Assembly: GCA_947175385.1 (NCBI GenBank)
Contig: CAMWMN010000009.1
Location: 1-43,999, forward strand
Direction: 5' to 3'
From: an uncultured Clostridia bacterium
GTDB taxonomy: Bacteria; Bacillota; Clostridia; Oscillospirales; Ruminococcaceae
DNA length: 43,999 bases
Shown: piece after piece, positions 1 through 43,999 of the stretch
Layout of the letters: each line of letters starts with the position of its first letter
Position numbering within the stretch: position 1 is the stretch's first letter
Position numbers and translations under genes: made by a program
Notes under the pieces: generated by a model
Database searches by the model: none
The model's input: the letters and a program-made list of their open reading frames with translations, nothing else
What the model was told of the DNA's origin: nothing

Positions 1-2
1 GG

Positions 3-452
3 AGGGAATACGGCTTTTGTACTACGGAGGACGGATACTACAAGCTGGTAAATCCCGATGATTACGCGGACATTTTCTGGAAGATTTATGGCGGCGATGA
101 CAAAAATCAGGTGGTTGTTATGGTAACAGCTATGGCGGATATAATCTTTTTCGACAATGAAGGCTTCTTTAACTTTATTGATATTCGTCACGAGGTATGC
201 GACGCAATTGGACAAAGATTCTCATTGACAATGCGGCGAATAAAAACCGCGGATTTCCGCCACACCTTATTGTCGTGGGAGCCGTATGAGAACGCGGTGG
301 AAAAGCTCGGCGTTCCCGCGTATGATGAGTGCTTTGCATATGAGCCGCTGTTGAGCCTCGGCGGTAAGGAAAAGCTTGAAAATCTGCGTAAGGTGAATTT
401 GTCGGTTCATCTCGATATTGTCAGCCAAATGCAAGACCCTGCTGAGTGGTGA
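3..452 (+). CDS. DUF1851 / Tdi1-type immunity-like protein (5' end outside window)
   Basis: The reading frame is open from the left edge, so the N-terminus is missing and the true start lies outside. The visible 149 residues begin REYGFCTTEDGYYKLVNP and end in DPAEW. The C-terminal part, with LGVPAYDECFAYEPLLSLGG followed by ENLRKVNLSVHLDIVSQM, matches my memory of the DUF1851 (T6SS immunity Tdi1 C-terminal) family, whose typical pattern is a DECYGFVPALALGG block and then a KV..HL.I segment. The part before it resembles the GAD-like domain often fused to it. Family members protect against toxin proteins or are orphan immunity genes. No toxin gene is visible beside it. A terminator follows 17 bp after the stop. 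Family assignment is by remembered motif only. Confidence 0.7.
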   Translation, partial: REYGFCTTEDGYYKLVNPDDYADIFWKIYGGDDKNQVVVMVTAMADIIFFDNEGFFNFIDIRHEVCDAIGQRFSLTMRRIKTADFRHTLLSWEPYENAVEKLGVPAYDECFAYEPLLSLGGKEKLENLRKVNLSVHLDIVSQMQDPAEW

Positions 453-468
453 TAAATCGAATATTTAA

Positions 469-499
469 CCCCCACGACTGCCATCGCGGGGGTCTTTTT
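469..499 (+). terminator. Rho-independent terminator
   Basis: CCCCCACG (469-476) pairs with CGCGGGGG (485-492) with one A-C mismatch and is followed by TCTTTTT. It closes the DUF1851-like gene. Confidence 0.75.
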
Positions 500-625
500 G
501 TGAACGTAGTCTGTTGTAATTGCACCACGCAAATCCCGATTTGTCAACCCCTTTACAAATTTTATATAAAAAGTTCTCGCAGACAACGAGGATTATTTTT
601 CTCCAAAAAACAGCATAAAAACCCC

Positions 626-654
626 TTGCTTTTTCCAAAAAAGTATGTTATAAT
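626..654 (+). promoter_or_regulatory. sigma-A type promoter of pyrE
   Basis: TTGCTT (626-631) and TATAAT (649-654) are 17 bp apart. Transcription would begin near 661, giving a leader of about 45 nt with no room for a classic pyr attenuator. Confidence 0.75.
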
Positions 655-707
655 AAAAGAGAGTAGATTAAAGCGGGTTACCGTGATAATAAATCGGGGG
701 AATGCGT

Positions 708-1361
708 ATGACATACAAAGAGAGTTTTATCAAGTTTATGGTGGACAGCGGGGTGCTGAAGTTCGGCGAGTTCACGCTGAAAAGCGGCAGAATCGCTCCG
801 TACTTCATCAACTGCGGGAATTACAAGACAGGTGCGCAGTTGGCGCGGCTCGGCGAATATTACGCGGAGTGCATAAACGAACACGGACTTAAACCCGATA
901 CGCTGTTCGGTCCCGCGTATAAGGGGATTCCGCTGTCGGTGGCGGCTTGTACCGCGCTGTATAATAAGTACGGTATGGACTGCAACTACTGCTTTGACCG
1001 CAAGGAAGTCAAAGACCACGGCGAGGGCGGAATGTTCGTCGGCAAGACCCTTGAGGACGGCGAAAAGGTGGTCATCATCGAGGACGTTATGACCAGCGGA
1101 AAAGCTCTGCGTGAGGTTCTGCCCAAGCTGCGGGGCGCGGCGGAAATCGACATTGAGGGTATGATCATCACCGTTGACCGTGCGGAAAAGGGTCTGGAAT
1201 CCAGCAAGTCTGCGGTTCAAGAGGTGTATCACGAGTTCGGCGTGAAAGTGTATTCCATCGTGAATATCGAAGATATTATCGCGGCACTCGAAAACGGAAT
1301 TATCCCGGGCGCGGAATATGTTTGCAAGATGAAAGAATACCGCGAAAAATACGGCGCTTGA
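708..1361 (+). CDS. pyrE: Orotate phosphoribosyltransferase
   Basis: PyrE joins orotate to PRPP to make orotidine monophosphate in pyrimidine synthesis, in the cytoplasm. The 217-residue product has the PRPP-binding motif VVIIEDVMTSG at about residues 121-131, the mobile catalytic loop RKEVKDHGEGG at 98-108, and FGPAYKGIPLS at 67-77, all typical of bacterial PyrE. I prefer the ATG at 708 to the in-frame ATG at 702, because the GGGGG ribosome site (696-700) is 7 bp from 708 but only 1 bp from 702. A consensus promoter lies just upstream. No other pyr gene is adjacent; a small lipoprotein gene follows 21 bp after the stop and is probably co-transcribed. Confidence 0.95.
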   Translation: MTYKESFIKFMVDSGVLKFGEFTLKSGRIAPYFINCGNYKTGAQLARLGEYYAECINEHGLKPDTLFGPAYKGIPLSVAACTALYNKYGMDCNYCFDRKEVKDHGEGGMFVGKTLEDGEKVVIIEDVMTSGKALREVLPKLRGAAEIDIEGMIITVDRAEKGLESSKSAVQEVYHEFGVKVYSIVNIEDIIAALENGIIPGAEYVCKMKEYREKYGA

Positions 1362-1382
1362 CAGTTGACAGGGGTGAGGTTA

Positions 1383-1784
1383 ATGTTTATTAAGGTGGCG
1401 ACAGTTGTTGCGTTAGGCGCGACTTTGGCATTGAGCGGCTGCGCGAGTATCGCTCATCAAGACAATCTCGCGGGAAAAGGTTTCGTGTACGAGAAAGGCG
1501 GATTCCCCGACAGGTTCGGAATACAGTTGTACGATGACGGCGGCTTTACTTATTATGTGGGAGCGTTCAGCAGTCACGTCGGCTACGGAACTTGGGAGCT
1601 TGACGGCGATACGCTGATTCTCCGTGAGAATGCCAACACGACCGGATATTCAAACATATTCAAGTTTAAGGTCAGCGAGGATTCGCTGAGCTATATCGCC
1701 GAAGGGTCGGACAAATTTATGTATGTTGACGTTGGCGATGGTGAGAAATTCACGGAGGAAAAGTTAAGCGGGTTTCCGTTTTGA
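1383..1784 (+). CDS. Small lipoprotein of unknown function
   Basis: The 133-residue product starts MFIKVATVVALGATLALSGC, a clean lipoprotein signal with lipobox LSGC, so it should be lipidated and face the outside of the membrane. The mature part has alternating Gly/Tyr-rich segments such as GIQLYDDGGFTYYVG and GYGTWELDGDTLIL, which suggest a small beta-sandwich of the kind seen in Clostridia lipoproteins that measure or fold around a ligand; no function can be named. The ATG at 1383 has GAGG about 6 bp upstream, and the longer TTG start at 1365 would bury the signal peptide. It follows pyrE by 21 bp with no separate promoter visible. Confidence 0.75.
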   Translation: MFIKVATVVALGATLALSGCASIAHQDNLAGKGFVYEKGGFPDRFGIQLYDDGGFTYYVGAFSSHVGYGTWELDGDTLILRENANTTGYSNIFKFKVSEDSLSYIAEGSDKFMYVDVGDGEKFTEEKLSGFPF

Positions 1785-1822
1785 GTTGGGCATTATAGCC
1801 AAAAGCAAGTGTTTGGTGATTC

Positions 1823-1870
1823 GTGCAATTTTCGTCTGTACGGTTCGCAATTTGCTATTTAGATAAGGGG
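1823..1870 (+). promoter_or_regulatory. Minimal copy of the GCAAAT...ATTTGC leader element
   Basis: GTGCAATTTTCG (1823-1834) and GGTTCGCAATTTGC (1842-1855) form an imperfect hairpin in which 8 of 10 positions pair. TATTTAGATAAGGGGG, which includes the ribosome site of the next gene, follows at 1856-1871. The flanks match the larger elements at 36798-36986 and 39190-39301, but here there are no internal hairpins. No promoter was found between 1785 and 1880. Confidence 0.45.
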
Positions 1871-1879
1871 GTCTTTGTT

Positions 1880-3100
1880 ATGACAGTTGGAAGAACGGCA
1901 AGATTACAGTTTAATATGGCAAAGGTTCAGACCCAATACGGGTCGGCTCTAGATAAGCTCCAAGGGCAGTACCTTGCGGGCAAATTCAACAATTACGGCA
2001 AGTTTTCAAGCTCCACACAATCGCTGAACGACCTGCTTAAGAGCAACGCGCTCAAGAATAAGAGCGATATTTACCGCGAGAAGTTCAGCGAGCTGTATAA
2101 AAGCATCTACGGGATTGACGATTCCTCGGAGAGCGAAAGCTCGGTTGCTTCCTCACAGTCTATCAAGACCGCCTCGGCAAACGCGGGCGGCGCGGCGGAG
2201 AGCATCAAATCTTTCGCTAATGATTTGAAATACGGCGGCGAGGTGGACATTGACGCGTATAAGGCACAAGCACAGAGCTTTGTGGATAACTACAACTCGA
2301 TGATTGATAAGGTGGGAAATTCCGACAATCAGAACGTTCTGCAAAAGGGCGTGCTGATGGTAAACACGGGTAAGGTCTACTCAAACTCCCTCAGGCGCGC
2401 GGGGATTACCGTGGGCGCGGACAACAAGCTCACACTGAGTGATGACCTGTCCAAAATCAAAGCATCGGATATCAAAACGGCATTCGGCACGAATGGATTC
2501 TCCGATAAGGTAATTCAGAAGTCGCGGCAGATAAATACTCTGACTGGCGGTTCGGGGCTGTTCACCAAGAAAGTGACAAGCTCTAACAAGACCGACTCCA
2601 CCGAGAAAACCGATAATTCCGGCACTCTCAAGGAGATGACAAACGCGGTCAAGGAAGCGGCGACCGCAGTCAAATCCTACATACACGGGCTGGGTTCGGA
2701 GGAAAACTCGTTCTCCGCGACCGACTTCACCGATACCGCAAAGGACTTCGTAAACAAGTACAACTCGTTTATGGACGAGATGGAAAAGTCCAATAAATCG
2801 ACAATTCAGCAAAAGGGAACTACTCTTGCGGGTACAGCGCGCGCATACAAGCATATGCTAGGACGCGCGGGGATTTCCGTGGACGAAAACGGCAGACTGT
2901 CCATCACGGACGCGATTAAGGACATCACCGAAAAGGACGCGAAGTACTCTTTCGGCAGCGGCGCATTCCTTGATAAAGTAACCGAAAAGGCGAATCAAGT
3001 CAACTCTCTTGTAAGCAGCGCCAAGGCTATGGGGTACAATTCCGACAAGACCTCGAACTACGCATACACCAGCGGCGCACTTTATTCCGTCTATGCGTAA
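1880..3100 (+). CDS. Protein with two FliD-like tandem repeats, function unknown
   Basis: The 406-residue product is Ser/Lys/Asn-rich with no signal peptide or membrane segment. Two repeats of about 100 residues (about 122-221 and 279-378) align with each other. Each has a D-x6-FV(D/N)(N/K)YNS helix, then an AGI(T/S)V-x4-(K/R)L(T/S)(L/I) strand, then a DK helix and Q(I/V)N(T/S)L. This pattern recalls the C-terminal domain of the flagellar cap protein FliD (YN...GI...GKL), but no flagellar gene is seen here. The start at 1880 is set by AAGGGGG at 1865-1871; an upstream in-frame GTG at 1823 lacks a ribosome site. The next gene begins 13 bp after the stop. A secreted filament or surface role is only a guess. 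Confidence 0.65.
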   Translation: MTVGRTARLQFNMAKVQTQYGSALDKLQGQYLAGKFNNYGKFSSSTQSLNDLLKSNALKNKSDIYREKFSELYKSIYGIDDSSESESSVASSQSIKTASANAGGAAESIKSFANDLKYGGEVDIDAYKAQAQSFVDNYNSMIDKVGNSDNQNVLQKGVLMVNTGKVYSNSLRRAGITVGADNKLTLSDDLSKIKASDIKTAFGTNGFSDKVIQKSRQINTLTGGSGLFTKKVTSSNKTDSTEKTDNSGTLKEMTNAVKEAATAVKSYIHGLGSEENSFSATDFTDTAKDFVNKYNSFMDEMEKSNKSTIQQKGTTLAGTARAYKHMLGRAGISVDENGRLSITDAIKDITEKDAKYSFGSGAFLDKVTEKANQVNSLVSSAKAMGYNSDKTSNYAYTSGALYSVYA

Positions 3101-3113
3101 GGGAACGTCTGAA

Positions 3114-3437
3114 ATGAAAAGCAAAACGTTTTGGACAACCAAAAAGAGGATAGTAATCATAGTCGGAGCGGTTTTGCTTGTTGCGTATCTCTCCTTTTGT
3201 ATCGTGGACTGCGTTCGGTTAAGGAAATCCGCGAGATATACTCAGCCGCTTATCACGCTTTCAATCGTAAGTGATTCCCAAGAGGGTTATTCCTATTATT
3301 ACGGATTGGGATATAAGGTGAAGTATTCAATCCCAAAGTTCGCGGGAGAGGAAAACGGTATTATCCGTTATGACGAAACGGGAAACAGCGCAGAATTTTC
3401 GTGGCTTGGCATACCGATATGGGGCTGGTGGCTATAA
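3114..3437 (+). CDS. Small single-pass membrane protein
   Basis: The 107-residue product has a Lys-rich N-terminus (KSKTFWTTKKR) followed by one strongly hydrophobic helix at about residues 12-32, then an extracytoplasmic part with ITLSIVSDSQEG, YYYGLGYKVKY and a C-terminal WLGIPIWGWW. Proteins with YYGLGY..KY after one membrane helix are common unnamed products in Clostridia. The ATG at 3114 has AAGGGA at 3099-3104; the ATG at 3093 lies inside the previous gene and lacks a site. It is probably co-transcribed with the FliD-like gene and ends before a strong terminator. Confidence 0.6.
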   Translation: MKSKTFWTTKKRIVIIVGAVLLVAYLSFCIVDCVRLRKSARYTQPLITLSIVSDSQEGYSYYYGLGYKVKYSIPKFAGEENGIIRYDETGNSAEFSWLGIPIWGWWL

Positions 3438-3463
3438 TACGGTTTTAGCAAAATATAATAATC

Positions 3464-3490
3464 CCCCGCTCCGGTGGAGCGGGGATTTAT
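3464..3490 (+). terminator. Terminator hairpin after the small membrane protein
   Basis: CCCCGCTCC (3464-3472) pairs perfectly with GGAGCGGGG (3476-3484) over a GGT loop, followed by ATTTATTATTT. Confidence 0.8.
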
Positions 3491-3505
3491 TATTTATAAA
3501 CCGCA

Positions 3506-3530
3506 ATCCCCCGCCAACAACGGGGGATTC
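3506..3530 (-). terminator. Second hairpin between convergent genes, likely terminator of the EAL gene
   Basis: AATCCCCCG (3506-3514) pairs perfectly with CGGGGGATT (3522-3530) over a 7-nt loop. It lies between convergent genes and could act on either strand. The same AATCCCCCG/CGGGGGATT stem recurs after secDF. Confidence 0.6.
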
Positions 3531-3617
3531 GATTATATATTCAACATTTTTTAACAGTTGAATGTTGAAAACTCTGTGGAATATGTTGAAAACTCGTTGA
3601 CAAGCCGTTGAAGAGTG

Positions 3618-6600
3618 TCACTCTTTAACCTTTTCACGGTGTTTGCGAGTCTGGGCGGCGAGAAGCTCCTCAAACTCATCATGCGGCATCGGGCGGTAAT
3701 AGAAGAATCCCTGAATCATATCGCAGCCGAGGTCGCGGAGGAAGTCCACCTGAACCTGAGTTTCCACGCCCTCGGAAACCGTTTCGAGGTTAAGGCTCTT
3801 GGCAAGCGTCACCACCGAGGATATTACCTTCTTGCTCTTATCGGTGAGGTCGTTTCTGAGGAAAAATCCGCCGTCAATCTTCAGTGTGTCGAACGGCAAT
3901 TGCGTAATGAGATTCAGCGAGGAATACCCCGAGCCGAAATCGTCCACCGAAATGCGGAATCCGCGGTCTTTGAACCACGAAACCGTGTCAACCAGTTTTT
4001 CAATGTGGTCGGTAAGCAGCGTTTCGGTAATTTCCAGTTCTATATACTCATGCGGAACGCCAATTGCGTCCACAAGGGAGTTCAGCTTGGTGCAGAAATT
4101 ATCATCGCCGAGATGATAACGTGATACGTTCATTGAAATCAACGGCACTTCAATCCCCTTGCGCAGCCATTTTGCGATGTCGGCAACGGCATTGCGGTAG
4201 ATGGCGAAATCCATATCGTTGATAAAACCGTTCTCCTCGAAAATCGAAATGAACTTGCCCGGAGAAATGATCTCTCCATCGGGGCGAATCCAGCGTACAA
4301 GCGCCTCCGCGCCGACAATATCACCCGTTTCAATGCTTACCTTGGGTTGATAGTAAACCTTAAATTCGTTGTTCTGAAGTGCCTGTTCCATATTGGATTC
4401 AATAAATAGGCGTTCTTTAATTTTATCGCGCAACACCCCATCGTAGTACACAACGAGATTCTCGTTATATACCGTGCGCGAACGAACGGTGTGTTGGGCG
4501 GTAATCGCGCGGTCGAGCGCAGTCATTACGCTGATATTGTCCTCATCGAGCGCGCAAATCCCCACCAACAGGTAAACCTGTATGCCAAATTTGTCGTGGA
4601 TCTGCTTTTGGACGCTGCCAAGCATATGGTGGATCCTGGTGTCGAACTCCTCGCTGTCGGAGCTTTTGAACAACCCAACAAACCGTGAACCCTCAGAGCG
4701 GCACAGCAACTCGTCTTGAACGGTGCAGCGCTGAAGAATATCCGCAACGGCAATCAGCAGGGAATTCCCCGCTTCAAAGCCGTGAATATCGTTCATCTTG
4801 CGAAATTCGGCGATGTTTAACACAACCGCGCGGTATCCCGCGCTGTCCTCGGAGGTCATTCGCAAAGCCTCGGCAGAGAACGCATCAAACGTGATAAGCC
4901 CCGTCAGACCATCGGTCATACGAATCTGCCCCAAGCAGTCGGTAATGTCCGTAGAACTGATCACATAACGTTTTTCGCCGTTTTCGTTCTCCTCAGCGGA
5001 GGCGGTGATGTTCAGCCAACGATGATCTTTTTCACAATACAGCGCATTGGAGGCATAGGTTTTGCCTGTTTCGTCCAGTAAAAGCGCGGGACAGCCGGCA
5101 CAAGGACTGTCGCGGTGGCGCATTTTTTCGTAGCAGATGTCACCCGGGCACAAATCGTAATGATCGGCGGCATTCGCGCCGAAAACCTCGATCTTAAACT
5201 CGCCGGGAACAATAGTGAAGCCTTCTATATGATGGTCGTTTATAATCGTTCCGTGAAGCTGTTTCATTGTGCCTACGGATTTTTCCTCGCAGTAATTCGT
5301 GTAAATCTTCGTCAATGCGTTTTCGAGCGAGTCGATAATCTGCAAATCGCGGTCGGTAAGCTCGAAGCTGCTGTTAAAGACAATAACGAAATACCCGTTG
5401 ATTTCGTCCCCATAGCGAATCGTGCGGCACTCGGCGCAGACCGCCCCATTAACAAGCGTCAGCCCGTCAATGCGATCGCCGCCGCTGTGTATCCTGATAC
5501 CGTTTTTAGACCCGAATGCGCGGGCTATGTCCTCATCAGAACAGGTACGCTTTATCGCAGGGCATTCCTCGGGCGGAAGATCGGTAGCGTTGTAAGTCAT
5601 AGTGCTCATTGTGGTATTTCCGACACGTGTATATATGTAGATGTTTGATGCGCCTATGCACTCTCCCGCCGCCTTAAACGCGGCTTTAAGCATTGCGCTG
5701 GGATTATCTCCGCTGCAAAACGCGCGGATAAGCAGCTCGTAGACTTTCGCCGCACCCGCCGACATCGTGGAGGTATCCACATTAGCGGTCAGATCCTCGG
5801 GAGTGCTGTACATACGCATTGTCATACCGCTTGTGTAGTGCATATAGCACCCTCCGCCACTCTTTCGCGACTCGGCAAGGGCAATGGAGGACTCGCCGTA
5901 CACCTGTTCGAGCTTTCTTCCGTTACGAAACACCGAAATTCCCACCGAAACCGTTACCGGCTCTCCGTCATACGGATAGGAATTCACCGTACCGAGAATT
6001 TTCCTTGCGATCGCGTTCAGGTTAGAGATCTCTCCGAATGTCACATACATCAAAAACTCGCCGCCGCGTACTCTTGCCACGGCGCTGGTGTGCTCACAAG
6101 AGCTGATTCCCATAAGGATTTTAGCGATGGTCTTTTCGATATAGTCGGAATATTCCGCGCCAAGACGCGGGAGAATACCACGGAAATTGTCGATTCCGAC
6201 TGCCAGCAGCGCTGCATTGGTATAGCGGTTCACACCAACGCGTTTTTCCTTGACAAAGCTCTTGAACAGCTCCACCGAGTACGCTCCGGTAAGACTGTCG
6301 CGCCGTCCGAAGATTCCATCATCGCCGGTGCCCTTTTCGGCGGTAACGTCAAGGGTTCTGCCGACGATTTTTGTCGGATTTTCGTTGTCGTCACAAACAG
6401 CTCTGCCCTCATAACGCTGCCAGATGATGTCACAGTTTTCATTGATTACGCGGATTTCGCAGGATACCTCGCGGTCGCCGCGCTTCATTGCATCGCAGAA
6501 TCGGTTAAATTCGGGCTGATCCTCGGCGCAGACGCTGCCCGAACCGAGCATTGACTCGCGAAAGCGCACGATCGGTTCAAGGTTGTTTTCATACCGTCCG

Positions 6601-6773
6601 CCGAGCTTCTTGTATTGATAGAACACATCGGTCGCGATATCGTACTCCCACAAACCGAAATAAGTATACTCCGAAGAGATTTTCGTGCGCAGCCTTTCCG
6701 CGCGCAGTGATATTTCAAGGCGCTTGATTTCCTGCTGCGCCTGTTTGATTTCGTTAAGTAAATTGTCGGACAT
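3618..6773 (-). CDS. Cyclic di-GMP phosphodiesterase (EAL) with two degenerate GGDEF domains
   Basis: This 1051-residue cytoplasmic protein should hydrolyse c-di-GMP. Domains: N-terminal coiled coil and PAS-like (about 1-150), GGDEF-like 1 (158-310), GAF-like (340-490), PAS-like with a C-x2-C pair (505-612), GGDEF-like 2 (618-775) and EAL (787-1035). The EAL domain keeps its metal and catalytic residues: AEALVRW (822-828), MNVS (881-884), ELEITET (912-918), VDDFGSGYSS (943-952), KID (965-967), EGVET (1001-1005) and Q1021. The GGDEF sites read RGGEF (236-240) and EGSRF (694-698), so synthase activity is unlikely in both. The start has AAGGGGG 6 bp upstream and a consensus promoter at 6850-6878. 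It appears to be a single-gene transcript that senses signals through its PAS/GAF parts. Confidence 0.92.
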   Translation of the reverse strand: MSDNLLNEIKQAQQEIKRLEISLRAERLRTKISSEYTYFGLWEYDIATDVFYQYKKLGGRYENNLEPIVRFRESMLGSGSVCAEDQPEFNRFCDAMKRGDREVSCEIRVINENCDIIWQRYEGRAVCDDNENPTKIVGRTLDVTAEKGTGDDGIFGRRDSLTGAYSVELFKSFVKEKRVGVNRYTNAALLAVGIDNFRGILPRLGAEYSDYIEKTIAKILMGISSCEHTSAVARVRGGEFLMYVTFGEISNLNAIARKILGTVNSYPYDGEPVTVSVGISVFRNGRKLEQVYGESSIALAESRKSGGGCYMHYTSGMTMRMYSTPEDLTANVDTSTMSAGAAKVYELLIRAFCSGDNPSAMLKAAFKAAGECIGASNIYIYTRVGNTTMSTMTYNATDLPPEECPAIKRTCSDEDIARAFGSKNGIRIHSGGDRIDGLTLVNGAVCAECRTIRYGDEINGYFVIVFNSSFELTDRDLQIIDSLENALTKIYTNYCEEKSVGTMKQLHGTIINDHHIEGFTIVPGEFKIEVFGANAADHYDLCPGDICYEKMRHRDSPCAGCPALLLDETGKTYASNALYCEKDHRWLNITASAEENENGEKRYVISSTDITDCLGQIRMTDGLTGLITFDAFSAEALRMTSEDSAGYRAVVLNIAEFRKMNDIHGFEAGNSLLIAVADILQRCTVQDELLCRSEGSRFVGLFKSSDSEEFDTRIHHMLGSVQKQIHDKFGIQVYLLVGICALDEDNISVMTALDRAITAQHTVRSRTVYNENLVVYYDGVLRDKIKERLFIESNMEQALQNNEFKVYYQPKVSIETGDIVGAEALVRWIRPDGEIISPGKFISIFEENGFINDMDFAIYRNAVADIAKWLRKGIEVPLISMNVSRYHLGDDNFCTKLNSLVDAIGVPHEYIELEITETLLTDHIEKLVDTVSWFKDRGFRISVDDFGSGYSSLNLITQLPFDTLKIDGGFFLRNDLTDKSKKVISSVVTLAKSLNLETVSEGVETQVQVDFLRDLGCDMIQGFFYYRPMPHDEFEELLAAQTRKHREKVKE

Positions 6774-6849
6774 AATTATCCCCCTTGGAGTTATCGGAAA
6801 AACCCATTAATGAAGAGTAATCCAAGTAAAAGCATTAATACCTATTCTA

Positions 6850-6878
6850 ATTATAACATCTTACAATCGCCTTGTCAA
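6850..6878 (-). promoter_or_regulatory. Promoter of the EAL gene
   Basis: On the minus strand TTGACA (6873-6878) and TATAAT (6850-6855) are 17 bp apart. It is divergent from the rpsF promoter. Confidence 0.8.
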
Positions 6879-7003
6879 GTGCTTAAAAAAATTTGGGCAT
6901 TTTCAACAATTTTTTTGTGATTAATTTGTTATATGTTGAATCACTCGGAATGTATGATTCTCTTCGCCGGAATCGGTGGAGAGAAATTTTTCTGTAAAAC
7001 CCC

Positions 7004-7032
7004 TTGACAATCACGGAAAAATCTGTTATAAT
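7004..7032 (+). promoter_or_regulatory. Promoter of rpsF-ssb-rpsR
   Basis: TTGACA (7004-7009) and TATAAT (7027-7032) with a 17 bp spacer, both perfect consensus boxes. This fits a strongly expressed ribosomal protein operon. Confidence 0.85.
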
Positions 7033-7035
7033 GTA

Positions 7036-7098
7036 TAGGTATCGGCAAATGCCGGACAAATCCTTTCCCGCACGAAAAATTGTGGGATATATATCCAT
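7036..7098 (+). promoter_or_regulatory. Possible S6:S18 autoregulatory leader
   Basis: The leader holds CGGCAAATGCCG and CCCGCACGAAAAATTGTGGG hairpins ahead of the rpsF ribosome site AAGGAGGTG (7099-7107). Leaders of rpsF operons in Firmicutes often bind the S6:S18 dimer, but I could not confirm the conserved CCG bulge, so this is tentative. Confidence 0.3.
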
Positions 7099-7114
7099 AA
7101 GGAGGTGCTACAAA

Positions 7115-7408
7115 ATGGCAAAGTTAAGCGAAAAGTATGAGGCAGTCATCGTTTTCTCCCTCAAGAAGGACGAGGAGCAGGTCAAGGCTCTGACCGCTAA
7201 GTTCACCGAGCTTATCAAGACAAACGCAACTCTCGACAGCGTTGAGGAGTGGGGCAAGAAGAAGCTTGCTTACGAAATCAACTACGAGGGCGAGGGTTAT
7301 TACGTTCTGTATAAGTTCGAGTCCAAGCCCGACTTCCCCGCAGAGCTTGAGCGTATCATCAACATTACCGATGGCGTTCTGCGCTCGGCAGTTGTACTGG
7401 CTAAGTGA
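7115..7408 (+). CDS. rpsF: Ribosomal protein bS6
   Basis: bS6 is a small-subunit protein that pairs with bS18 on the 30S platform. The 97-residue product begins MAKLSEKYEAVIVFSLKKDE and carries the family pattern WGKKKLAYEINYEGEGYYV and FPAELERIINITDGVLRS. The start at 7115 is set by AAGGAGGTG 7 bp upstream; an upstream TTG extension overlaps the promoter and is rejected. It is the first gene of the rpsF-ssb-rpsR operon, the standard order in Firmicutes, with 43 bp to ssb. Translation may be feedback-controlled by the leader. Confidence 0.97.
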   Translation: MAKLSEKYEAVIVFSLKKDEEQVKALTAKFTELIKTNATLDSVEEWGKKKLAYEINYEGEGYYVLYKFESKPDFPAELERIINITDGVLRSAVVLAK

Positions 7409-7451
7409 TTCCCAAAAGGGGAAGAACGGATAGAAAAACGGAGGTGTTTTC

Positions 7452-7949
7452 GTGAACAAGGTATTTATGATGGGAAGGCTTGTCAACGAGCCTGAGCTTA
7501 AAACAACACCGAATGGTATTACCACCTGCTCATTCCGCATTGCAGTTGACAGAAACTTCCAGAAAAAGGGTGAGGAGAGAAAATCCGACTTTTTTAATGT
7601 GGTTGCATGGCGTGAAAAAGCCGAATTTATTAATCGGTTCTTTTCAAAAGGTCGTATGATTATGATCGAAGGCGAAATGCAGACCAGACAATATACCGAC
7701 AAAAACGGAAACCCCGCAACTTGGTATGAAATCCAGGTTGAAAACGTGTTCTTTACGGGCGAAAAGGCTAACAACGGCGGAAACTATGGCGGATATAACG
7801 ATGCGCCGCCTATAACCGAGCCGCCCGCAGGATACGGCGGAGGATACGGAAGCTCCGACAGTTACAGAAATTCCGCACCCACATCTGCCCCTGCGTCGAC
7901 ACCCGCTCCCGATTTCGCTGCCGCTGACAAGGACGACTATCCGTTCTGA
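7452..7949 (+). CDS. ssb: Single-stranded DNA-binding protein
   Basis: SSB coats single-stranded DNA in replication, repair and recombination. The 165-residue product starts (GTG) MNKVFMMGRLVNEPELKTTP and has the OB-fold through about residue 110, including FRIAVDRNFQ, DFFNVVAWREKAEF and YEIQVENVFF. A Gly/Pro/Ser/Ala-rich linker follows (about 112-155), ending in the acidic tip DKDDYPF that recruits partner proteins. The GTG start at 7452 has GGAGGTG about 7 bp upstream. It sits between rpsF and rpsR as in most Firmicutes, so it is the housekeeping SSB. Confidence 0.96.
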   Translation: MNKVFMMGRLVNEPELKTTPNGITTCSFRIAVDRNFQKKGEERKSDFFNVVAWREKAEFINRFFSKGRMIMIEGEMQTRQYTDKNGNPATWYEIQVENVFFTGEKANNGGNYGGYNDAPPITEPPAGYGGGYGSSDSYRNSAPTSAPASTPAPDFAAADKDDYPF

Positions 7950-7985
7950 CAATCGATTCTCAATTAATATAGGAGGAAATGTATT

Positions 7986-8234
7986 ATGGCTGAAAAGAAT
8001 GAACGTGCCGCTCATCCTGTTAAGCGCCCGCGCAAGAAGGTTTGCCAGTTCTGCGCTGACAGGTCTGAGTTTATCGACTACAAGGATATTGCAAAGCTCA
8101 AGAAGTTTATGACCGAGCGCTCCAAGATTCTGCCCCGCAGAGTTACCGGCTGCTGCGCTTATCACCAGAGAGAGCTTACAACAGCTATCAAGCTGGCAAG
8201 ACAGCTTGCGCTTATTCCTTACGTTTCGGACTAA
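7986..8234 (+). CDS. rpsR: Ribosomal protein bS18
   Basis: bS18 partners bS6 on the 30S subunit. The 82-residue product has [30 protein letters not shown] and [16 protein letters not shown], the family signature. Cysteines at 20, 23 and 56/57 with His60 suggest the zinc-binding (C+) form of S18. The ribosome site AGGAGGA lies at 7970-7976. Third gene of the rpsF operon. Confidence 0.97.
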
Positions 8235-8245
8235 ACACAAATCAA

Positions 8246-8269
8246 GAGCCGCGGCATTTGCCACGGCTC
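8246..8269 (+). terminator. Hairpin after rpsR, weak terminator or RNA end
   Basis: GAGCCG (8246-8251) plus GGCA (8253-8256) pair with TGCC (8259-8262) plus CGGCTC (8264-8269), with one C-A mismatch. The following sequence is not T-rich, so read-through into the HD gene is possible. Confidence 0.45.
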
Positions 8270-8323
8270 AAACTGTATATTAAAACCGCAGCACGGCTTT
8301 TGTTTATTTGACGGAGGTATCAT

Positions 8324-8911
8324 ATGACAACAAGGGAACAATTTATCCAAATCTACACCGAAAAAATCAAGCGCGAGGGTGCAGATAAGCTGTTGGAATT
8401 TCTCGAAAAGAGTGACTTCTTTACCGCGCCCGCCTCAACCCGCTTTCACGGAGCATATGAGGGCGGTCTGCTGCAACACTCGCTGAATGTCTATGAGTGT
8501 TTGGTGGATTTCCTAGCGCGTTCGCGTGTAAAGGAACGCTACAAGCTTGAACCGACCGCCGAAACCACAGCAATTATCGCGCTGCTCCATGATGTGTGTA
8601 AGGTGAATTTCTACACAGTTCAGATGCGCAATGCCAAGAACGAACAAACCGGGCAATGGGAAAAAGTCCCTTTCTACGCGATAGACGACCGACTCCCTTA
8701 CGGTCACGGAGAAAAAAGCGTCTATATGATAAGCGGATTTATGCGTCTTTCACGCGAGGAGGCAATGGCTATCCGCTGGCATATGGGGTTCTCCGGGATA
8801 GAGGACAAAAGCACCATCGGCAAAGCGTTGGAGATGTTCCCGCTGGCGTTCGCGCTGTCCGTTGCTGATATGGAGGCGAGCTACTTCTTAGAGGGCAGGG
8901 AAGAAAAATAA
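8324..8911 (+). CDS. HD-domain phosphohydrolase
   Basis: The 195-residue product belongs to the HD metal-dependent phosphohydrolase superfamily. Visible metal-ligand motifs are GGLLQHSLNVYE (His52), LLHDVCK (His89-Asp90), YGHGEKS, RWHMGF and a late SVADMEAS Asp. The AST-RFHGAYEGG lead-in resembles the HD part of YhaM-type 3'-5' exonucleases, but the OB-fold of YhaM is absent, so substrate and role (nucleotide or RNA end) are unknown. The start has ACGGAGGT at 8311-8318. It follows rpsR by 89 bp and may be read from the same promoter. Confidence 0.8.
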   Translation: MTTREQFIQIYTEKIKREGADKLLEFLEKSDFFTAPASTRFHGAYEGGLLQHSLNVYECLVDFLARSRVKERYKLEPTAETTAIIALLHDVCKVNFYTVQMRNAKNEQTGQWEKVPFYAIDDRLPYGHGEKSVYMISGFMRLSREEAMAIRWHMGFSGIEDKSTIGKALEMFPLAFALSVADMEASYFLEGREEK

Positions 8912-8979
8912 TGCTTATTGTATTTTTTACAAATTCGCCCTTATTTTTGTAAAAAATTAACAAAAATATTATAATTTTG

Positions 8980-9008
8980 TTGACAACAAAATCAAATTCT
9001 GGTATAAT
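8980..9008 (+). promoter_or_regulatory. Promoter of the secreted metalloprotease
   Basis: TTGACA (8980-8985) and TATAAT (9003-9008), spacer 17 bp. A small hairpin TTCGTA-TTA-TACGAA (9031-9045) lies just before the ribosome site AAGGAAGG (9044-9051). Confidence 0.85.
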
Positions 9009-9082
9009 ATGGATAGAGCATAAAACTGTGTTCGTATTATACGAAAGGAAGGTATTTTTATGAAAAAACCTTAAAACGAATA

Positions 9083-9616
9083 GTGGCGGCAATCGTGGCA
9101 CTATCAATGACTATTGGCATATCCACATCGGCGGGAGCTTACCAGCTAACAGGGTATCGACAATGGAATTCAAAGATTTATTATTACTATGATAATTGGA
9201 TTGGTACAAAGGCTCAATATGCTTTCGATTCCGCTGCCGCTGCTTGGAGAACAAAAACCACTAAAGCAACAATAGAACATTGCAGCGCAAATCCAAACAC
9301 AGGTTATGATGTGTACGTTTTGGTTGATGACCAACCTAATGTGGCTTGGGATGCAAAGACATCAGGACCTACAATCGGTACGTATTATGATGGGCTTATG
9401 GTTACATTTAATACGGCTAAACCCACCTGGAATGACAGTGGCGCACTTAAATCGGCTGCTGTTCATGAACTTGGACATATCTTTGGACTTAATGAAAACG
9501 GTACCACCAAAACGATTATGAATTATAAAACATATGGTGAAAACAGCCGTTATGAAACATACAGACTAACAACGCCGCAAACAGACGATGTGAACGGCGT
9601 AAACGCAATCTACTAA
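9083..9616 (+). CDS. Secreted matrixin-like zinc metalloprotease, start broken by a 1-nt deletion
   Basis: A secreted peptidase is indicated by HELGHIFGLN (residues 128-137 of this frame), a metzincin HExxHxxGxx zinc site, followed by the Met-turn TIMNY. The third ligand position is Asn137, where family members usually have His or Asp, so activity is uncertain. The best ribosome site (AAGGAAGG) is 8 bp before an ATG at 9060, but that frame reads MKKP and stops. With one more A in the A6 run (9063-9068) it would read MKKTLKRIVAAIVALSMT, a perfect Sec signal peptide joined to this frame. As written, translation could start only at the GTG at 9083, with a shortened signal sequence. A lipoprotein gene follows 21 bp later. 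Confidence 0.7.
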   Translation: MAAIVALSMTIGISTSAGAYQLTGYRQWNSKIYYYYDNWIGTKAQYAFDSAAAAWRTKTTKATIEHCSANPNTGYDVYVLVDDQPNVAWDAKTSGPTIGTYYDGLMVTFNTAKPTWNDSGALKSAAVHELGHIFGLNENGTTKTIMNYKTYGENSRYETYRLTTPQTDDVNGVNAIY

Positions 9617-9637
9617 TTTATGGAAGGTGGAATCACT

Positions 9638-10213
9638 ATGAAAAAAATTACTGCAACAGCAATCGGAAGCATTATGGGGTTGTCACTGCTTATGGCGGGT
9701 TGCTCAAAAACGACTTCCGTGGAGGACTATGAAAGGGTTCCTATGTCCGCAAGTTGGGCTTACGGCTATTCGAGCATCGAAGAAATGACACAATCCAGCG
9801 ATATTGTCGCGATAATAAAGGTCACAGACTCAGAGTGCAAATCCGAGAACGGTACACTTTATACAACCTACACCGCCCAAGTTGAACAGCTTATCTGCGG
9901 CAATGACGAAAAGGAAATCAAGGTTTATATGACTGGCGGAATAGACGAATCCGAAAAATTGATTTACGAATTCGATGACGATCCGCTTATGCAAACAGGC
10001 GATGAGTTTTTGATATTCGCGCGCAAAAATCAAAGCGGAACATACACGATTTTAACCGGACCCGAGGGCAGGTATGTAGTCAAGGATGATTGCGTATATC
10101 CGCTTAACGATGAAACCGTTACGGTTAAGAGCGCAAAGGAGAGGTCAAAAATCTCCGCTGATGGCGAAAACATTGAGGATTTTGCAGAACTCGTTAAATC
10201 GTATTCCACTTAA
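9638..10213 (+). CDS. Lipoprotein of unknown function
   Basis: The 191-residue product begins MKKITATAIGSIMGLSLLMAGC, a lipoprotein signal with lipobox LMAGC. The mature part has DIVAIIKVTDS, TTYTAQVEQLICG, a GG turn, DEFLIFARKN and GPEGRYVVKDD, which resembles a common group of small Firmicutes lipoproteins with a beta-rich fold; no function is known to me. The ATG at 9638 has GGAAGGTGG at 9622-9630, so a longer ATG at 9620 is rejected. It is 21 bp after the metalloprotease and likely shares its promoter. Part of its 3' end is duplicated further on at 10826-10926. Confidence 0.75.
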   Translation: MKKITATAIGSIMGLSLLMAGCSKTTSVEDYERVPMSASWAYGYSSIEEMTQSSDIVAIIKVTDSECKSENGTLYTTYTAQVEQLICGNDEKEIKVYMTGGIDESEKLIYEFDDDPLMQTGDEFLIFARKNQSGTYTILTGPEGRYVVKDDCVYPLNDETVTVKSAKERSKISADGENIEDFAELVKSYST

Positions 10214-10291
10214 ACGGTAAAAATCAAAACTTGTCCTTGATATTTTCCACAAAATTATAACAGTGTCATAGGTAATTTAATGAGGTGTAAT

Positions 10292-10801
10292 ATGAACAAA
10301 ATTATTATTACCAATGAAACCCCTGAGAAATATCACGATATTGCTCAAATTGTGATTTCCGACTTAATAGGTCTGTTTTGTAAATATACAGAAGTAACCG
10401 GATATTATATGAATCAGCGAAATAAACTGCAAGCGCAAAATCAGGGAATAATCCGAACTGCCGAAAATTGGAATGTTTTCGATGATTACTACGCTCTTAT
10501 GGATAAATTAGCCCAGGATTGCAAAGATAGTAAGATGAAACTTCTATCTGATCATATTACAGATAAAATATATATTACTGAATATGATCTGTATCCAAGC
10601 AGATTTGATTTTTTCAATACCGGCTGTAAACTGAATTTTACTATGAAATCAGATAAGAAAATTACAATTGACGCTATAACTGAAACTGACGAATATATTC
10701 GGTATAGATTTATTCTTCGCCCAATAAATGATAAATGGCTGATTGATTGGGTTGGATATAGCTATGAAGAAGAAGGAAATCTAAGAAAAATGGACTTGTA
10801 A
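10292..10801 (+). CDS. Hypothetical protein, AT-rich
   Basis: I do not recognise this 169-residue protein. It starts MNKIIITNETPEKYHDIAQI, lacks a signal peptide or membrane helix, and ends in an aromatic, acidic segment (WLIDWVGYSYEEEG). The pattern of a charged helical first half followed by strands (KLNFTMKSDKKITIDAI, YIRYRFILRPI) would fit an NTF2-like or immunity-type small domain, which is only a guess. The start has GAGGTG at 10282-10287; the ATG at 10280 overlaps that site. Its base use is clearly more AT-rich than the neighbours. It sits between a lipoprotein gene and a decayed copy of that gene's 3' end, so it may have been inserted or brought in by duplication. Confidence 0.6.
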   Translation: MNKIIITNETPEKYHDIAQIVISDLIGLFCKYTEVTGYYMNQRNKLQAQNQGIIRTAENWNVFDDYYALMDKLAQDCKDSKMKLLSDHITDKIYITEYDLYPSRFDFFNTGCKLNFTMKSDKKITIDAITETDEYIRYRFILRPINDKWLIDWVGYSYEEEGNLRKMDL

Positions 10802-10825
10802 ATAATTCATAATACTATAACCACC

Positions 10826-10926
10826 AAACCGTTACAGTTAAGAGTACGAAAGAGAGGTCAAAAATCTCCGCAAACGGCGAAAATACAGAGGAGTTCATCA
10901 AATCCGTTAAATCGTATACTGCTTAA
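10826..10926 (+). pseudogene. Remnant of a duplicated lipoprotein 3' end
   Basis: Frame reading gives TVTVKSTKERSKISANGENTEEF then SVKSYTA and stop, which matches the C-terminus of the lipoprotein at 9638-10213 (TVTVKSAKERSKISADGENIEDF, then LVKSYST). Similarity continues past the stop into the flank (TTGATATTTTCCAC in both). No start codon or signal peptide remains, so this is a 3' fragment of a second copy. Confidence 0.75.
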
Positions 10927-10949
10927 ACATTGAAAATCAAACCCCGCCA

Positions 10950-10978
10950 TTGATATTTTCCACCAAATATGATATAAT
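10950..10978 (+). promoter_or_regulatory. Promoter of thioredoxin gene
   Basis: TTGATA (10950-10955) and TATAAT (10973-10978), spacer 17 bp. The box pair lies in the flank that was duplicated with the lipoprotein 3' end; the older copy (10237-10261) has a shorter spacer. Confidence 0.65.
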
Positions 10979-11056
10979 AATAACATAATCAATTTTATTT
11001 CTCCCTCTCCATTGGAGGGGAGAAACGCCGGTTTATTTCAGTAAAGGAGTATCATT

Positions 11057-11362
11057 ATGGCTGTTTTGGAAATTAAGCAAGAGAATTTTAAGACTGACGT
11101 TTTGGGCAGCGAGAAGCCTGTCCTGTTGGATTTCTGGGCTGCTTGGTGTCCACCGTGTCGAATGCAGTCGCCGATAGTGGACGAAATCGCCGCCGAACGC
11201 GCGGACATTGTGGTCGGCAAGGTGAACACCGATGACCAGCCCGAGCTTTCCGCGATGTTTGAGGTGGAAAATATTCCGACATTGGTGATTATCAAAGACG
11301 GCAAGCCCACCTCGCGGTTAGTCGGTCTGCACTCAAAGGAACAGATCCTCGCCGAGATGTAA
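11057..11362 (+). CDS. trxA: Thioredoxin
   Basis: Thioredoxin reduces protein disulfides in the cytoplasm. The 101-residue product has the fold's strand-active site pattern VLLDFWAAWCPPC with redox cysteines 31 and 34, VVGKVNTDDQPELS, and the cis-proline loop NIPTLVI. The active site is WCPPC, not the usual WCGPC, which may alter its redox potential. The start has AAAGGAG at 11043-11049. The gene has its own promoter and ends in a strong bidirectional terminator. No thioredoxin reductase is adjacent. Confidence 0.92.
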   Translation: MAVLEIKQENFKTDVLGSEKPVLLDFWAAWCPPCRMQSPIVDEIAAERADIVVGKVNTDDQPELSAMFEVENIPTLVIIKDGKPTSRLVGLHSKEQILAEM

Positions 11363-11394
11363 AATAACGCTCCCCGGAAACGGGGAGCGTTATT
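11363..11394. terminator. Bidirectional terminator with GAAA tetraloop
   Basis: AATAACGCTCCCCG (11363-11376) pairs perfectly with CGGGGAGCGTTATT (11381-11394) over GAAA. It lies between convergent trxA and the Imm1-like gene. Confidence 0.9.
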
Positions 11395-11816
11395 TATATA
11401 TAATTCCCTTCCTCGGGCAAATCATCGGGAGTGATCCAATCTATCTCTTCGCTTATATAGCCTGTTTCGATAAATTTGCATATACATCGCCATGCCTGTT
11501 GCGGAGAAATAAACAAACCTTCCGATACATGTAAGCCGTCCCCCCATACATCTATAACGGTACCCAACTTACTTCTGTCGGATATGGACAGACACTCCTG
11601 GTTTTCATCGGAAAATCCAATATAAACGCCATATCCGTTTACGGCGGCTATTGATAAGTTGGATTCCCTTTCATTTTCCGTGTAGATTATTGTTCCACAG
11701 CAATCCCTAAACTCTTGATTCGGATATAAAAATATTTCCAACTCTTGTATTGTTTGACCTTCAAATTCAATATAATCGTTTTCTGTTTTGTCGAGATTAA
11801 ATGTTATTGTCGCCAT
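11394..11816 (-). CDS. Imm1-like immunity protein (orphan)
   Basis: The 140-residue acidic protein starts MATITFNLDKTENDYIEFEG and ends DWITPDDLPEEGNYI. The order of features (beta-rich start, GYGVYIGFSDEN strand, then ISPQQAWRCICKFIETGYISEEIDW) resembles my memory of the Imm1 immunity family, where a helix with A...F..TG precedes a final W near the C-terminus. No signal peptide. It is the last gene after jag, 20 bp downstream on the same strand, so it may be expressed with the rpmH operon. No toxin gene is seen nearby. The family assignment is tentative. Confidence 0.5.
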   Translation of the reverse strand: MATITFNLDKTENDYIEFEGQTIQELEIFLYPNQEFRDCCGTIIYTENERESNLSIAAVNGYGVYIGFSDENQECLSISDRSKLGTVIDVWGDGLHVSEGLFISPQQAWRCICKFIETGYISEEIDWITPDDLPEEGNYI

Positions 11817-11835
11817 TTATATTCCTTATCAAGCT

Positions 11836-12819
11836 CTAAATATCGATTTTCCCATAAAGGGTTGCGTTCTTCTCAGCCTCCACAGTTTCATCGGAGAAAT
11901 CGCCCGCGTTGGCATTCTCATCGGGTTGGTACTGGCTGCGTTTATATTCGCGCTCAAAGCTGGTGGAGAACCCGCCCGAACGGCGATAATTCCGCGTGGA
12001 CGCTCCGTCGCGACTTCCACGTGTATCTCGGTTTCCACTGCGGCGGCGATTGTCGAACTTTGGCTTATCAGCGTAAATAACCACGCGTCTGTACGGCTCA
12101 ATGCCGGTAGAGCGGCTGGAAACGCCCTCGATCTCGGCAACGCAGCTATGGATTATTCTGCGCTCATACGGATTCATCGGGTCGAGGGAAATCTTCCGCC
12201 CTTGCTTGATTACCTTAGCGCTGGTCTTTTTTGCAAGACTTTCCAACGTATCGCGCCGCTTGCTTCTGTAATCGTTGCAATCGAGAGAGATTCGGCAAAA
12301 GCTCTCCTCGGACTTGCGCGCCGATGCGAGAATCGCGAGGTATTGCAGACTGTCAAGCGTTTCGCCGCGCTTGCCGATAACCGCTCCGAGCTTCTCGCCG
12401 GAGATGTCGAGGACGATATTGTTTTTCCCTTTTTCGGAGATTTTCGGGGTGATTGTAAAATTCTCCACACCCAAGCCCCGAATCACTTCGGTTAGGAACT
12501 CTATCGCGGTTTTTACCTTAACGCTTTCGTTTACGTCAAAGTCTTTGGGCATTTCGCCGACAGGTTCTTCATCTTCATTAATGTCATAATCCGCATAATC
12601 ATCGGAAACCGCAGCGGCAGTTTGCACAACAGGCTCGGAAGATTCCGCTGGCTGTTCGTAAATTGCCTTGACCCTCGCCTCACCCTTAAGCACACCAAAA
12701 ATTCCCTTTTTGGGCTGCTCAAGAATTTCAAAGTCAATGTCATCGGCGCTTACACCAAAATCGGCGGCTGCAAGCGCTTTTGCTTCATCAACGGTTTTTG
12801 CCTTGAATTCCTTTTCCAT
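11836..12819 (-). CDS. jag: Jag (KhpB), RNA-binding protein of the YidC operon
   Basis: Jag/KhpB is a KH-R3H RNA-binding protein linked to cell elongation and membrane protein insertion. The 327-residue product has the Jag-N domain (1-56, ending with KKGIFGVLKGEARVKA), an acidic linker (57-95), a KH domain with GKRG at 149-152, and an R3H domain (about 185-250) with NPYERRIIHSC. An Arg/Gly/Ser-rich tail of about 75 residues (RRRSGNRDTRGSRDG) follows, longer than in many homologues and probably disordered and RNA-binding. The ribosome site GGAAAGGGG precedes the ATG. It sits 68 bp after yidC, the conserved place. Confidence 0.93.
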   Translation of the reverse strand: MEKEFKAKTVDEAKALAAADFGVSADDIDFEILEQPKKGIFGVLKGEARVKAIYEQPAESSEPVVQTAAAVSDDYADYDINEDEEPVGEMPKDFDVNESVKVKTAIEFLTEVIRGLGVENFTITPKISEKGKNNIVLDISGEKLGAVIGKRGETLDSLQYLAILASARKSEESFCRISLDCNDYRSKRRDTLESLAKKTSAKVIKQGRKISLDPMNPYERRIIHSCVAEIEGVSSRSTGIEPYRRVVIYADKPKFDNRRRSGNRDTRGSRDGASTRNYRRSGGFSTSFEREYKRSQYQPDENANAGDFSDETVEAEKNATLYGKIDI

Positions 12820-12887
12820 AGTTTCCCCTTTCCAACGGCGGGGTTACGCGCCGTGTATTAAACCTTTCATATGGAGATACGGAGAAA

Positions 12888-14420
12888 TCATTCTCCGTCC
12901 TCGCGGTACTCCTCGCCGTATTTTTCTGCCTGGGCCTTGCGTGCCTCTGCGAGCCTGCGGCGGTTCAATTCCTTTTGAGAGATGGTTTCTTCCTTGCCGT
13001 CCTCATTAACGACCTTGACGGCTTCCACTTCAACGGTCTTTTTTTCCTTGGCTGCTTTCTTGCTTGCCTCCTTAAACTCCGCAAGCGCTTGCTCACGCAG
13101 CTTCACAGGATTGTACAGCTTATTGAGCAGCAGAGTCTGGAGAATGCCGAATGCGTAACTGATTGCCCAATAGAAGCCCGCACCGGCGGGAACGGTAAAC
13201 GCGATCCACAAAGAGAACAATGGCATAATGTACATTGTGATCTTCATAGGACCCATCATAGGCGGCATATCGGGGTTGGATTTTTTCATTGTCCACTGGC
13301 TGAGGAATGTCTGCCCCAATGCCAACAGGAACGAGATAATCGGCACGAAAATCATCGGGAAGCTCATATTGGGAACCCGACCGAGCGGAATTCCTATGAA
13401 GTTCAGATTTTCGTACAGCTCGGTAAGCTCGCCCTTACGCTCCGAAGAGATTACTGACTCGCTGTAACCGTCCTTGCACGAATATTCATCGGTAGTTGTT
13501 CCGAAACGCTCCAAAGCGTACAACTCGCGCTGCATATTGCTTGTGGAAACGAAGTTCGCCCCGTCTTCGCCGCCGCTGTAATATCCGAAATGCGCACCTG
13601 CGCTGCTGACAATGCTTGTGAAGTCGGCGGAGAAACTGTGCTCAGCGCGGTAAACCGCTTTCTCCTCATCGGACATTTCGGACATCTCCGCCTCTTCCGC
13701 CTCAGTGATTCTGTACAAATCGGTATCGCCAATGGTCTTAGCCTTTTTCTTTTCAGAGGTATCGTTCAAATACTCATTGGTTATCGCGGATTTTATGGTT
13801 TGCTTTACGACCTTGACGCTTTTGAAGTTCAGCGTTTCAAACACGGAAATATCGAGCTTTTCATCGCCCTCTTTAAGACAGTGTTCGTTATAATAGTTCA
13901 GAATATTCTCCGCGTCATGTAGAATATTTTCGTGCTTTGTCATCTCAGACTCGGGAACGTATTTTCTCGCGACTTCTCCGACGATTACGGCGGTAAGCTC
14001 CACATCATAGGATTCCTCCACCATCGCGGTCACATCGTTCTTGTTCATATGAACAATATGCGTCAGCGGTTTATACACAACGTCAATGACGCCGAACAGA
14101 ATTAGGAATGACAGTAGCATGGGTCCGCAACCGGACATCGGCTTAAAGCCCTGTTGTTGGAGCTTATACAGCTCCTCTTGTTGTTTTTGCTGGTTATTCT
14201 TGTATTTCCGCTGAATTTCCTGAACCATCGGCTGGAAAATCGCGGACTTGGCGGTACTTTTCTGCTGCTTGATGTAAATCGGCAACAAGGCGAGTTTCAC
14301 GATAAATGTGAAGATAATAATCGCAATGCCGACATTGGAGCAGATGAAATTATAGATAAAATACAGGATATATCCCAACGGAAGCCCGGGGATAGAATAC
14401 AGAAACTGGATAAAAATCAA
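12888..14420 (-). CDS. yidC: Membrane protein insertase YidC, with a large extra domain
   Basis: YidC inserts and folds membrane proteins, alone or with Sec. The 510-residue product has the YidC core: TM1 at about 30-50, the Arg/Lys-rich KQQKSTAKSAIFQPMVQEIQ loop, TM2 about 98-117, and later TMs with IGIPLGRVPN, FLSQWTMKK and PAGAGFYWAISY. Between TM2 and the IGIPLG motif is an insertion of about 210 residues (about 120-335), much longer than in Bacillus YidC; it is charged, lacks membrane helices, and would lie outside the membrane. The C-terminus is a Lys-rich helix. The start appears to be TTG at 14420, with AGAAGGG only 1-2 bp away, so a rarer downstream start is also possible. The operon order supports the name. 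Confidence 0.92.
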   Translation of the reverse strand: MIFIQFLYSIPGLPLGYILYFIYNFICSNVGIAIIIFTFIVKLALLPIYIKQQKSTAKSAIFQPMVQEIQRKYKNNQQKQQEELYKLQQQGFKPMSGCGPMLLSFLILFGVIDVVYKPLTHIVHMNKNDVTAMVEESYDVELTAVIVGEVARKYVPESEMTKHENILHDAENILNYYNEHCLKEGDEKLDISVFETLNFKSVKVVKQTIKSAITNEYLNDTSEKKKAKTIGDTDLYRITEAEEAEMSEMSDEEKAVYRAEHSFSADFTSIVSSAGAHFGYYSGGEDGANFVSTSNMQRELYALERFGTTTDEYSCKDGYSESVISSERKGELTELYENLNFIGIPLGRVPNMSFPMIFVPIISFLLALGQTFLSQWTMKKSNPDMPPMMGPMKITMYIMPLFSLWIAFTVPAGAGFYWAISYAFGILQTLLLNKLYNPVKLREQALAEFKEASKKAAKEKKTVEVEAVKVVNEDGKEETISQKELNRRRLAEARKAQAEKYGEEYREDGE

Positions 14421-14462
14421 ACCCTTCTAATAAGATTGCCGCCCTTTAGGGAAATTAGCAAT

Positions 14463-14759
14463 CTATATGTTATTGTCGTTTTCCCACGAGCTGAAATCCG
14501 CGGGGATTTTTGCCGAAACGGTGTATTTCTCCGGTCGGAACATAAACCTTTCGGGGACGGGATCATGCCCGCAGTTACAGAACGGATTGCATCGCAAAAT
14601 CCGCCATAATGTCAAATAACCGCCCCTAACCGCCCCAAAGCGCCGAATGGCCTCAAAACCGTATTCGGAACAGGTTGGAGTAAAGCGGCAGCACGGCGGT
14701 AGAATCTTTGATAATGTCAGCTTGTACAGCTTTATTAATCCCATTAAAATATATTTCAT
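14463..14759 (-). CDS. yidD: Membrane protein insertion efficiency factor YidD
   Basis: YidD is a small membrane-associated helper of protein insertion. The 98-residue product has the family signature KLYKLTLSKILPPCCRFTP-TCSEYGFEAI, then RGGYLTLWRILRCNPF and the HDPVP motif. Its ATG overlaps the rnpA stop (ATGA), so it is translationally coupled. Located between rnpA and yidC as expected. Confidence 0.95.
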   Translation of the reverse strand: MKYILMGLIKLYKLTLSKILPPCCRFTPTCSEYGFEAIRRFGAVRGGYLTLWRILRCNPFCNCGHDPVPERFMFRPEKYTVSAKIPADFSSWENDNNI

Positions 14760-15109
14760 TGCAGTTTCGGAAGGACATTCCTTTTCATAAGGCTTAACAC
14801 CTGCTGCATTTTCATCGACGGGGTTACGACGCGCGCCACAAACACGAAATCGAACCGCCTGTCGGTTTTTTCCTTGATAACCGGGTCTAAAAGGCGGAAT
14901 GCTTCTCTGATTATCCGCCTTGCCCGATTGCGTTTAACCGCGTTTCCGATCTTCTTCCCCGTGACGATTCCGATACGGTTTTTCCCCGCGCGGCGCGGCT
15001 TTATGTAGCACACAAAGCCCCTGCACACTATGGATTCGCCCTTTTTGAACATAAAGCTGAAATCGCGGTTGCTCTTGATTACGACATATCGTTTCTTAAA
15101 ATCCGGCAT
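14756..15109 (-). CDS. rnpA: Ribonuclease P protein component
   Basis: RnpA is the protein part of RNase P, which matures tRNA 5' ends. The 117-residue product contains the RNase P signature NRIGIVTGKKIGNAVKRNRARRIIREAFR at about residues 44-72 (given here only as the family key), with basic residues on the RNR helix. I chose the ATG at 15109, 5 bp after the rpmH stop. The frame is open further upstream, but that extension would overlap rpmH and does not resemble RnpA. No clear ribosome site precedes it, so coupling to rpmH translation is likely. Its stop overlaps the yidD start. Confidence 0.93.
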   Translation of the reverse strand: MPDFKKRYVVIKSNRDFSFMFKKGESIVCRGFVCYIKPRRAGKNRIGIVTGKKIGNAVKRNRARRIIREAFRLLDPVIKEKTDRRFDFVFVARVVTPSMKMQQVLSLMKRNVLPKLQ

Positions 15110-15114
15110 GCGAA

Positions 15115-15249
15115 TCAGTGAGAGAGTCTTTTTCTGCCCTTTGCGCGGCGGCGTGCGAGAACCTTTCTGCCGTTCTTGGTAGCCATTCTCTTCATAAAGC
15201 CATGCTCGTGCTTTCTCTGGAGTTTCTTGGGCTGGTAAGTTCTTTTCAT
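15115..15249 (-). CDS. rpmH: Ribosomal protein bL34
   Basis: bL34 is a 44-residue 50S subunit protein. The reverse strand reads [18 protein letters not shown], then [20 protein letters not shown] and ends RKRLSH, an almost consensus bL34. The ribosome site AAGGAGGAGAAGAA immediately precedes the ATG at 15249. It is the first gene of the rpmH-rnpA-yidD-yidC-jag operon and has its own consensus promoter about 108 nt upstream of the start. In many Clostridia this operon lies near the chromosome origin, but no DnaA boxes or dnaA were seen here. Confidence 0.97.
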
Positions 15250-15253
15250 TTCT

Positions 15254-15290
15254 TCTCCTCCTTAATTCTAAATACAAATTCAAAACCACG
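15254..15290 (-). promoter_or_regulatory. 3' module of the leader element in the rpmH leader
   Basis: The reverse strand reads CGTGGTTTTGAATTTG, then TATTTAGAATTAAGGAGGAG, matching the 3' end of the 36798-36986 element nearly base for base. The 5' arm GCAAAT is not found in this leader. Confidence 0.5.
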
Positions 15291-15363
15291 CATACGCTGC
15301 GCGTCTGCGTTCGCTAAGCGCGTTAAGGCACAACTATCCCAACGCAGCTACTCATACTTAGTT

Positions 15364-15392
15364 ATTATACCTCATAAATCACGACTTGTCAA
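15364..15392 (-). promoter_or_regulatory. Promoter of the rpmH operon
   Basis: TTGACA (15387-15392 complement) and TATAAT (15364-15369 complement), spacer 17 bp, both perfect. Confidence 0.85.
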
Positions 15393-15475
15393 GGGGTTTT
15401 TGTAAATTATTCATATTTTTTAGAATTTTAATATACTTTAAGTAATTTTTATTAATTATATTACATGTTAGGCAG

Positions 15476-15504
15476 TTGATTTTTTGAGGGATCTGTGTTA
15501 TAAT
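15476..15504 (+). promoter_or_regulatory. Promoter of the membrane protein-coaX operon
   Basis: TTGATT (15476-15481) and TATAAT (15499-15504), spacer 17 bp. Transcription near 15511 would leave only the ribosome site before the start codon. Confidence 0.7.
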
Positions 15505-15527
15505 ATATTGGGGAAGGGGTGAACACC

Positions 15528-16082
15528 TTGAACATCGAATCCATCGTGACAATCTGCATATTCGCTGCGGCAGTGGTGTTTTATATCGTCCGCGCGGTTG
15601 TGGCTGTTGTTCGGGCGAAAAAGGCGGGAATCGTGCGCTTTATACGTCCACATGAAACGGATTTCTTTGTGTTCGGGGTAATTATGCTTGCGGTTGCGGC
15701 AAGCGTTGCGATAAGTGAATTGACTCTCGCATCGCGTTATAACGCATACATCACGGAATACCGCGAAACCGCTATTGACACCAACTCCGATTCGGATACC
15801 GAAATCGCGGATTTCACAAAAAAGAAACGCTCTGCGGGCGCGAACGGATTGCTGTACTCGGGAATGTTCACACTGATTCTTCTGATGACGCTTACAAGCG
15901 GCGCTTTTATCACAAAAACAGGCATTCAGACGCTGCACAGCTTTTCACAAGATGCATTTTCCGTAATGCTGAACGGCAAGCGGATTATCCTGTTTAATCC
16001 CAAAACAAATCGGATATTGTTCAAGATTCGCGCGAACAGTGAGAATCTGCAATTTTTTCAATCAAGGGAGTTACCTTTATGA
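15528..16082 (+). CDS. Membrane protein of unknown function
   Basis: The 184-residue product has three hydrophobic segments (about residues 4-30, 46-68 and 105-127), then a basic C-terminal part with VMLNGKRIILFNPKTNRILFKIR that may be a small beta domain in the cytoplasm. I recognise no family. The start is taken as TTG at 15528, 8 bp after GGAAGGGG; an alternative GTG at 15519 overlaps that site. Its stop overlaps the coaX ATG (ATGA), so the two are coupled. A role in coenzyme A supply is not shown. Confidence 0.55.
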   Translation: MNIESIVTICIFAAAVVFYIVRAVVAVVRAKKAGIVRFIRPHETDFFVFGVIMLAVAASVAISELTLASRYNAYITEYRETAIDTNSDSDTEIADFTKKKRSAGANGLLYSGMFTLILLMTLTSGAFITKTGIQTLHSFSQDAFSVMLNGKRIILFNPKTNRILFKIRANSENLQFFQSRELPL

Positions 16083-16852
16083 TACTTACAATAGATGTCG
16101 GCAATACCAACACCCAATTCGGGGGATTCAATGACGGCGGCGAGCTGATTTTCGAGTCGAGAATCGCCACCGACCGTTTCCGTATGGCGGACGAGTATGC
16201 GATTATGCTTGCGGATATTTTGCGGCTGTATAACGTTTCGGCGAATGATATTTCCGGGGCAATCCTAGCCTCCGTGGTTATGCCCGTTACGGGGCAGCTT
16301 AAATTCGCCGTGGAGAAAGTGTGCGGCTGCCGTGTAATGACGGTAGGCCCGGGGCTGAAAACGGGTCTTAACATCAAAATCGAGGAGCCCGCCTCGCTTG
16401 GCGCGGACTTAGCTGCCGTAGCTGTGGGTGCGAAAGAACATTACACGCTCCCCGCAATCGTAATCGACCTCGGAACGGCTACCAAAATCCTCGCGGTAGA
16501 CAAATCCGGCGCGTTTATCGGCGGAATCATCGCTCCGGGAGTGAAAATCTCCGCCGAGGCTCTCGCCGCAAAGACCGCCGCGCTGCCGCTCATCTCCGTT
16601 ACGGACGAGCCGATAAAGCGCGTAATCGGCACAAACACCATTGATTGTATGCGTTCGGGGCTGCTGTATGGTGCGGCATTTATGCTTGACGGATTCGTGA
16701 AACATTTTGAACGCGAAATCGGCGAAAAGTGCACGGTTATCGCCACGGGCGGATTTTCAAGCGCCATCAAGCCGCTCTGCGGAACGGATTTTATCCTTGA
16801 CGAATACCTTATATTAAAGGGACTGTACGCAATGTACGAGAAAAACAGTTAA
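16079..16852 (+). CDS. coaX: Type III pantothenate kinase
   Basis: CoaX phosphorylates pantothenate with ATP, the first step of coenzyme A synthesis. The 257-residue product has the ASKHA phosphate loop TIDVGNTNTQ (Asp6), the pantothenate motif GPGLKTGLNI (90-99), SLGADLAAV with catalytic Asp110, IDLGTATKI (129-137) and GGIIAPGV (148-155). All family motifs are present and the length is typical. It starts inside the stop codon of the previous gene. The ECF-type transporter component 161 bp downstream suggests a unit for pantothenate uptake and activation. Confidence 0.95.
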   Translation: MILTIDVGNTNTQFGGFNDGGELIFESRIATDRFRMADEYAIMLADILRLYNVSANDISGAILASVVMPVTGQLKFAVEKVCGCRVMTVGPGLKTGLNIKIEEPASLGADLAAVAVGAKEHYTLPAIVIDLGTATKILAVDKSGAFIGGIIAPGVKISAEALAAKTAALPLISVTDEPIKRVIGTNTIDCMRSGLLYGAAFMLDGFVKHFEREIGEKCTVIATGGFSSAIKPLCGTDFILDEYLILKGLYAMYEKNS

Positions 16853-16911
16853 ATTCAGGGGTCTGCGGAATCAAATTCCGTAAATATATACCCGCGGTAC
16901 ATCGGTTATTT

Positions 16912-16977
16912 GCAATTCGCAAAAGTGAACATTTTACGCTCGGCTAGGCGAACGAAGTGAGACGGTTTGCGAATTGC
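16912..16977 (+). promoter_or_regulatory. Structured leader element before the ECF gene
   Basis: GCAATTCGCAAA (16912-16923) and TTTGCGAATTGC (16966-16977) are a perfect 12 bp inverted repeat that encloses 42 nt. AAAGGAG and the ATG of the next gene follow. It belongs to the same family as 36798-36986 and 39190-39301. A short CGGAAT-CAA-ATTCCG hairpin at about 16866-16880 precedes it and may end the coaX RNA. Confidence 0.6.
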
Positions 16978-17014
16978 TCTAAATCAGAACCGAGTGCCAG
17001 CAAAGGAGTTTCTT

Positions 17015-17632
17015 ATGGAGGAAACAAAAAAGACTTCGCGTTGGAACGCGAACAAGACACAGGCGGTCGTTATGCTCGGTCTGCTTACGGCAATCGTGAT
17101 TGTGCTGCAAGCATTTTCGGTCGGCATACAGTTTGGGTATTTTAACGTGACATTCACGCTTATCCCAATCATCGTTGGTGCAGCGCTATACGGCTGGAAA
17201 GCGGGGGCATGGCTTGGCGGCGTGTTCGGCGCGACAGTACTGATTTCCGGTCAGGCTGCGGGATTTATGACGCTTAATCCTGCGGGAACAATTATCACCG
17301 TCCTTCTTAAAGGCATTTTGGCGGGACTTGCCGCAGGACTTGTGTACAAGCTTATCTCGCGAAAGTCCGAATTAGCAGCGGTAATCACAGCAGGAATCGC
17401 AGCTCCCATCGTCAACACAGGAATTTTCCTCTTGGGCTGCGTGGTGTTCTTCTTTAACGCTATGGCAGCAGGAGCCGCCGCCGAAGGATATTCCGGTGTG
17501 TTCTCTTACCTAATTCTTTTTATGGTAGGCGGAAACTTCCCATTTGAGCTTGGTATAAATCTTGTTCTAAGCTCCGCAGCTGTTTACATCATTAAACTCG
17601 GCAAAAAAATGATACGCTCCTCGGCAAAGTAA
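17015..17632 (+). CDS. ECF transporter substrate-binding (S) component, probably pantothenate
   Basis: The 205-residue membrane protein has about six hydrophobic segments and the ECF S-component pattern: TQAVVMLGLLTAIVIVLQAF (TM1), FGYFNVTFTLIPIIVGAALYG, GAWLGGVFGATVLISG and PIVNTGIFLLG. S components bind a vitamin and use shared EcfAAT energising subunits, none of which are here. The position after coaX points to pantothenate (PanT-like), but other vitamins are possible. The ATG at 17015 has AAAGGAG at 17003-17009; a longer frame from 16967 overlaps the leader element. A strong terminator follows. Confidence 0.82.
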   Translation: MEETKKTSRWNANKTQAVVMLGLLTAIVIVLQAFSVGIQFGYFNVTFTLIPIIVGAALYGWKAGAWLGGVFGATVLISGQAAGFMTLNPAGTIITVLLKGILAGLAAGLVYKLISRKSELAAVITAGIAAPIVNTGIFLLGCVVFFFNAMAAGAAAEGYSGVFSYLILFMVGGNFPFELGINLVLSSAAVYIIKLGKKMIRSSAK

Positions 17633-17646
17633 TAACAGAATAAAAC

Positions 17647-17687
17647 AAATCGGCATTTCCGCTTTGGAAATGCCGATTTTTTATTTC
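17647..17687 (+). terminator. Rho-independent terminator of the ECF gene
   Basis: AAATCGGCATTTCC (17647-17660) pairs perfectly with GGAAATGCCGATTT (17666-17679) over GCTTT and is followed by TTTATTT. Confidence 0.92.
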
Positions 17688-17714
17688 GCGTGTACAGTCC
17701 GTAATACTCTTCTT

Positions 17715-17915
17715 TCATAATTTTTCGTATTTCACTATATCCTCAATTTTACAGTCCAATATCCCGCAGAGGTCATCAAGCAACTGAGTGGTAACACCCA
17801 GATTGTGCCGCAAACGGTGGATTGTACTGCTGCTGATGTGGTATTTATTTATCAGGGTGTATGTCGAAATACCCTTTTGTTTCATCGTTTCCCATAACGG
17901 GGTATATACAATCAT
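17715..17915 (-). CDS. XRE/Cro-family small transcription regulator
   Basis: The 66-residue product is one helix-turn-helix domain: KGISTYTLINKYHISSSTIH (about 14-33) followed by RLRHN and the closing LCGILDCKIEDIVKYEK that is typical of short Cro/YozG-type regulators. It starts with AGGTGA 6 bp before the ATG and is divergent from the SLOG gene. A palindrome CGACTA-N8-TAGTCG lies between the two genes over the -35 box of the SLOG promoter, so it probably represses both itself and the partner. AT-rich like the restriction enzyme next door. Confidence 0.85.
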   Translation of the reverse strand: MIVYTPLWETMKQKGISTYTLINKYHISSSTIHRLRHNLGVTTQLLDDLCGILDCKIEDIVKYEKL

Positions 17916-17948
17916 TATTCATCACCTGATTATATTATAAAATATAAT

Positions 17949-17968
17949 CGACTACTTGAAAATAGTCG
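17949..17968. promoter_or_regulatory. Probable operator of the XRE regulator
   Basis: CGACTA (17949-17954) and TAGTCG (17963-17968) form a palindrome around CTTGAAAA, overlapping the -35 box of the + strand promoter. A third half site GACTA lies at 17976-17980. Confidence 0.6.
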
Positions 17969-17984
17969 TATTTTAGACTATAAT
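17956..17984 (+). promoter_or_regulatory. Promoter of the SLOG-like gene
   Basis: TTGAAA (17956-17961) and TATAAT (17979-17984), spacer 17 bp, overlapped by the palindrome. Confidence 0.75.
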
Positions 17985-18005
17985 ATTTATAGGGAGATGA
18001 TAATT

Positions 18006-18458
18006 ATGGATATTTTTACGGTAAGCCTGTTCGGTCACCGGCAAATAACAAAGCCGCTCGATATAGAGGCGGCTCTTGTTAAAGAAGTTAGTTTGCTTAT
18101 CCGCACAAAGGAGTATGTTGAGTTCCTTATCGGGAGAAACGGAGAATTTGACTTGCTTGCGGCGTCATTGATACGGCAAACACAAAAGAAAATTGATTTC
18201 GGCAACAGCGCGTTGGTTCTCGTTTTACCGAGCGCAACAAAGAATACCGCCGACCTTGAGAGGTATTATGATGAGGTTGAAATCTTCGGAGAGGACTGCC
18301 ATTTCAAAGCCGCGCTCCAAGCGCGAAACCGTATAATGGTTGACCGCTCCGACTTGGTGATTTGCTGTATCGAACATCAGAGCGGGGGAGCGTATCAGAC
18401 TGTTAAATACGCGAAAAATCAGCATAAAACGATTATAAACCTCGCGGAGGGAAAATAA
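18006..18458 (+). CDS. SLOG-domain (DUF1273/YpsA-like) protein
   Basis: The 150-residue product shows a Rossmann-like nucleotide-signal (SLOG) pattern: SLFGHRQI near the N-terminus, FLIGRNGEFDLLAA (about 40-53), LVLVLPSA, a central ARNRIMVDRSDLVICCI and SGGAYQTVKYAKNQHK near the end. SLOG proteins bind nucleotide-derived ligands and occur in stress and defence systems. The start at 18006 is 9 bp after GGGAG; an ATG at 17997 is too close. It is divergent from an XRE gene, a pairing I have seen often in Firmicutes accessory DNA. No effector gene is adjacent except the restriction enzyme that faces it. Confidence 0.72.
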   Translation: MDIFTVSLFGHRQITKPLDIEAALVKEVSLLIRTKEYVEFLIGRNGEFDLLAASLIRQTQKKIDFGNSALVLVLPSATKNTADLERYYDEVEIFGEDCHFKAALQARNRIMVDRSDLVICCIEHQSGGAYQTVKYAKNQHKTIINLAEGK

Positions 18459-18459
18459 A

Positions 18460-18485
18460 AATCCCGCTCCAAAAGGGGTGGGATT
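18460..18485 (+). terminator. Terminator after the SLOG gene
   Basis: AATCCCGCTCC (18460-18470) pairs with GGGGTGGGATT (18475-18485), with two G-U pairs, over AAAA. Confidence 0.75.
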
Positions 18486-18496
18486 CACTTTATACT

Positions 18497-18529
18497 CGTG
18501 TTCCCCCTGCCGTACGGCGGGGGAACACG
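18497..18529. terminator. Strong hairpin between convergent genes
   Basis: CGTGTTCCCCC (18497-18507) pairs with GGGGGAACACG (18519-18529); the loop itself holds GCCGTACGGC. Followed on + by ATTATTACAAAATA. Likely ends the restriction enzyme transcript too. Confidence 0.65.
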
Positions 18530-18614
18530 GATTATTACAAAATATATAAGATTATCTCTTCGAGAAAGATACGTCACCTCACACCCTTCCTCTTGCCTTA
18601 TGGATTGCCGGGAG

Positions 18615-20996
18615 CTATATTCTGTCGCTAAACGGTAACGATTTAATGTAGTTTTCCATAAATTTATAATCGGGCTTCCCTTCACTCGTCGCAGGCAGTT
18701 TTATAACGGTACTTGGCAGTGTTTTTTTGTATTTTCTTCCATAAGAATATTTGGGGCGTTCCAGATCCAATACTGTTACTATAAACAGACCGTTGTATTT
18801 GTTAAGGTTTTCGTTGTATCCGGCGCACAATGTGGTGGAGCCGATAAAGTCAGATTCAAGATAATTACAATAACCAACAGAACCTTGACCATCACAAATA
18901 AACACAATAGCATTACCCTTTGAAACTAATGCGTCATCGTGTTTAACTAAGGACATTACCCCGTTTTCGCGTTTTTTAGCACCTATATATGCGATATCAT
19001 CTCCGGCTTCCAGACTGCCCGCATTCTTACATTTGCATGGTTCAAGCTTAAATATTCCATTTTCTCCACCAACGGGAAATTCTACCCAACTGCTGACATT
19101 AAGCGGCATTGATGCTTGCAATTTTCCCGTCGGATCCAGATTAACCTTATTGTACAATATTTCGTATGATAAATATTTTCTTACGGTGTTCATAAAATGC
19201 TGTTTAGAAAGCACAGAATAATCGGTTTTCATATATGCTTCGCAAAGCCATTCCGAAGTACAATCTATGCATCGAGAAGCTGTTTTGCCGTCGATTACCT
19301 TATGATTTCTATATAGTGAAAGCCATTCGGCCTTTATTTTTTTCCAATTATCAAAAACATCAACTCGTCCCAGCTTTTTCTTTTTTACAAAGCCATCATA
19401 TTTATAAAATCCAAAAAAGGTTTCCTGCGTATCATCATGGGGACAATGTGCTCTCCATACCATTACACAGGTGCATGGGCTTGCCGGATAAAATATCTCA
19501 TCGGGCATTGAAAAGACTGCCTTTAAAGTGTGTTTTTTCATTAGGCGTTCTCTTATTGCCTTGAACTTGGTTCCTATTGCGCATGCAGCCGGAACCACCG
19601 CTACGCCTGTACCGCCTACTGCCAATATGTCCAGCAGCTGTTCTACAAATTCCAACTCGGTTTTATCCGTTTGTGAATATGGAGGGTTGATTAAACCAAC
19701 ATTGATATTCTTAGATTTAAGTTCTTTTTTTATTTTTGCATTAAAACAATCACCCTTATAAATATTGGATTTGCCGTCCTTGCGTATAATCATATTGGCG
19801 ATAGCAAGCGTATATAACCCGTCATCAAACTCAATACCGTATAGTCCGTCCCGACGTATACGTTCAATGTCATCCGAATTCGCTTGAGAGAACATTTTGC
19901 TCATAGCTGTAACAAGAAAAGATCCTGAACCACAGCAAATATCCACAACACGGCTGTTCTTGTTAACCTCTGCGAGGTCGCACATAAACTCTGCTAAATG
20001 TTGTGGTGTAAGTACAATTCCAAGTCCGCTTCCATCACCGCCGGAATATTTTATAAATTCGTGGTAAAATACGCCCAACGCATCTATTGTGCTATCCGCA
20101 TAATCCATCATTGGCTTTATTTTCAGTTCAAGCTGTTCGATATACCATGTAATGGATTTTGAATGTCCCAACGGTATTTCCGCAAATTTAGTATTGTCTT
20201 GTAATATTTCAAATACTTGTTTTATGTAATTTATGCGGCTGTTTTTAATTTCATTGGTGTTAAGAACCGTTTCTATTGCGCTACGAATATTTTGCATTAC
20301 AGCCTTATATGAAGGCAGAGAGGAATAGCTTTTGGCAAAGTCGTCATCATTCAATGCAATCAAGATTCCAGCAATAAAAATAGGCTTATGGGCTTCCGTT
20401 ACCTTGATTTCACGAAGGTAATTATGCATATCAATAGCGGTTTCTCTGATTTCATCTAAAGAATACGCCTTTTCGAGTTTATTACCTTTTACAAGCTTTA
20501 TGTAATTTCTGGGTTCAAGAATAATATCACGCGCTTTAAGAAGTTCGTTATATGTTTCTTGACCTTTCATCCAATAGAAAGCGTTAGCTTTCATATTTTC
20601 TTTTTTGGTTCCGCTTATGCCAACAGCTATTACATTATATTCGTTTTTAAGGTGTTTAGCATAATATAATGCGCCGTCGACAGCGTAGTCTTTTGGGTAT
20701 GAGTAATCCGATGAGCTGTGCTTCCTTACATCTTTCTTACATTCCACAACAATAATAGTGGATGTATCATCGTTGAATGTAATTATATACTCAGGTTTTG
20801 CTTTTCCTTTTCCACCCTGTGCGTAATCATCGATAATACAATGCTTTGGCTTTTCACCTGCTTGTTTAAGAAGAACTTCGATTTTATCAATATCTGAAAC
20901 ATCACCTTGCGGAAAGACATATCCAAAATCATTTTGACCGATATGGCATTTCATCTCAATGAGCGTTATGCTCTCGGTATACTGTTCATTAGCCAT
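18615..20996 (-). CDS. Single-chain restriction-modification enzyme (type IIG-like, nuclease + N6-adenine methylase + specificity domain)
   Basis: The 793-residue product combines three parts. An N-terminal PD-(D/E)xK-type nuclease is suggested by KPEYIITF...TIIVVECKK (Pro-Glu 68-69, Glu85-x-Lys87). The methylase part has GIVLTPQHLAEFM (326-338), motif I as DICCGSGSFLV (352-362; the usual form is DPACGSGSF) and motif IV NPPY (437-440), which marks an N6-adenine methylase of the HsdM/BcgI type. The C-terminal region (about 620-785, WVEFPVGGENGIFKL through GRKYKKTLPSTVIKLP) looks like a target recognition domain. No separate hsdR or hsdS is nearby, so it can cut, methylate and recognise DNA alone. 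It is AT-rich compared with flanking ribosomal genes, suggesting acquisition. GGAGG precedes the start. Confidence 0.85.
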   Translation of the reverse strand: MANEQYTESITLIEMKCHIGQNDFGYVFPQGDVSDIDKIEVLLKQAGEKPKHCIIDDYAQGGKGKAKPEYIITFNDDTSTIIVVECKKDVRKHSSSDYSYPKDYAVDGALYYAKHLKNEYNVIAVGISGTKKENMKANAFYWMKGQETYNELLKARDIILEPRNYIKLVKGNKLEKAYSLDEIRETAIDMHNYLREIKVTEAHKPIFIAGILIALNDDDFAKSYSSLPSYKAVMQNIRSAIETVLNTNEIKNSRINYIKQVFEILQDNTKFAEIPLGHSKSITWYIEQLELKIKPMMDYADSTIDALGVFYHEFIKYSGGDGSGLGIVLTPQHLAEFMCDLAEVNKNSRVVDICCGSGSFLVTAMSKMFSQANSDDIERIRRDGLYGIEFDDGLYTLAIANMIIRKDGKSNIYKGDCFNAKIKKELKSKNINVGLINPPYSQTDKTELEFVEQLLDILAVGGTGVAVVPAACAIGTKFKAIRERLMKKHTLKAVFSMPDEIFYPASPCTCVMVWRAHCPHDDTQETFFGFYKYDGFVKKKKLGRVDVFDNWKKIKAEWLSLYRNHKVIDGKTASRCIDCTSEWLCEAYMKTDYSVLSKQHFMNTVRKYLSYEILYNKVNLDPTGKLQASMPLNVSSWVEFPVGGENGIFKLEPCKCKNAGSLEAGDDIAYIGAKKRENGVMSLVKHDDALVSKGNAIVFICDGQGSVGYCNYLESDFIGSTTLCAGYNENLNKYNGLFIVTVLDLERPKYSYGRKYKKTLPSTVIKLPATSEGKPDYKFMENYIKSLPFSDRI

Positions 20997-21075
20997 TGTT
21001 AATATCCTCCATAAAGTGTTTAATACGGATATTGAAATTTTATGTTATTATCCGGCTGAAAAACTTACTAATTAT

Positions 21076-21104
21076 ATTATAGCATATTTGGTAAAAAAGT
21101 TCAA
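21076..21104 (-). promoter_or_regulatory. Promoter of the restriction-modification gene
   Basis: On the minus strand TTGAAC (21099-21104) and TATAAT (21076-21081), spacer 17 bp. Confidence 0.7.
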
Positions 21105-21211
21105 TAGAGTTTTATACGTTATTGTATTTTTTCGGCATTGAGTTACAGGTTGATAACATATACCAAAAAGTATTGATAAATACGTTTAACAGCAAGCTTT
21201 TTGGATTCAGC

Positions 21212-21245
21212 AAGAAAAAATCCCGCTCCAAACGGAACGGGATTT
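21212..21245 (-). terminator. Terminator of rplM-rpsI
   Basis: On the minus strand AAATCCCGTTCC (21245-21234) pairs with GGAGCGGGATTT (21229-21218), one mismatch, followed by a T run. Confidence 0.85.
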
Positions 21246-21265
21246 CGTATATTCGATAACGCAAA

Positions 21266-21664
21266 TTATCTCTTCGAGAACTGCGGAGCACGTCTTGCAG
21301 CCTTCAAGCCGTACTTCTTTCTCTCCTTCATTCTCGGGTCACGAGTGAGGAATCCCGCTTTCTTGAGAACAGGGCGAAGTTCGTCGGAGTACTGGAGCAG
21401 CGCTCTGGACAGACCGTGACGGATCGCGCCCGCCTGACCGGTAACACCGCCGCCCTCAACGGTGCAAACGATGTCGAACTTCTCCATCAAATCGGTAAGC
21501 GCCAGCGGCTGACGAACGATCAGCTTGAGGGTATCAAGACCAAAATAGTCATCGATGTTTCTTCCGTTGATGGTGATAGAGCCGGAACCGGGGTAAACTC
21601 TTACACGAGCGACAGAGTGCTTTCTTCTGCCCGTGCCATAGTAGTAAGGTTTAGATTCGTACAT
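21266..21664 (-). CDS. rpsI: Ribosomal protein uS9
   Basis: uS9 is a 30S head protein whose C-terminal tail reaches tRNA in the P site. The 132-residue product has [40 protein letters not shown] and the basic tail [20 protein letters not shown], all family hallmarks. It follows rplM by 12 bp; the pair is conserved in almost all bacteria. Confidence 0.97.
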
Positions 21665-21676
21665 AAAAAGCCCTCC

Positions 21677-22105
21677 TTAAAACTTGTATTCAACGGGCTT
21701 CTGCGCCGCGTTGTTATGCTCTGCACCCGCATAGCAGCGAAGTCTTGTGAGAGCCTTTCTTCCCAAAGTGCTGTCGGGCAGCATTCCGTTGATTGCGAGA
21801 GTCATCGCTTTCTCGGGGTTTTCGCGCATCAGCTTATCATAGCCTACCTCTTTGAGGTGACCGATCCAGCCGGTGTGCCATCTGTAAACCTTGTTCTGCA
21901 GCTTCTTGCCGGTGAGAACAGCCTTAGAGCAGTTGATGATGATTACGTGATCGCCGCAGTCCACATGAGGAGTGAACGTAGGCTTGTGCTTGCCTCTGAG
22001 CAGGTGAGCCGCCATTGAAGCCACGCGTCCGAGCGGCTTATCGGCAGCGTCAAGGACGTACCATGTGCGCTCAACTTCTGCGGGCTTTGCCATATAAGTT
22101 GACAT
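21677..22105 (-). CDS. rplM: Ribosomal protein uL13
   Basis: uL13 is an early-assembling 50S protein. The 142-residue product starts MSTYMAKPAEVERTWYVLDA and has the family motifs LRGKHKPTFTPHVDCGDHVI, GKKLQNKVYRWHTG and GMLPDSTLGRKAL. CAGGAGG lies 6-7 bp before the ATG. It is the first gene of rplM-rpsI with a consensus promoter; the leader of about 70 nt could hold an L13 autoregulatory element, but I could not confirm one. Confidence 0.97.
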   Translation of the reverse strand: MSTYMAKPAEVERTWYVLDAADKPLGRVASMAAHLLRGKHKPTFTPHVDCGDHVIIINCSKAVLTGKKLQNKVYRWHTGWIGHLKEVGYDKLMRENPEKAMTLAINGMLPDSTLGRKALTRLRCYAGAEHNNAAQKPVEYKF

Positions 22106-22181
22106 ATTTTTATCCTCCTGTTAGTTTTGGAATTTCGCGTTCCGATAAAACGCAAAACATAAATTATTAACAACATTTGTT

Positions 22182-22210
22182 ATTATACCACGATTTTTCC
22201 GATTTGTCAA
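22182..22210 (-). promoter_or_regulatory. Promoter of rplM-rpsI
   Basis: On the minus strand TTGACA (22205-22210) and TATAAT (22182-22187), spacer 17 bp, perfect boxes. Confidence 0.85.
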
Positions 22211-22404
22211 GGGATTTTTTAGCCAAATTTGAAATATACCCCGATTTCTCATCGATTCTCTGTAAATCGCTCTGTTTTTCTCATTTTCTTGAAGTTCATT
22301 TTACTTTTTGTTACAGCGTTATAAAACGGAGAATACGCGAGAAAACTAAAGAAACCGTCATAATAGCGGAAGTATTTTGCGGATTCGGCGGTTTTAGTGC
22401 TATT

Positions 22405-22424
22405 GGAAGTAATAGATTACTTCC
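22405..22424 (+). promoter_or_regulatory. Perfect palindrome upstream of the transglutaminase promoter
   Basis: GGAAGTAAT (22405-22413) and ATTACTTCC (22416-22424) lie 2 bp before the -35 box. A regulator site is possible. The rest of the 22211-22404 gap shows no gene. Confidence 0.4.
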
Positions 22425-22426
22425 TC

Positions 22427-22455
22427 TTGACAAAATCGGTTATCAGATGTATAAT
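22427..22455 (+). promoter_or_regulatory. Promoter of the transglutaminase-like gene
   Basis: TTGACA (22427-22432) and TATAAT (22450-22455), spacer 17 bp. Confidence 0.85.
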
Positions 22456-22496
22456 ATAACAAAGAAAACGATTGACAAGAACTGCGAGGGGGACAT

Positions 22497-23564
22497 ATGA
22501 AAGTCATAATATTTATTGCCGCAGTTTTGGCGGCTTTGATGATAATGTTCGCACACTCTGTGGAATGCTCGGCTTCCGCAACAAGTACATCACTTCCGGA
22601 AAAATATCTTGAGGGAAACGAGCTGGAGCTTTACCGCGAGGTGCTGAAAAATATTATCGCAATAGCCAATGGCAGACAGAACGCGGAACCGTTTTACATA
22701 AGCGTATCCAGACCTTTCGCCAGCACGCGGGAGTATGAAGAGGCTATCGAAAAGGTTATGTTTTTTATCCACAACTACGCTCCCGAATATCTCTATTGGA
22801 GCGACTCAAAAGGATACCTCGTTTATGACACCGTACGCTGCGGAATAGTTTACGGTATTTCTCCCGCGTTTCAAGAGCGCGGCAATCAATACAAAATCAC
22901 CGCGAAAATCCTTAACAACGCGAAAAGCTCATTATCAAACGCAAAAGAAATCGCCGAAAAATATCAGGAAAAAAGCGACTATGAAAAGGTCTGGGGCTAT
23001 GCCGAGGAGATATGCGCTCTCACCGATTACAGTTCTATGGCGGCAAAAGATGATGGCAAATACGCGAAAGAAAACATAGGTCCGTGGAACATTGTGTATG
23101 TTTTCGACCGCGACCATGCAACCAATGTTGTCTGTGGCGGATTTGCCAGAGCTTTTCAGTATCTTTGCAGTCTGGGCGGAGTTGAGTGCCATTATGTTAC
23201 GGGATATGTATCCGATGAGTATCACGCATGGAATATCGTAGTGATTGACGGGGAAAATTACTTTGTTGACCTGACCGTGTGCAGTCAATACTCCGACAGC
23301 GATATATCACGGCACCACCCGTTTGTTATGAACAGTATAAAATCCTCCGATGTGAATTGTTTCATAGCATTTTACTCCCAGTCCGGAATGACACATTCTC
23401 ATTTGTATACATATCACGAAAACGAACTTAAATACCTCCCCGAAAGCTTGCGTATTCTCACCACAAAAGAGTATTCCAAAGAGTCGCCTGCCGATGTTAT
23501 TGCGGTGGCTGTTTCTTTGGCGGCAGGAGTGGCATTTATTCTCGTCAGGACGAAAAAGATATGA
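22497..23564 (+). CDS. Transglutaminase-like exported membrane protein
   Basis: The 355-residue product has an N-terminal hydrophobic signal (1-28), a transglutaminase/cysteine protease core, and a C-terminal membrane helix (about 333-352) followed by RTKKI, so it is probably anchored outside the cell. The catalytic triad is visible: Cys213 in VVCGGFARAFQYLC, His243 in EYHAWNIVVI and Asp258 in YFVDLTV. Bacterial relatives act as peptidases or peptide cross-linkers on the surface; the substrate is unknown. GAGGGGG lies before the ATG. It is a single-gene transcript that ends at a hairpin. Confidence 0.85.
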   Translation: MKVIIFIAAVLAALMIMFAHSVECSASATSTSLPEKYLEGNELELYREVLKNIIAIANGRQNAEPFYISVSRPFASTREYEEAIEKVMFFIHNYAPEYLYWSDSKGYLVYDTVRCGIVYGISPAFQERGNQYKITAKILNNAKSSLSNAKEIAEKYQEKSDYEKVWGYAEEICALTDYSSMAAKDDGKYAKENIGPWNIVYVFDRDHATNVVCGGFARAFQYLCSLGGVECHYVTGYVSDEYHAWNIVVIDGENYFVDLTVCSQYSDSDISRHHPFVMNSIKSSDVNCFIAFYSQSGMTHSHLYTYHENELKYLPESLRILTTKEYSKESPADVIAVAVSLAAGVAFILVRTKKI

Positions 23565-23604
23565 TATTGATGCCATTCGGAGTTCCCGGAAAATGAATAA
23601 ACAT

Positions 23605-23632
23605 AACCCCCGGTTTTTCAATCGGGGGGTTT
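23605..23632. terminator. Terminator hairpin between convergent genes
   Basis: AACCCCCG (23605-23612) pairs with CGGGGGGTT (23623-23631) with one bulge; the + strand follows with TTAC only. Confidence 0.6.
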
Positions 23633-23647
23633 ACTGCGCATGTTTCA

Positions 23648-24049
23648 TCACCGGCAAATACGGAAACTATGGGAAATTTGAATTTCGAGATGATTCGTAT
23701 TTTTGGAATTGAAAATTTCCATCAGCTTTTCAAATTGTTCTTTAGCGGTGTTGTAATCGGAATCCGGCGTTTTTGTGTCAATCAAAACGCAGAACCTTCC
23801 CCAATTTACGCGAAAGACTTTACCGAATTTTCCAAAGCTCTCATTAGTAATGCAAGCCGCTTCCTTTATAAGAGCGTCACTCGCCTCGTGACCCCAATAA
23901 TCATCAACATACTTTAGGTCGTCAATTTCCAGAAATGCAATTCCGAACTGCGGGAGATCGTTTTTTACACAGGTATCAAGGTAATCCATACAAGCAAAGT
24001 AATCGCCAAGTCCGGTAAACTCATCATAATGTAACAATTTTGTTTCCAT
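23648..24049 (-). CDS. Truncated, degenerate GGDEF paralogue
   Basis: The 133-residue product aligns along its length with the GGDEF domain of the diguanylate cyclase at 24870-26615 (shared LGHxxxDALIKEAA, FGKxGxVFR, DYNTAKExFEKL). The catalytic GGDEF has become NWGRF (residues 82-86) and the last 40 or so residues of the domain are absent, so it cannot make c-di-GMP; it may bind a partner or be decaying. No membrane part or signal sequence. GAGAGGG precedes the ATG. It follows the unknown gene at 24064-24693 by 14 bp on the same strand, so the two are co-transcribed. Confidence 0.75.
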   Translation of the reverse strand: METKLLHYDEFTGLGDYFACMDYLDTCVKNDLPQFGIAFLEIDDLKYVDDYWGHEASDALIKEAACITNESFGKFGKVFRVNWGRFCVLIDTKTPDSDYNTAKEQFEKLMEIFNSKNTNHLEIQISHSFRICR

Positions 24050-24063
24050 ATCTTACCCTCTCG

Positions 24064-24693
24064 CTATTTGTTTATCACATTTCCGAAGCAAACAAAATCC
24101 TTGTGCATACTGTATTCGCCAATCAATACGATGTGCCGCGATCCGTTATCGTCTATGTAAACAAGCTGCCATTCGCCGAAATCGCCCTGAGCCGAGAACG
24201 AATAGAACTCCCAGCACTTATGGCGAAAATCAAGAGTTAAATCGAACCCGTATCCGACTACATCGGTCGTTTCCACAAGCGGATAATGTTTGTACAAATC
24301 CTCAAGCGAAATAACGTCCTCAACGGAAACTTCTATCCACGCGCGGTATTCATTGGCTTGAACAACCTTTTCAAACTTGCAGACTACAACTGCGGAATCG
24401 AAAAGCTCCTCGGGATAGTCCTCCCAACCGTTAAGCGCCGACAACGCGGGCGAAAACAGCATATTAAAGCAATCGCCGATGTCTTGATCAAACGGCGCAG
24501 AAACCTTCAAAAAACGTTTCTCGCCGACCTTCGGGACACCTTCCGAACGAGTCCATATTTTTTCATCAAGGGGCGGAACGCTCTCTCCGACCTCAAGCCA
24601 TTCAAAACCGTCATAGGCAAGCTCGCAAAATCCGTTTATGAGTTGTGGTTTTTCATCAACAATCTCATCACAGCACGTGCATCTGAAAACCAT
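24064..24693 (-). CDS. Protein of unknown function with N-terminal CxxC
   Basis: I cannot name a function for this 209-residue soluble acidic protein. It starts MVFRCTCCDEIVDEKP with a single CxxC and recalls the N-terminus of DUF2199-type proteins, but the rest does not clearly fit. The second half has aromatic strands (YRAWIEVSVEDVISL, GFDLTLDFRHKCWEFY). The start is set by GGGAG 7 bp upstream. It lies between an intact diguanylate cyclase and the broken copy of its GGDEF domain. Its upstream region is the first unit of an 86 bp tandem repeat that carries a -10 box. Confidence 0.6.
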   Translation of the reverse strand: MVFRCTCCDEIVDEKPQLINGFCELAYDGFEWLEVGESVPPLDEKIWTRSEGVPKVGEKRFLKVSAPFDQDIGDCFNMLFSPALSALNGWEDYPEELFDSAVVVCKFEKVVQANEYRAWIEVSVEDVISLEDLYKHYPLVETTDVVGYGFDLTLDFRHKCWEFYSFSAQGDFGEWQLVYIDDNGSRHIVLIGEYSMHKDFVCFGNVINK

Positions 24694-24864
24694 TTTTTAA
24701 CTCCCAATGAAATGTTTATTTTAGTTGAACATTTTTCCTGTAAGGTTATAGTGCTGCTTTTATTATACCGCTGCAGCCTTTTTTAACTCCCAATATTATG
24801 TTGATTTTAATCGAATGTTTTCGCTGTAAGGTTATAGTGCTGCCTTTATTATACCACTACAGCC
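24693..24864 (-). repeat. Tandem duplication of an 86 bp promoter/RBS unit
   Basis: Two units (24693-24778 and 24779-24864) align over their full length: TTTTTTAACTCCCAAT, then a variable middle, then TGTAAGGTTATAGTGCTGC and TTATTATACC. On the minus strand each has TATAAT (24762-24767 and 24848-24853) and GGGAGTTAAAAAA; only the first leads into a start codon. The start of a third copy may be present at 24865. Confidence 0.8.
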
Positions 24865-24869
24865 TTTTT

Positions 24870-26615
24870 TCAACCCCCCGCAGTTACCGCCGCAACTTTA
24901 TACACTTTCTTGAGATTTGCCTTATCGATGTACATTGCCTCGTCCGCGGTTTTGATTGCGGCGTCGACCCTCTCCTTGGAAAGCTCAGTGCAAACACAGA
25001 AACCATGCGCGATACGAATCTCCAAATTATTGGCATTGTCGGTATTGGATTCCTCAACGAGCTTCTCAAATTTCTCTTTTGCGGTGTTGTAATCCTCCTC
25101 GGGGGATTCGGACTTTATCAGAGCGCAGAACTCATCGCCGCCGATTCGGAACACTCCGCCGACCTTTCCGAAGCTCTCGGAAATTATGCGCGCGGCTTCC
25201 TTTATCAGCGCATCGCCCATATCGTGTCCGAGGTTATCGTTGACGTACTTCAGATTATTGATGTCAAGAAAGACAATTCCCAGCTTGGGAACGCGGTTTT
25301 TCGTGCATACGTCCAGAAACTCAAGGTACGCCGTGCGGTTGCCCATACCCGTCAACCCGTCACGATAGGCGAGCTTGCTTACAATGTCATATTCAAGACC
25401 TTGCCTTATCAGACGGTTGGTGTTTATCTGCGTGCCGATTCCACAGCAAACGATAAAAATCAATATCCCAATGCGCAAGTGCCCCGCTCGGTCCATAGAG
25501 TCGATCTGCGAATACCTTGCGTATTCCATTAAGCCCGAAAAGAATATCGCGCTTATTCCAAGTATCTGAAGTATCAGCGATACCCGTCTTACTTTATCCT
25601 TTCGGGCAAGCTTAAACAGCTTTATGGCAATATACAGGTACAATATATTTCCGACAAGCAGAGCGATTTGCGAACCAAGCAGAATATCGTGCAAATCCTT
25701 TATGCCCGTAAGCTGCATAACCACGCAGAAAACAATATACACAGCGTCCGCAGCGCACAGCCACCTGGGGATCCGCGATTTAAGAATTCCCTGCTCGCAG
25801 TCAAGGTATAAAAACAGCGGAAGTGTATCGACAATCATTACAATGTTGTTTAAGAGTTGAAGCAGTCTTCCGTCCGCGACAAAAAACTGAAGAACGCTTG
25901 TTTCGAGAATACTCCATATTCCAATCAACAGCGAGTATAACCCGAGGTAAAACATACCCTTTGTTCTGGTAAGATTATCATCATGGTTTTGAATGTCCTT
26001 TTTCGTCAGAAGCTCCATAACCATAAGAACAATGCCGATAAGAATCATAAACAGACTCAGCAATATCGCCCACATTTTTTTGTGAACCATATCCGAAACA
26101 ATACACAACTTGTCGCCGAGGTAGGTGTGGTCAATGGTAAAAGCGCTTTTGTCATACACCATTGTTATTTCAAGGCGCAATGTCTGCCCCGCGTTTTTCG
26201 CCGAAATATCCACAACATTCCATAAATTGCCGGGGGAGCGGTTATAGAACCGCGAATCGGGGCGCGCGGTTTCGTACAGCAGCTCATCTCCAACGAACAG
26301 CTTTGAATAGGTATCCTTGGTGCGGTAAATAAGCGCCGTTGAGCCGGAAATCTCCTCCGGAAGCGTGTAATACAGAGAAAGCGTGGTTTCTCCCTCGCCG
26401 AGGTATTTGGAGGGCTTAGCAAGCGAAACCTCCTCATCACCGCCCGGGGTCAGATGCCAGTCGCTGCTTATATCGGCATAGCTGTTCGTGCCGTTAAGCG
26501 GCGGGACATTGGTTCTGGTGCATAGGGTCAAAATAACCAACACAACCATTCCAACAAGCCCAAGCAAATAAATCGTGTGAACCCGTCCCCTTTTGGTGGT
26601 AAGCATCTCTTTCAT
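24870..26615 (-). CDS. Diguanylate cyclase with extracellular sensor and seven membrane helices
   Basis: The 581-residue product should make c-di-GMP. It has an N-terminal membrane helix (14-33), an extracytoplasmic beta-rich domain (about 40-180) with TLSLYYTLPEEI and LWNVVDIS as in 7TMR-DISM sensors, about seven membrane helices (about 180-405), and a GGDEF domain from 415. The active site GGDEF (492-496) is intact, as are DGLTGMGNR and LDINNLKYVNDNLGH. There is no RxxD inhibitory site upstream of it, so product inhibition is unlikely. RBS AGAGGTG precedes the ATG. It sits 36 bp after the alpha-glucan hydrolase gene on the same strand, so glucan use and c-di-GMP signalling may be linked in one RNA. 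Confidence 0.9.
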   Translation of the reverse strand: MKEMLTTKRGRVHTIYLLGLVGMVVLVILTLCTRTNVPPLNGTNSYADISSDWHLTPGGDEEVSLAKPSKYLGEGETTLSLYYTLPEEISGSTALIYRTKDTYSKLFVGDELLYETARPDSRFYNRSPGNLWNVVDISAKNAGQTLRLEITMVYDKSAFTIDHTYLGDKLCIVSDMVHKKMWAILLSLFMILIGIVLMVMELLTKKDIQNHDDNLTRTKGMFYLGLYSLLIGIWSILETSVLQFFVADGRLLQLLNNIVMIVDTLPLFLYLDCEQGILKSRIPRWLCAADAVYIVFCVVMQLTGIKDLHDILLGSQIALLVGNILYLYIAIKLFKLARKDKVRRVSLILQILGISAIFFSGLMEYARYSQIDSMDRAGHLRIGILIFIVCCGIGTQINTNRLIRQGLEYDIVSKLAYRDGLTGMGNRTAYLEFLDVCTKNRVPKLGIVFLDINNLKYVNDNLGHDMGDALIKEAARIISESFGKVGGVFRIGGDEFCALIKSESPEEDYNTAKEKFEKLVEESNTDNANNLEIRIAHGFCVCTELSKERVDAAIKTADEAMYIDKANLKKVYKVAAVTAGG

Positions 26616-26651
26616 GACATCACCTCTCTAAAGCTCTGATTTGCCGCCGAG

Positions 26652-28538
26652 TTACATCTTACAGTACACCACCGCGTAATCAAACGGCGCAACGGTGATT
26701 TTCCCATCGTGGATTCCGCTGCCGTGACGTTCAAACGCGAGCTTGAAATCGTACATCATTGAGGTGTGCTCGCTGTAAAGGTCAAACGAGTGTCCGCGCG
26801 TGGACTTGTTCAAAAAGATAATCGCCGCCTCACGCGTGATTTTGTCTAAGCGTGAGAATACGCACACCTTGTCATCGCATTCGATAAAACGCATTTCGCC
26901 GCGTTCAAAGGCGCGAGTTCCGTGGCGAACACGTCCCAACTCGCGAACAAACTCAATAAGCTCGAGATTCTCCTCGCCCCACGGATAGCAGCGGCGGTTG
27001 AACGGGTCGCGATAGCCCTCCATACCAGCTTCATCGCCGTAGTAAACGCATGGGATTCCCGGCAGGAAGAACTGCAATACCATTGCGCACTTCAACAGCG
27101 CGATTCCGTAAAGGTACTGCGCGCCGTCCAGAAATCTCTCCGCTTGCCAGTCCTTGTCGTGCCAGCCCACGTCCTCGCCGCCCAGACGCGTCAGCGCGCG
27201 CTCGGTGTCATGAGTCGACAAAAAGTTCATCAGCATATCTATCGAGGGCTTGGGGTAATGGTCGAGAATGGACATAATGCTGTCCACGAAAAGCCGTCCG
27301 TCCGCGTATTTCACATAGTTCAGGATCGCCTCCTTGAACGGGTAATTCATCACGGAATCCAACTGCCCGCCGATGAGATACCGTCTGCGGACACCATAAC
27401 TCTCCTTATTTGACGCGTCCTCCCAGACCTCTCCGTAGATTATCTTGTCGTTTCCGAGTTTTTTCACCGACTGATTCAGATTGTCAAGGAACTCATCGGG
27501 CAACTCGTCCGCAACGTCCAATCTCCAGCCGCGCGCGCCCAGTTTGATCCACTTCTGTAAAATTCCATCGTCACCGCAAATGTAGTTAGTAAATTCGGGG
27601 TTGTTTTCATTGACATTCGGCAATGTGGAAATTCCCCACCAACTATCATACCTATCAGGATACCCAATGAACGAATACCACGGAAAATACGGGCTGTTGC
27701 GATCGCGGTAAGCGCCGGTGTTCTCGCCGTAGCGTCCGAACTTGTTGAAGTATATTGAATCCGCGCCGGTATGCGAAAATACACCGTCCAGAATGATGTC
27801 GATACCCATCTCGTGGGCTTTGTCGCACAGCTCGACAAAATCCTCCTCCGTACCGAGCATCGGGTCGATTTTCTCATAGTTCGCCGTGTTGTAGCGGTGA
27901 TTTTCGTGCGACTCGAAAATCGGATTAAGATAGATGATAGTTACACCCAGCGACTTTATGTACGGCAGCTTTTCGATGATTCCCCGCAAATCTCCGCCGA
28001 AATAATCATTATTGCGTACGATACCTTTCTCGTCGGGGCGATAATGAGGAGTTCCGTACCAATCGTTCCGTATAACTCTGTCCTCCGGGATATTTTCATG
28101 CTTTTCTCCGCTTTTCGCGAAACGGTCAGGGAAAATCTGATACATAATCCCGCCGCGAATAAAAGACGGCATAAACATATTTTCATCGTACACGGTAAGC
28201 TGAAACAGCTCCTCGCCCTCAAAAACGCCCTCGGAAGCCCCTCTGCGCTTTATGTAACGCCGCCTGCCGTCGATTATCCCAGTGAAGTAGTAATGATGAA
28301 GTCCAACATAATTCGGCGCATATACGCAGGAATAGATTTTGTCCTCGCTCGTTTCGTCCTGAAGCTCCAACTCGGTGAACCGCTCCTTAAAGCCCGGTCG
28401 GAACATCACCAATGTAAGCCCCGAAACCTGCATCGATTTCGGAATCCTTACATTAAACATAGACGGCTGACCGCGCCGCAGTGCCCCGAAAGGGTGTTTA
28501 TATTCGGTATTGAAGCAATCAAATAAGGGCATACTCAT
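26652..28538 (-). CDS. GH13 alpha-glucan hydrolase (neopullulanase/alpha-amylase type)
   Basis: The 628-residue cytoplasmic enzyme hydrolyses alpha-glucans such as maltodextrin. An N-terminal beta-sandwich (1-120) precedes the TIM barrel. The four GH13 regions are visible: DGVFSHTG (251-258), GWRLDVADEL (337-346, nucleophile Asp341), YGEVWED (368-374, acid/base Glu370) and FLSTHDTER (439-447, Asp444). IYQIFPDRF-like MYQIFPDRF and the N-terminal domain favour the neopullulanase/maltogenic group. No signal peptide, so it acts inside the cell with glycogen phosphorylase, which is upstream on the same strand. AAAGGAG precedes the ATG. Confidence 0.92.
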   Translation of the reverse strand: MSMPLFDCFNTEYKHPFGALRRGQPSMFNVRIPKSMQVSGLTLVMFRPGFKERFTELELQDETSEDKIYSCVYAPNYVGLHHYYFTGIIDGRRRYIKRRGASEGVFEGEELFQLTVYDENMFMPSFIRGGIMYQIFPDRFAKSGEKHENIPEDRVIRNDWYGTPHYRPDEKGIVRNNDYFGGDLRGIIEKLPYIKSLGVTIIYLNPIFESHENHRYNTANYEKIDPMLGTEEDFVELCDKAHEMGIDIILDGVFSHTGADSIYFNKFGRYGENTGAYRDRNSPYFPWYSFIGYPDRYDSWWGISTLPNVNENNPEFTNYICGDDGILQKWIKLGARGWRLDVADELPDEFLDNLNQSVKKLGNDKIIYGEVWEDASNKESYGVRRRYLIGGQLDSVMNYPFKEAILNYVKYADGRLFVDSIMSILDHYPKPSIDMLMNFLSTHDTERALTRLGGEDVGWHDKDWQAERFLDGAQYLYGIALLKCAMVLQFFLPGIPCVYYGDEAGMEGYRDPFNRRCYPWGEENLELIEFVRELGRVRHGTRAFERGEMRFIECDDKVCVFSRLDKITREAAIIFLNKSTRGHSFDLYSEHTSMMYDFKLAFERHGSGIHDGKITVAPFDYAVVYCKM

Positions 28539-28570
28539 TACTGCTTTTCTCCTTTATAACTAATGTAAGT

Positions 28571-28727
28571 GGATAATGGACAATTGAAAATGTATAATGG
28601 ATAATTTCGGAATCGGCTTTGCCGATTTATTTGATTGTATTAAACGAAATGATACTATCATACAATCAAAATCCGCGCCGAAAGCGCACCGAAATTATCC
28701 ATCATCAATTCTACATTATCAATTATT
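28571..28727. mobile_element. MITE-like palindromic element ending at the glgP stop codon
   Basis: Nested inverted repeats: GGATAATTTCGG (28599-28610) with CCGAAATTATCC (28689-28700), and TTGATTGTAT (28631-28640) with ATACAATCAA (28660-28669). The outer parts are rich in ATAATG and AATTGA words typical of short non-coding elements in gut Firmicutes. It lies between glgP and the GH13 gene and has no open frame. Confidence 0.6.
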
Positions 28728-31119
28728 TAAGATTCCAGATGTCGCGTGCGTAGTCCTCAACCGCTCTGTCGGCAGAGAAGCGTCCCGCGCCTGCGATGTT
28801 CATAAGCGACTTTCTGTTCCATTCCTCGGCATTCTTGTAAACCTGGCTGATATAATCCTGTGTGCCGCGATAACTGTCGAAATCCGCAAGAGCCATATAA
28901 AAGTCCTTGTTGCGGATCGTGTCGGCAAGCTCATTGAAGGTCGCGCCGTTTATGCCGTTGTACAAACGCTGCATTGCGTTCTGCAGAACGGGACTGTTGT
29001 CGATAAAGCCCTGAGGATTATATCCCCGCATACGCAAATCGTTTACTTCGTTGGTACGCATACCGAAAATGAAAATATTGTCCGTACCCACCGCCTCGTG
29101 AATCTCGACATTCGCGCCGTCATAAGTTCCGAGGGTAAGCGCGCCGTTCAGCATCAATTTCATATTGCCCGTACCCGATGCCTCGGTTCCCGCAAGGGAA
29201 ATCTGCTCGGAGATCTCCGCCGCTGGCATAAGAATCTCGGAGAGCGTCACGCGGTAATCCTCAAGGAATACAACGGACAACTTCTCACGGAGAACCGGAT
29301 CGTGCTTGATCTCCTCGCCAATGCACCAGATGAGCTTGATGATCTGCTTTGCGATATAGTAACCCGGAGCCGCCTTGGACGCGAAAATATACGTCTTGGG
29401 AACAAACGGCGCGTTGGGATTTTGCTTGAGGAAATTGTAATCCGCGATGATATTCAGCGCGTTAAGCTGCTGACGCTTGTATTCGTGCAAACGCTTTACC
29501 TGAACGTCAAAAATGCTGTCAAGGTTGAGCTTTGTGCCGGTGGTTTTCTCGACATACTCCGCAAAGCGCTCTTTATTCAGACGCTTGATTTTGCCCAAAC
29601 GCTCCAATACGGACTTGTCATTAGCAAACACCTGGAATTTAACAAGCTCCGAGGCGTCCTTCTTGAAGCCCTCGCCGATGCACTCGGACAGCAGATCCGT
29701 AAGTCCCTTGTTGGACTGCAGCAGCCATCTTCTGTAAGCAATACCGTTGGTGACGTTCTTGAACTGCGAGGGACGGTCGAGATATTGCGAACGGAACACA
29801 TCGTCCTTGATGATCTCGCTGTGAAGTCTGGATACGCCGTTTACACTGTGAGAAGCCACAACGCACAGGTATGCCATATGAATTTTACCGTCCTGAATGA
29901 TGGACATCTTGTGAACCTTGTCATAATCACCCGTTCTGTTCTGCAGATCCTCGCAGTAACGGCGGTTAATTTCGCAGATAAGCTGATAAATACGCGGCAG
30001 AATGCGGCGAACCAGATCCTCATCCCACTTTTCGAGAGCCTCCGCCATAACGGTGTGATTAGTATAAGCAAACGTATTCGTAACAATGTGCCATGCCTGC
30101 TCCCAACCGTAGCCGCACTCATCGAGCAGTATTCTCATAAGCTCGGGAATAGCGAGCGTGGGGTGCGTATCGTTAATGTGAATAGCAACCTTCTCATGGA
30201 AGTTGTTCATAGTGCCGTAAACGTTCATATGGCGCATTACAATATCACCAATGGAAGCCGCGCACATAAAGTACTGCTGACGTAGACGCAGAGCCTTTCC
30301 CTCGGCGTGGTTATCGTTCGGATACAGCACCTTGGAAATGGAGTGCGCGATGTCGTTTGCGCCCAGAGCGGTCGCGTAATCACCCGTGTTGAAAGCGTTC
30401 ATATCGAACGACATACTCTCCGCGTTCCACAAACGAAGCTTGGAAACACCCTTGGAGTCGTAACCTGAAACATACATATCGTACGGAACAGCGTTTACGC
30501 TTTTATAGTTCGTGTACTCAAGGCGATGATACTCGCCGTCCCAGTATTCGTTGAGTTGTCCGTCAAAGCGTACCTCTACCGCCTGGTCGGGTACGGGCAC
30601 AAGCCACGCGCCGCCGCCGGGCAGCCAGTTATCCGGAAGCTCGGTCTGCCAGCCGTCAACGATCTTCTGCTTGAAGATTCCATACTCATAGCGGATAGAA
30701 TATCCCGTCGCGGGATAATCACAAGTCGCCAGACCGTCCATATAGCACGCCGCCAGACGTCCCAGACCGCCGTTTCCAAGACCCGCGTCCGGCTCTTCCT
30801 CATAGATTCGGTCTATCTTTACGCCGATGTCACCCAACACATTCTCAACAACGTCCTGAAGACCTAGATTGTACAGCGAGGTCTTGAGGGAGCGTCCCAT
30901 CAAAAACTCCATCGACAGATAGTACACTTGCTTTCTGCCCTGAGAGTTGCACTCATGCATAAATTTGTGGCGCTTTTCTTTCATATAGTTCACAACAATA
31001 GACGACAGCGCGCGGTAAATCTGCTTAACAGACGCGTTCTTCAGATCGGTTCTGAAGTCGTAATCGAGGATATTTTTCAACTGCTTGAGCAGTTCCTCTT
31101 TGGTTATCGGTGAGTTCAT
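28723..31119 (-). CDS. glgP: Glycogen/maltodextrin phosphorylase
   Basis: GlgP (GT35) splits alpha-1,4-glucans with phosphate to give glucose 1-phosphate, in the cytoplasm with PLP. The 798-residue length is normal. It has the N-terminal signature GNGGLGRLAACYMDGLATCDYPA in part (GLGRLAACYMDGLAT), HINDTHPTLAIPELMR, KRLHEYKRQQLN and the PLP motif EASGTGNMKLMLNGALTLGT with Lys654. The AAAGGGG ribosome site is about 11 bp before the ATG, and a TTGAAA-TATAAT promoter lies upstream. The TAA stop seems supplied by the palindromic element that follows. Partner of the downstream GH13 enzyme. Confidence 0.95.
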   Translation of the reverse strand: MNSPITKEELLKQLKNILDYDFRTDLKNASVKQIYRALSSIVVNYMKEKRHKFMHECNSQGRKQVYYLSMEFLMGRSLKTSLYNLGLQDVVENVLGDIGVKIDRIYEEEPDAGLGNGGLGRLAACYMDGLATCDYPATGYSIRYEYGIFKQKIVDGWQTELPDNWLPGGGAWLVPVPDQAVEVRFDGQLNEYWDGEYHRLEYTNYKSVNAVPYDMYVSGYDSKGVSKLRLWNAESMSFDMNAFNTGDYATALGANDIAHSISKVLYPNDNHAEGKALRLRQQYFMCAASIGDIVMRHMNVYGTMNNFHEKVAIHINDTHPTLAIPELMRILLDECGYGWEQAWHIVTNTFAYTNHTVMAEALEKWDEDLVRRILPRIYQLICEINRRYCEDLQNRTGDYDKVHKMSIIQDGKIHMAYLCVVASHSVNGVSRLHSEIIKDDVFRSQYLDRPSQFKNVTNGIAYRRWLLQSNKGLTDLLSECIGEGFKKDASELVKFQVFANDKSVLERLGKIKRLNKERFAEYVEKTTGTKLNLDSIFDVQVKRLHEYKRQQLNALNIIADYNFLKQNPNAPFVPKTYIFASKAAPGYYIAKQIIKLIWCIGEEIKHDPVLREKLSVVFLEDYRVTLSEILMPAAEISEQISLAGTEASGTGNMKLMLNGALTLGTYDGANVEIHEAVGTDNIFIFGMRTNEVNDLRMRGYNPQGFIDNSPVLQNAMQRLYNGINGATFNELADTIRNKDFYMALADFDSYRGTQDYISQVYKNAEEWNRKSLMNIAGAGRFSADRAVEDYARDIWNLK

Positions 31120-31167
31120 CGTTTTAATTTCCCCTTTCCTTGGATAAAAACATAATTATACTCTTAT

Positions 31168-31196
31168 ATTATACACCTTTTTTCGCCGAATTTCAA
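31168..31196 (-). promoter_or_regulatory. Promoter of glgP
   Basis: On the minus strand TTGAAA (31191-31196) and TATAAT (31168-31173), spacer 17 bp. Confidence 0.75.
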
Positions 31197-31263
31197 GACG
31201 TATTTAGCATATATATTGAAACACGACAAATTCAACAGCTCTATTTTGGTGATTTTGCCGAAA

Positions 31264-31434
31264 TCACTGCTTTCTCGCAAGGAGGTATTCATCGTCCCTA
31301 TCGTAATAGGGGCAGTCATAGTTCGCGCCTTGGAGGAAGCGGAACATTTCGTCCTCATCAAGATTCACAAGACAGGTGTAGCAGTCATAATCCTCGTCAT
31401 ATACATAATTTACGCATTCATCACAATTTGTCAA
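31264..31434 (-). CDS. Small Cys-rich protein, DUF6472-like
   Basis: The 56-residue acidic protein reads (TTG) MTNCDECVNYVYDEDYDCYT and goes on with CLVNLDEDEMFRFL and DCPYYDRDDEY. Four or five cysteines in CDxC, CYTC and DC spacing suggest a bound metal. It resembles the small DUF6472 family of Clostridia from memory; function unknown. The TTG at 31434 is 7 bp after GAGGAG, which lies inside the end of the glycosyltransferase gene, with a 14 bp overlap. A longer frame starting at 31560 runs inside that gene and is rejected. Confidence 0.7.
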   Translation of the reverse strand: MTNCDECVNYVYDEDYDCYTCLVNLDEDEMFRFLQGANYDCPYYDRDDEYLLARKQ

Positions 31435-32470
31435 ATGGATTCTCCTCTTTAAGTATACTTGTGTAAAATTCGTCCCACATCTCCAGAACGTGCTTTTTCT
31501 CATAGAACGCGTTTCCGCGCGCAGAATTTTCCACTCCCGCCGCATAATATCCGGAATCATCGCGAAGACGGGTAAGCTCCTTTACAAAGCCCTCAACGCT
31601 TGTTTCCCGATAGTAGAAATCGAACAGGATATTGTTGTAAATCGGCAGGTCGCGCAGCAGAATCGGAGTATGTACGCACATCGCCTCGAGAATCGTCATC
31701 GGGAAAAGCTCGTCATACGACAGCAGAGCCATCACGTCTGCGGCATTGTAGACCTTGTTCATATCCTCGCGGTCAATGATTCCGAGGAACTTCACATTCG
31801 GCGGCGGATTTTTCACCACCTTGGCAAGCTCGTTATATCCGTCCGACATACGTCCGAAGCTGAATCCGCCCGCCCACACAAACTGCACATCGGGCATAAG
31901 CTCTGCGCACTTCAGAAAATCGAACGCGCCCTTGCGCACCTGTAATTGTCCCGCGCACATTACAACAAACGCGTTCTCGTCTATACCGAGTTTTTTACGC
32001 ACTTTAGCCTTCTTTTCGGCGGAAATCGGGTGGAACTGCTCGGTATCCACAAAATTCGGGATATATGTTACCTTTTCGCGCGAAATTCCATACTTTTCCA
32101 GAACATCGATAAAATACGGATTTACCACCACAAGGTGGTCCATACTCTTGTAGAATTTCAGCATATACGAGTAGAAGATCTTCCGCGCGGGCTTGGGAAT
32201 TTTCAGACTCTGCTCAACGGTTTCCGGCACAAAATGCACATAGCATACCGATGTACCCTTGCGTGTGCGCCACTTCTTCTGCATAAGGTACTGCGGATTT
32301 ATCGTATGATAATGCGTAATATCCGCCGCCATATGCGCGTTTTCGTACACCTCAAACTTGTCGCCGAGTCCCTCACGGACGAGCTTTACCTGCTCCATAT
32401 ATGCCGAACCCACGCCCTGCCCCTTGACGCTTGTCGCCTGCGACACCATATTAATTGTTTTCTTTTCCAT
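31421..32470 (-). CDS. GT4 family glycosyltransferase, probably glycolipid synthesis
   Basis: The 349-residue product begins MEKKTINMVSQATSVKGQGV and continues GSAYMEQVKLV, a lead-in shared by Firmicutes diacylglycerol-type glucosyl/galactosyl transferases. Other GT4 features are HYHTINPQYLM, YVHFVPETVEQS, VVNPYFIDVLEKYGI, CAGQLQVRKGAFDF and the donor-sugar EX7E-like LFPMTILEAMCVHTPIL. It should act at the inner face of the membrane on a lipid acceptor; substrate is inferred. The ATG at 32470 has GGGGGA upstream; the frame continues to 32605 without a site. It has its own promoter and overlaps the next small gene. Confidence 0.82.
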   Translation of the reverse strand: MEKKTINMVSQATSVKGQGVGSAYMEQVKLVREGLGDKFEVYENAHMAADITHYHTINPQYLMQKKWRTRKGTSVCYVHFVPETVEQSLKIPKPARKIFYSYMLKFYKSMDHLVVVNPYFIDVLEKYGISREKVTYIPNFVDTEQFHPISAEKKAKVRKKLGIDENAFVVMCAGQLQVRKGAFDFLKCAELMPDVQFVWAGGFSFGRMSDGYNELAKVVKNPPPNVKFLGIIDREDMNKVYNAADVMALLSYDELFPMTILEAMCVHTPILLRDLPIYNNILFDFYYRETSVEGFVKELTRLRDDSGYYAAGVENSARGNAFYEKKHVLEMWDEFYTSILKEENPFDKL

Positions 32471-32519
32471 AACTTCCCCCACTTTGACCTCCAAAATGTA
32501 GATTTCCACATACACCTTT

Positions 32520-32548
32520 ATTATACTACACTTTGCCGGAAAAGTCAA
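32520..32548 (-). promoter_or_regulatory. Promoter of the glycosyltransferase
   Basis: On the minus strand TTGACT (32543-32548) and TATAAT (32520-32525), spacer 17 bp. Confidence 0.75.
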
Positions 32549-32641
32549 TAGTCGGGATTTACATAACAAAATTCTCCTTGTAAGTTTGTCAATGATATTG
32601 AACAAACGTACACATTACACAAAATCCGCTTATTTGGCACT

Positions 32642-33961
32642 CTACTGCCCGTAATCAATTTGCTCCACTTTGTATTTATCTGGCAAGACCGTTATCAATG
32701 TACCGCCGCGCTGTTCGGTGAGATTTGATATTCCCGCATATGCTATGTAATCAATGGATTTTGAATATATCAAATCAACGCCCTTATATTTTATTCCCAT
32801 ATTGTTCAAATGGTCATGCCCCACGAACACCGCTTCGGTGCTGTTTTTGCTTAAAATCACGTCAAAAAAGCCGCTGTTGTGGTCGGGACAGGAGGTTTTT
32901 TCTCCGTTTTTCCCGAAAAGATACTCTGCCTCGGTACTTCTCGCGTCCAACGCCGCCTTTGCGTCCGCGAATTCCCGAAACGGTATATGCATAAAAACAA
33001 ACGATTTTACCCGCTCGCCATGCTCCTCCGAAACCGCGTCAATTGTGTCGGAATACCATTCTATTTGGTCTTTATGTATGGAATCATAATCGTTTACTGT
33101 AATAGAATCCCGTGCATAGTCGTTTGTGTCCATTAAAAAGACGATACGGTTCAGACTTCCATCGGGATTTTCAAGTCTCAGATACTGATTATATCTTCCG
33201 TAAACCACGGGCTGATGCTCCGCATAGAGCATGGGGCAATTATTGTCCGCCATAAAATGTCTGAAAATACCCTCAAACGATCTCTCATCGTATGTCGCTA
33301 TTGCTTCGGTATCGTGATTGCCATAAACCATTGCCCACGGAATTCCGATGTTGTTCATAAAAGTGCAGAACTGATAAATCGGGTTTAAATTGTTTTTGCT
33401 GAACGTCTTTGTAGGGGACGTATACACCACATCTCCCGTTACTATTATCAAATCGGGGCGGGCGGACTTTATTGTTTCATAGCATGCTTTCAGCGCTTTT
33501 CGATCTAATCCTATAGTCGTTATGCTTGAGCAAATGTGAATGTCCGTAAGCTGAAGGATTCTCAATTCATCGCTCTCGGCGCGGATAGTATAAACGCCGT
33601 TCTCGTGGTTATATGTTACGGTGCTGTTATGGTCGAACACGGAATAATCAAGCGAGTTGATATAACTTTCATTATATTGTACACCATTCTGAATGATTGT
33701 ATTAAAAATGTATACGGTCGCGGCAACCGACAAGAGATTCGCTGTTAACCTCATCCAAAAAAGCACCCGCTCGTTCTTCATTCTTATCATCGGAAGTCCT
33801 ATGATAAGCCGAACCGCGAAATTAAACGCCGCTAAAAGCGGGATAGGATAAAATACAGAAAACGACTGCCAAATTATGCTTAACGCCACATATACGGATA
33901 AAATCAACGCCCAATACACCGTCCATTTTATAATCGTTTTCTTTTTATTTGCGATTTTCAT
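32642..33961 (-). CDS. Membrane-anchored calcineurin-like metallophosphoesterase
   Basis: The 439-residue product has three hydrophobic N-terminal segments (about 12-32, 38-57, 70-90), then a metallophosphoesterase domain with all five blocks: QLTDIHI (D140, H142), TGDVVY (G176-D177), YGNHDTE (214-217), FMHIPFREF and GHDHLNN. The enzyme domain follows the helices and probably lies outside the membrane. Relatives hydrolyse phosphodiesters of lipids, nucleotides or teichoic acids; the substrate is unknown. The ATG at 33961 is preceded by AGGGGG, so an upstream ATG is rejected. Own promoter at 34002-34030. Confidence 0.85.
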   Translation of the reverse strand: MKIANKKKTIIKWTVYWALILSVYVALSIIWQSFSVFYPIPLLAAFNFAVRLIIGLPMIRMKNERVLFWMRLTANLLSVAATVYIFNTIIQNGVQYNESYINSLDYSVFDHNSTVTYNHENGVYTIRAESDELRILQLTDIHICSSITTIGLDRKALKACYETIKSARPDLIIVTGDVVYTSPTKTFSKNNLNPIYQFCTFMNNIGIPWAMVYGNHDTEAIATYDERSFEGIFRHFMADNNCPMLYAEHQPVVYGRYNQYLRLENPDGSLNRIVFLMDTNDYARDSITVNDYDSIHKDQIEWYSDTIDAVSEEHGERVKSFVFMHIPFREFADAKAALDARSTEAEYLFGKNGEKTSCPDHNSGFFDVILSKNSTEAVFVGHDHLNNMGIKYKGVDLIYSKSIDYIAYAGISNLTEQRGGTLITVLPDKYKVEQIDYGQ

Positions 33962-34001
33962 ATTTGTCCCCCTGTTCAAAAATATTGTCGAACTCTTGTA
34001 T

Positions 34002-34030
34002 ATTTTATCACAAACCGTGAAAAATGTCAA
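34002..34030 (-). promoter_or_regulatory. Promoter of the metallophosphoesterase
   Basis: On the minus strand TTGACA (34025-34030) and TAAAAT (34002-34007), spacer 17 bp. Confidence 0.75.
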
Positions 34031-34146
34031 GGAACGCCGCAAAGTCGCCGCGCAGCCCAATGTTGTGCTACAATAGATATTGGACAAACAAGCAAAAAAT
34101 ATTGAGAGATAGAAAAAAATCTGGTAAAATGAAAGTTACCACACCA

Positions 34147-34178
34147 AATCCCCCGCCGAGAAATTACAGCGGGGGATT
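34147..34178 (-). terminator. Terminator of secDF
   Basis: AATCCCCCGC (34147-34156) pairs perfectly with GCGGGGGATT (34169-34178); same stem family as 3506-3530. The T-tract on the minus strand is weak. Confidence 0.65.
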
Positions 34179-34183
34179 GTCTG

Positions 34184-36556
34184 TTATGCTTTTGCGGGCT
34201 TGGCGGATTTTGCCGCTTTCTTGCTGCTCTTGCGCTCCTGCCACCAGATCCACAGCGGACCTGCAAGGCAGAGGGAGGAGTAGAATCCGACAATCATACC
34301 GATTGCAAGCGGAATCGCAAACGAGAGAATCGAGGTAACACCCATCATCGTGCACACAACCGCTATCGAAATCATTGCGGTAACGGTGGTCGCGGTGGTG
34401 ATGATAGAACGCGAGAGCGTCTGATTAATGGAAAGATTAACAAGCTCTCTGTCGGACTGCTTGCCGCCGAGTTTAGCGCGGTTCTCACGCAAGCGGTCAT
34501 AAATGATAATTGTGTTGTTGATCGAGTAGCCCAACAACGTCAGGATAACCGCCATAAAGTTGGAATCCAACGACATTCCGCAGAATACATACACCGCGTA
34601 GGTAAGGATCACATCGTGTAGCAGACAGCATATCGCGATGATACCCGCGCTCCAGCCGCCGATTTTCTTGAATCTGAACGCAATATAGATTACCAACAGC
34701 ACAAATGCCGCCGCAACCGCGATAACGCACGAAATCAAGAACTGCGAACCCGCCGAGGCGGAAACGTTGGTGGTGTCCATATTTTCAATTTTGTTGTCGG
34801 GATATGCCTTTTCAAGCTCATTTGATACATTTAACAGCATATCCTCGTCCATCTTCTCATCAGCCGCAAAGGATATCACGATCGTTTTCAGACTTCCTGT
34901 AAAGCTCGTTCCCGTGGTAACGGTCGCGCGGGGAGTTCCGAGAGCCTCCACCGTGGACTTGATGTCATTGGTGTTTACCTCGCCCTCATACGAGTAGGTG
35001 ATGATCGTTCCGCCCTTGAAACGGATATCCACATTCACGCCCAGCACGAACGAGAAAATCACCGTCAGCGCGATTGCCGCCGCGGAAATGATAACGAAAA
35101 TCTTCCGCTTTCCAACGAAATCAACATTGGTTTTCGCCTTTACATCGATGGTGTGAACAGTGCCCTTGCCCGTTTCAACATCTGCGGGAAGGTCTTTCTT
35201 GGATACCCCGAAGAACGAGGGCTTTCTGAAACACTTGAACTTGGAGAGCGAAACCGTCATCAGACGCGTTGCCCAGCAAGCCATAATGAAGTTCATAATT
35301 ACGCCCGCCAACAGCGTGTAACCGAACGAGTAAACCGTACCCTCGGTAGACGCGCCGAACCATGTTCCGAACACAGCCATCAAGATAAGAGCCACGATGA
35401 TTACCGTGAGGTTAGAGTCGAGAATCGCCGTAAATCCGCGCGCGAAGCCGTTCTTAACCGCGCCGTCAATGGTGCGTCCCGATTTCAGCTCCTCTTTAAT
35501 TCTCTCTGCTGAGATTACGTTTGCGTCTACACCCATACCGATAGAGAGGATAATACCCGCGATACCCGGCAGCGTCAGCGAGGACGCGTTGTTAAATCCA
35601 AAGAATCCCGTGATCGCCGCGAACATACCTGCGACTTGTCCGGTAAGCGCGATAACCGCCACAAATCCCGGCAGACGGTAGTAAACGATCATAAAAATCG
35701 CGATAAGACCAAACGCGATGAGTCCCGCGAGAGCCATTGCGTCACGCGCGCCGATACCCAAAATAGGGGAGATGGTGGAAAGGCTCTTCTGTTCGAGCTT
35801 GAACGGCAGAGCGCCTCCGTTTATCTTGTCCGCAAGAGCTCTTGCCTCTTCAACGGTAAAGCTGCCCGAAATCTGGCACGAGCCGTCCGTAATCGCGGTG
35901 CTTACATTCGGATAGCTTATGCACACATCGTCCATCCAGATAGAAATGGGCTGACCGACAAGGCGCGTTGTCGCCTCGGCGAAAGCGTCTTTTCCCGACT
36001 CCTTGAACTCAAGACTTACGATATATTGACCTTCCTGTTGGTCATACTTAGCCTCAGCCTTTTCGACATCGGCGCCGGTAAGGATAATCTTGTCCTTGGT
36101 TTCGTCGACCGGCAAACCGTTTTCGTCAACTTTGTGAAGCTCGCGAAACGTCAGCAGCGCGGTTTCGCCGATCTCCTTGACCGCCTGCTCGGGGTCAAAC
36201 GACGCGTCGCCGCTCTGCCACGGGAACTGCACGATTATCGCGTTTGTCGCGCTGTCAACATACACCTCGTAGTCGTTGATATTTTTATTGACCAGACGCG
36301 TTTCGATTATCGACTTTGCCGCGTTAAGGTCGTTTTCGGTAATGTTGTGCTCTGCTGCATAGTCTGCGGGCACGCCGAACGTAACGTTTACGCCGCCGCG
36401 AATATCTATTCCCCATCTGATGTCGTCTATTCCCCAGATATACGATGTCTTGATGTCGCCCTTATAGCTAGCCACGCCCATTGTGGACAGCAGCGTGAAT
36501 ATTATAATAAGGAAAAAGACAACGAAGAAGACGGGTTTTCTGATTTTGCTCTTCAA
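34184..36556 (-). CDS. secDF: Protein translocase SecDF (fused)
   Basis: SecDF uses proton flow to pull secreted proteins across the membrane. The 790-residue product is a SecD-SecF fusion with 12 membrane helices. SecD features are GIDIRGGVNVTFG, the large extracytoplasmic domain (about 60-260) and GMGVDANVISAERIKEE; SecF features are VDIRFKGGTIITY and GYSINNTIIIYDRLREN. The start appears to be TTG at 36556, with CGGAGTG about 8 bp upstream. Consensus promoter at 36625-36653; the C-terminus is Lys/Ala-rich. Confidence 0.95.
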   Translation of the reverse strand: MKSKIRKPVFFVVFFLIIIFTLLSTMGVASYKGDIKTSYIWGIDDIRWGIDIRGGVNVTFGVPADYAAEHNITENDLNAAKSIIETRLVNKNINDYEVYVDSATNAIIVQFPWQSGDASFDPEQAVKEIGETALLTFRELHKVDENGLPVDETKDKIILTGADVEKAEAKYDQQEGQYIVSLEFKESGKDAFAEATTRLVGQPISIWMDDVCISYPNVSTAITDGSCQISGSFTVEEARALADKINGGALPFKLEQKSLSTISPILGIGARDAMALAGLIAFGLIAIFMIVYYRLPGFVAVIALTGQVAGMFAAITGFFGFNNASSLTLPGIAGIILSIGMGVDANVISAERIKEELKSGRTIDGAVKNGFARGFTAILDSNLTVIIVALILMAVFGTWFGASTEGTVYSFGYTLLAGVIMNFIMACWATRLMTVSLSKFKCFRKPSFFGVSKKDLPADVETGKGTVHTIDVKAKTNVDFVGKRKIFVIISAAAIALTVIFSFVLGVNVDIRFKGGTIITYSYEGEVNTNDIKSTVEALGTPRATVTTGTSFTGSLKTIVISFAADEKMDEDMLLNVSNELEKAYPDNKIENMDTTNVSASAGSQFLISCVIAVAAAFVLLVIYIAFRFKKIGGWSAGIIAICCLLHDVILTYAVYVFCGMSLDSNFMAVILTLLGYSINNTIIIYDRLRENRAKLGGKQSDRELVNLSINQTLSRSIITTATTVTAMISIAVVCTMMGVTSILSFAIPLAIGMIVGFYSSLCLAGPLWIWWQERKSSKKAAKSAKPAKA

Positions 36557-36624
36557 ATGTATTCACTCCGTTTCCGATTTTTAGAATCCTCAGCCTGTAA
36601 CCTTTTACAGCCTGTTATCTTTCT

Positions 36625-36653
36625 ATTATACTACAAAAAACAGGATTAGTCAA
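36625..36653 (-). promoter_or_regulatory. Promoter of secDF
   Basis: On the minus strand TTGACT (36648-36653) and TATAAT (36625-36630), spacer 17 bp. Confidence 0.75.
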
Positions 36654-36694
36654 GTATTATTTGGTGAAAATTAAGGAATATTTTACAAGGGTAC

Positions 36695-36723
36695 TTGAAA
36701 ACGCAAGTAATATGTGGTATAAT
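36695..36723 (+). promoter_or_regulatory. Promoter of the DUF2339 gene
   Basis: TTGAAA (36695-36700) and TATAAT (36718-36723), spacer 17 bp. The leader is about 285 nt. Confidence 0.75.
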
Positions 36724-36797
36724 TATAGTGAAAATGTATGGCAGAACCCAAAGTCGCACTTTTGAGTGAAAGCTCGGACAACAGTCAGGGGAGCAGT

Positions 36798-36986
36798 GCA
36801 AATTCAAAACGCGCCTGTCGCCCCAAAAGGCGGCTTCCTTGCCGCCTTTTGGGGCGACCAAATGACCGCAAGCGGTCACACTCGCAAACATCCTGTTTGC
36901 GAGTGGCACGGTTCACGCGCAAAGTGAACCGGGTTGCTCAGCGAACATAGGTGAGCGTAAGCTTGTCTGTGTGGTTTTGAATTTGC
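36798..36986 (+). promoter_or_regulatory. Structured leader element, five hairpins inside a 13 bp closing stem
   Basis: GCAAATTCAAAAC (36798-36810) pairs perfectly with GTTTTGAATTTGC (36974-36986). Inside lie: an 18 bp hairpin (36817-36834 with 36841-36858), GACCGC/GCGGTC (36864-36877), an 11 bp hairpin (36879-36889 with 36895-36905), an 8 bp hairpin (36909-36916 with 36924-36931) and GCTCA/TGAGC (36936-36956). TATTTAAGATTAAGGAG follows, with the ribosome site. Other copies are at 16912-16977 and 39190-39301. Confidence 0.7.
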
Positions 36987-37013
36987 TATTTAAGATTAAG
37001 GAGCTATTATATT

Positions 37014-39017
37014 ATGAACTATCCCAACAACCCCAACAATCAAAACAATGTTTCCGGAAAGGAGCTTTTTGTAGGGCTGAACGTATTGTCGAAAATCGGC
37101 GTGATTTTCCTTATTCTGGGAGTTATCGCGTTTTCGGCGGCTTCCAAGGGCTATATTCCCGAATGGGTGCGGCTGACACTGGTGTTCGCAGTGGGCGTGA
37201 TCATGCTAGTCGTCGGGGAGCTGTTTTACCGCAAGGGAAGTTCCAAAATCTTTTCGTTGGCGTTGATTTATGGGGGTATGGCGGAGCTGTTTATAAGTTC
37301 GCTTATCGGATATTACGGGTTCCCGGTTTTCGGAGAGTTTGCCGTTTTGGGAACATTCCTTGGTGCGTCAATTGTTGGATTTGCACTCTCCGAAAGGTAT
37401 AGATCCCAGTTTCTGTCAGTACTTACGGTTATCGCCTCGATCATTCCTTTCTTTATGTTTTATGTGAAACACGGATTTGTGTACTTCTTCGCGGCGGCGA
37501 TTATTATGGGCGTACATTGCGCAAACGCCGTGATCGCGCGGAAAAAGCGTTACAACGTTTCGTTCGTCACGGGAATTATTTTGCTGATCACACAGGTTCC
37601 GATGCTTTGCGACTTGCTCAAACAAAATCTCAATTTCAATGAAAGGGAGCTGTGGACGATTCAGCTCTTTCCGGTGATTTTTGCGGCATTCGGAGCGTTT
37701 ATCTACACCGCCGGGGCGATTCTGAACGCGATTCAGAACGGCGGAAAAGCAAGCGAGTTGGATCTGACCGGCGCGGCGATAACCCAAGTGGTTGCGATGA
37801 TGTATTCGTGGAATTACATCGGCGGAATCGCCGACGGAATCGTTATGTTCGTGTTGGCGATATTTTACGCTCTGGCGGCGGCTTGCTTTATACTTAGGTT
37901 CGGCGGCAAGATGGAACTTCGCGCAGCCGCAGCTAAGTCGGCGGCAAGGGGTAAGAATAACTTTGCCAATCTGCTGCTGAATCTGGCCCTTATTGCGGCT
38001 GTTTCAGGAATATTCCTTTCAATGCGTGCGGGATATATTCGGTACATCGCGCTGCATTTGTTCGCGGCGGCAATATTCACAATGGGAGCGTTTTTTGAAA
38101 GCAAGCTGCCGCGCGTTTGGGGAGTCGCGCTGTTGGTGCTGTCGGAGGTAATGTTTCGGTCGCTGTACGCGCGGTATGAGGGCATAGGAATGAAGCTGTT
38201 CATAACGATCGTGAATATCGTTATATGGCTTGCTATTCTGATTCCGTTTGTCGCACGCAAAAAGCACAATGCAACGCTGTTCCGTATATATACCGCGCTG
38301 GCGGTGTTTAACGCGGGATTTCTCGGCGCGAGTGTAATTGTCACGAATGTTGTTCCGGCTCTGGAGGTTTTTTCCATATGGGAGGACAAGGCGGGGCAGG
38401 CGGCATTTGCGGCGATGTGCGCCGCCGTGCTGTGGATGTTGGTTGGATTTATTTTCGGTAAGCTGAAATATATGAAAACTGCGGGAATCGTTCTCTCGAT
38501 TATCAGCTATGTAATCGGACTGCTTTACCTGATGGGTTCGTCAATCGCGGGCGCGGCAAGCCGTAATTACGGGAACTCTGCAGGACTTGTGATGATTATT
38601 GTGACGATTATAATAAACGCTGTTTCGGTACTCGCGGTGTTGGATATTACGCTGCAAATACGCGAACGCGCGCCGAGGTTCGCCAAAGCGGTTGGGCTTG
38701 TCGTTTCGGGATACGCGCTGATTGTGCTTACATCGGTGCTTGGCACAAACGATTTCGTCAAGTTTACCAGCTTTATAATAAGTATAATCTACATTGTCAC
38801 GGCGGCACTGTGGATCGTTATCGGATTCAAGCGCAAAAACACCATTCTGCGCAGGTTCGGGCTGGCATTGGCGCTGCTTTCCTCCACAAAGCTGTTTTTG
38901 TTCGATTTCAGAGGAATTAACCCTATGGGCAAGACGCTCTTGTTTATCGGTTTCGCACTGACGCTGCTGGGAATTTCGTACGGTTACGGTATCGCCGAAA
39001 AATCCTTGAAAAAGTAG
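37014..39017 (+). CDS. DUF2339 polytopic membrane protein
   Basis: The 667-residue product has an Asn/Pro-rich N-terminus (NYPNNPNNQNN) and then about 18-20 hydrophobic helices to the end. ELFVGLNVLSKIGVIFLILG near the start, and a run of short cytoplasmic RKK loops, match the DUF2339 family, large membrane proteins of unknown function found in Clostridia and Bacteroidetes. No soluble domain or known catalytic motif. AAGGAG (36998-37003) precedes the ATG by 10 bp. Expressed from its own promoter through the structured leader. Confidence 0.8.
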   Translation: MNYPNNPNNQNNVSGKELFVGLNVLSKIGVIFLILGVIAFSAASKGYIPEWVRLTLVFAVGVIMLVVGELFYRKGSSKIFSLALIYGGMAELFISSLIGYYGFPVFGEFAVLGTFLGASIVGFALSERYRSQFLSVLTVIASIIPFFMFYVKHGFVYFFAAAIIMGVHCANAVIARKKRYNVSFVTGIILLITQVPMLCDLLKQNLNFNERELWTIQLFPVIFAAFGAFIYTAGAILNAIQNGGKASELDLTGAAITQVVAMMYSWNYIGGIADGIVMFVLAIFYALAAACFILRFGGKMELRAAAAKSAARGKNNFANLLLNLALIAAVSGIFLSMRAGYIRYIALHLFAAAIFTMGAFFESKLPRVWGVALLVLSEVMFRSLYARYEGIGMKLFITIVNIVIWLAILIPFVARKKHNATLFRIYTALAVFNAGFLGASVIVTNVVPALEVFSIWEDKAGQAAFAAMCAAVLWMLVGFIFGKLKYMKTAGIVLSIISYVIGLLYLMGSSIAGAASRNYGNSAGLVMIIVTIIINAVSVLAVLDITLQIRERAPRFAKAVGLVVSGYALIVLTSVLGTNDFVKFTSFIISIIYIVTAALWIVIGFKRKNTILRRFGLALALLSSTKLFLFDFRGINPMGKTLLFIGFALTLLGISYGYGIAEKSLKK

Positions 39018-39046
39018 TTGACAACAAAGGGAAAAAGTGCTACAAT
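39018..39046 (+). promoter_or_regulatory. Promoter of the ilvE operon
   Basis: TTGACA (39018-39023) and TACAAT (39041-39046), spacer 17 bp, giving a leader of about 270 nt. Confidence 0.75.
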
Positions 39047-39189
39047 AAAAGTTGTTAGAGAGTAGTAGTTATTTGGGTTATAACACTAATCCGCTGTTCG
39101 GGGTGAAGTTATGGTGCATTATCCCACATCAACCTATCGGAGTGAAATCTTAGCGCGGTATAACTCAAAACAACAAACCCGCAACTAGT

Positions 39190-39301
39190 GCAAATCCGAA
39201 ATACGAGTGAGGCACAACACCACAAAGTGGTGTTGTGGCTCGCTCGGCAAGCGCAGATGAAATCCGCAAAGCGGATTTCATCTGCGCGGTTTCGGATTTG
39301 C
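39190..39301 (+). promoter_or_regulatory. Structured leader element before ilvE
   Basis: GCAAATCCGAAA (39190-39201) pairs perfectly with TTTCGGATTTGC (39290-39301). Inside are ACAACACCAC-AAA-GTGGTGTTGT (39214-39236), extended by CGAGTGAG (39204-39211) with CTCGCTCG (39239-39246), and a perfect 17 bp hairpin with AAA loop (39251-39267 with 39271-39287). TATTAAAAATAAGGAG and the ilvE start follow. The first part of the leader (39053-39189) shows no T-box or other family I know. Confidence 0.7.
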
Positions 39302-39323
39302 TATTAAAAATAAGGAGAAGATT

Positions 39324-40388
39324 ATGGAAATCAGAATTGAAAAGACAACAACACCAAAGGAAAAGCCCATCGATGAAAGCAAGCTGGGTTTTGGTCACGT
39401 ATTCACGGATCATATGTTCGTGATGAACTATGACGCGGGACAGGGTTGGCATGACGCGAGAATCGTGCCTTACGGCGAGATTTCGCTGTCTCCGGCGGCT
39501 ATGTGCCTGCACTACGGTCAGGAGATTTTTGAGGGACTCAAGGCTTACCGCACATCGGACGGCTCTGTTCAGCTTTTCAGACCAGACGAGAACTTCAAGA
39601 GAATGAACGTTTCTGCGGAAAGAATGGTAATCCCACCGATTGACGAGGAATTTGTTCTCAAAGCGTTGAAACAGCTTGTTGAGATGGAAAAGGACTGGGT
39701 TCCGCATTCCGAGGGAACCTCTCTGTACATTCGTCCGTTTATCTTCGCGGTTGACCCGTATGTCGGCGTAAAGCCCGCAGATCACTATCTGTTTATGATT
39801 ATTCTCTCTCCGTCGGGAGCGTATTATTCCACGGGCTTGAACCCCGTAAAGATTTACGTTGAGGAGAAGTATGTAAGAGCAGTAAGAGGTGGCACGGGCT
39901 TTGCCAAGACCGCCGCGAACTACGCAATCTCCCTTAAGGGACAAGACGAGGCTCACAATCAGGACTACGAACAGGTTCTCTGGCTGGACGGTGTGGAGCA
40001 GAAATACATTGAGGAAGTCGGCTCGATGAACATATTCTTCGTGATTGACGGAGAGGTCATCACTCCCGAACTTACAGGCTCGGTTCTGCCTGGAATCACG
40101 AGAAAGTCCGCAATTGAAATCTGCCGCAAGAAAGGCTTCAAGGTTACCGAACGCAGAATCACCATTGAAGAGGTCGCCAAGGCATACGACGAGGGCAAGC
40201 TGGACGAGGTATTCGGCACGGGTACTGCGGCGGTTATCTCCCCGGTTGGACACCTCAAGTGGGGCGACAAGATTATGGAAATCAACAACAATCAAATCGG
40301 AAAGATTTCTCATATGCTGTACGAAACCCTTACCGGTATTCAGTGGGGCACTCTCCCCGATGAGTTCGGCTGGATCGTGAAGATCTGA
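39324..40388 (+). CDS. ilvE: Branched-chain amino acid aminotransferase
   Basis: IlvE swaps amino groups between glutamate and the branched-chain keto acids, with PLP. The 354-residue class IV aminotransferase has [20 protein letters not shown] (57-76), [12 protein letters not shown], the PLP lysine in [13 protein letters not shown] (Lys195), [19 protein letters not shown] and [12 protein letters not shown]. The AAGGAG ribosome site is 8 bp before the ATG. It is the first gene of an operon with four small genes and possibly glyQS. The long leader suggests regulation, perhaps by amino acid level, but no known switch is recognised. Confidence 0.95.
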
Positions 40389-40612
40389 TGGACGGCAAAC
40401 AGATTTACAATCAAATTCTGCGAATTTTCGCGGAGATTCTTCAAACGATTACCGGCAGGTATGTAATGAACGACTTGACGATTCCCGCGGAGGTTCTGGC
40501 ATTAAAGGACGAGGCTTGCCATATCACATCAAAAGCCGCCGATGAACATAATCCCAATACCCTCGCGGAATATGAGCGGCGGTTGTCTGAGATTAGAAGT
40601 GCTTTGAAATGA
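40388..40612 (+). CDS. Small protein of unknown function
   Basis: The 74-residue product starts [20 protein letters not shown] and ends in a charged helix (LAEYERRLSEIRSALK); it is likely all-helical and cytoplasmic. The ATG overlaps the ilvE stop (TGATG), so translation is coupled, with no strong ribosome site. Its own stop overlaps the next start (ATGA). I see no family. Confidence 0.55.
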   Translation: MDGKQIYNQILRIFAEILQTITGRYVMNDLTIPAEVLALKDEACHITSKAADEHNPNTLAEYERRLSEIRSALK

Positions 40613-41083
40613 TAAAACGAATTACGGCGATGATAATCGCGGTAATAATTCCGATTGTGCTTTTAAGCGGCTGCGGCAAAAGTCTTACTGTTGAGGAATA
40701 CAAAGACGAGCTTCAAAGCAAATGGCGGGATTACGCTTCCGCACAAAATGGCAATAGTATCCGATATGCAGTCATTTGATGAAAGCGGAACAATTCCCGC
40801 CGAATTTGACAAACATTGTGCGGATTTTGAGGACGCGATGAAAAGCTTTGAAAAAATAAACCCGCCGTCTGATTATAAAGAAAAGCACAAGCAGCTTGTG
40901 AAATCCCTTGATAAGGAGCGCGATTGGCTTGCTGCCATACGGGAACATGCGGCGGCGACAAGTCCTCAAGAAATCGAACAAGCCGAACAAAAGATTCAAG
41001 ACACCGCAGACTACGAAAACAGCTTTCCATATCACTGGTTTCAGATAATTTTGGAGTTGGAAAAGGAAGTCGGTGGCAACTAA
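40609..41083 (+). pseudogene. Lipoprotein gene split by a 1-nt frameshift
   Basis: The first frame (40609-40779) reads MIKRITAMIIAVIIPIVLLS, then GCGKS, a lipoprotein signal with lipobox LLSGC, then KSLTVEEYKDELQSKW and stops after 56 residues. The helical, Lys/Glu-rich continuation (MAIVSDMQSFDESG... to KEVGGN) is in the next frame. Removing one A from AAAA at 40745-40748 joins them into one lipoprotein of about 157 residues. The start overlaps the previous stop (ATGA), showing that this was a coupled gene. The product is unknown; its helical part recalls substrate-contact or stalk regions. Confidence 0.7.
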
Positions 41084-41084
41084 T

Positions 41085-41642
41085 ATGAGCAGTTCAACAA
41101 AAAGCCGCAAGCCGATTGTGATAGGCTCGGGATTTGTTACCGCGGCGGTTATTGTTTTCGCGCTGTTCTCGGTGCTTATGACATCACATCACGTTAGTGA
41201 ATCCGAACGATACAGCGAGCAGTACAAAAAGGCGAACCTTTCGGTTATGTTCTGCGTGACGACAGTTTTGAACGGCACTTCCTCCGAGGGATTAAGCTAT
41301 GTAACGTTGAACAGGTATAACGCGCTGAAAAGCATTGAACAGTCCCGCGAAGCGGTGGAATATTTCGCAAAGATACACCCGCCGTTAAGGCTCAGTTCGG
41401 CAATTGGCTTGGTACGGGACGCGGCGGATTCCGAGCGCGCTTTTCTGGACGCGGCTGAAAAGCTGTTCCGCGCCGAAACAGAATCACAGCTTGCAGACGG
41501 AATTTCCGCCGTAAAACAATCGAGTGTCGGTAAGACCTCCGAATATGGGTTTTCAAACTCGGTCGCGAAATTTGTGGAACAGTTAGATGAATATGCCAAT
41601 CAGCGTTACAGAGATGGTGGCAATTTCTTCATTTGGCTGTGA
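41085..41642 (+). CDS. Membrane-anchored helical protein, first of two paralogues
   Basis: The 185-residue product has a basic N-terminus (SSSTKSRKP), one membrane helix (about 11-33) and a mainly helical outer domain. It aligns with the next gene over its length, sharing YNALKSIEQSREAVEYFA / NDALKYIEQSREAVDYFA, NPPRRLSS-type HPPLRLSS, AEKLFRAETESQL and a C-terminal FxWL. The helical bundle could be a small ligand-binding or structural domain. The start at 41085 is just after the lipoprotein stop. Function unknown. Confidence 0.65.
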   Translation: MSSSTKSRKPIVIGSGFVTAAVIVFALFSVLMTSHHVSESERYSEQYKKANLSVMFCVTTVLNGTSSEGLSYVTLNRYNALKSIEQSREAVEYFAKIHPPLRLSSAIGLVRDAADSERAFLDAAEKLFRAETESQLADGISAVKQSSVGKTSEYGFSNSVAKFVEQLDEYANQRYRDGGNFFIWL

Positions 41643-41687
41643 ACAAATCGGCGCGTTTTGGACTTGCCATGATAAGGAGATGATTCA

Positions 41688-42260
41688 TTGGATAACCCGG
41701 TAAAAAGTAAAAAGCGCAAGCCGATAATAATGGGATTTGTTATTGTATTCCTTTTTGTGGCGGGAACAGTTCTTGCGCTGCTTGCAGTGTATATCACGCA
41801 CAATCATATTGATGAAACCAAGCGGTACAACAGCCAATACAAGAGCGCGGATAACGCGGTTATGCTCCACCTTGCCGCTGTTATGGACGTCACTTCGTCC
41901 GCCGCGTTAAACTATGTTGCAGAGAACAGAAATGACGCACTTAAATATATTGAGCAGTCCCGCGAGGCAGTGGATTATTTTGCCGGAATCAACCCTCCTC
42001 GAAGACTCAGCTCGGAGATTTACGCAATCAAAAAGGCAGAGGATTCCGAGCGCGCATATTTGAACGCGGCTGAAAAGGTATTCCGCGCCGAAACCGAATC
42101 ACAGCTTGAAGACGGTCTTTCCGCCGTAAAACAATCGGGCATTGCCAAAAGCTCAAGCAACGGGTTTTCAAATACGGTTGCGGGCTTTATGGAACGGTTG
42201 GAGCAGCTTACAAGCAGCAAATACAGAGATGAAGACGATGCCGTTTTTGTCTGGTTATAA
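41688..42260 (+). CDS. Membrane-anchored helical protein, second paralogue
   Basis: The 190-residue product (TTG start, 8 bp after AAGGAG) begins MDNPVKSKKRKPIIMGFVIV with one membrane helix (about 13-36), then a helical domain that is clearly a paralogue of the gene before it. Shared blocks: EQSREAV(D/E)YFA, ADSERA(Y/F)L(N/D)AAEK(V/L)FRAETESQL and (D/E)DG-ISAVKQS-type motifs. The pair lies between ilvE and glyQS in the same direction, so expression with them is likely. No catalytic residues are visible. Confidence 0.65.
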   Translation: MDNPVKSKKRKPIIMGFVIVFLFVAGTVLALLAVYITHNHIDETKRYNSQYKSADNAVMLHLAAVMDVTSSAALNYVAENRNDALKYIEQSREAVDYFAGINPPRRLSSEIYAIKKAEDSERAYLNAAEKVFRAETESQLEDGLSAVKQSGIAKSSSNGFSNTVAGFMERLEQLTSSKYRDEDDAVFVWL

Positions 42261-42284
42261 CCAAAAAGCAAAAGAGAGGTATTT

Positions 42285-43664
42285 ATGGAAAACACACAAA
42301 AGACAATGGACAAGATAGTAGCTTTGTGCAAAGGCAGAGGCTTTATTTTCGCGGGAAGCGAAATATACGGCGGTCTCGCCAACACATGGGACTACGGTCC
42401 TCTTGGTGCGCGGCTTAAGAACACCATCAAGGACTGCTGGAGAAAGCGCTTTATCCAAGAGCGCAGAAACTCCTTTGAGCTTGACGCGGATATCCTTATG
42501 CATCCGAGAGTTTGGGAGGCTTCCGGACACGTCGCGAGCTTCTCCGACCCGCTTCTCGACTGCAAAGAGTGCAAAATGCGCCATAGAGCCGATAATCTTA
42601 TCGAGGCTTTTTCTCCCGACGCTCACCCGGACGCTATGACCAAGGAAGAGATGTTCGAGTATATCAAGAGCCACAGCATTCCCTGCCCGAATTGCGGCAA
42701 GCACAACTTCACAGATATACGAGAGTTCAATCTTATGTTCCAGACGTTCAGAGGAACAACCAATGATAATAAAAGCGTTATCTATCTTCGTCCCGAGAAC
42801 GCTCAGGGCGAGTATGTGAACTTCCTGAACGTTCAGCGTTCCATGAGAGCTAAGCTGCCGTTCTCTATCGGTCAGATAGGCAAGGCGTTCAGAAACGAGA
42901 TCACCCCGAAAAACTTTACTTTCAGAACCATAGAGTTTGAGCAGATGGAATTTCAGACCTTCTGCAAAGAAGGCACGGACACCGAGCTTTACGATTACTT
43001 CAAGGAATTCGGCAAGAAGTTCTATATGGATCTCGGTATCGCGGAGGAGCACCTTCGCTATCACGATCACGAAAAGCTTGCGCATTACGCAAAGGCGGCG
43101 TGTGATATTGAGTTCCTGTTCCCATTCGGCTGGGGCGAGATCAACGGTACTCACAACCGCACAAACTTCGACCTCACCCGTCATCAGGAGTACAGCGGTC
43201 AGAAGATCGAATACCTTGATCCCGAGACCAATGAGAAGTATGTGCCGTTTATCATCGAGTCCACCTACGGACTTGACAGAACTGTTCTCGCGCTGCTCTG
43301 TGAGGCGTATGACGAGGAAGTCATTGACGCGGAGAAGAACGACACCCGTGTAGTGCTTCACTTCCACCCGGCACTCGCGCCCATAAAGGCGGCAGTTCTT
43401 CCGCTCTCCAAGAAGCTCGGCGAGAAGGCTATGGAGCTTGCCGACGAGCTTTCCAAGAGCTTTATGACCGACTATGACGAGGCGGGTTCTATTGGTAAGC
43501 GTTACCGCCGTCAGGACGAAATCGGAACGCCGTTCTGCATTACCTATGACTTTGATACGGAAACCGATAACTGCGTGACCGTCCGTGAGCGTGACAGTAT
43601 GCAGCAGGTAAGAATCCCTATCTCCGATGTAAAGGCATATATTGAGGAGAGAATCTCCTTCTAA
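42285..43664 (+). CDS. glyQS: Glycyl-tRNA synthetase (alpha2 type)
   Basis: GlyRS charges tRNA-Gly. The 459-residue product is the single-chain class II form found in Firmicutes: YGGLANTWDYGPLGARLKN, a zinc-type CKECKMRH...CPNCG pair (about 96-140), motif 2 FRNEITPKNFTFRTIEFEQMEF in part (FRNEITP, REFEQMEF-like), the aromatic FGWGEINGTHNRTNFDLTRH, motif 3 ESTYGLDRTVLALL and the anticodon-binding C-terminal domain. AGAGAGG lies before the ATG. It is 24 bp after the paralogue gene. Confidence 0.96.
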   Translation: MENTQKTMDKIVALCKGRGFIFAGSEIYGGLANTWDYGPLGARLKNTIKDCWRKRFIQERRNSFELDADILMHPRVWEASGHVASFSDPLLDCKECKMRHRADNLIEAFSPDAHPDAMTKEEMFEYIKSHSIPCPNCGKHNFTDIREFNLMFQTFRGTTNDNKSVIYLRPENAQGEYVNFLNVQRSMRAKLPFSIGQIGKAFRNEITPKNFTFRTIEFEQMEFQTFCKEGTDTELYDYFKEFGKKFYMDLGIAEEHLRYHDHEKLAHYAKAACDIEFLFPFGWGEINGTHNRTNFDLTRHQEYSGQKIEYLDPETNEKYVPFIIESTYGLDRTVLALLCEAYDEEVIDAEKNDTRVVLHFHPALAPIKAAVLPLSKKLGEKAMELADELSKSFMTDYDEAGSIGKRYRRQDEIGTPFCITYDFDTETDNCVTVRERDSMQQVRIPISDVKAYIEERISF

Positions 43665-43675
43665 GTGGTGCTTAA

Positions 43676-43742
43676 GCTGGGGACTCCGCCCCCTGACCCC
43701 CGCTTAAGGGGTCAGCCCCTTAAGAATCCCGGTTTCAATATA
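43676..43742 (+). repeat. REP-like hairpin element (left copy)
   Basis: CTTAAGGGG (43703-43711) pairs with CCCCTTAAG (43716-43724) within a GC-rich GGGGACTCCGCCCCC context and ends in AATCCCGGTTTCAATA. Its inverse complement aligns with 43955-43999. Confidence 0.6.
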
Positions 43743-43828
43743 GTATAATTGTGAATTGCAATGTTTTCTCTGTTAGCAAGATAAATATGGGTTTTGCCTT
43801 ACAAACCACACTCTCCAATAGGTAGATT

Positions 43829-43862
43829 AAGCCCCCTCTGATTCGGAGGGGGCTTGAATTTA
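43829..43862 (+). terminator. Terminator hairpin after glyQS
   Basis: AAGCCCCCTC (43829-43838) pairs perfectly with GAGGGGGCTT (43846-43855), followed by GAATTTA. No gene is seen in 43665-43999. Confidence 0.8.
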
Positions 43863-43954
43863 TATTGTGTGTTTCTTTCCGAGCGTGTGGCACGTAGAAT
43901 CAAATCCCACATCACCCTATCCAACAGCGAAAACGCTCAATCAAAAATCACACT

Positions 43955-43999
43955 GTATTGGAATCGGGATTCCAAAGGGGTATGCCCCTTTGGCAGGGG
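43955..43999 (-). repeat. REP-like hairpin element (right copy, cut by window end)
   Basis: CCAAAGGGG (43972-43980) pairs with CCCCTTTGG (43985-43993) after TATTGGAATCGGGATTC. It is an inverted copy of 43676-43742 with different but self-complementary stem bases. Confidence 0.6.

Follow-up and report, generated by a model that had tools for sequence, protein, structure and literature searches.

A high-copy family of structured gene leaders, candidate RNA modules of 5' UTRs, in a gut Ruminococcus-like bacterium

Analysis of a 43,999-nucleotide window (the whole stretch of DNA studied, on contig CAMWMN010000009.1) and of the 2.47 Mb genome to which it belongs, that of a gut Ruminococcus-like bacterium, revealed at least 150 covariance-model matches to one structured leader. 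Judging from sequence and predicted structure, we lean towards the view that these leaders are a single amplified interspersed repeat family living as a self-folding 5'-UTR module, and, as a type of gene leader, they appear both new and unusually abundant. Each element is a closing stem (P1) around two hairpins (P2 and P3), forming a three-way junction of ~100-115 nt that ends ~10 nt before a Shine-Dalgarno (SD) sequence; together with an upstream U module it spans ~150 nt.

Nearly all copies lie in the sense orientation directly before a gene start. Among the 150 matches listed, 125 lead straight into an SD and start by one rule (116 by a stricter rule), and most of the remaining copies open a tandem pair, lead into an ATG without an SD (seven copies) or meet a contig end; 12 of the 150 are followed by another copy. 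In 104 of the 125, P1 ends 20-24 nt from the start, and in 129 of 147 leaders it ends 10-11 nt from AGGAG (the 147 used of 205 copies from the source genome and the sister species G018). The original prediction, drawn from three leaders in the window, held that this was not a single-operon feature, and the at least 150 places indeed precede genes of many kinds, including those for pyruvate kinase, IMP dehydrogenase and CTP synthase; the covariance-model search for further copies that it had proposed returned these as well as matches in related genomes. One copy adjoins a tRNA-Ser gene, the 5' end of which reads GGAGAGG, and double tails occur (L014; guaB of G018), as though a new copy had landed within an old one.

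The closing stems of the three leaders, predicted to start with GCAA and end with TTGC, are present exactly as claimed (the prediction gave stems and coordinates in differing order):

36798-36810/36974-36986, + strand: closing stem of the 36.8 kb copy, GCAAATTCAAAAC
39190-39201/39290-39301, + strand: closing stem of the 39.2 kb copy, GCAAATCCGAAA
16912-16923/16966-16977, + strand: closing stem of the 16.9 kb copy, GCAATTCGCAAA

A scan of the window for GCAA arms of at least 10 bp gave one further pair on the + strand, at 12770 (10 bp). RNA folding exceeds chance at 36.8 kb (z -10.3) and 39.2 kb (z -15.6) but not at 16.9 kb (z -0.3). Model R1 was built from 18 copies, the 39.2 kb one and 17 from other parts of the genome, and its search covered 100 loci, with overlapping or edge loci (e.g., L118, L121, L124, L125) left out. 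It matches 36795-37005 at 55 bits and 39187-39319 at 113 bits, the latter copy being itself among the model's 18, and AAGGAG, already noted to follow the stem, starts 11 nt (36.8 kb) and 10 nt (39.2 kb) past it. The 16.9 kb copy has 37 nt between stem and ATG, gives no R1 match at E<=0.01, and scores 18.5 bits with filters off on 201 bases. Since its closing stem and junction CGCTCGGCTAGGCGAACG are common to a copy in another species (L057, genome G014), it is read as a probable diverged, shortened member; the grouping of the three leaders into one family is upheld for the 36.8 and 39.2 kb copies and weak for this one.

16912..16977, + strand: diverged short copy, P1 intact, junction CTCGGCTAG retained, P2 and P3 short, subtype as L057 (z -0.3, 18.5 bits)

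Comparison of the DUF2339 and ilvE loci with those of relatives suggests that the element was added within existing 5' UTRs. The features of these loci are as follows:

36695..36723, + strand: DUF2339 promoter (TTGAAA, 17 nt, TATAAT), upstream of the element, read from the sequence
36798..36986, + strand: long-form element at DUF2339, P1 36798-36810/36974-36986, P3 36945-36972 (predicted fold)
36998..37003, + strand: SD AAGGAG of the DUF2339 gene, ATG at 37014, common to the empty site
37014..39017, + strand: DUF2339 membrane protein gene, 667 aa (PF10101, E 1.9e-24)
39018..39046, + strand: ilvE promoter (TTGACA, 17 nt, TACAAT), same arrangement in 6 of 9 outgroup leaders compared
39075..39189, + strand: upstream U module, three tandem ~40 nt units (GTTATAACNNNAA.CAACCTATCGG...), split by eye
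39190..39301, + strand: element at ilvE, P1 39190-39201/39290-39301, P2 39204-39246, P3 39251-39287 (predicted fold)
39312..39317, + strand: SD AAGGAG of ilvE, ATG at 39324
39324..40388, + strand: ilvE, branched-chain aminotransferase-like gene (PF01063, E 1.4e-35), relatives in Ruminococcus

In the long form at DUF2339, several additional hairpins (36817-36931, predicted fold) stand in place of the P2 side or are an expansion of it. The sister species G018 has an empty site at this gene, with a nearly identical promoter (TATACT), the same SD (AAGGAGCTAT) and no element. As this SD is common to the empty site, the element stands before a pre-existing SD, and with two genomes compared, gain here and loss in the sister both fit. 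In the ilvE outgroups the promoter and SD are present and the element is absent; by this comparison, the element was gained at ilvE relative to the outgroups. The main alternative on offer had been a mobile palindromic element bringing a ribosome site with it: the family does behave as an amplified repeat, but the SD at DUF2339 is not of its making, being shared with the empty site.

The closing stem had been said to vary on both arms together, and covariation is strong: 42 of 45 pairs are altered on both sides, and 95.5% of positions pair, versus 77.8% in shuffled and 30-43% in slid controls, on 150 rows with a few antisense matches among them. The covariation spans the fold, base of P2 included, and the compensatory changes go beyond shuffled controls, as in a covarying structured RNA. 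Because of the antisense matches, G-U and A-C pairs were counted in the first 140 copies of the source genome, giving 256 versus 77; the 36 copies from ten other genomes (out of 54 rows, being 73 less 19 antisense or partial ones) gave 57 versus 12, an excess to which strand-biased C-to-T mutation may contribute in part and in which the copies are related by descent. The gene strand folds more stably than its complement in 134 of the 143 source-genome copies used (of 150) and in 23 of 23 copies from seven other genomes, with a weaker bias in G006, G023 and G013 (9 versus 4). Two-sided changes, G-U excess and better gene-strand folding together show, at the level of sequence comparison, that the fold is maintained as RNA.

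R1 matches 13 of the 43 genus genomes, and the copies fall into species-specific sequence "dialects". At least 86 copies are present in G018, of which 55 were read, and for 35 of 48 testable ones the source-genome orthologue also carries a copy. Across these 35 genes, identity is 93% in the ORF, 82% in the tail, 68% in U and 73% in the element (P2 and P3 from 30 of the 35 pairs), the last to be set against 69% for random family pairs. Such a comparison shows helix sequences to be redrawn at fixed sites, while fold and position persist. In G006, G023 and G013, 1 of 11 best-scoring copies is followed directly by an SD and start, and 9 of 32 other-genome copies (best-scoring matches rather than a random draw) precede an opposite-strand gene by a crude ORF count, six of the nine in G006 and G023. 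This placement, together with the opposite-strand copies, argues that the leader role is not general. Arrays and antisense copies were also seen in G006 and G023.

The U consensus, taken from 133 of 150 U regions with tandem or short ones left out (tandem units were recognised by nhmmer), is coding-like, with a synonymous share of 0.485 versus 0.304 expected and the other two frames below expectation. A translated leader peptide was nevertheless rejected, as 112 of 129 copies lack an in-frame SD and start (129 of 142 copies scanned, 13 tandem ones skipped) and 63, 52 and 48 of the differences between the sister species are at codon positions 3, 1 and 2, respectively (20 of 35 pairs); the U module is not a working uORF at present. 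Sequestration of the SD by U, through pairing of CCTATC with GATAAGG, was likewise rejected for want of U-tail covariation: among 520 column pairs in the source genome and G018, the largest z, 4.6, falls at non-complementary columns. Computed over 118 leaders, SD openness is 0.54 for native sequences versus 0.46 with the element shuffled (p 0.0017). With the element deleted it is 0.53 (p 0.73 versus native), which equals the native value, so that no improvement on a bare leader is evident.

We propose that the repeat multiplied within 5' UTRs, between promoter and SD, in one Ruminococcus-like genus. The element would be transcribed with its gene and would fold at once into closing stem, two hairpins and an unpaired A-rich tail, acting as a self-contained 5'-UTR module that leaves the SD about as open as in a short leader and cuts off upstream sequence. 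Probable roles are an influence on mRNA lifetime or recognition by a shared RNA-binding factor. Copies may overwrite each other by recombination or gene conversion, with selection retaining only those that still fold in the transcript.

We consider it rather unlikely that the family is a MITE-like DNA repeat, wholly parasitic and of no use to the host. The placement would then reflect an enzyme that prefers A-rich DNA beside AGGAG, or the loss of insertions elsewhere, and the patchy presence, the tandem copies, the arrays and antisense copies of G006 and G023, the copy at tRNA-Ser with its GGAGAGG and the double tails all fit such a history. Of the marks expected of a transposase-mobilised element, sites lacking it are present, and no clear flanking duplication was visible by eye in the one pair aligned end to end, at DUF2339. 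The parasitic account accords poorly, however, with the near-total sense orientation and fixed spacing in the source genome and with the G-U excess on the gene strand. No transposase or other mobilising enzyme was seen (Y1 alone was looked for). Moreover, passages of PMC3049150 describe the BOX, RUP and SPRITE repeats of Streptococcus pneumoniae, read there as parasitic, as over-represented between convergent genes instead.

At the opposite extreme would be a global cis-regulatory RNA, its junction recognised by a single trans-acting protein or small molecule that controls how more than 150 mRNAs are translated or degraded; this seems to us improbable. Covariation throughout the fold, the position 10 nt before the SD and the retention of the element at the same genes in the sister speak for it; against it, few unpaired nucleotides that might make up a ligand pocket are invariant by eye, the downstream genes are of many kinds, no U-tail covariation points to an SD-sequestering alternative fold, and no terminator-like U run is visible by eye past the hairpins. 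Most improbable of all is a DNA cruciform kept perfect by palindrome correction in replication, with covariation as its by-product. Long near-perfect arms and the joint change of entire helices at orthologous sites are in its favour, but it should erase the G.A, G.G and G.U sites that are retained, by eye, in P2 of several subtypes, and symmetric correction of palindromes would not by itself account for the large surplus of G-U over A-C on the gene strand.

The leaders had been thought unlike any known riboswitch; in the comparison with Rfam, no family reaches threshold on the element and the window has no match at the gathering cut-off. On the element, permissive scans yielded matches below threshold only, among them Clostridiales-1 (RF01699) at about half its cut-off; T-box matches in L290 and L283 fall outside the element. 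Clostridiales-1, reported as probably RNA and not cis-regulatory (Weinberg et al. 2010, PMC2864571), is a weak lead as a relative. It too has a closing stem with branched hairpins, and it matches part of P2/P3 in copies of G053, two of them in tandem (best 26.8 bits); G014 has a weak match (23.1 bits). Scores in the genus of 23-27 bits nevertheless compare with a cut-off of 48, which no genome reached among 43 of the genus or 197 of the order (best 39.2 bits, in G133, of another family), and its model has three hairpins in the junction whereas our consensus has two inside P1.

Among repeats, those of Neisseria known as REP2/CREN are located immediately before genes, at the ribosome-binding site, and bring promoter and RBS, whereas the present family shares both promoter and SD with the DUF2339 empty site. 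Like the pneumococcal repeats, it is short, structured and of high copy number per genome, and BOX is described in the same passages as modular, transcribable within 5' UTRs and able to lengthen (PMC3049150); it differs from what is described there in its sense orientation ~10 nt before an SD and in helices that covary and are redrawn at orthologous sites, a comparison by behaviour, from descriptions, rather than by boxA/boxB/boxC alignment. Correia (CREE), ERIC and BIME/REP elements, which are mentioned in PMC3049150, are likewise palindromic repeats, interspersed and carried into transcripts, and the present family is set apart from them by its covarying three-way junction, its fixed place before the SD and the lack of a RAYT in G000 and G018. 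Mobilisation of the REP/RAYT kind was rejected, since RAYT/Y1_Tnp (PF01797) is absent from G000 and G018; PF01797 occurs in 9 of 43 genus genomes, two of which (G006, G051) are among the 13 with R1 matches. One exact-pattern scan with one dialect gave no match in viral contigs, and no description of the family was found in the open-licence papers searched.

A structured leader is usually confined to one pathway and a few genes per genome; the present fold occurs at the head of at least 150 sites. It is possible, if doubtful, that the family is a genome-wide 5'-UTR cassette of a new class, a mobile RNA that settles beside AGGAG before starts, persists as RNA in front of more than 150 genes and trades helices from site to site, so that what is passed on is fold and address, with the sequence redrawn. 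A sizeable share of mRNAs would then carry one common, swappable 5' end structure, perhaps with a single reader factor. The redrawing of helix sequence within one species pair, with fold and position kept, offers a natural experiment on 5' UTR requirements, and the family would allow tests of how interspersed repeats turn into gene parts and of recombination plus RNA-level selection as the driver of covariation in multi-copy repeats.

An additional, wrecked copy, absent from the list of the original prediction, lies at ~1787-1855 in the window:

1787..1879, + strand: U module, truncated element (3' part only) and tail, ATG at 1880

A full copy stands before what is apparently the same gene in G018 (C13:57569).

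The closing stems beginning GCAA and ending TTGC that the original prediction had placed in three leaders of the window are all present as described.

36798-36986: copy at 36.8 kb, leader of the DUF2339 gene
39190-39301: copy at 39.2 kb, leader of ilvE
16912-16977: diverged copy at 16.9 kb

The first two fold far better than their shuffles (z of -10.3 and -15.6, respectively), while the 16.9 kb copy does no better than shuffled sequence (z -0.3). A blast search of the own genome (G000) with the 36.8 kb copy returned 70 matched pieces, the query itself counted; the 20 loci read from it display one recurrent design: a U module of ~40 nt (GTTATAACCCAAAGCAACCTATCGGCGACTAGT), a closing stem P1 of 12-13 bp, two hairpins (P2, which has a bulged A close to its base, and P3), the second P1 arm, and finally the tail [CT]ATTWARAT, followed by AAGGAG and the start codon. 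Several copies hold within P2 a hairpin of a different, second family (its core reading GCGGC.TCCTTGCCGC or nearly so), as if hairpins insert into hairpins and leave the fold unbroken.

L003, 1388-1557: locus with second hairpin family in P2
L005: the same
L020: the same
L294, 19667-19854: the same
Window, 36817-36858: the same

A covariance model, R1, was built from an alignment of 18 copies with 45 consensus pairs; it finds at least 150 matches in the own genome, the 150 scored ones all at E 0.0064 or better, and these 150 were taken into the placement analysis. Directly after the element, 125 run into a Shine-Dalgarno (SD) sequence, a start codon and an ORF of at least 40 aa, with a P1-to-start-codon distance of 20-24 nt in 104 of these. 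A stricter rule retains 116, the remainder being 12 with a further copy behind them, 3 that reach the end of their contig, 1 before tRNA-Ser(tga), 13 flagged as having a start without an SD, and 5 others; by eye, some of the 13 flags are ordinary SD starts misread through an early GTG or TTG. In seven of the 13, likewise judged by eye, the ATG directly follows [CT]ATTAAAAT or a near variant, with no SD visible; their positions in G000 are listed here.

C50:13227, contig and position of SD-less copy; this gene shows the same arrangement in the sister species
C106:4387, SD-less copy
C106:5264, SD-less copy
C87:2243, SD-less copy
C93:5772, SD-less copy
C2:41506, SD-less copy
C27:347, SD-less copy

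At L128 (126-214, minus strand), a copy adjoins tRNA-Ser(tga), and this gene opens with GGAGAGG where the SD would be. None of the 150 copies lies inside a long open frame on its own strand, and two lie inside one on the opposite strand. The downstream products are of many kinds: among 30 examined with Pfam (29 drawn at random from 117, plus the DUF2339 product) were pyruvate kinase, CTP synthase, adenylosuccinate synthetase, ScpB, RnfC, BioY, cyclophilin, class IV aminotransferase, DUF2339 and others, while seven gave no family at E<=1e-5; IMP dehydrogenase, rpoB and further names were assigned by reading the sequences.

Double-sided changes occur in 27 of the 45 consensus pairs in the 18-copy alignment, which was not fitted to the structure; in the 150-match alignment, which was, 95.5% of cells pair (77.8% when shuffled), both sides have changed in 42 of 45 pairs, and pairing falls to 30-43% once the partner is shifted by 1-3 columns, all of these being counts over copies related by descent. 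By eye, a C, T or A as the first base of the P2 stem goes with an opposite G, A or T. A perfect DNA palindrome is expected to be symmetrical between strands. G-U cells outnumber A-C cells by 256 to 77 in 140 rows of own copies and by 57 to 12 in 36 copies from ten other genomes, again among related copies, and strand-biased C-to-T mutation could contribute to this excess. Fold stability favours the gene strand in 134 of 143 own copies and in all 23 from seven other genomes, but in only 9 of 13 from G006, G023 and G013.

Comparison with the sister species G018 (at least 86 R1 matches) found an orthologue bearing a copy for 35 of 48 testable copies; for the remaining 13 the own orthologue is not among the R1 matches, one of them (window 1787) being a wreck. 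In these 35 pairs, identity is 93% over the first 150 nt of the ORF, 82% in the tail (71% for random pairs) and 68% in U (57%), while the whole element reaches 73% against 69% (p 0.09). By helix, orthologous and random pairs stand at 87 and 84% for P1 (p 0.085), 71 and 69% for P2 (p 0.44), and 70 and 60% for P3 (p 0.013); P3 thus retains some memory at orthologous sites. In 5 of 30 pairs the two copies resemble each other in every helix. Single helices can change on their own: the pair C17:61329/C130:5725 has P1 and P3 in common and a different P2, and C9:42958/C8:33000 shares P3, with a compensated pair, and differs in P1 and P2. The pattern would look no different had separate copies landed independently at these sites; the common U and tail favour inheritance in part of the pairs.

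Of 30 loci each of pyk, purA and guaB from the genus, those with an R1 match at the start of the gene are all three in G000 and pyk and guaB in G018; the other 85 have none, though other dialects (species-specific sequence versions) could be missed there. The purA gene of G018 lacks an R1 copy, yet keeps the tail TTTGCTATCAAAATCAGGAGG. At DUF2339, G018 presents an empty site, with TTGAAA-17-TATACT and AAAGGAGCTAT around a short leader; the window has ~230 nt extra between the same promoter and SD, and with two genomes gain and loss are both compatible. Of nine ilvE outgroup leaders, six carry TTGACA-17-TA[AC]AAT and an SD around a short leader and three a different promoter, likewise without the element; at L327 a copy of another dialect sits between a promoter of the TTGACA kind and the SD. 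Because promoter and SD occur without the element at DUF2339 of G018 and in the ilvE outgroups, the element was added inside pre-existing 5' UTRs, and at DUF2339, at least, the SD is not supplied by it. Double tails stand behind a single element at L014 (589-712, minus strand), in the G018 guaB leader (L232) and at C139:1479, which would fit the insertion of a new copy into the 3' end of an older one. A different palindromic repeat of ~170 bp (GGCAACACCGC...GTGGTGTTGCC) is present in G018 (L294, ~7370-7540), and the window lacks it at the corresponding site; pyk in G056 has a similar sequence upstream.

How the element might work was considered by folding 118 leaders: SD openness is 0.54 in native form, 0.46 with the element shuffled and 0.53 with it deleted, and in these models the element behaves as a long insert leaving the SD undisturbed. 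U-tail pairing shows no covariation, and, of 141 contexts, 49 have a promoter-like site upstream of P1 (21 after shuffling), at varying distances. We therefore favour an amplified repeat that the genome tolerates, and may also use, as a 5'-UTR module complete in itself; its copies would be preserved by RNA-level selection and overwritten through exchange with one another. A dedicated reader protein is possible, and no mobilising enzyme was identified, Y1 being the only kind sought. The U module, found upstream of P1 in ~130 own copies (e.g., window 39157-39189), changes chiefly at the third codon positions of one frame, RYN[PS]KQ[PLV][IT]GD*, with a synonymous share of 0.485 against 0.304 expected; a usable start is absent from this coding-like frame in 112 of 129 copies.

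No Rfam family exceeds its threshold on the element. Clostridiales-1 (RF01699) scores 23-27 bits against G053 and G014 (cut-off 48) and nowhere passes the cut-off in 197 genomes of the order (best 39.2 bits, in G133, from another family); these scores hint at distant kinship and fall short of membership. The search listings of one library held no description of this family. Nearest in behaviour are the BOX, RUP and SPRITE repeats which, unlike the element, favour convergent gene ends (PMC3049150).

In a first set of 41 genomes, R1 matches eight, all belonging to the window's own genus, which contributes 25 (own genome counted), and none of the 16 from other genera; within the genus it matches 13 of 43. 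Counts at E<=0.001 are 58 in G023, 59 in G049, 31 in G006, 20 in G048, 11 in G021, and 7 each in G053 and G041. Stem sequences come in species-specific versions (for example, GAAATTTCAAAA in G006 and G023, GCAAAATACGC in G041, GCAAAAGTCGC in G021), whereas the architecture is unchanged and the tail similar. Of 32 such copies from other genomes, 17 are followed within 10 nt by an SD and ORF; in G006, G023 and G013 this holds for only 1 of 11. A crude ORF count places 20 of the 32 before a same-strand gene, 9 before an opposite-strand gene and 3 before none, although two of the nine (L268, L288) do have an own-strand SD and ORF within 10 nt. Among 80 named ilvE loci, R1 matches only L294 (G018), L327 and L298. 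Finally, a T-box leader lies close to an element copy in G021 (L290, 1744-1961, minus strand; 98.5 bits, over the cut-off of 93), and a second T-box leader, at 91.2 bits just under that cut-off, does so in G053 (L283, 900-1122, plus strand).
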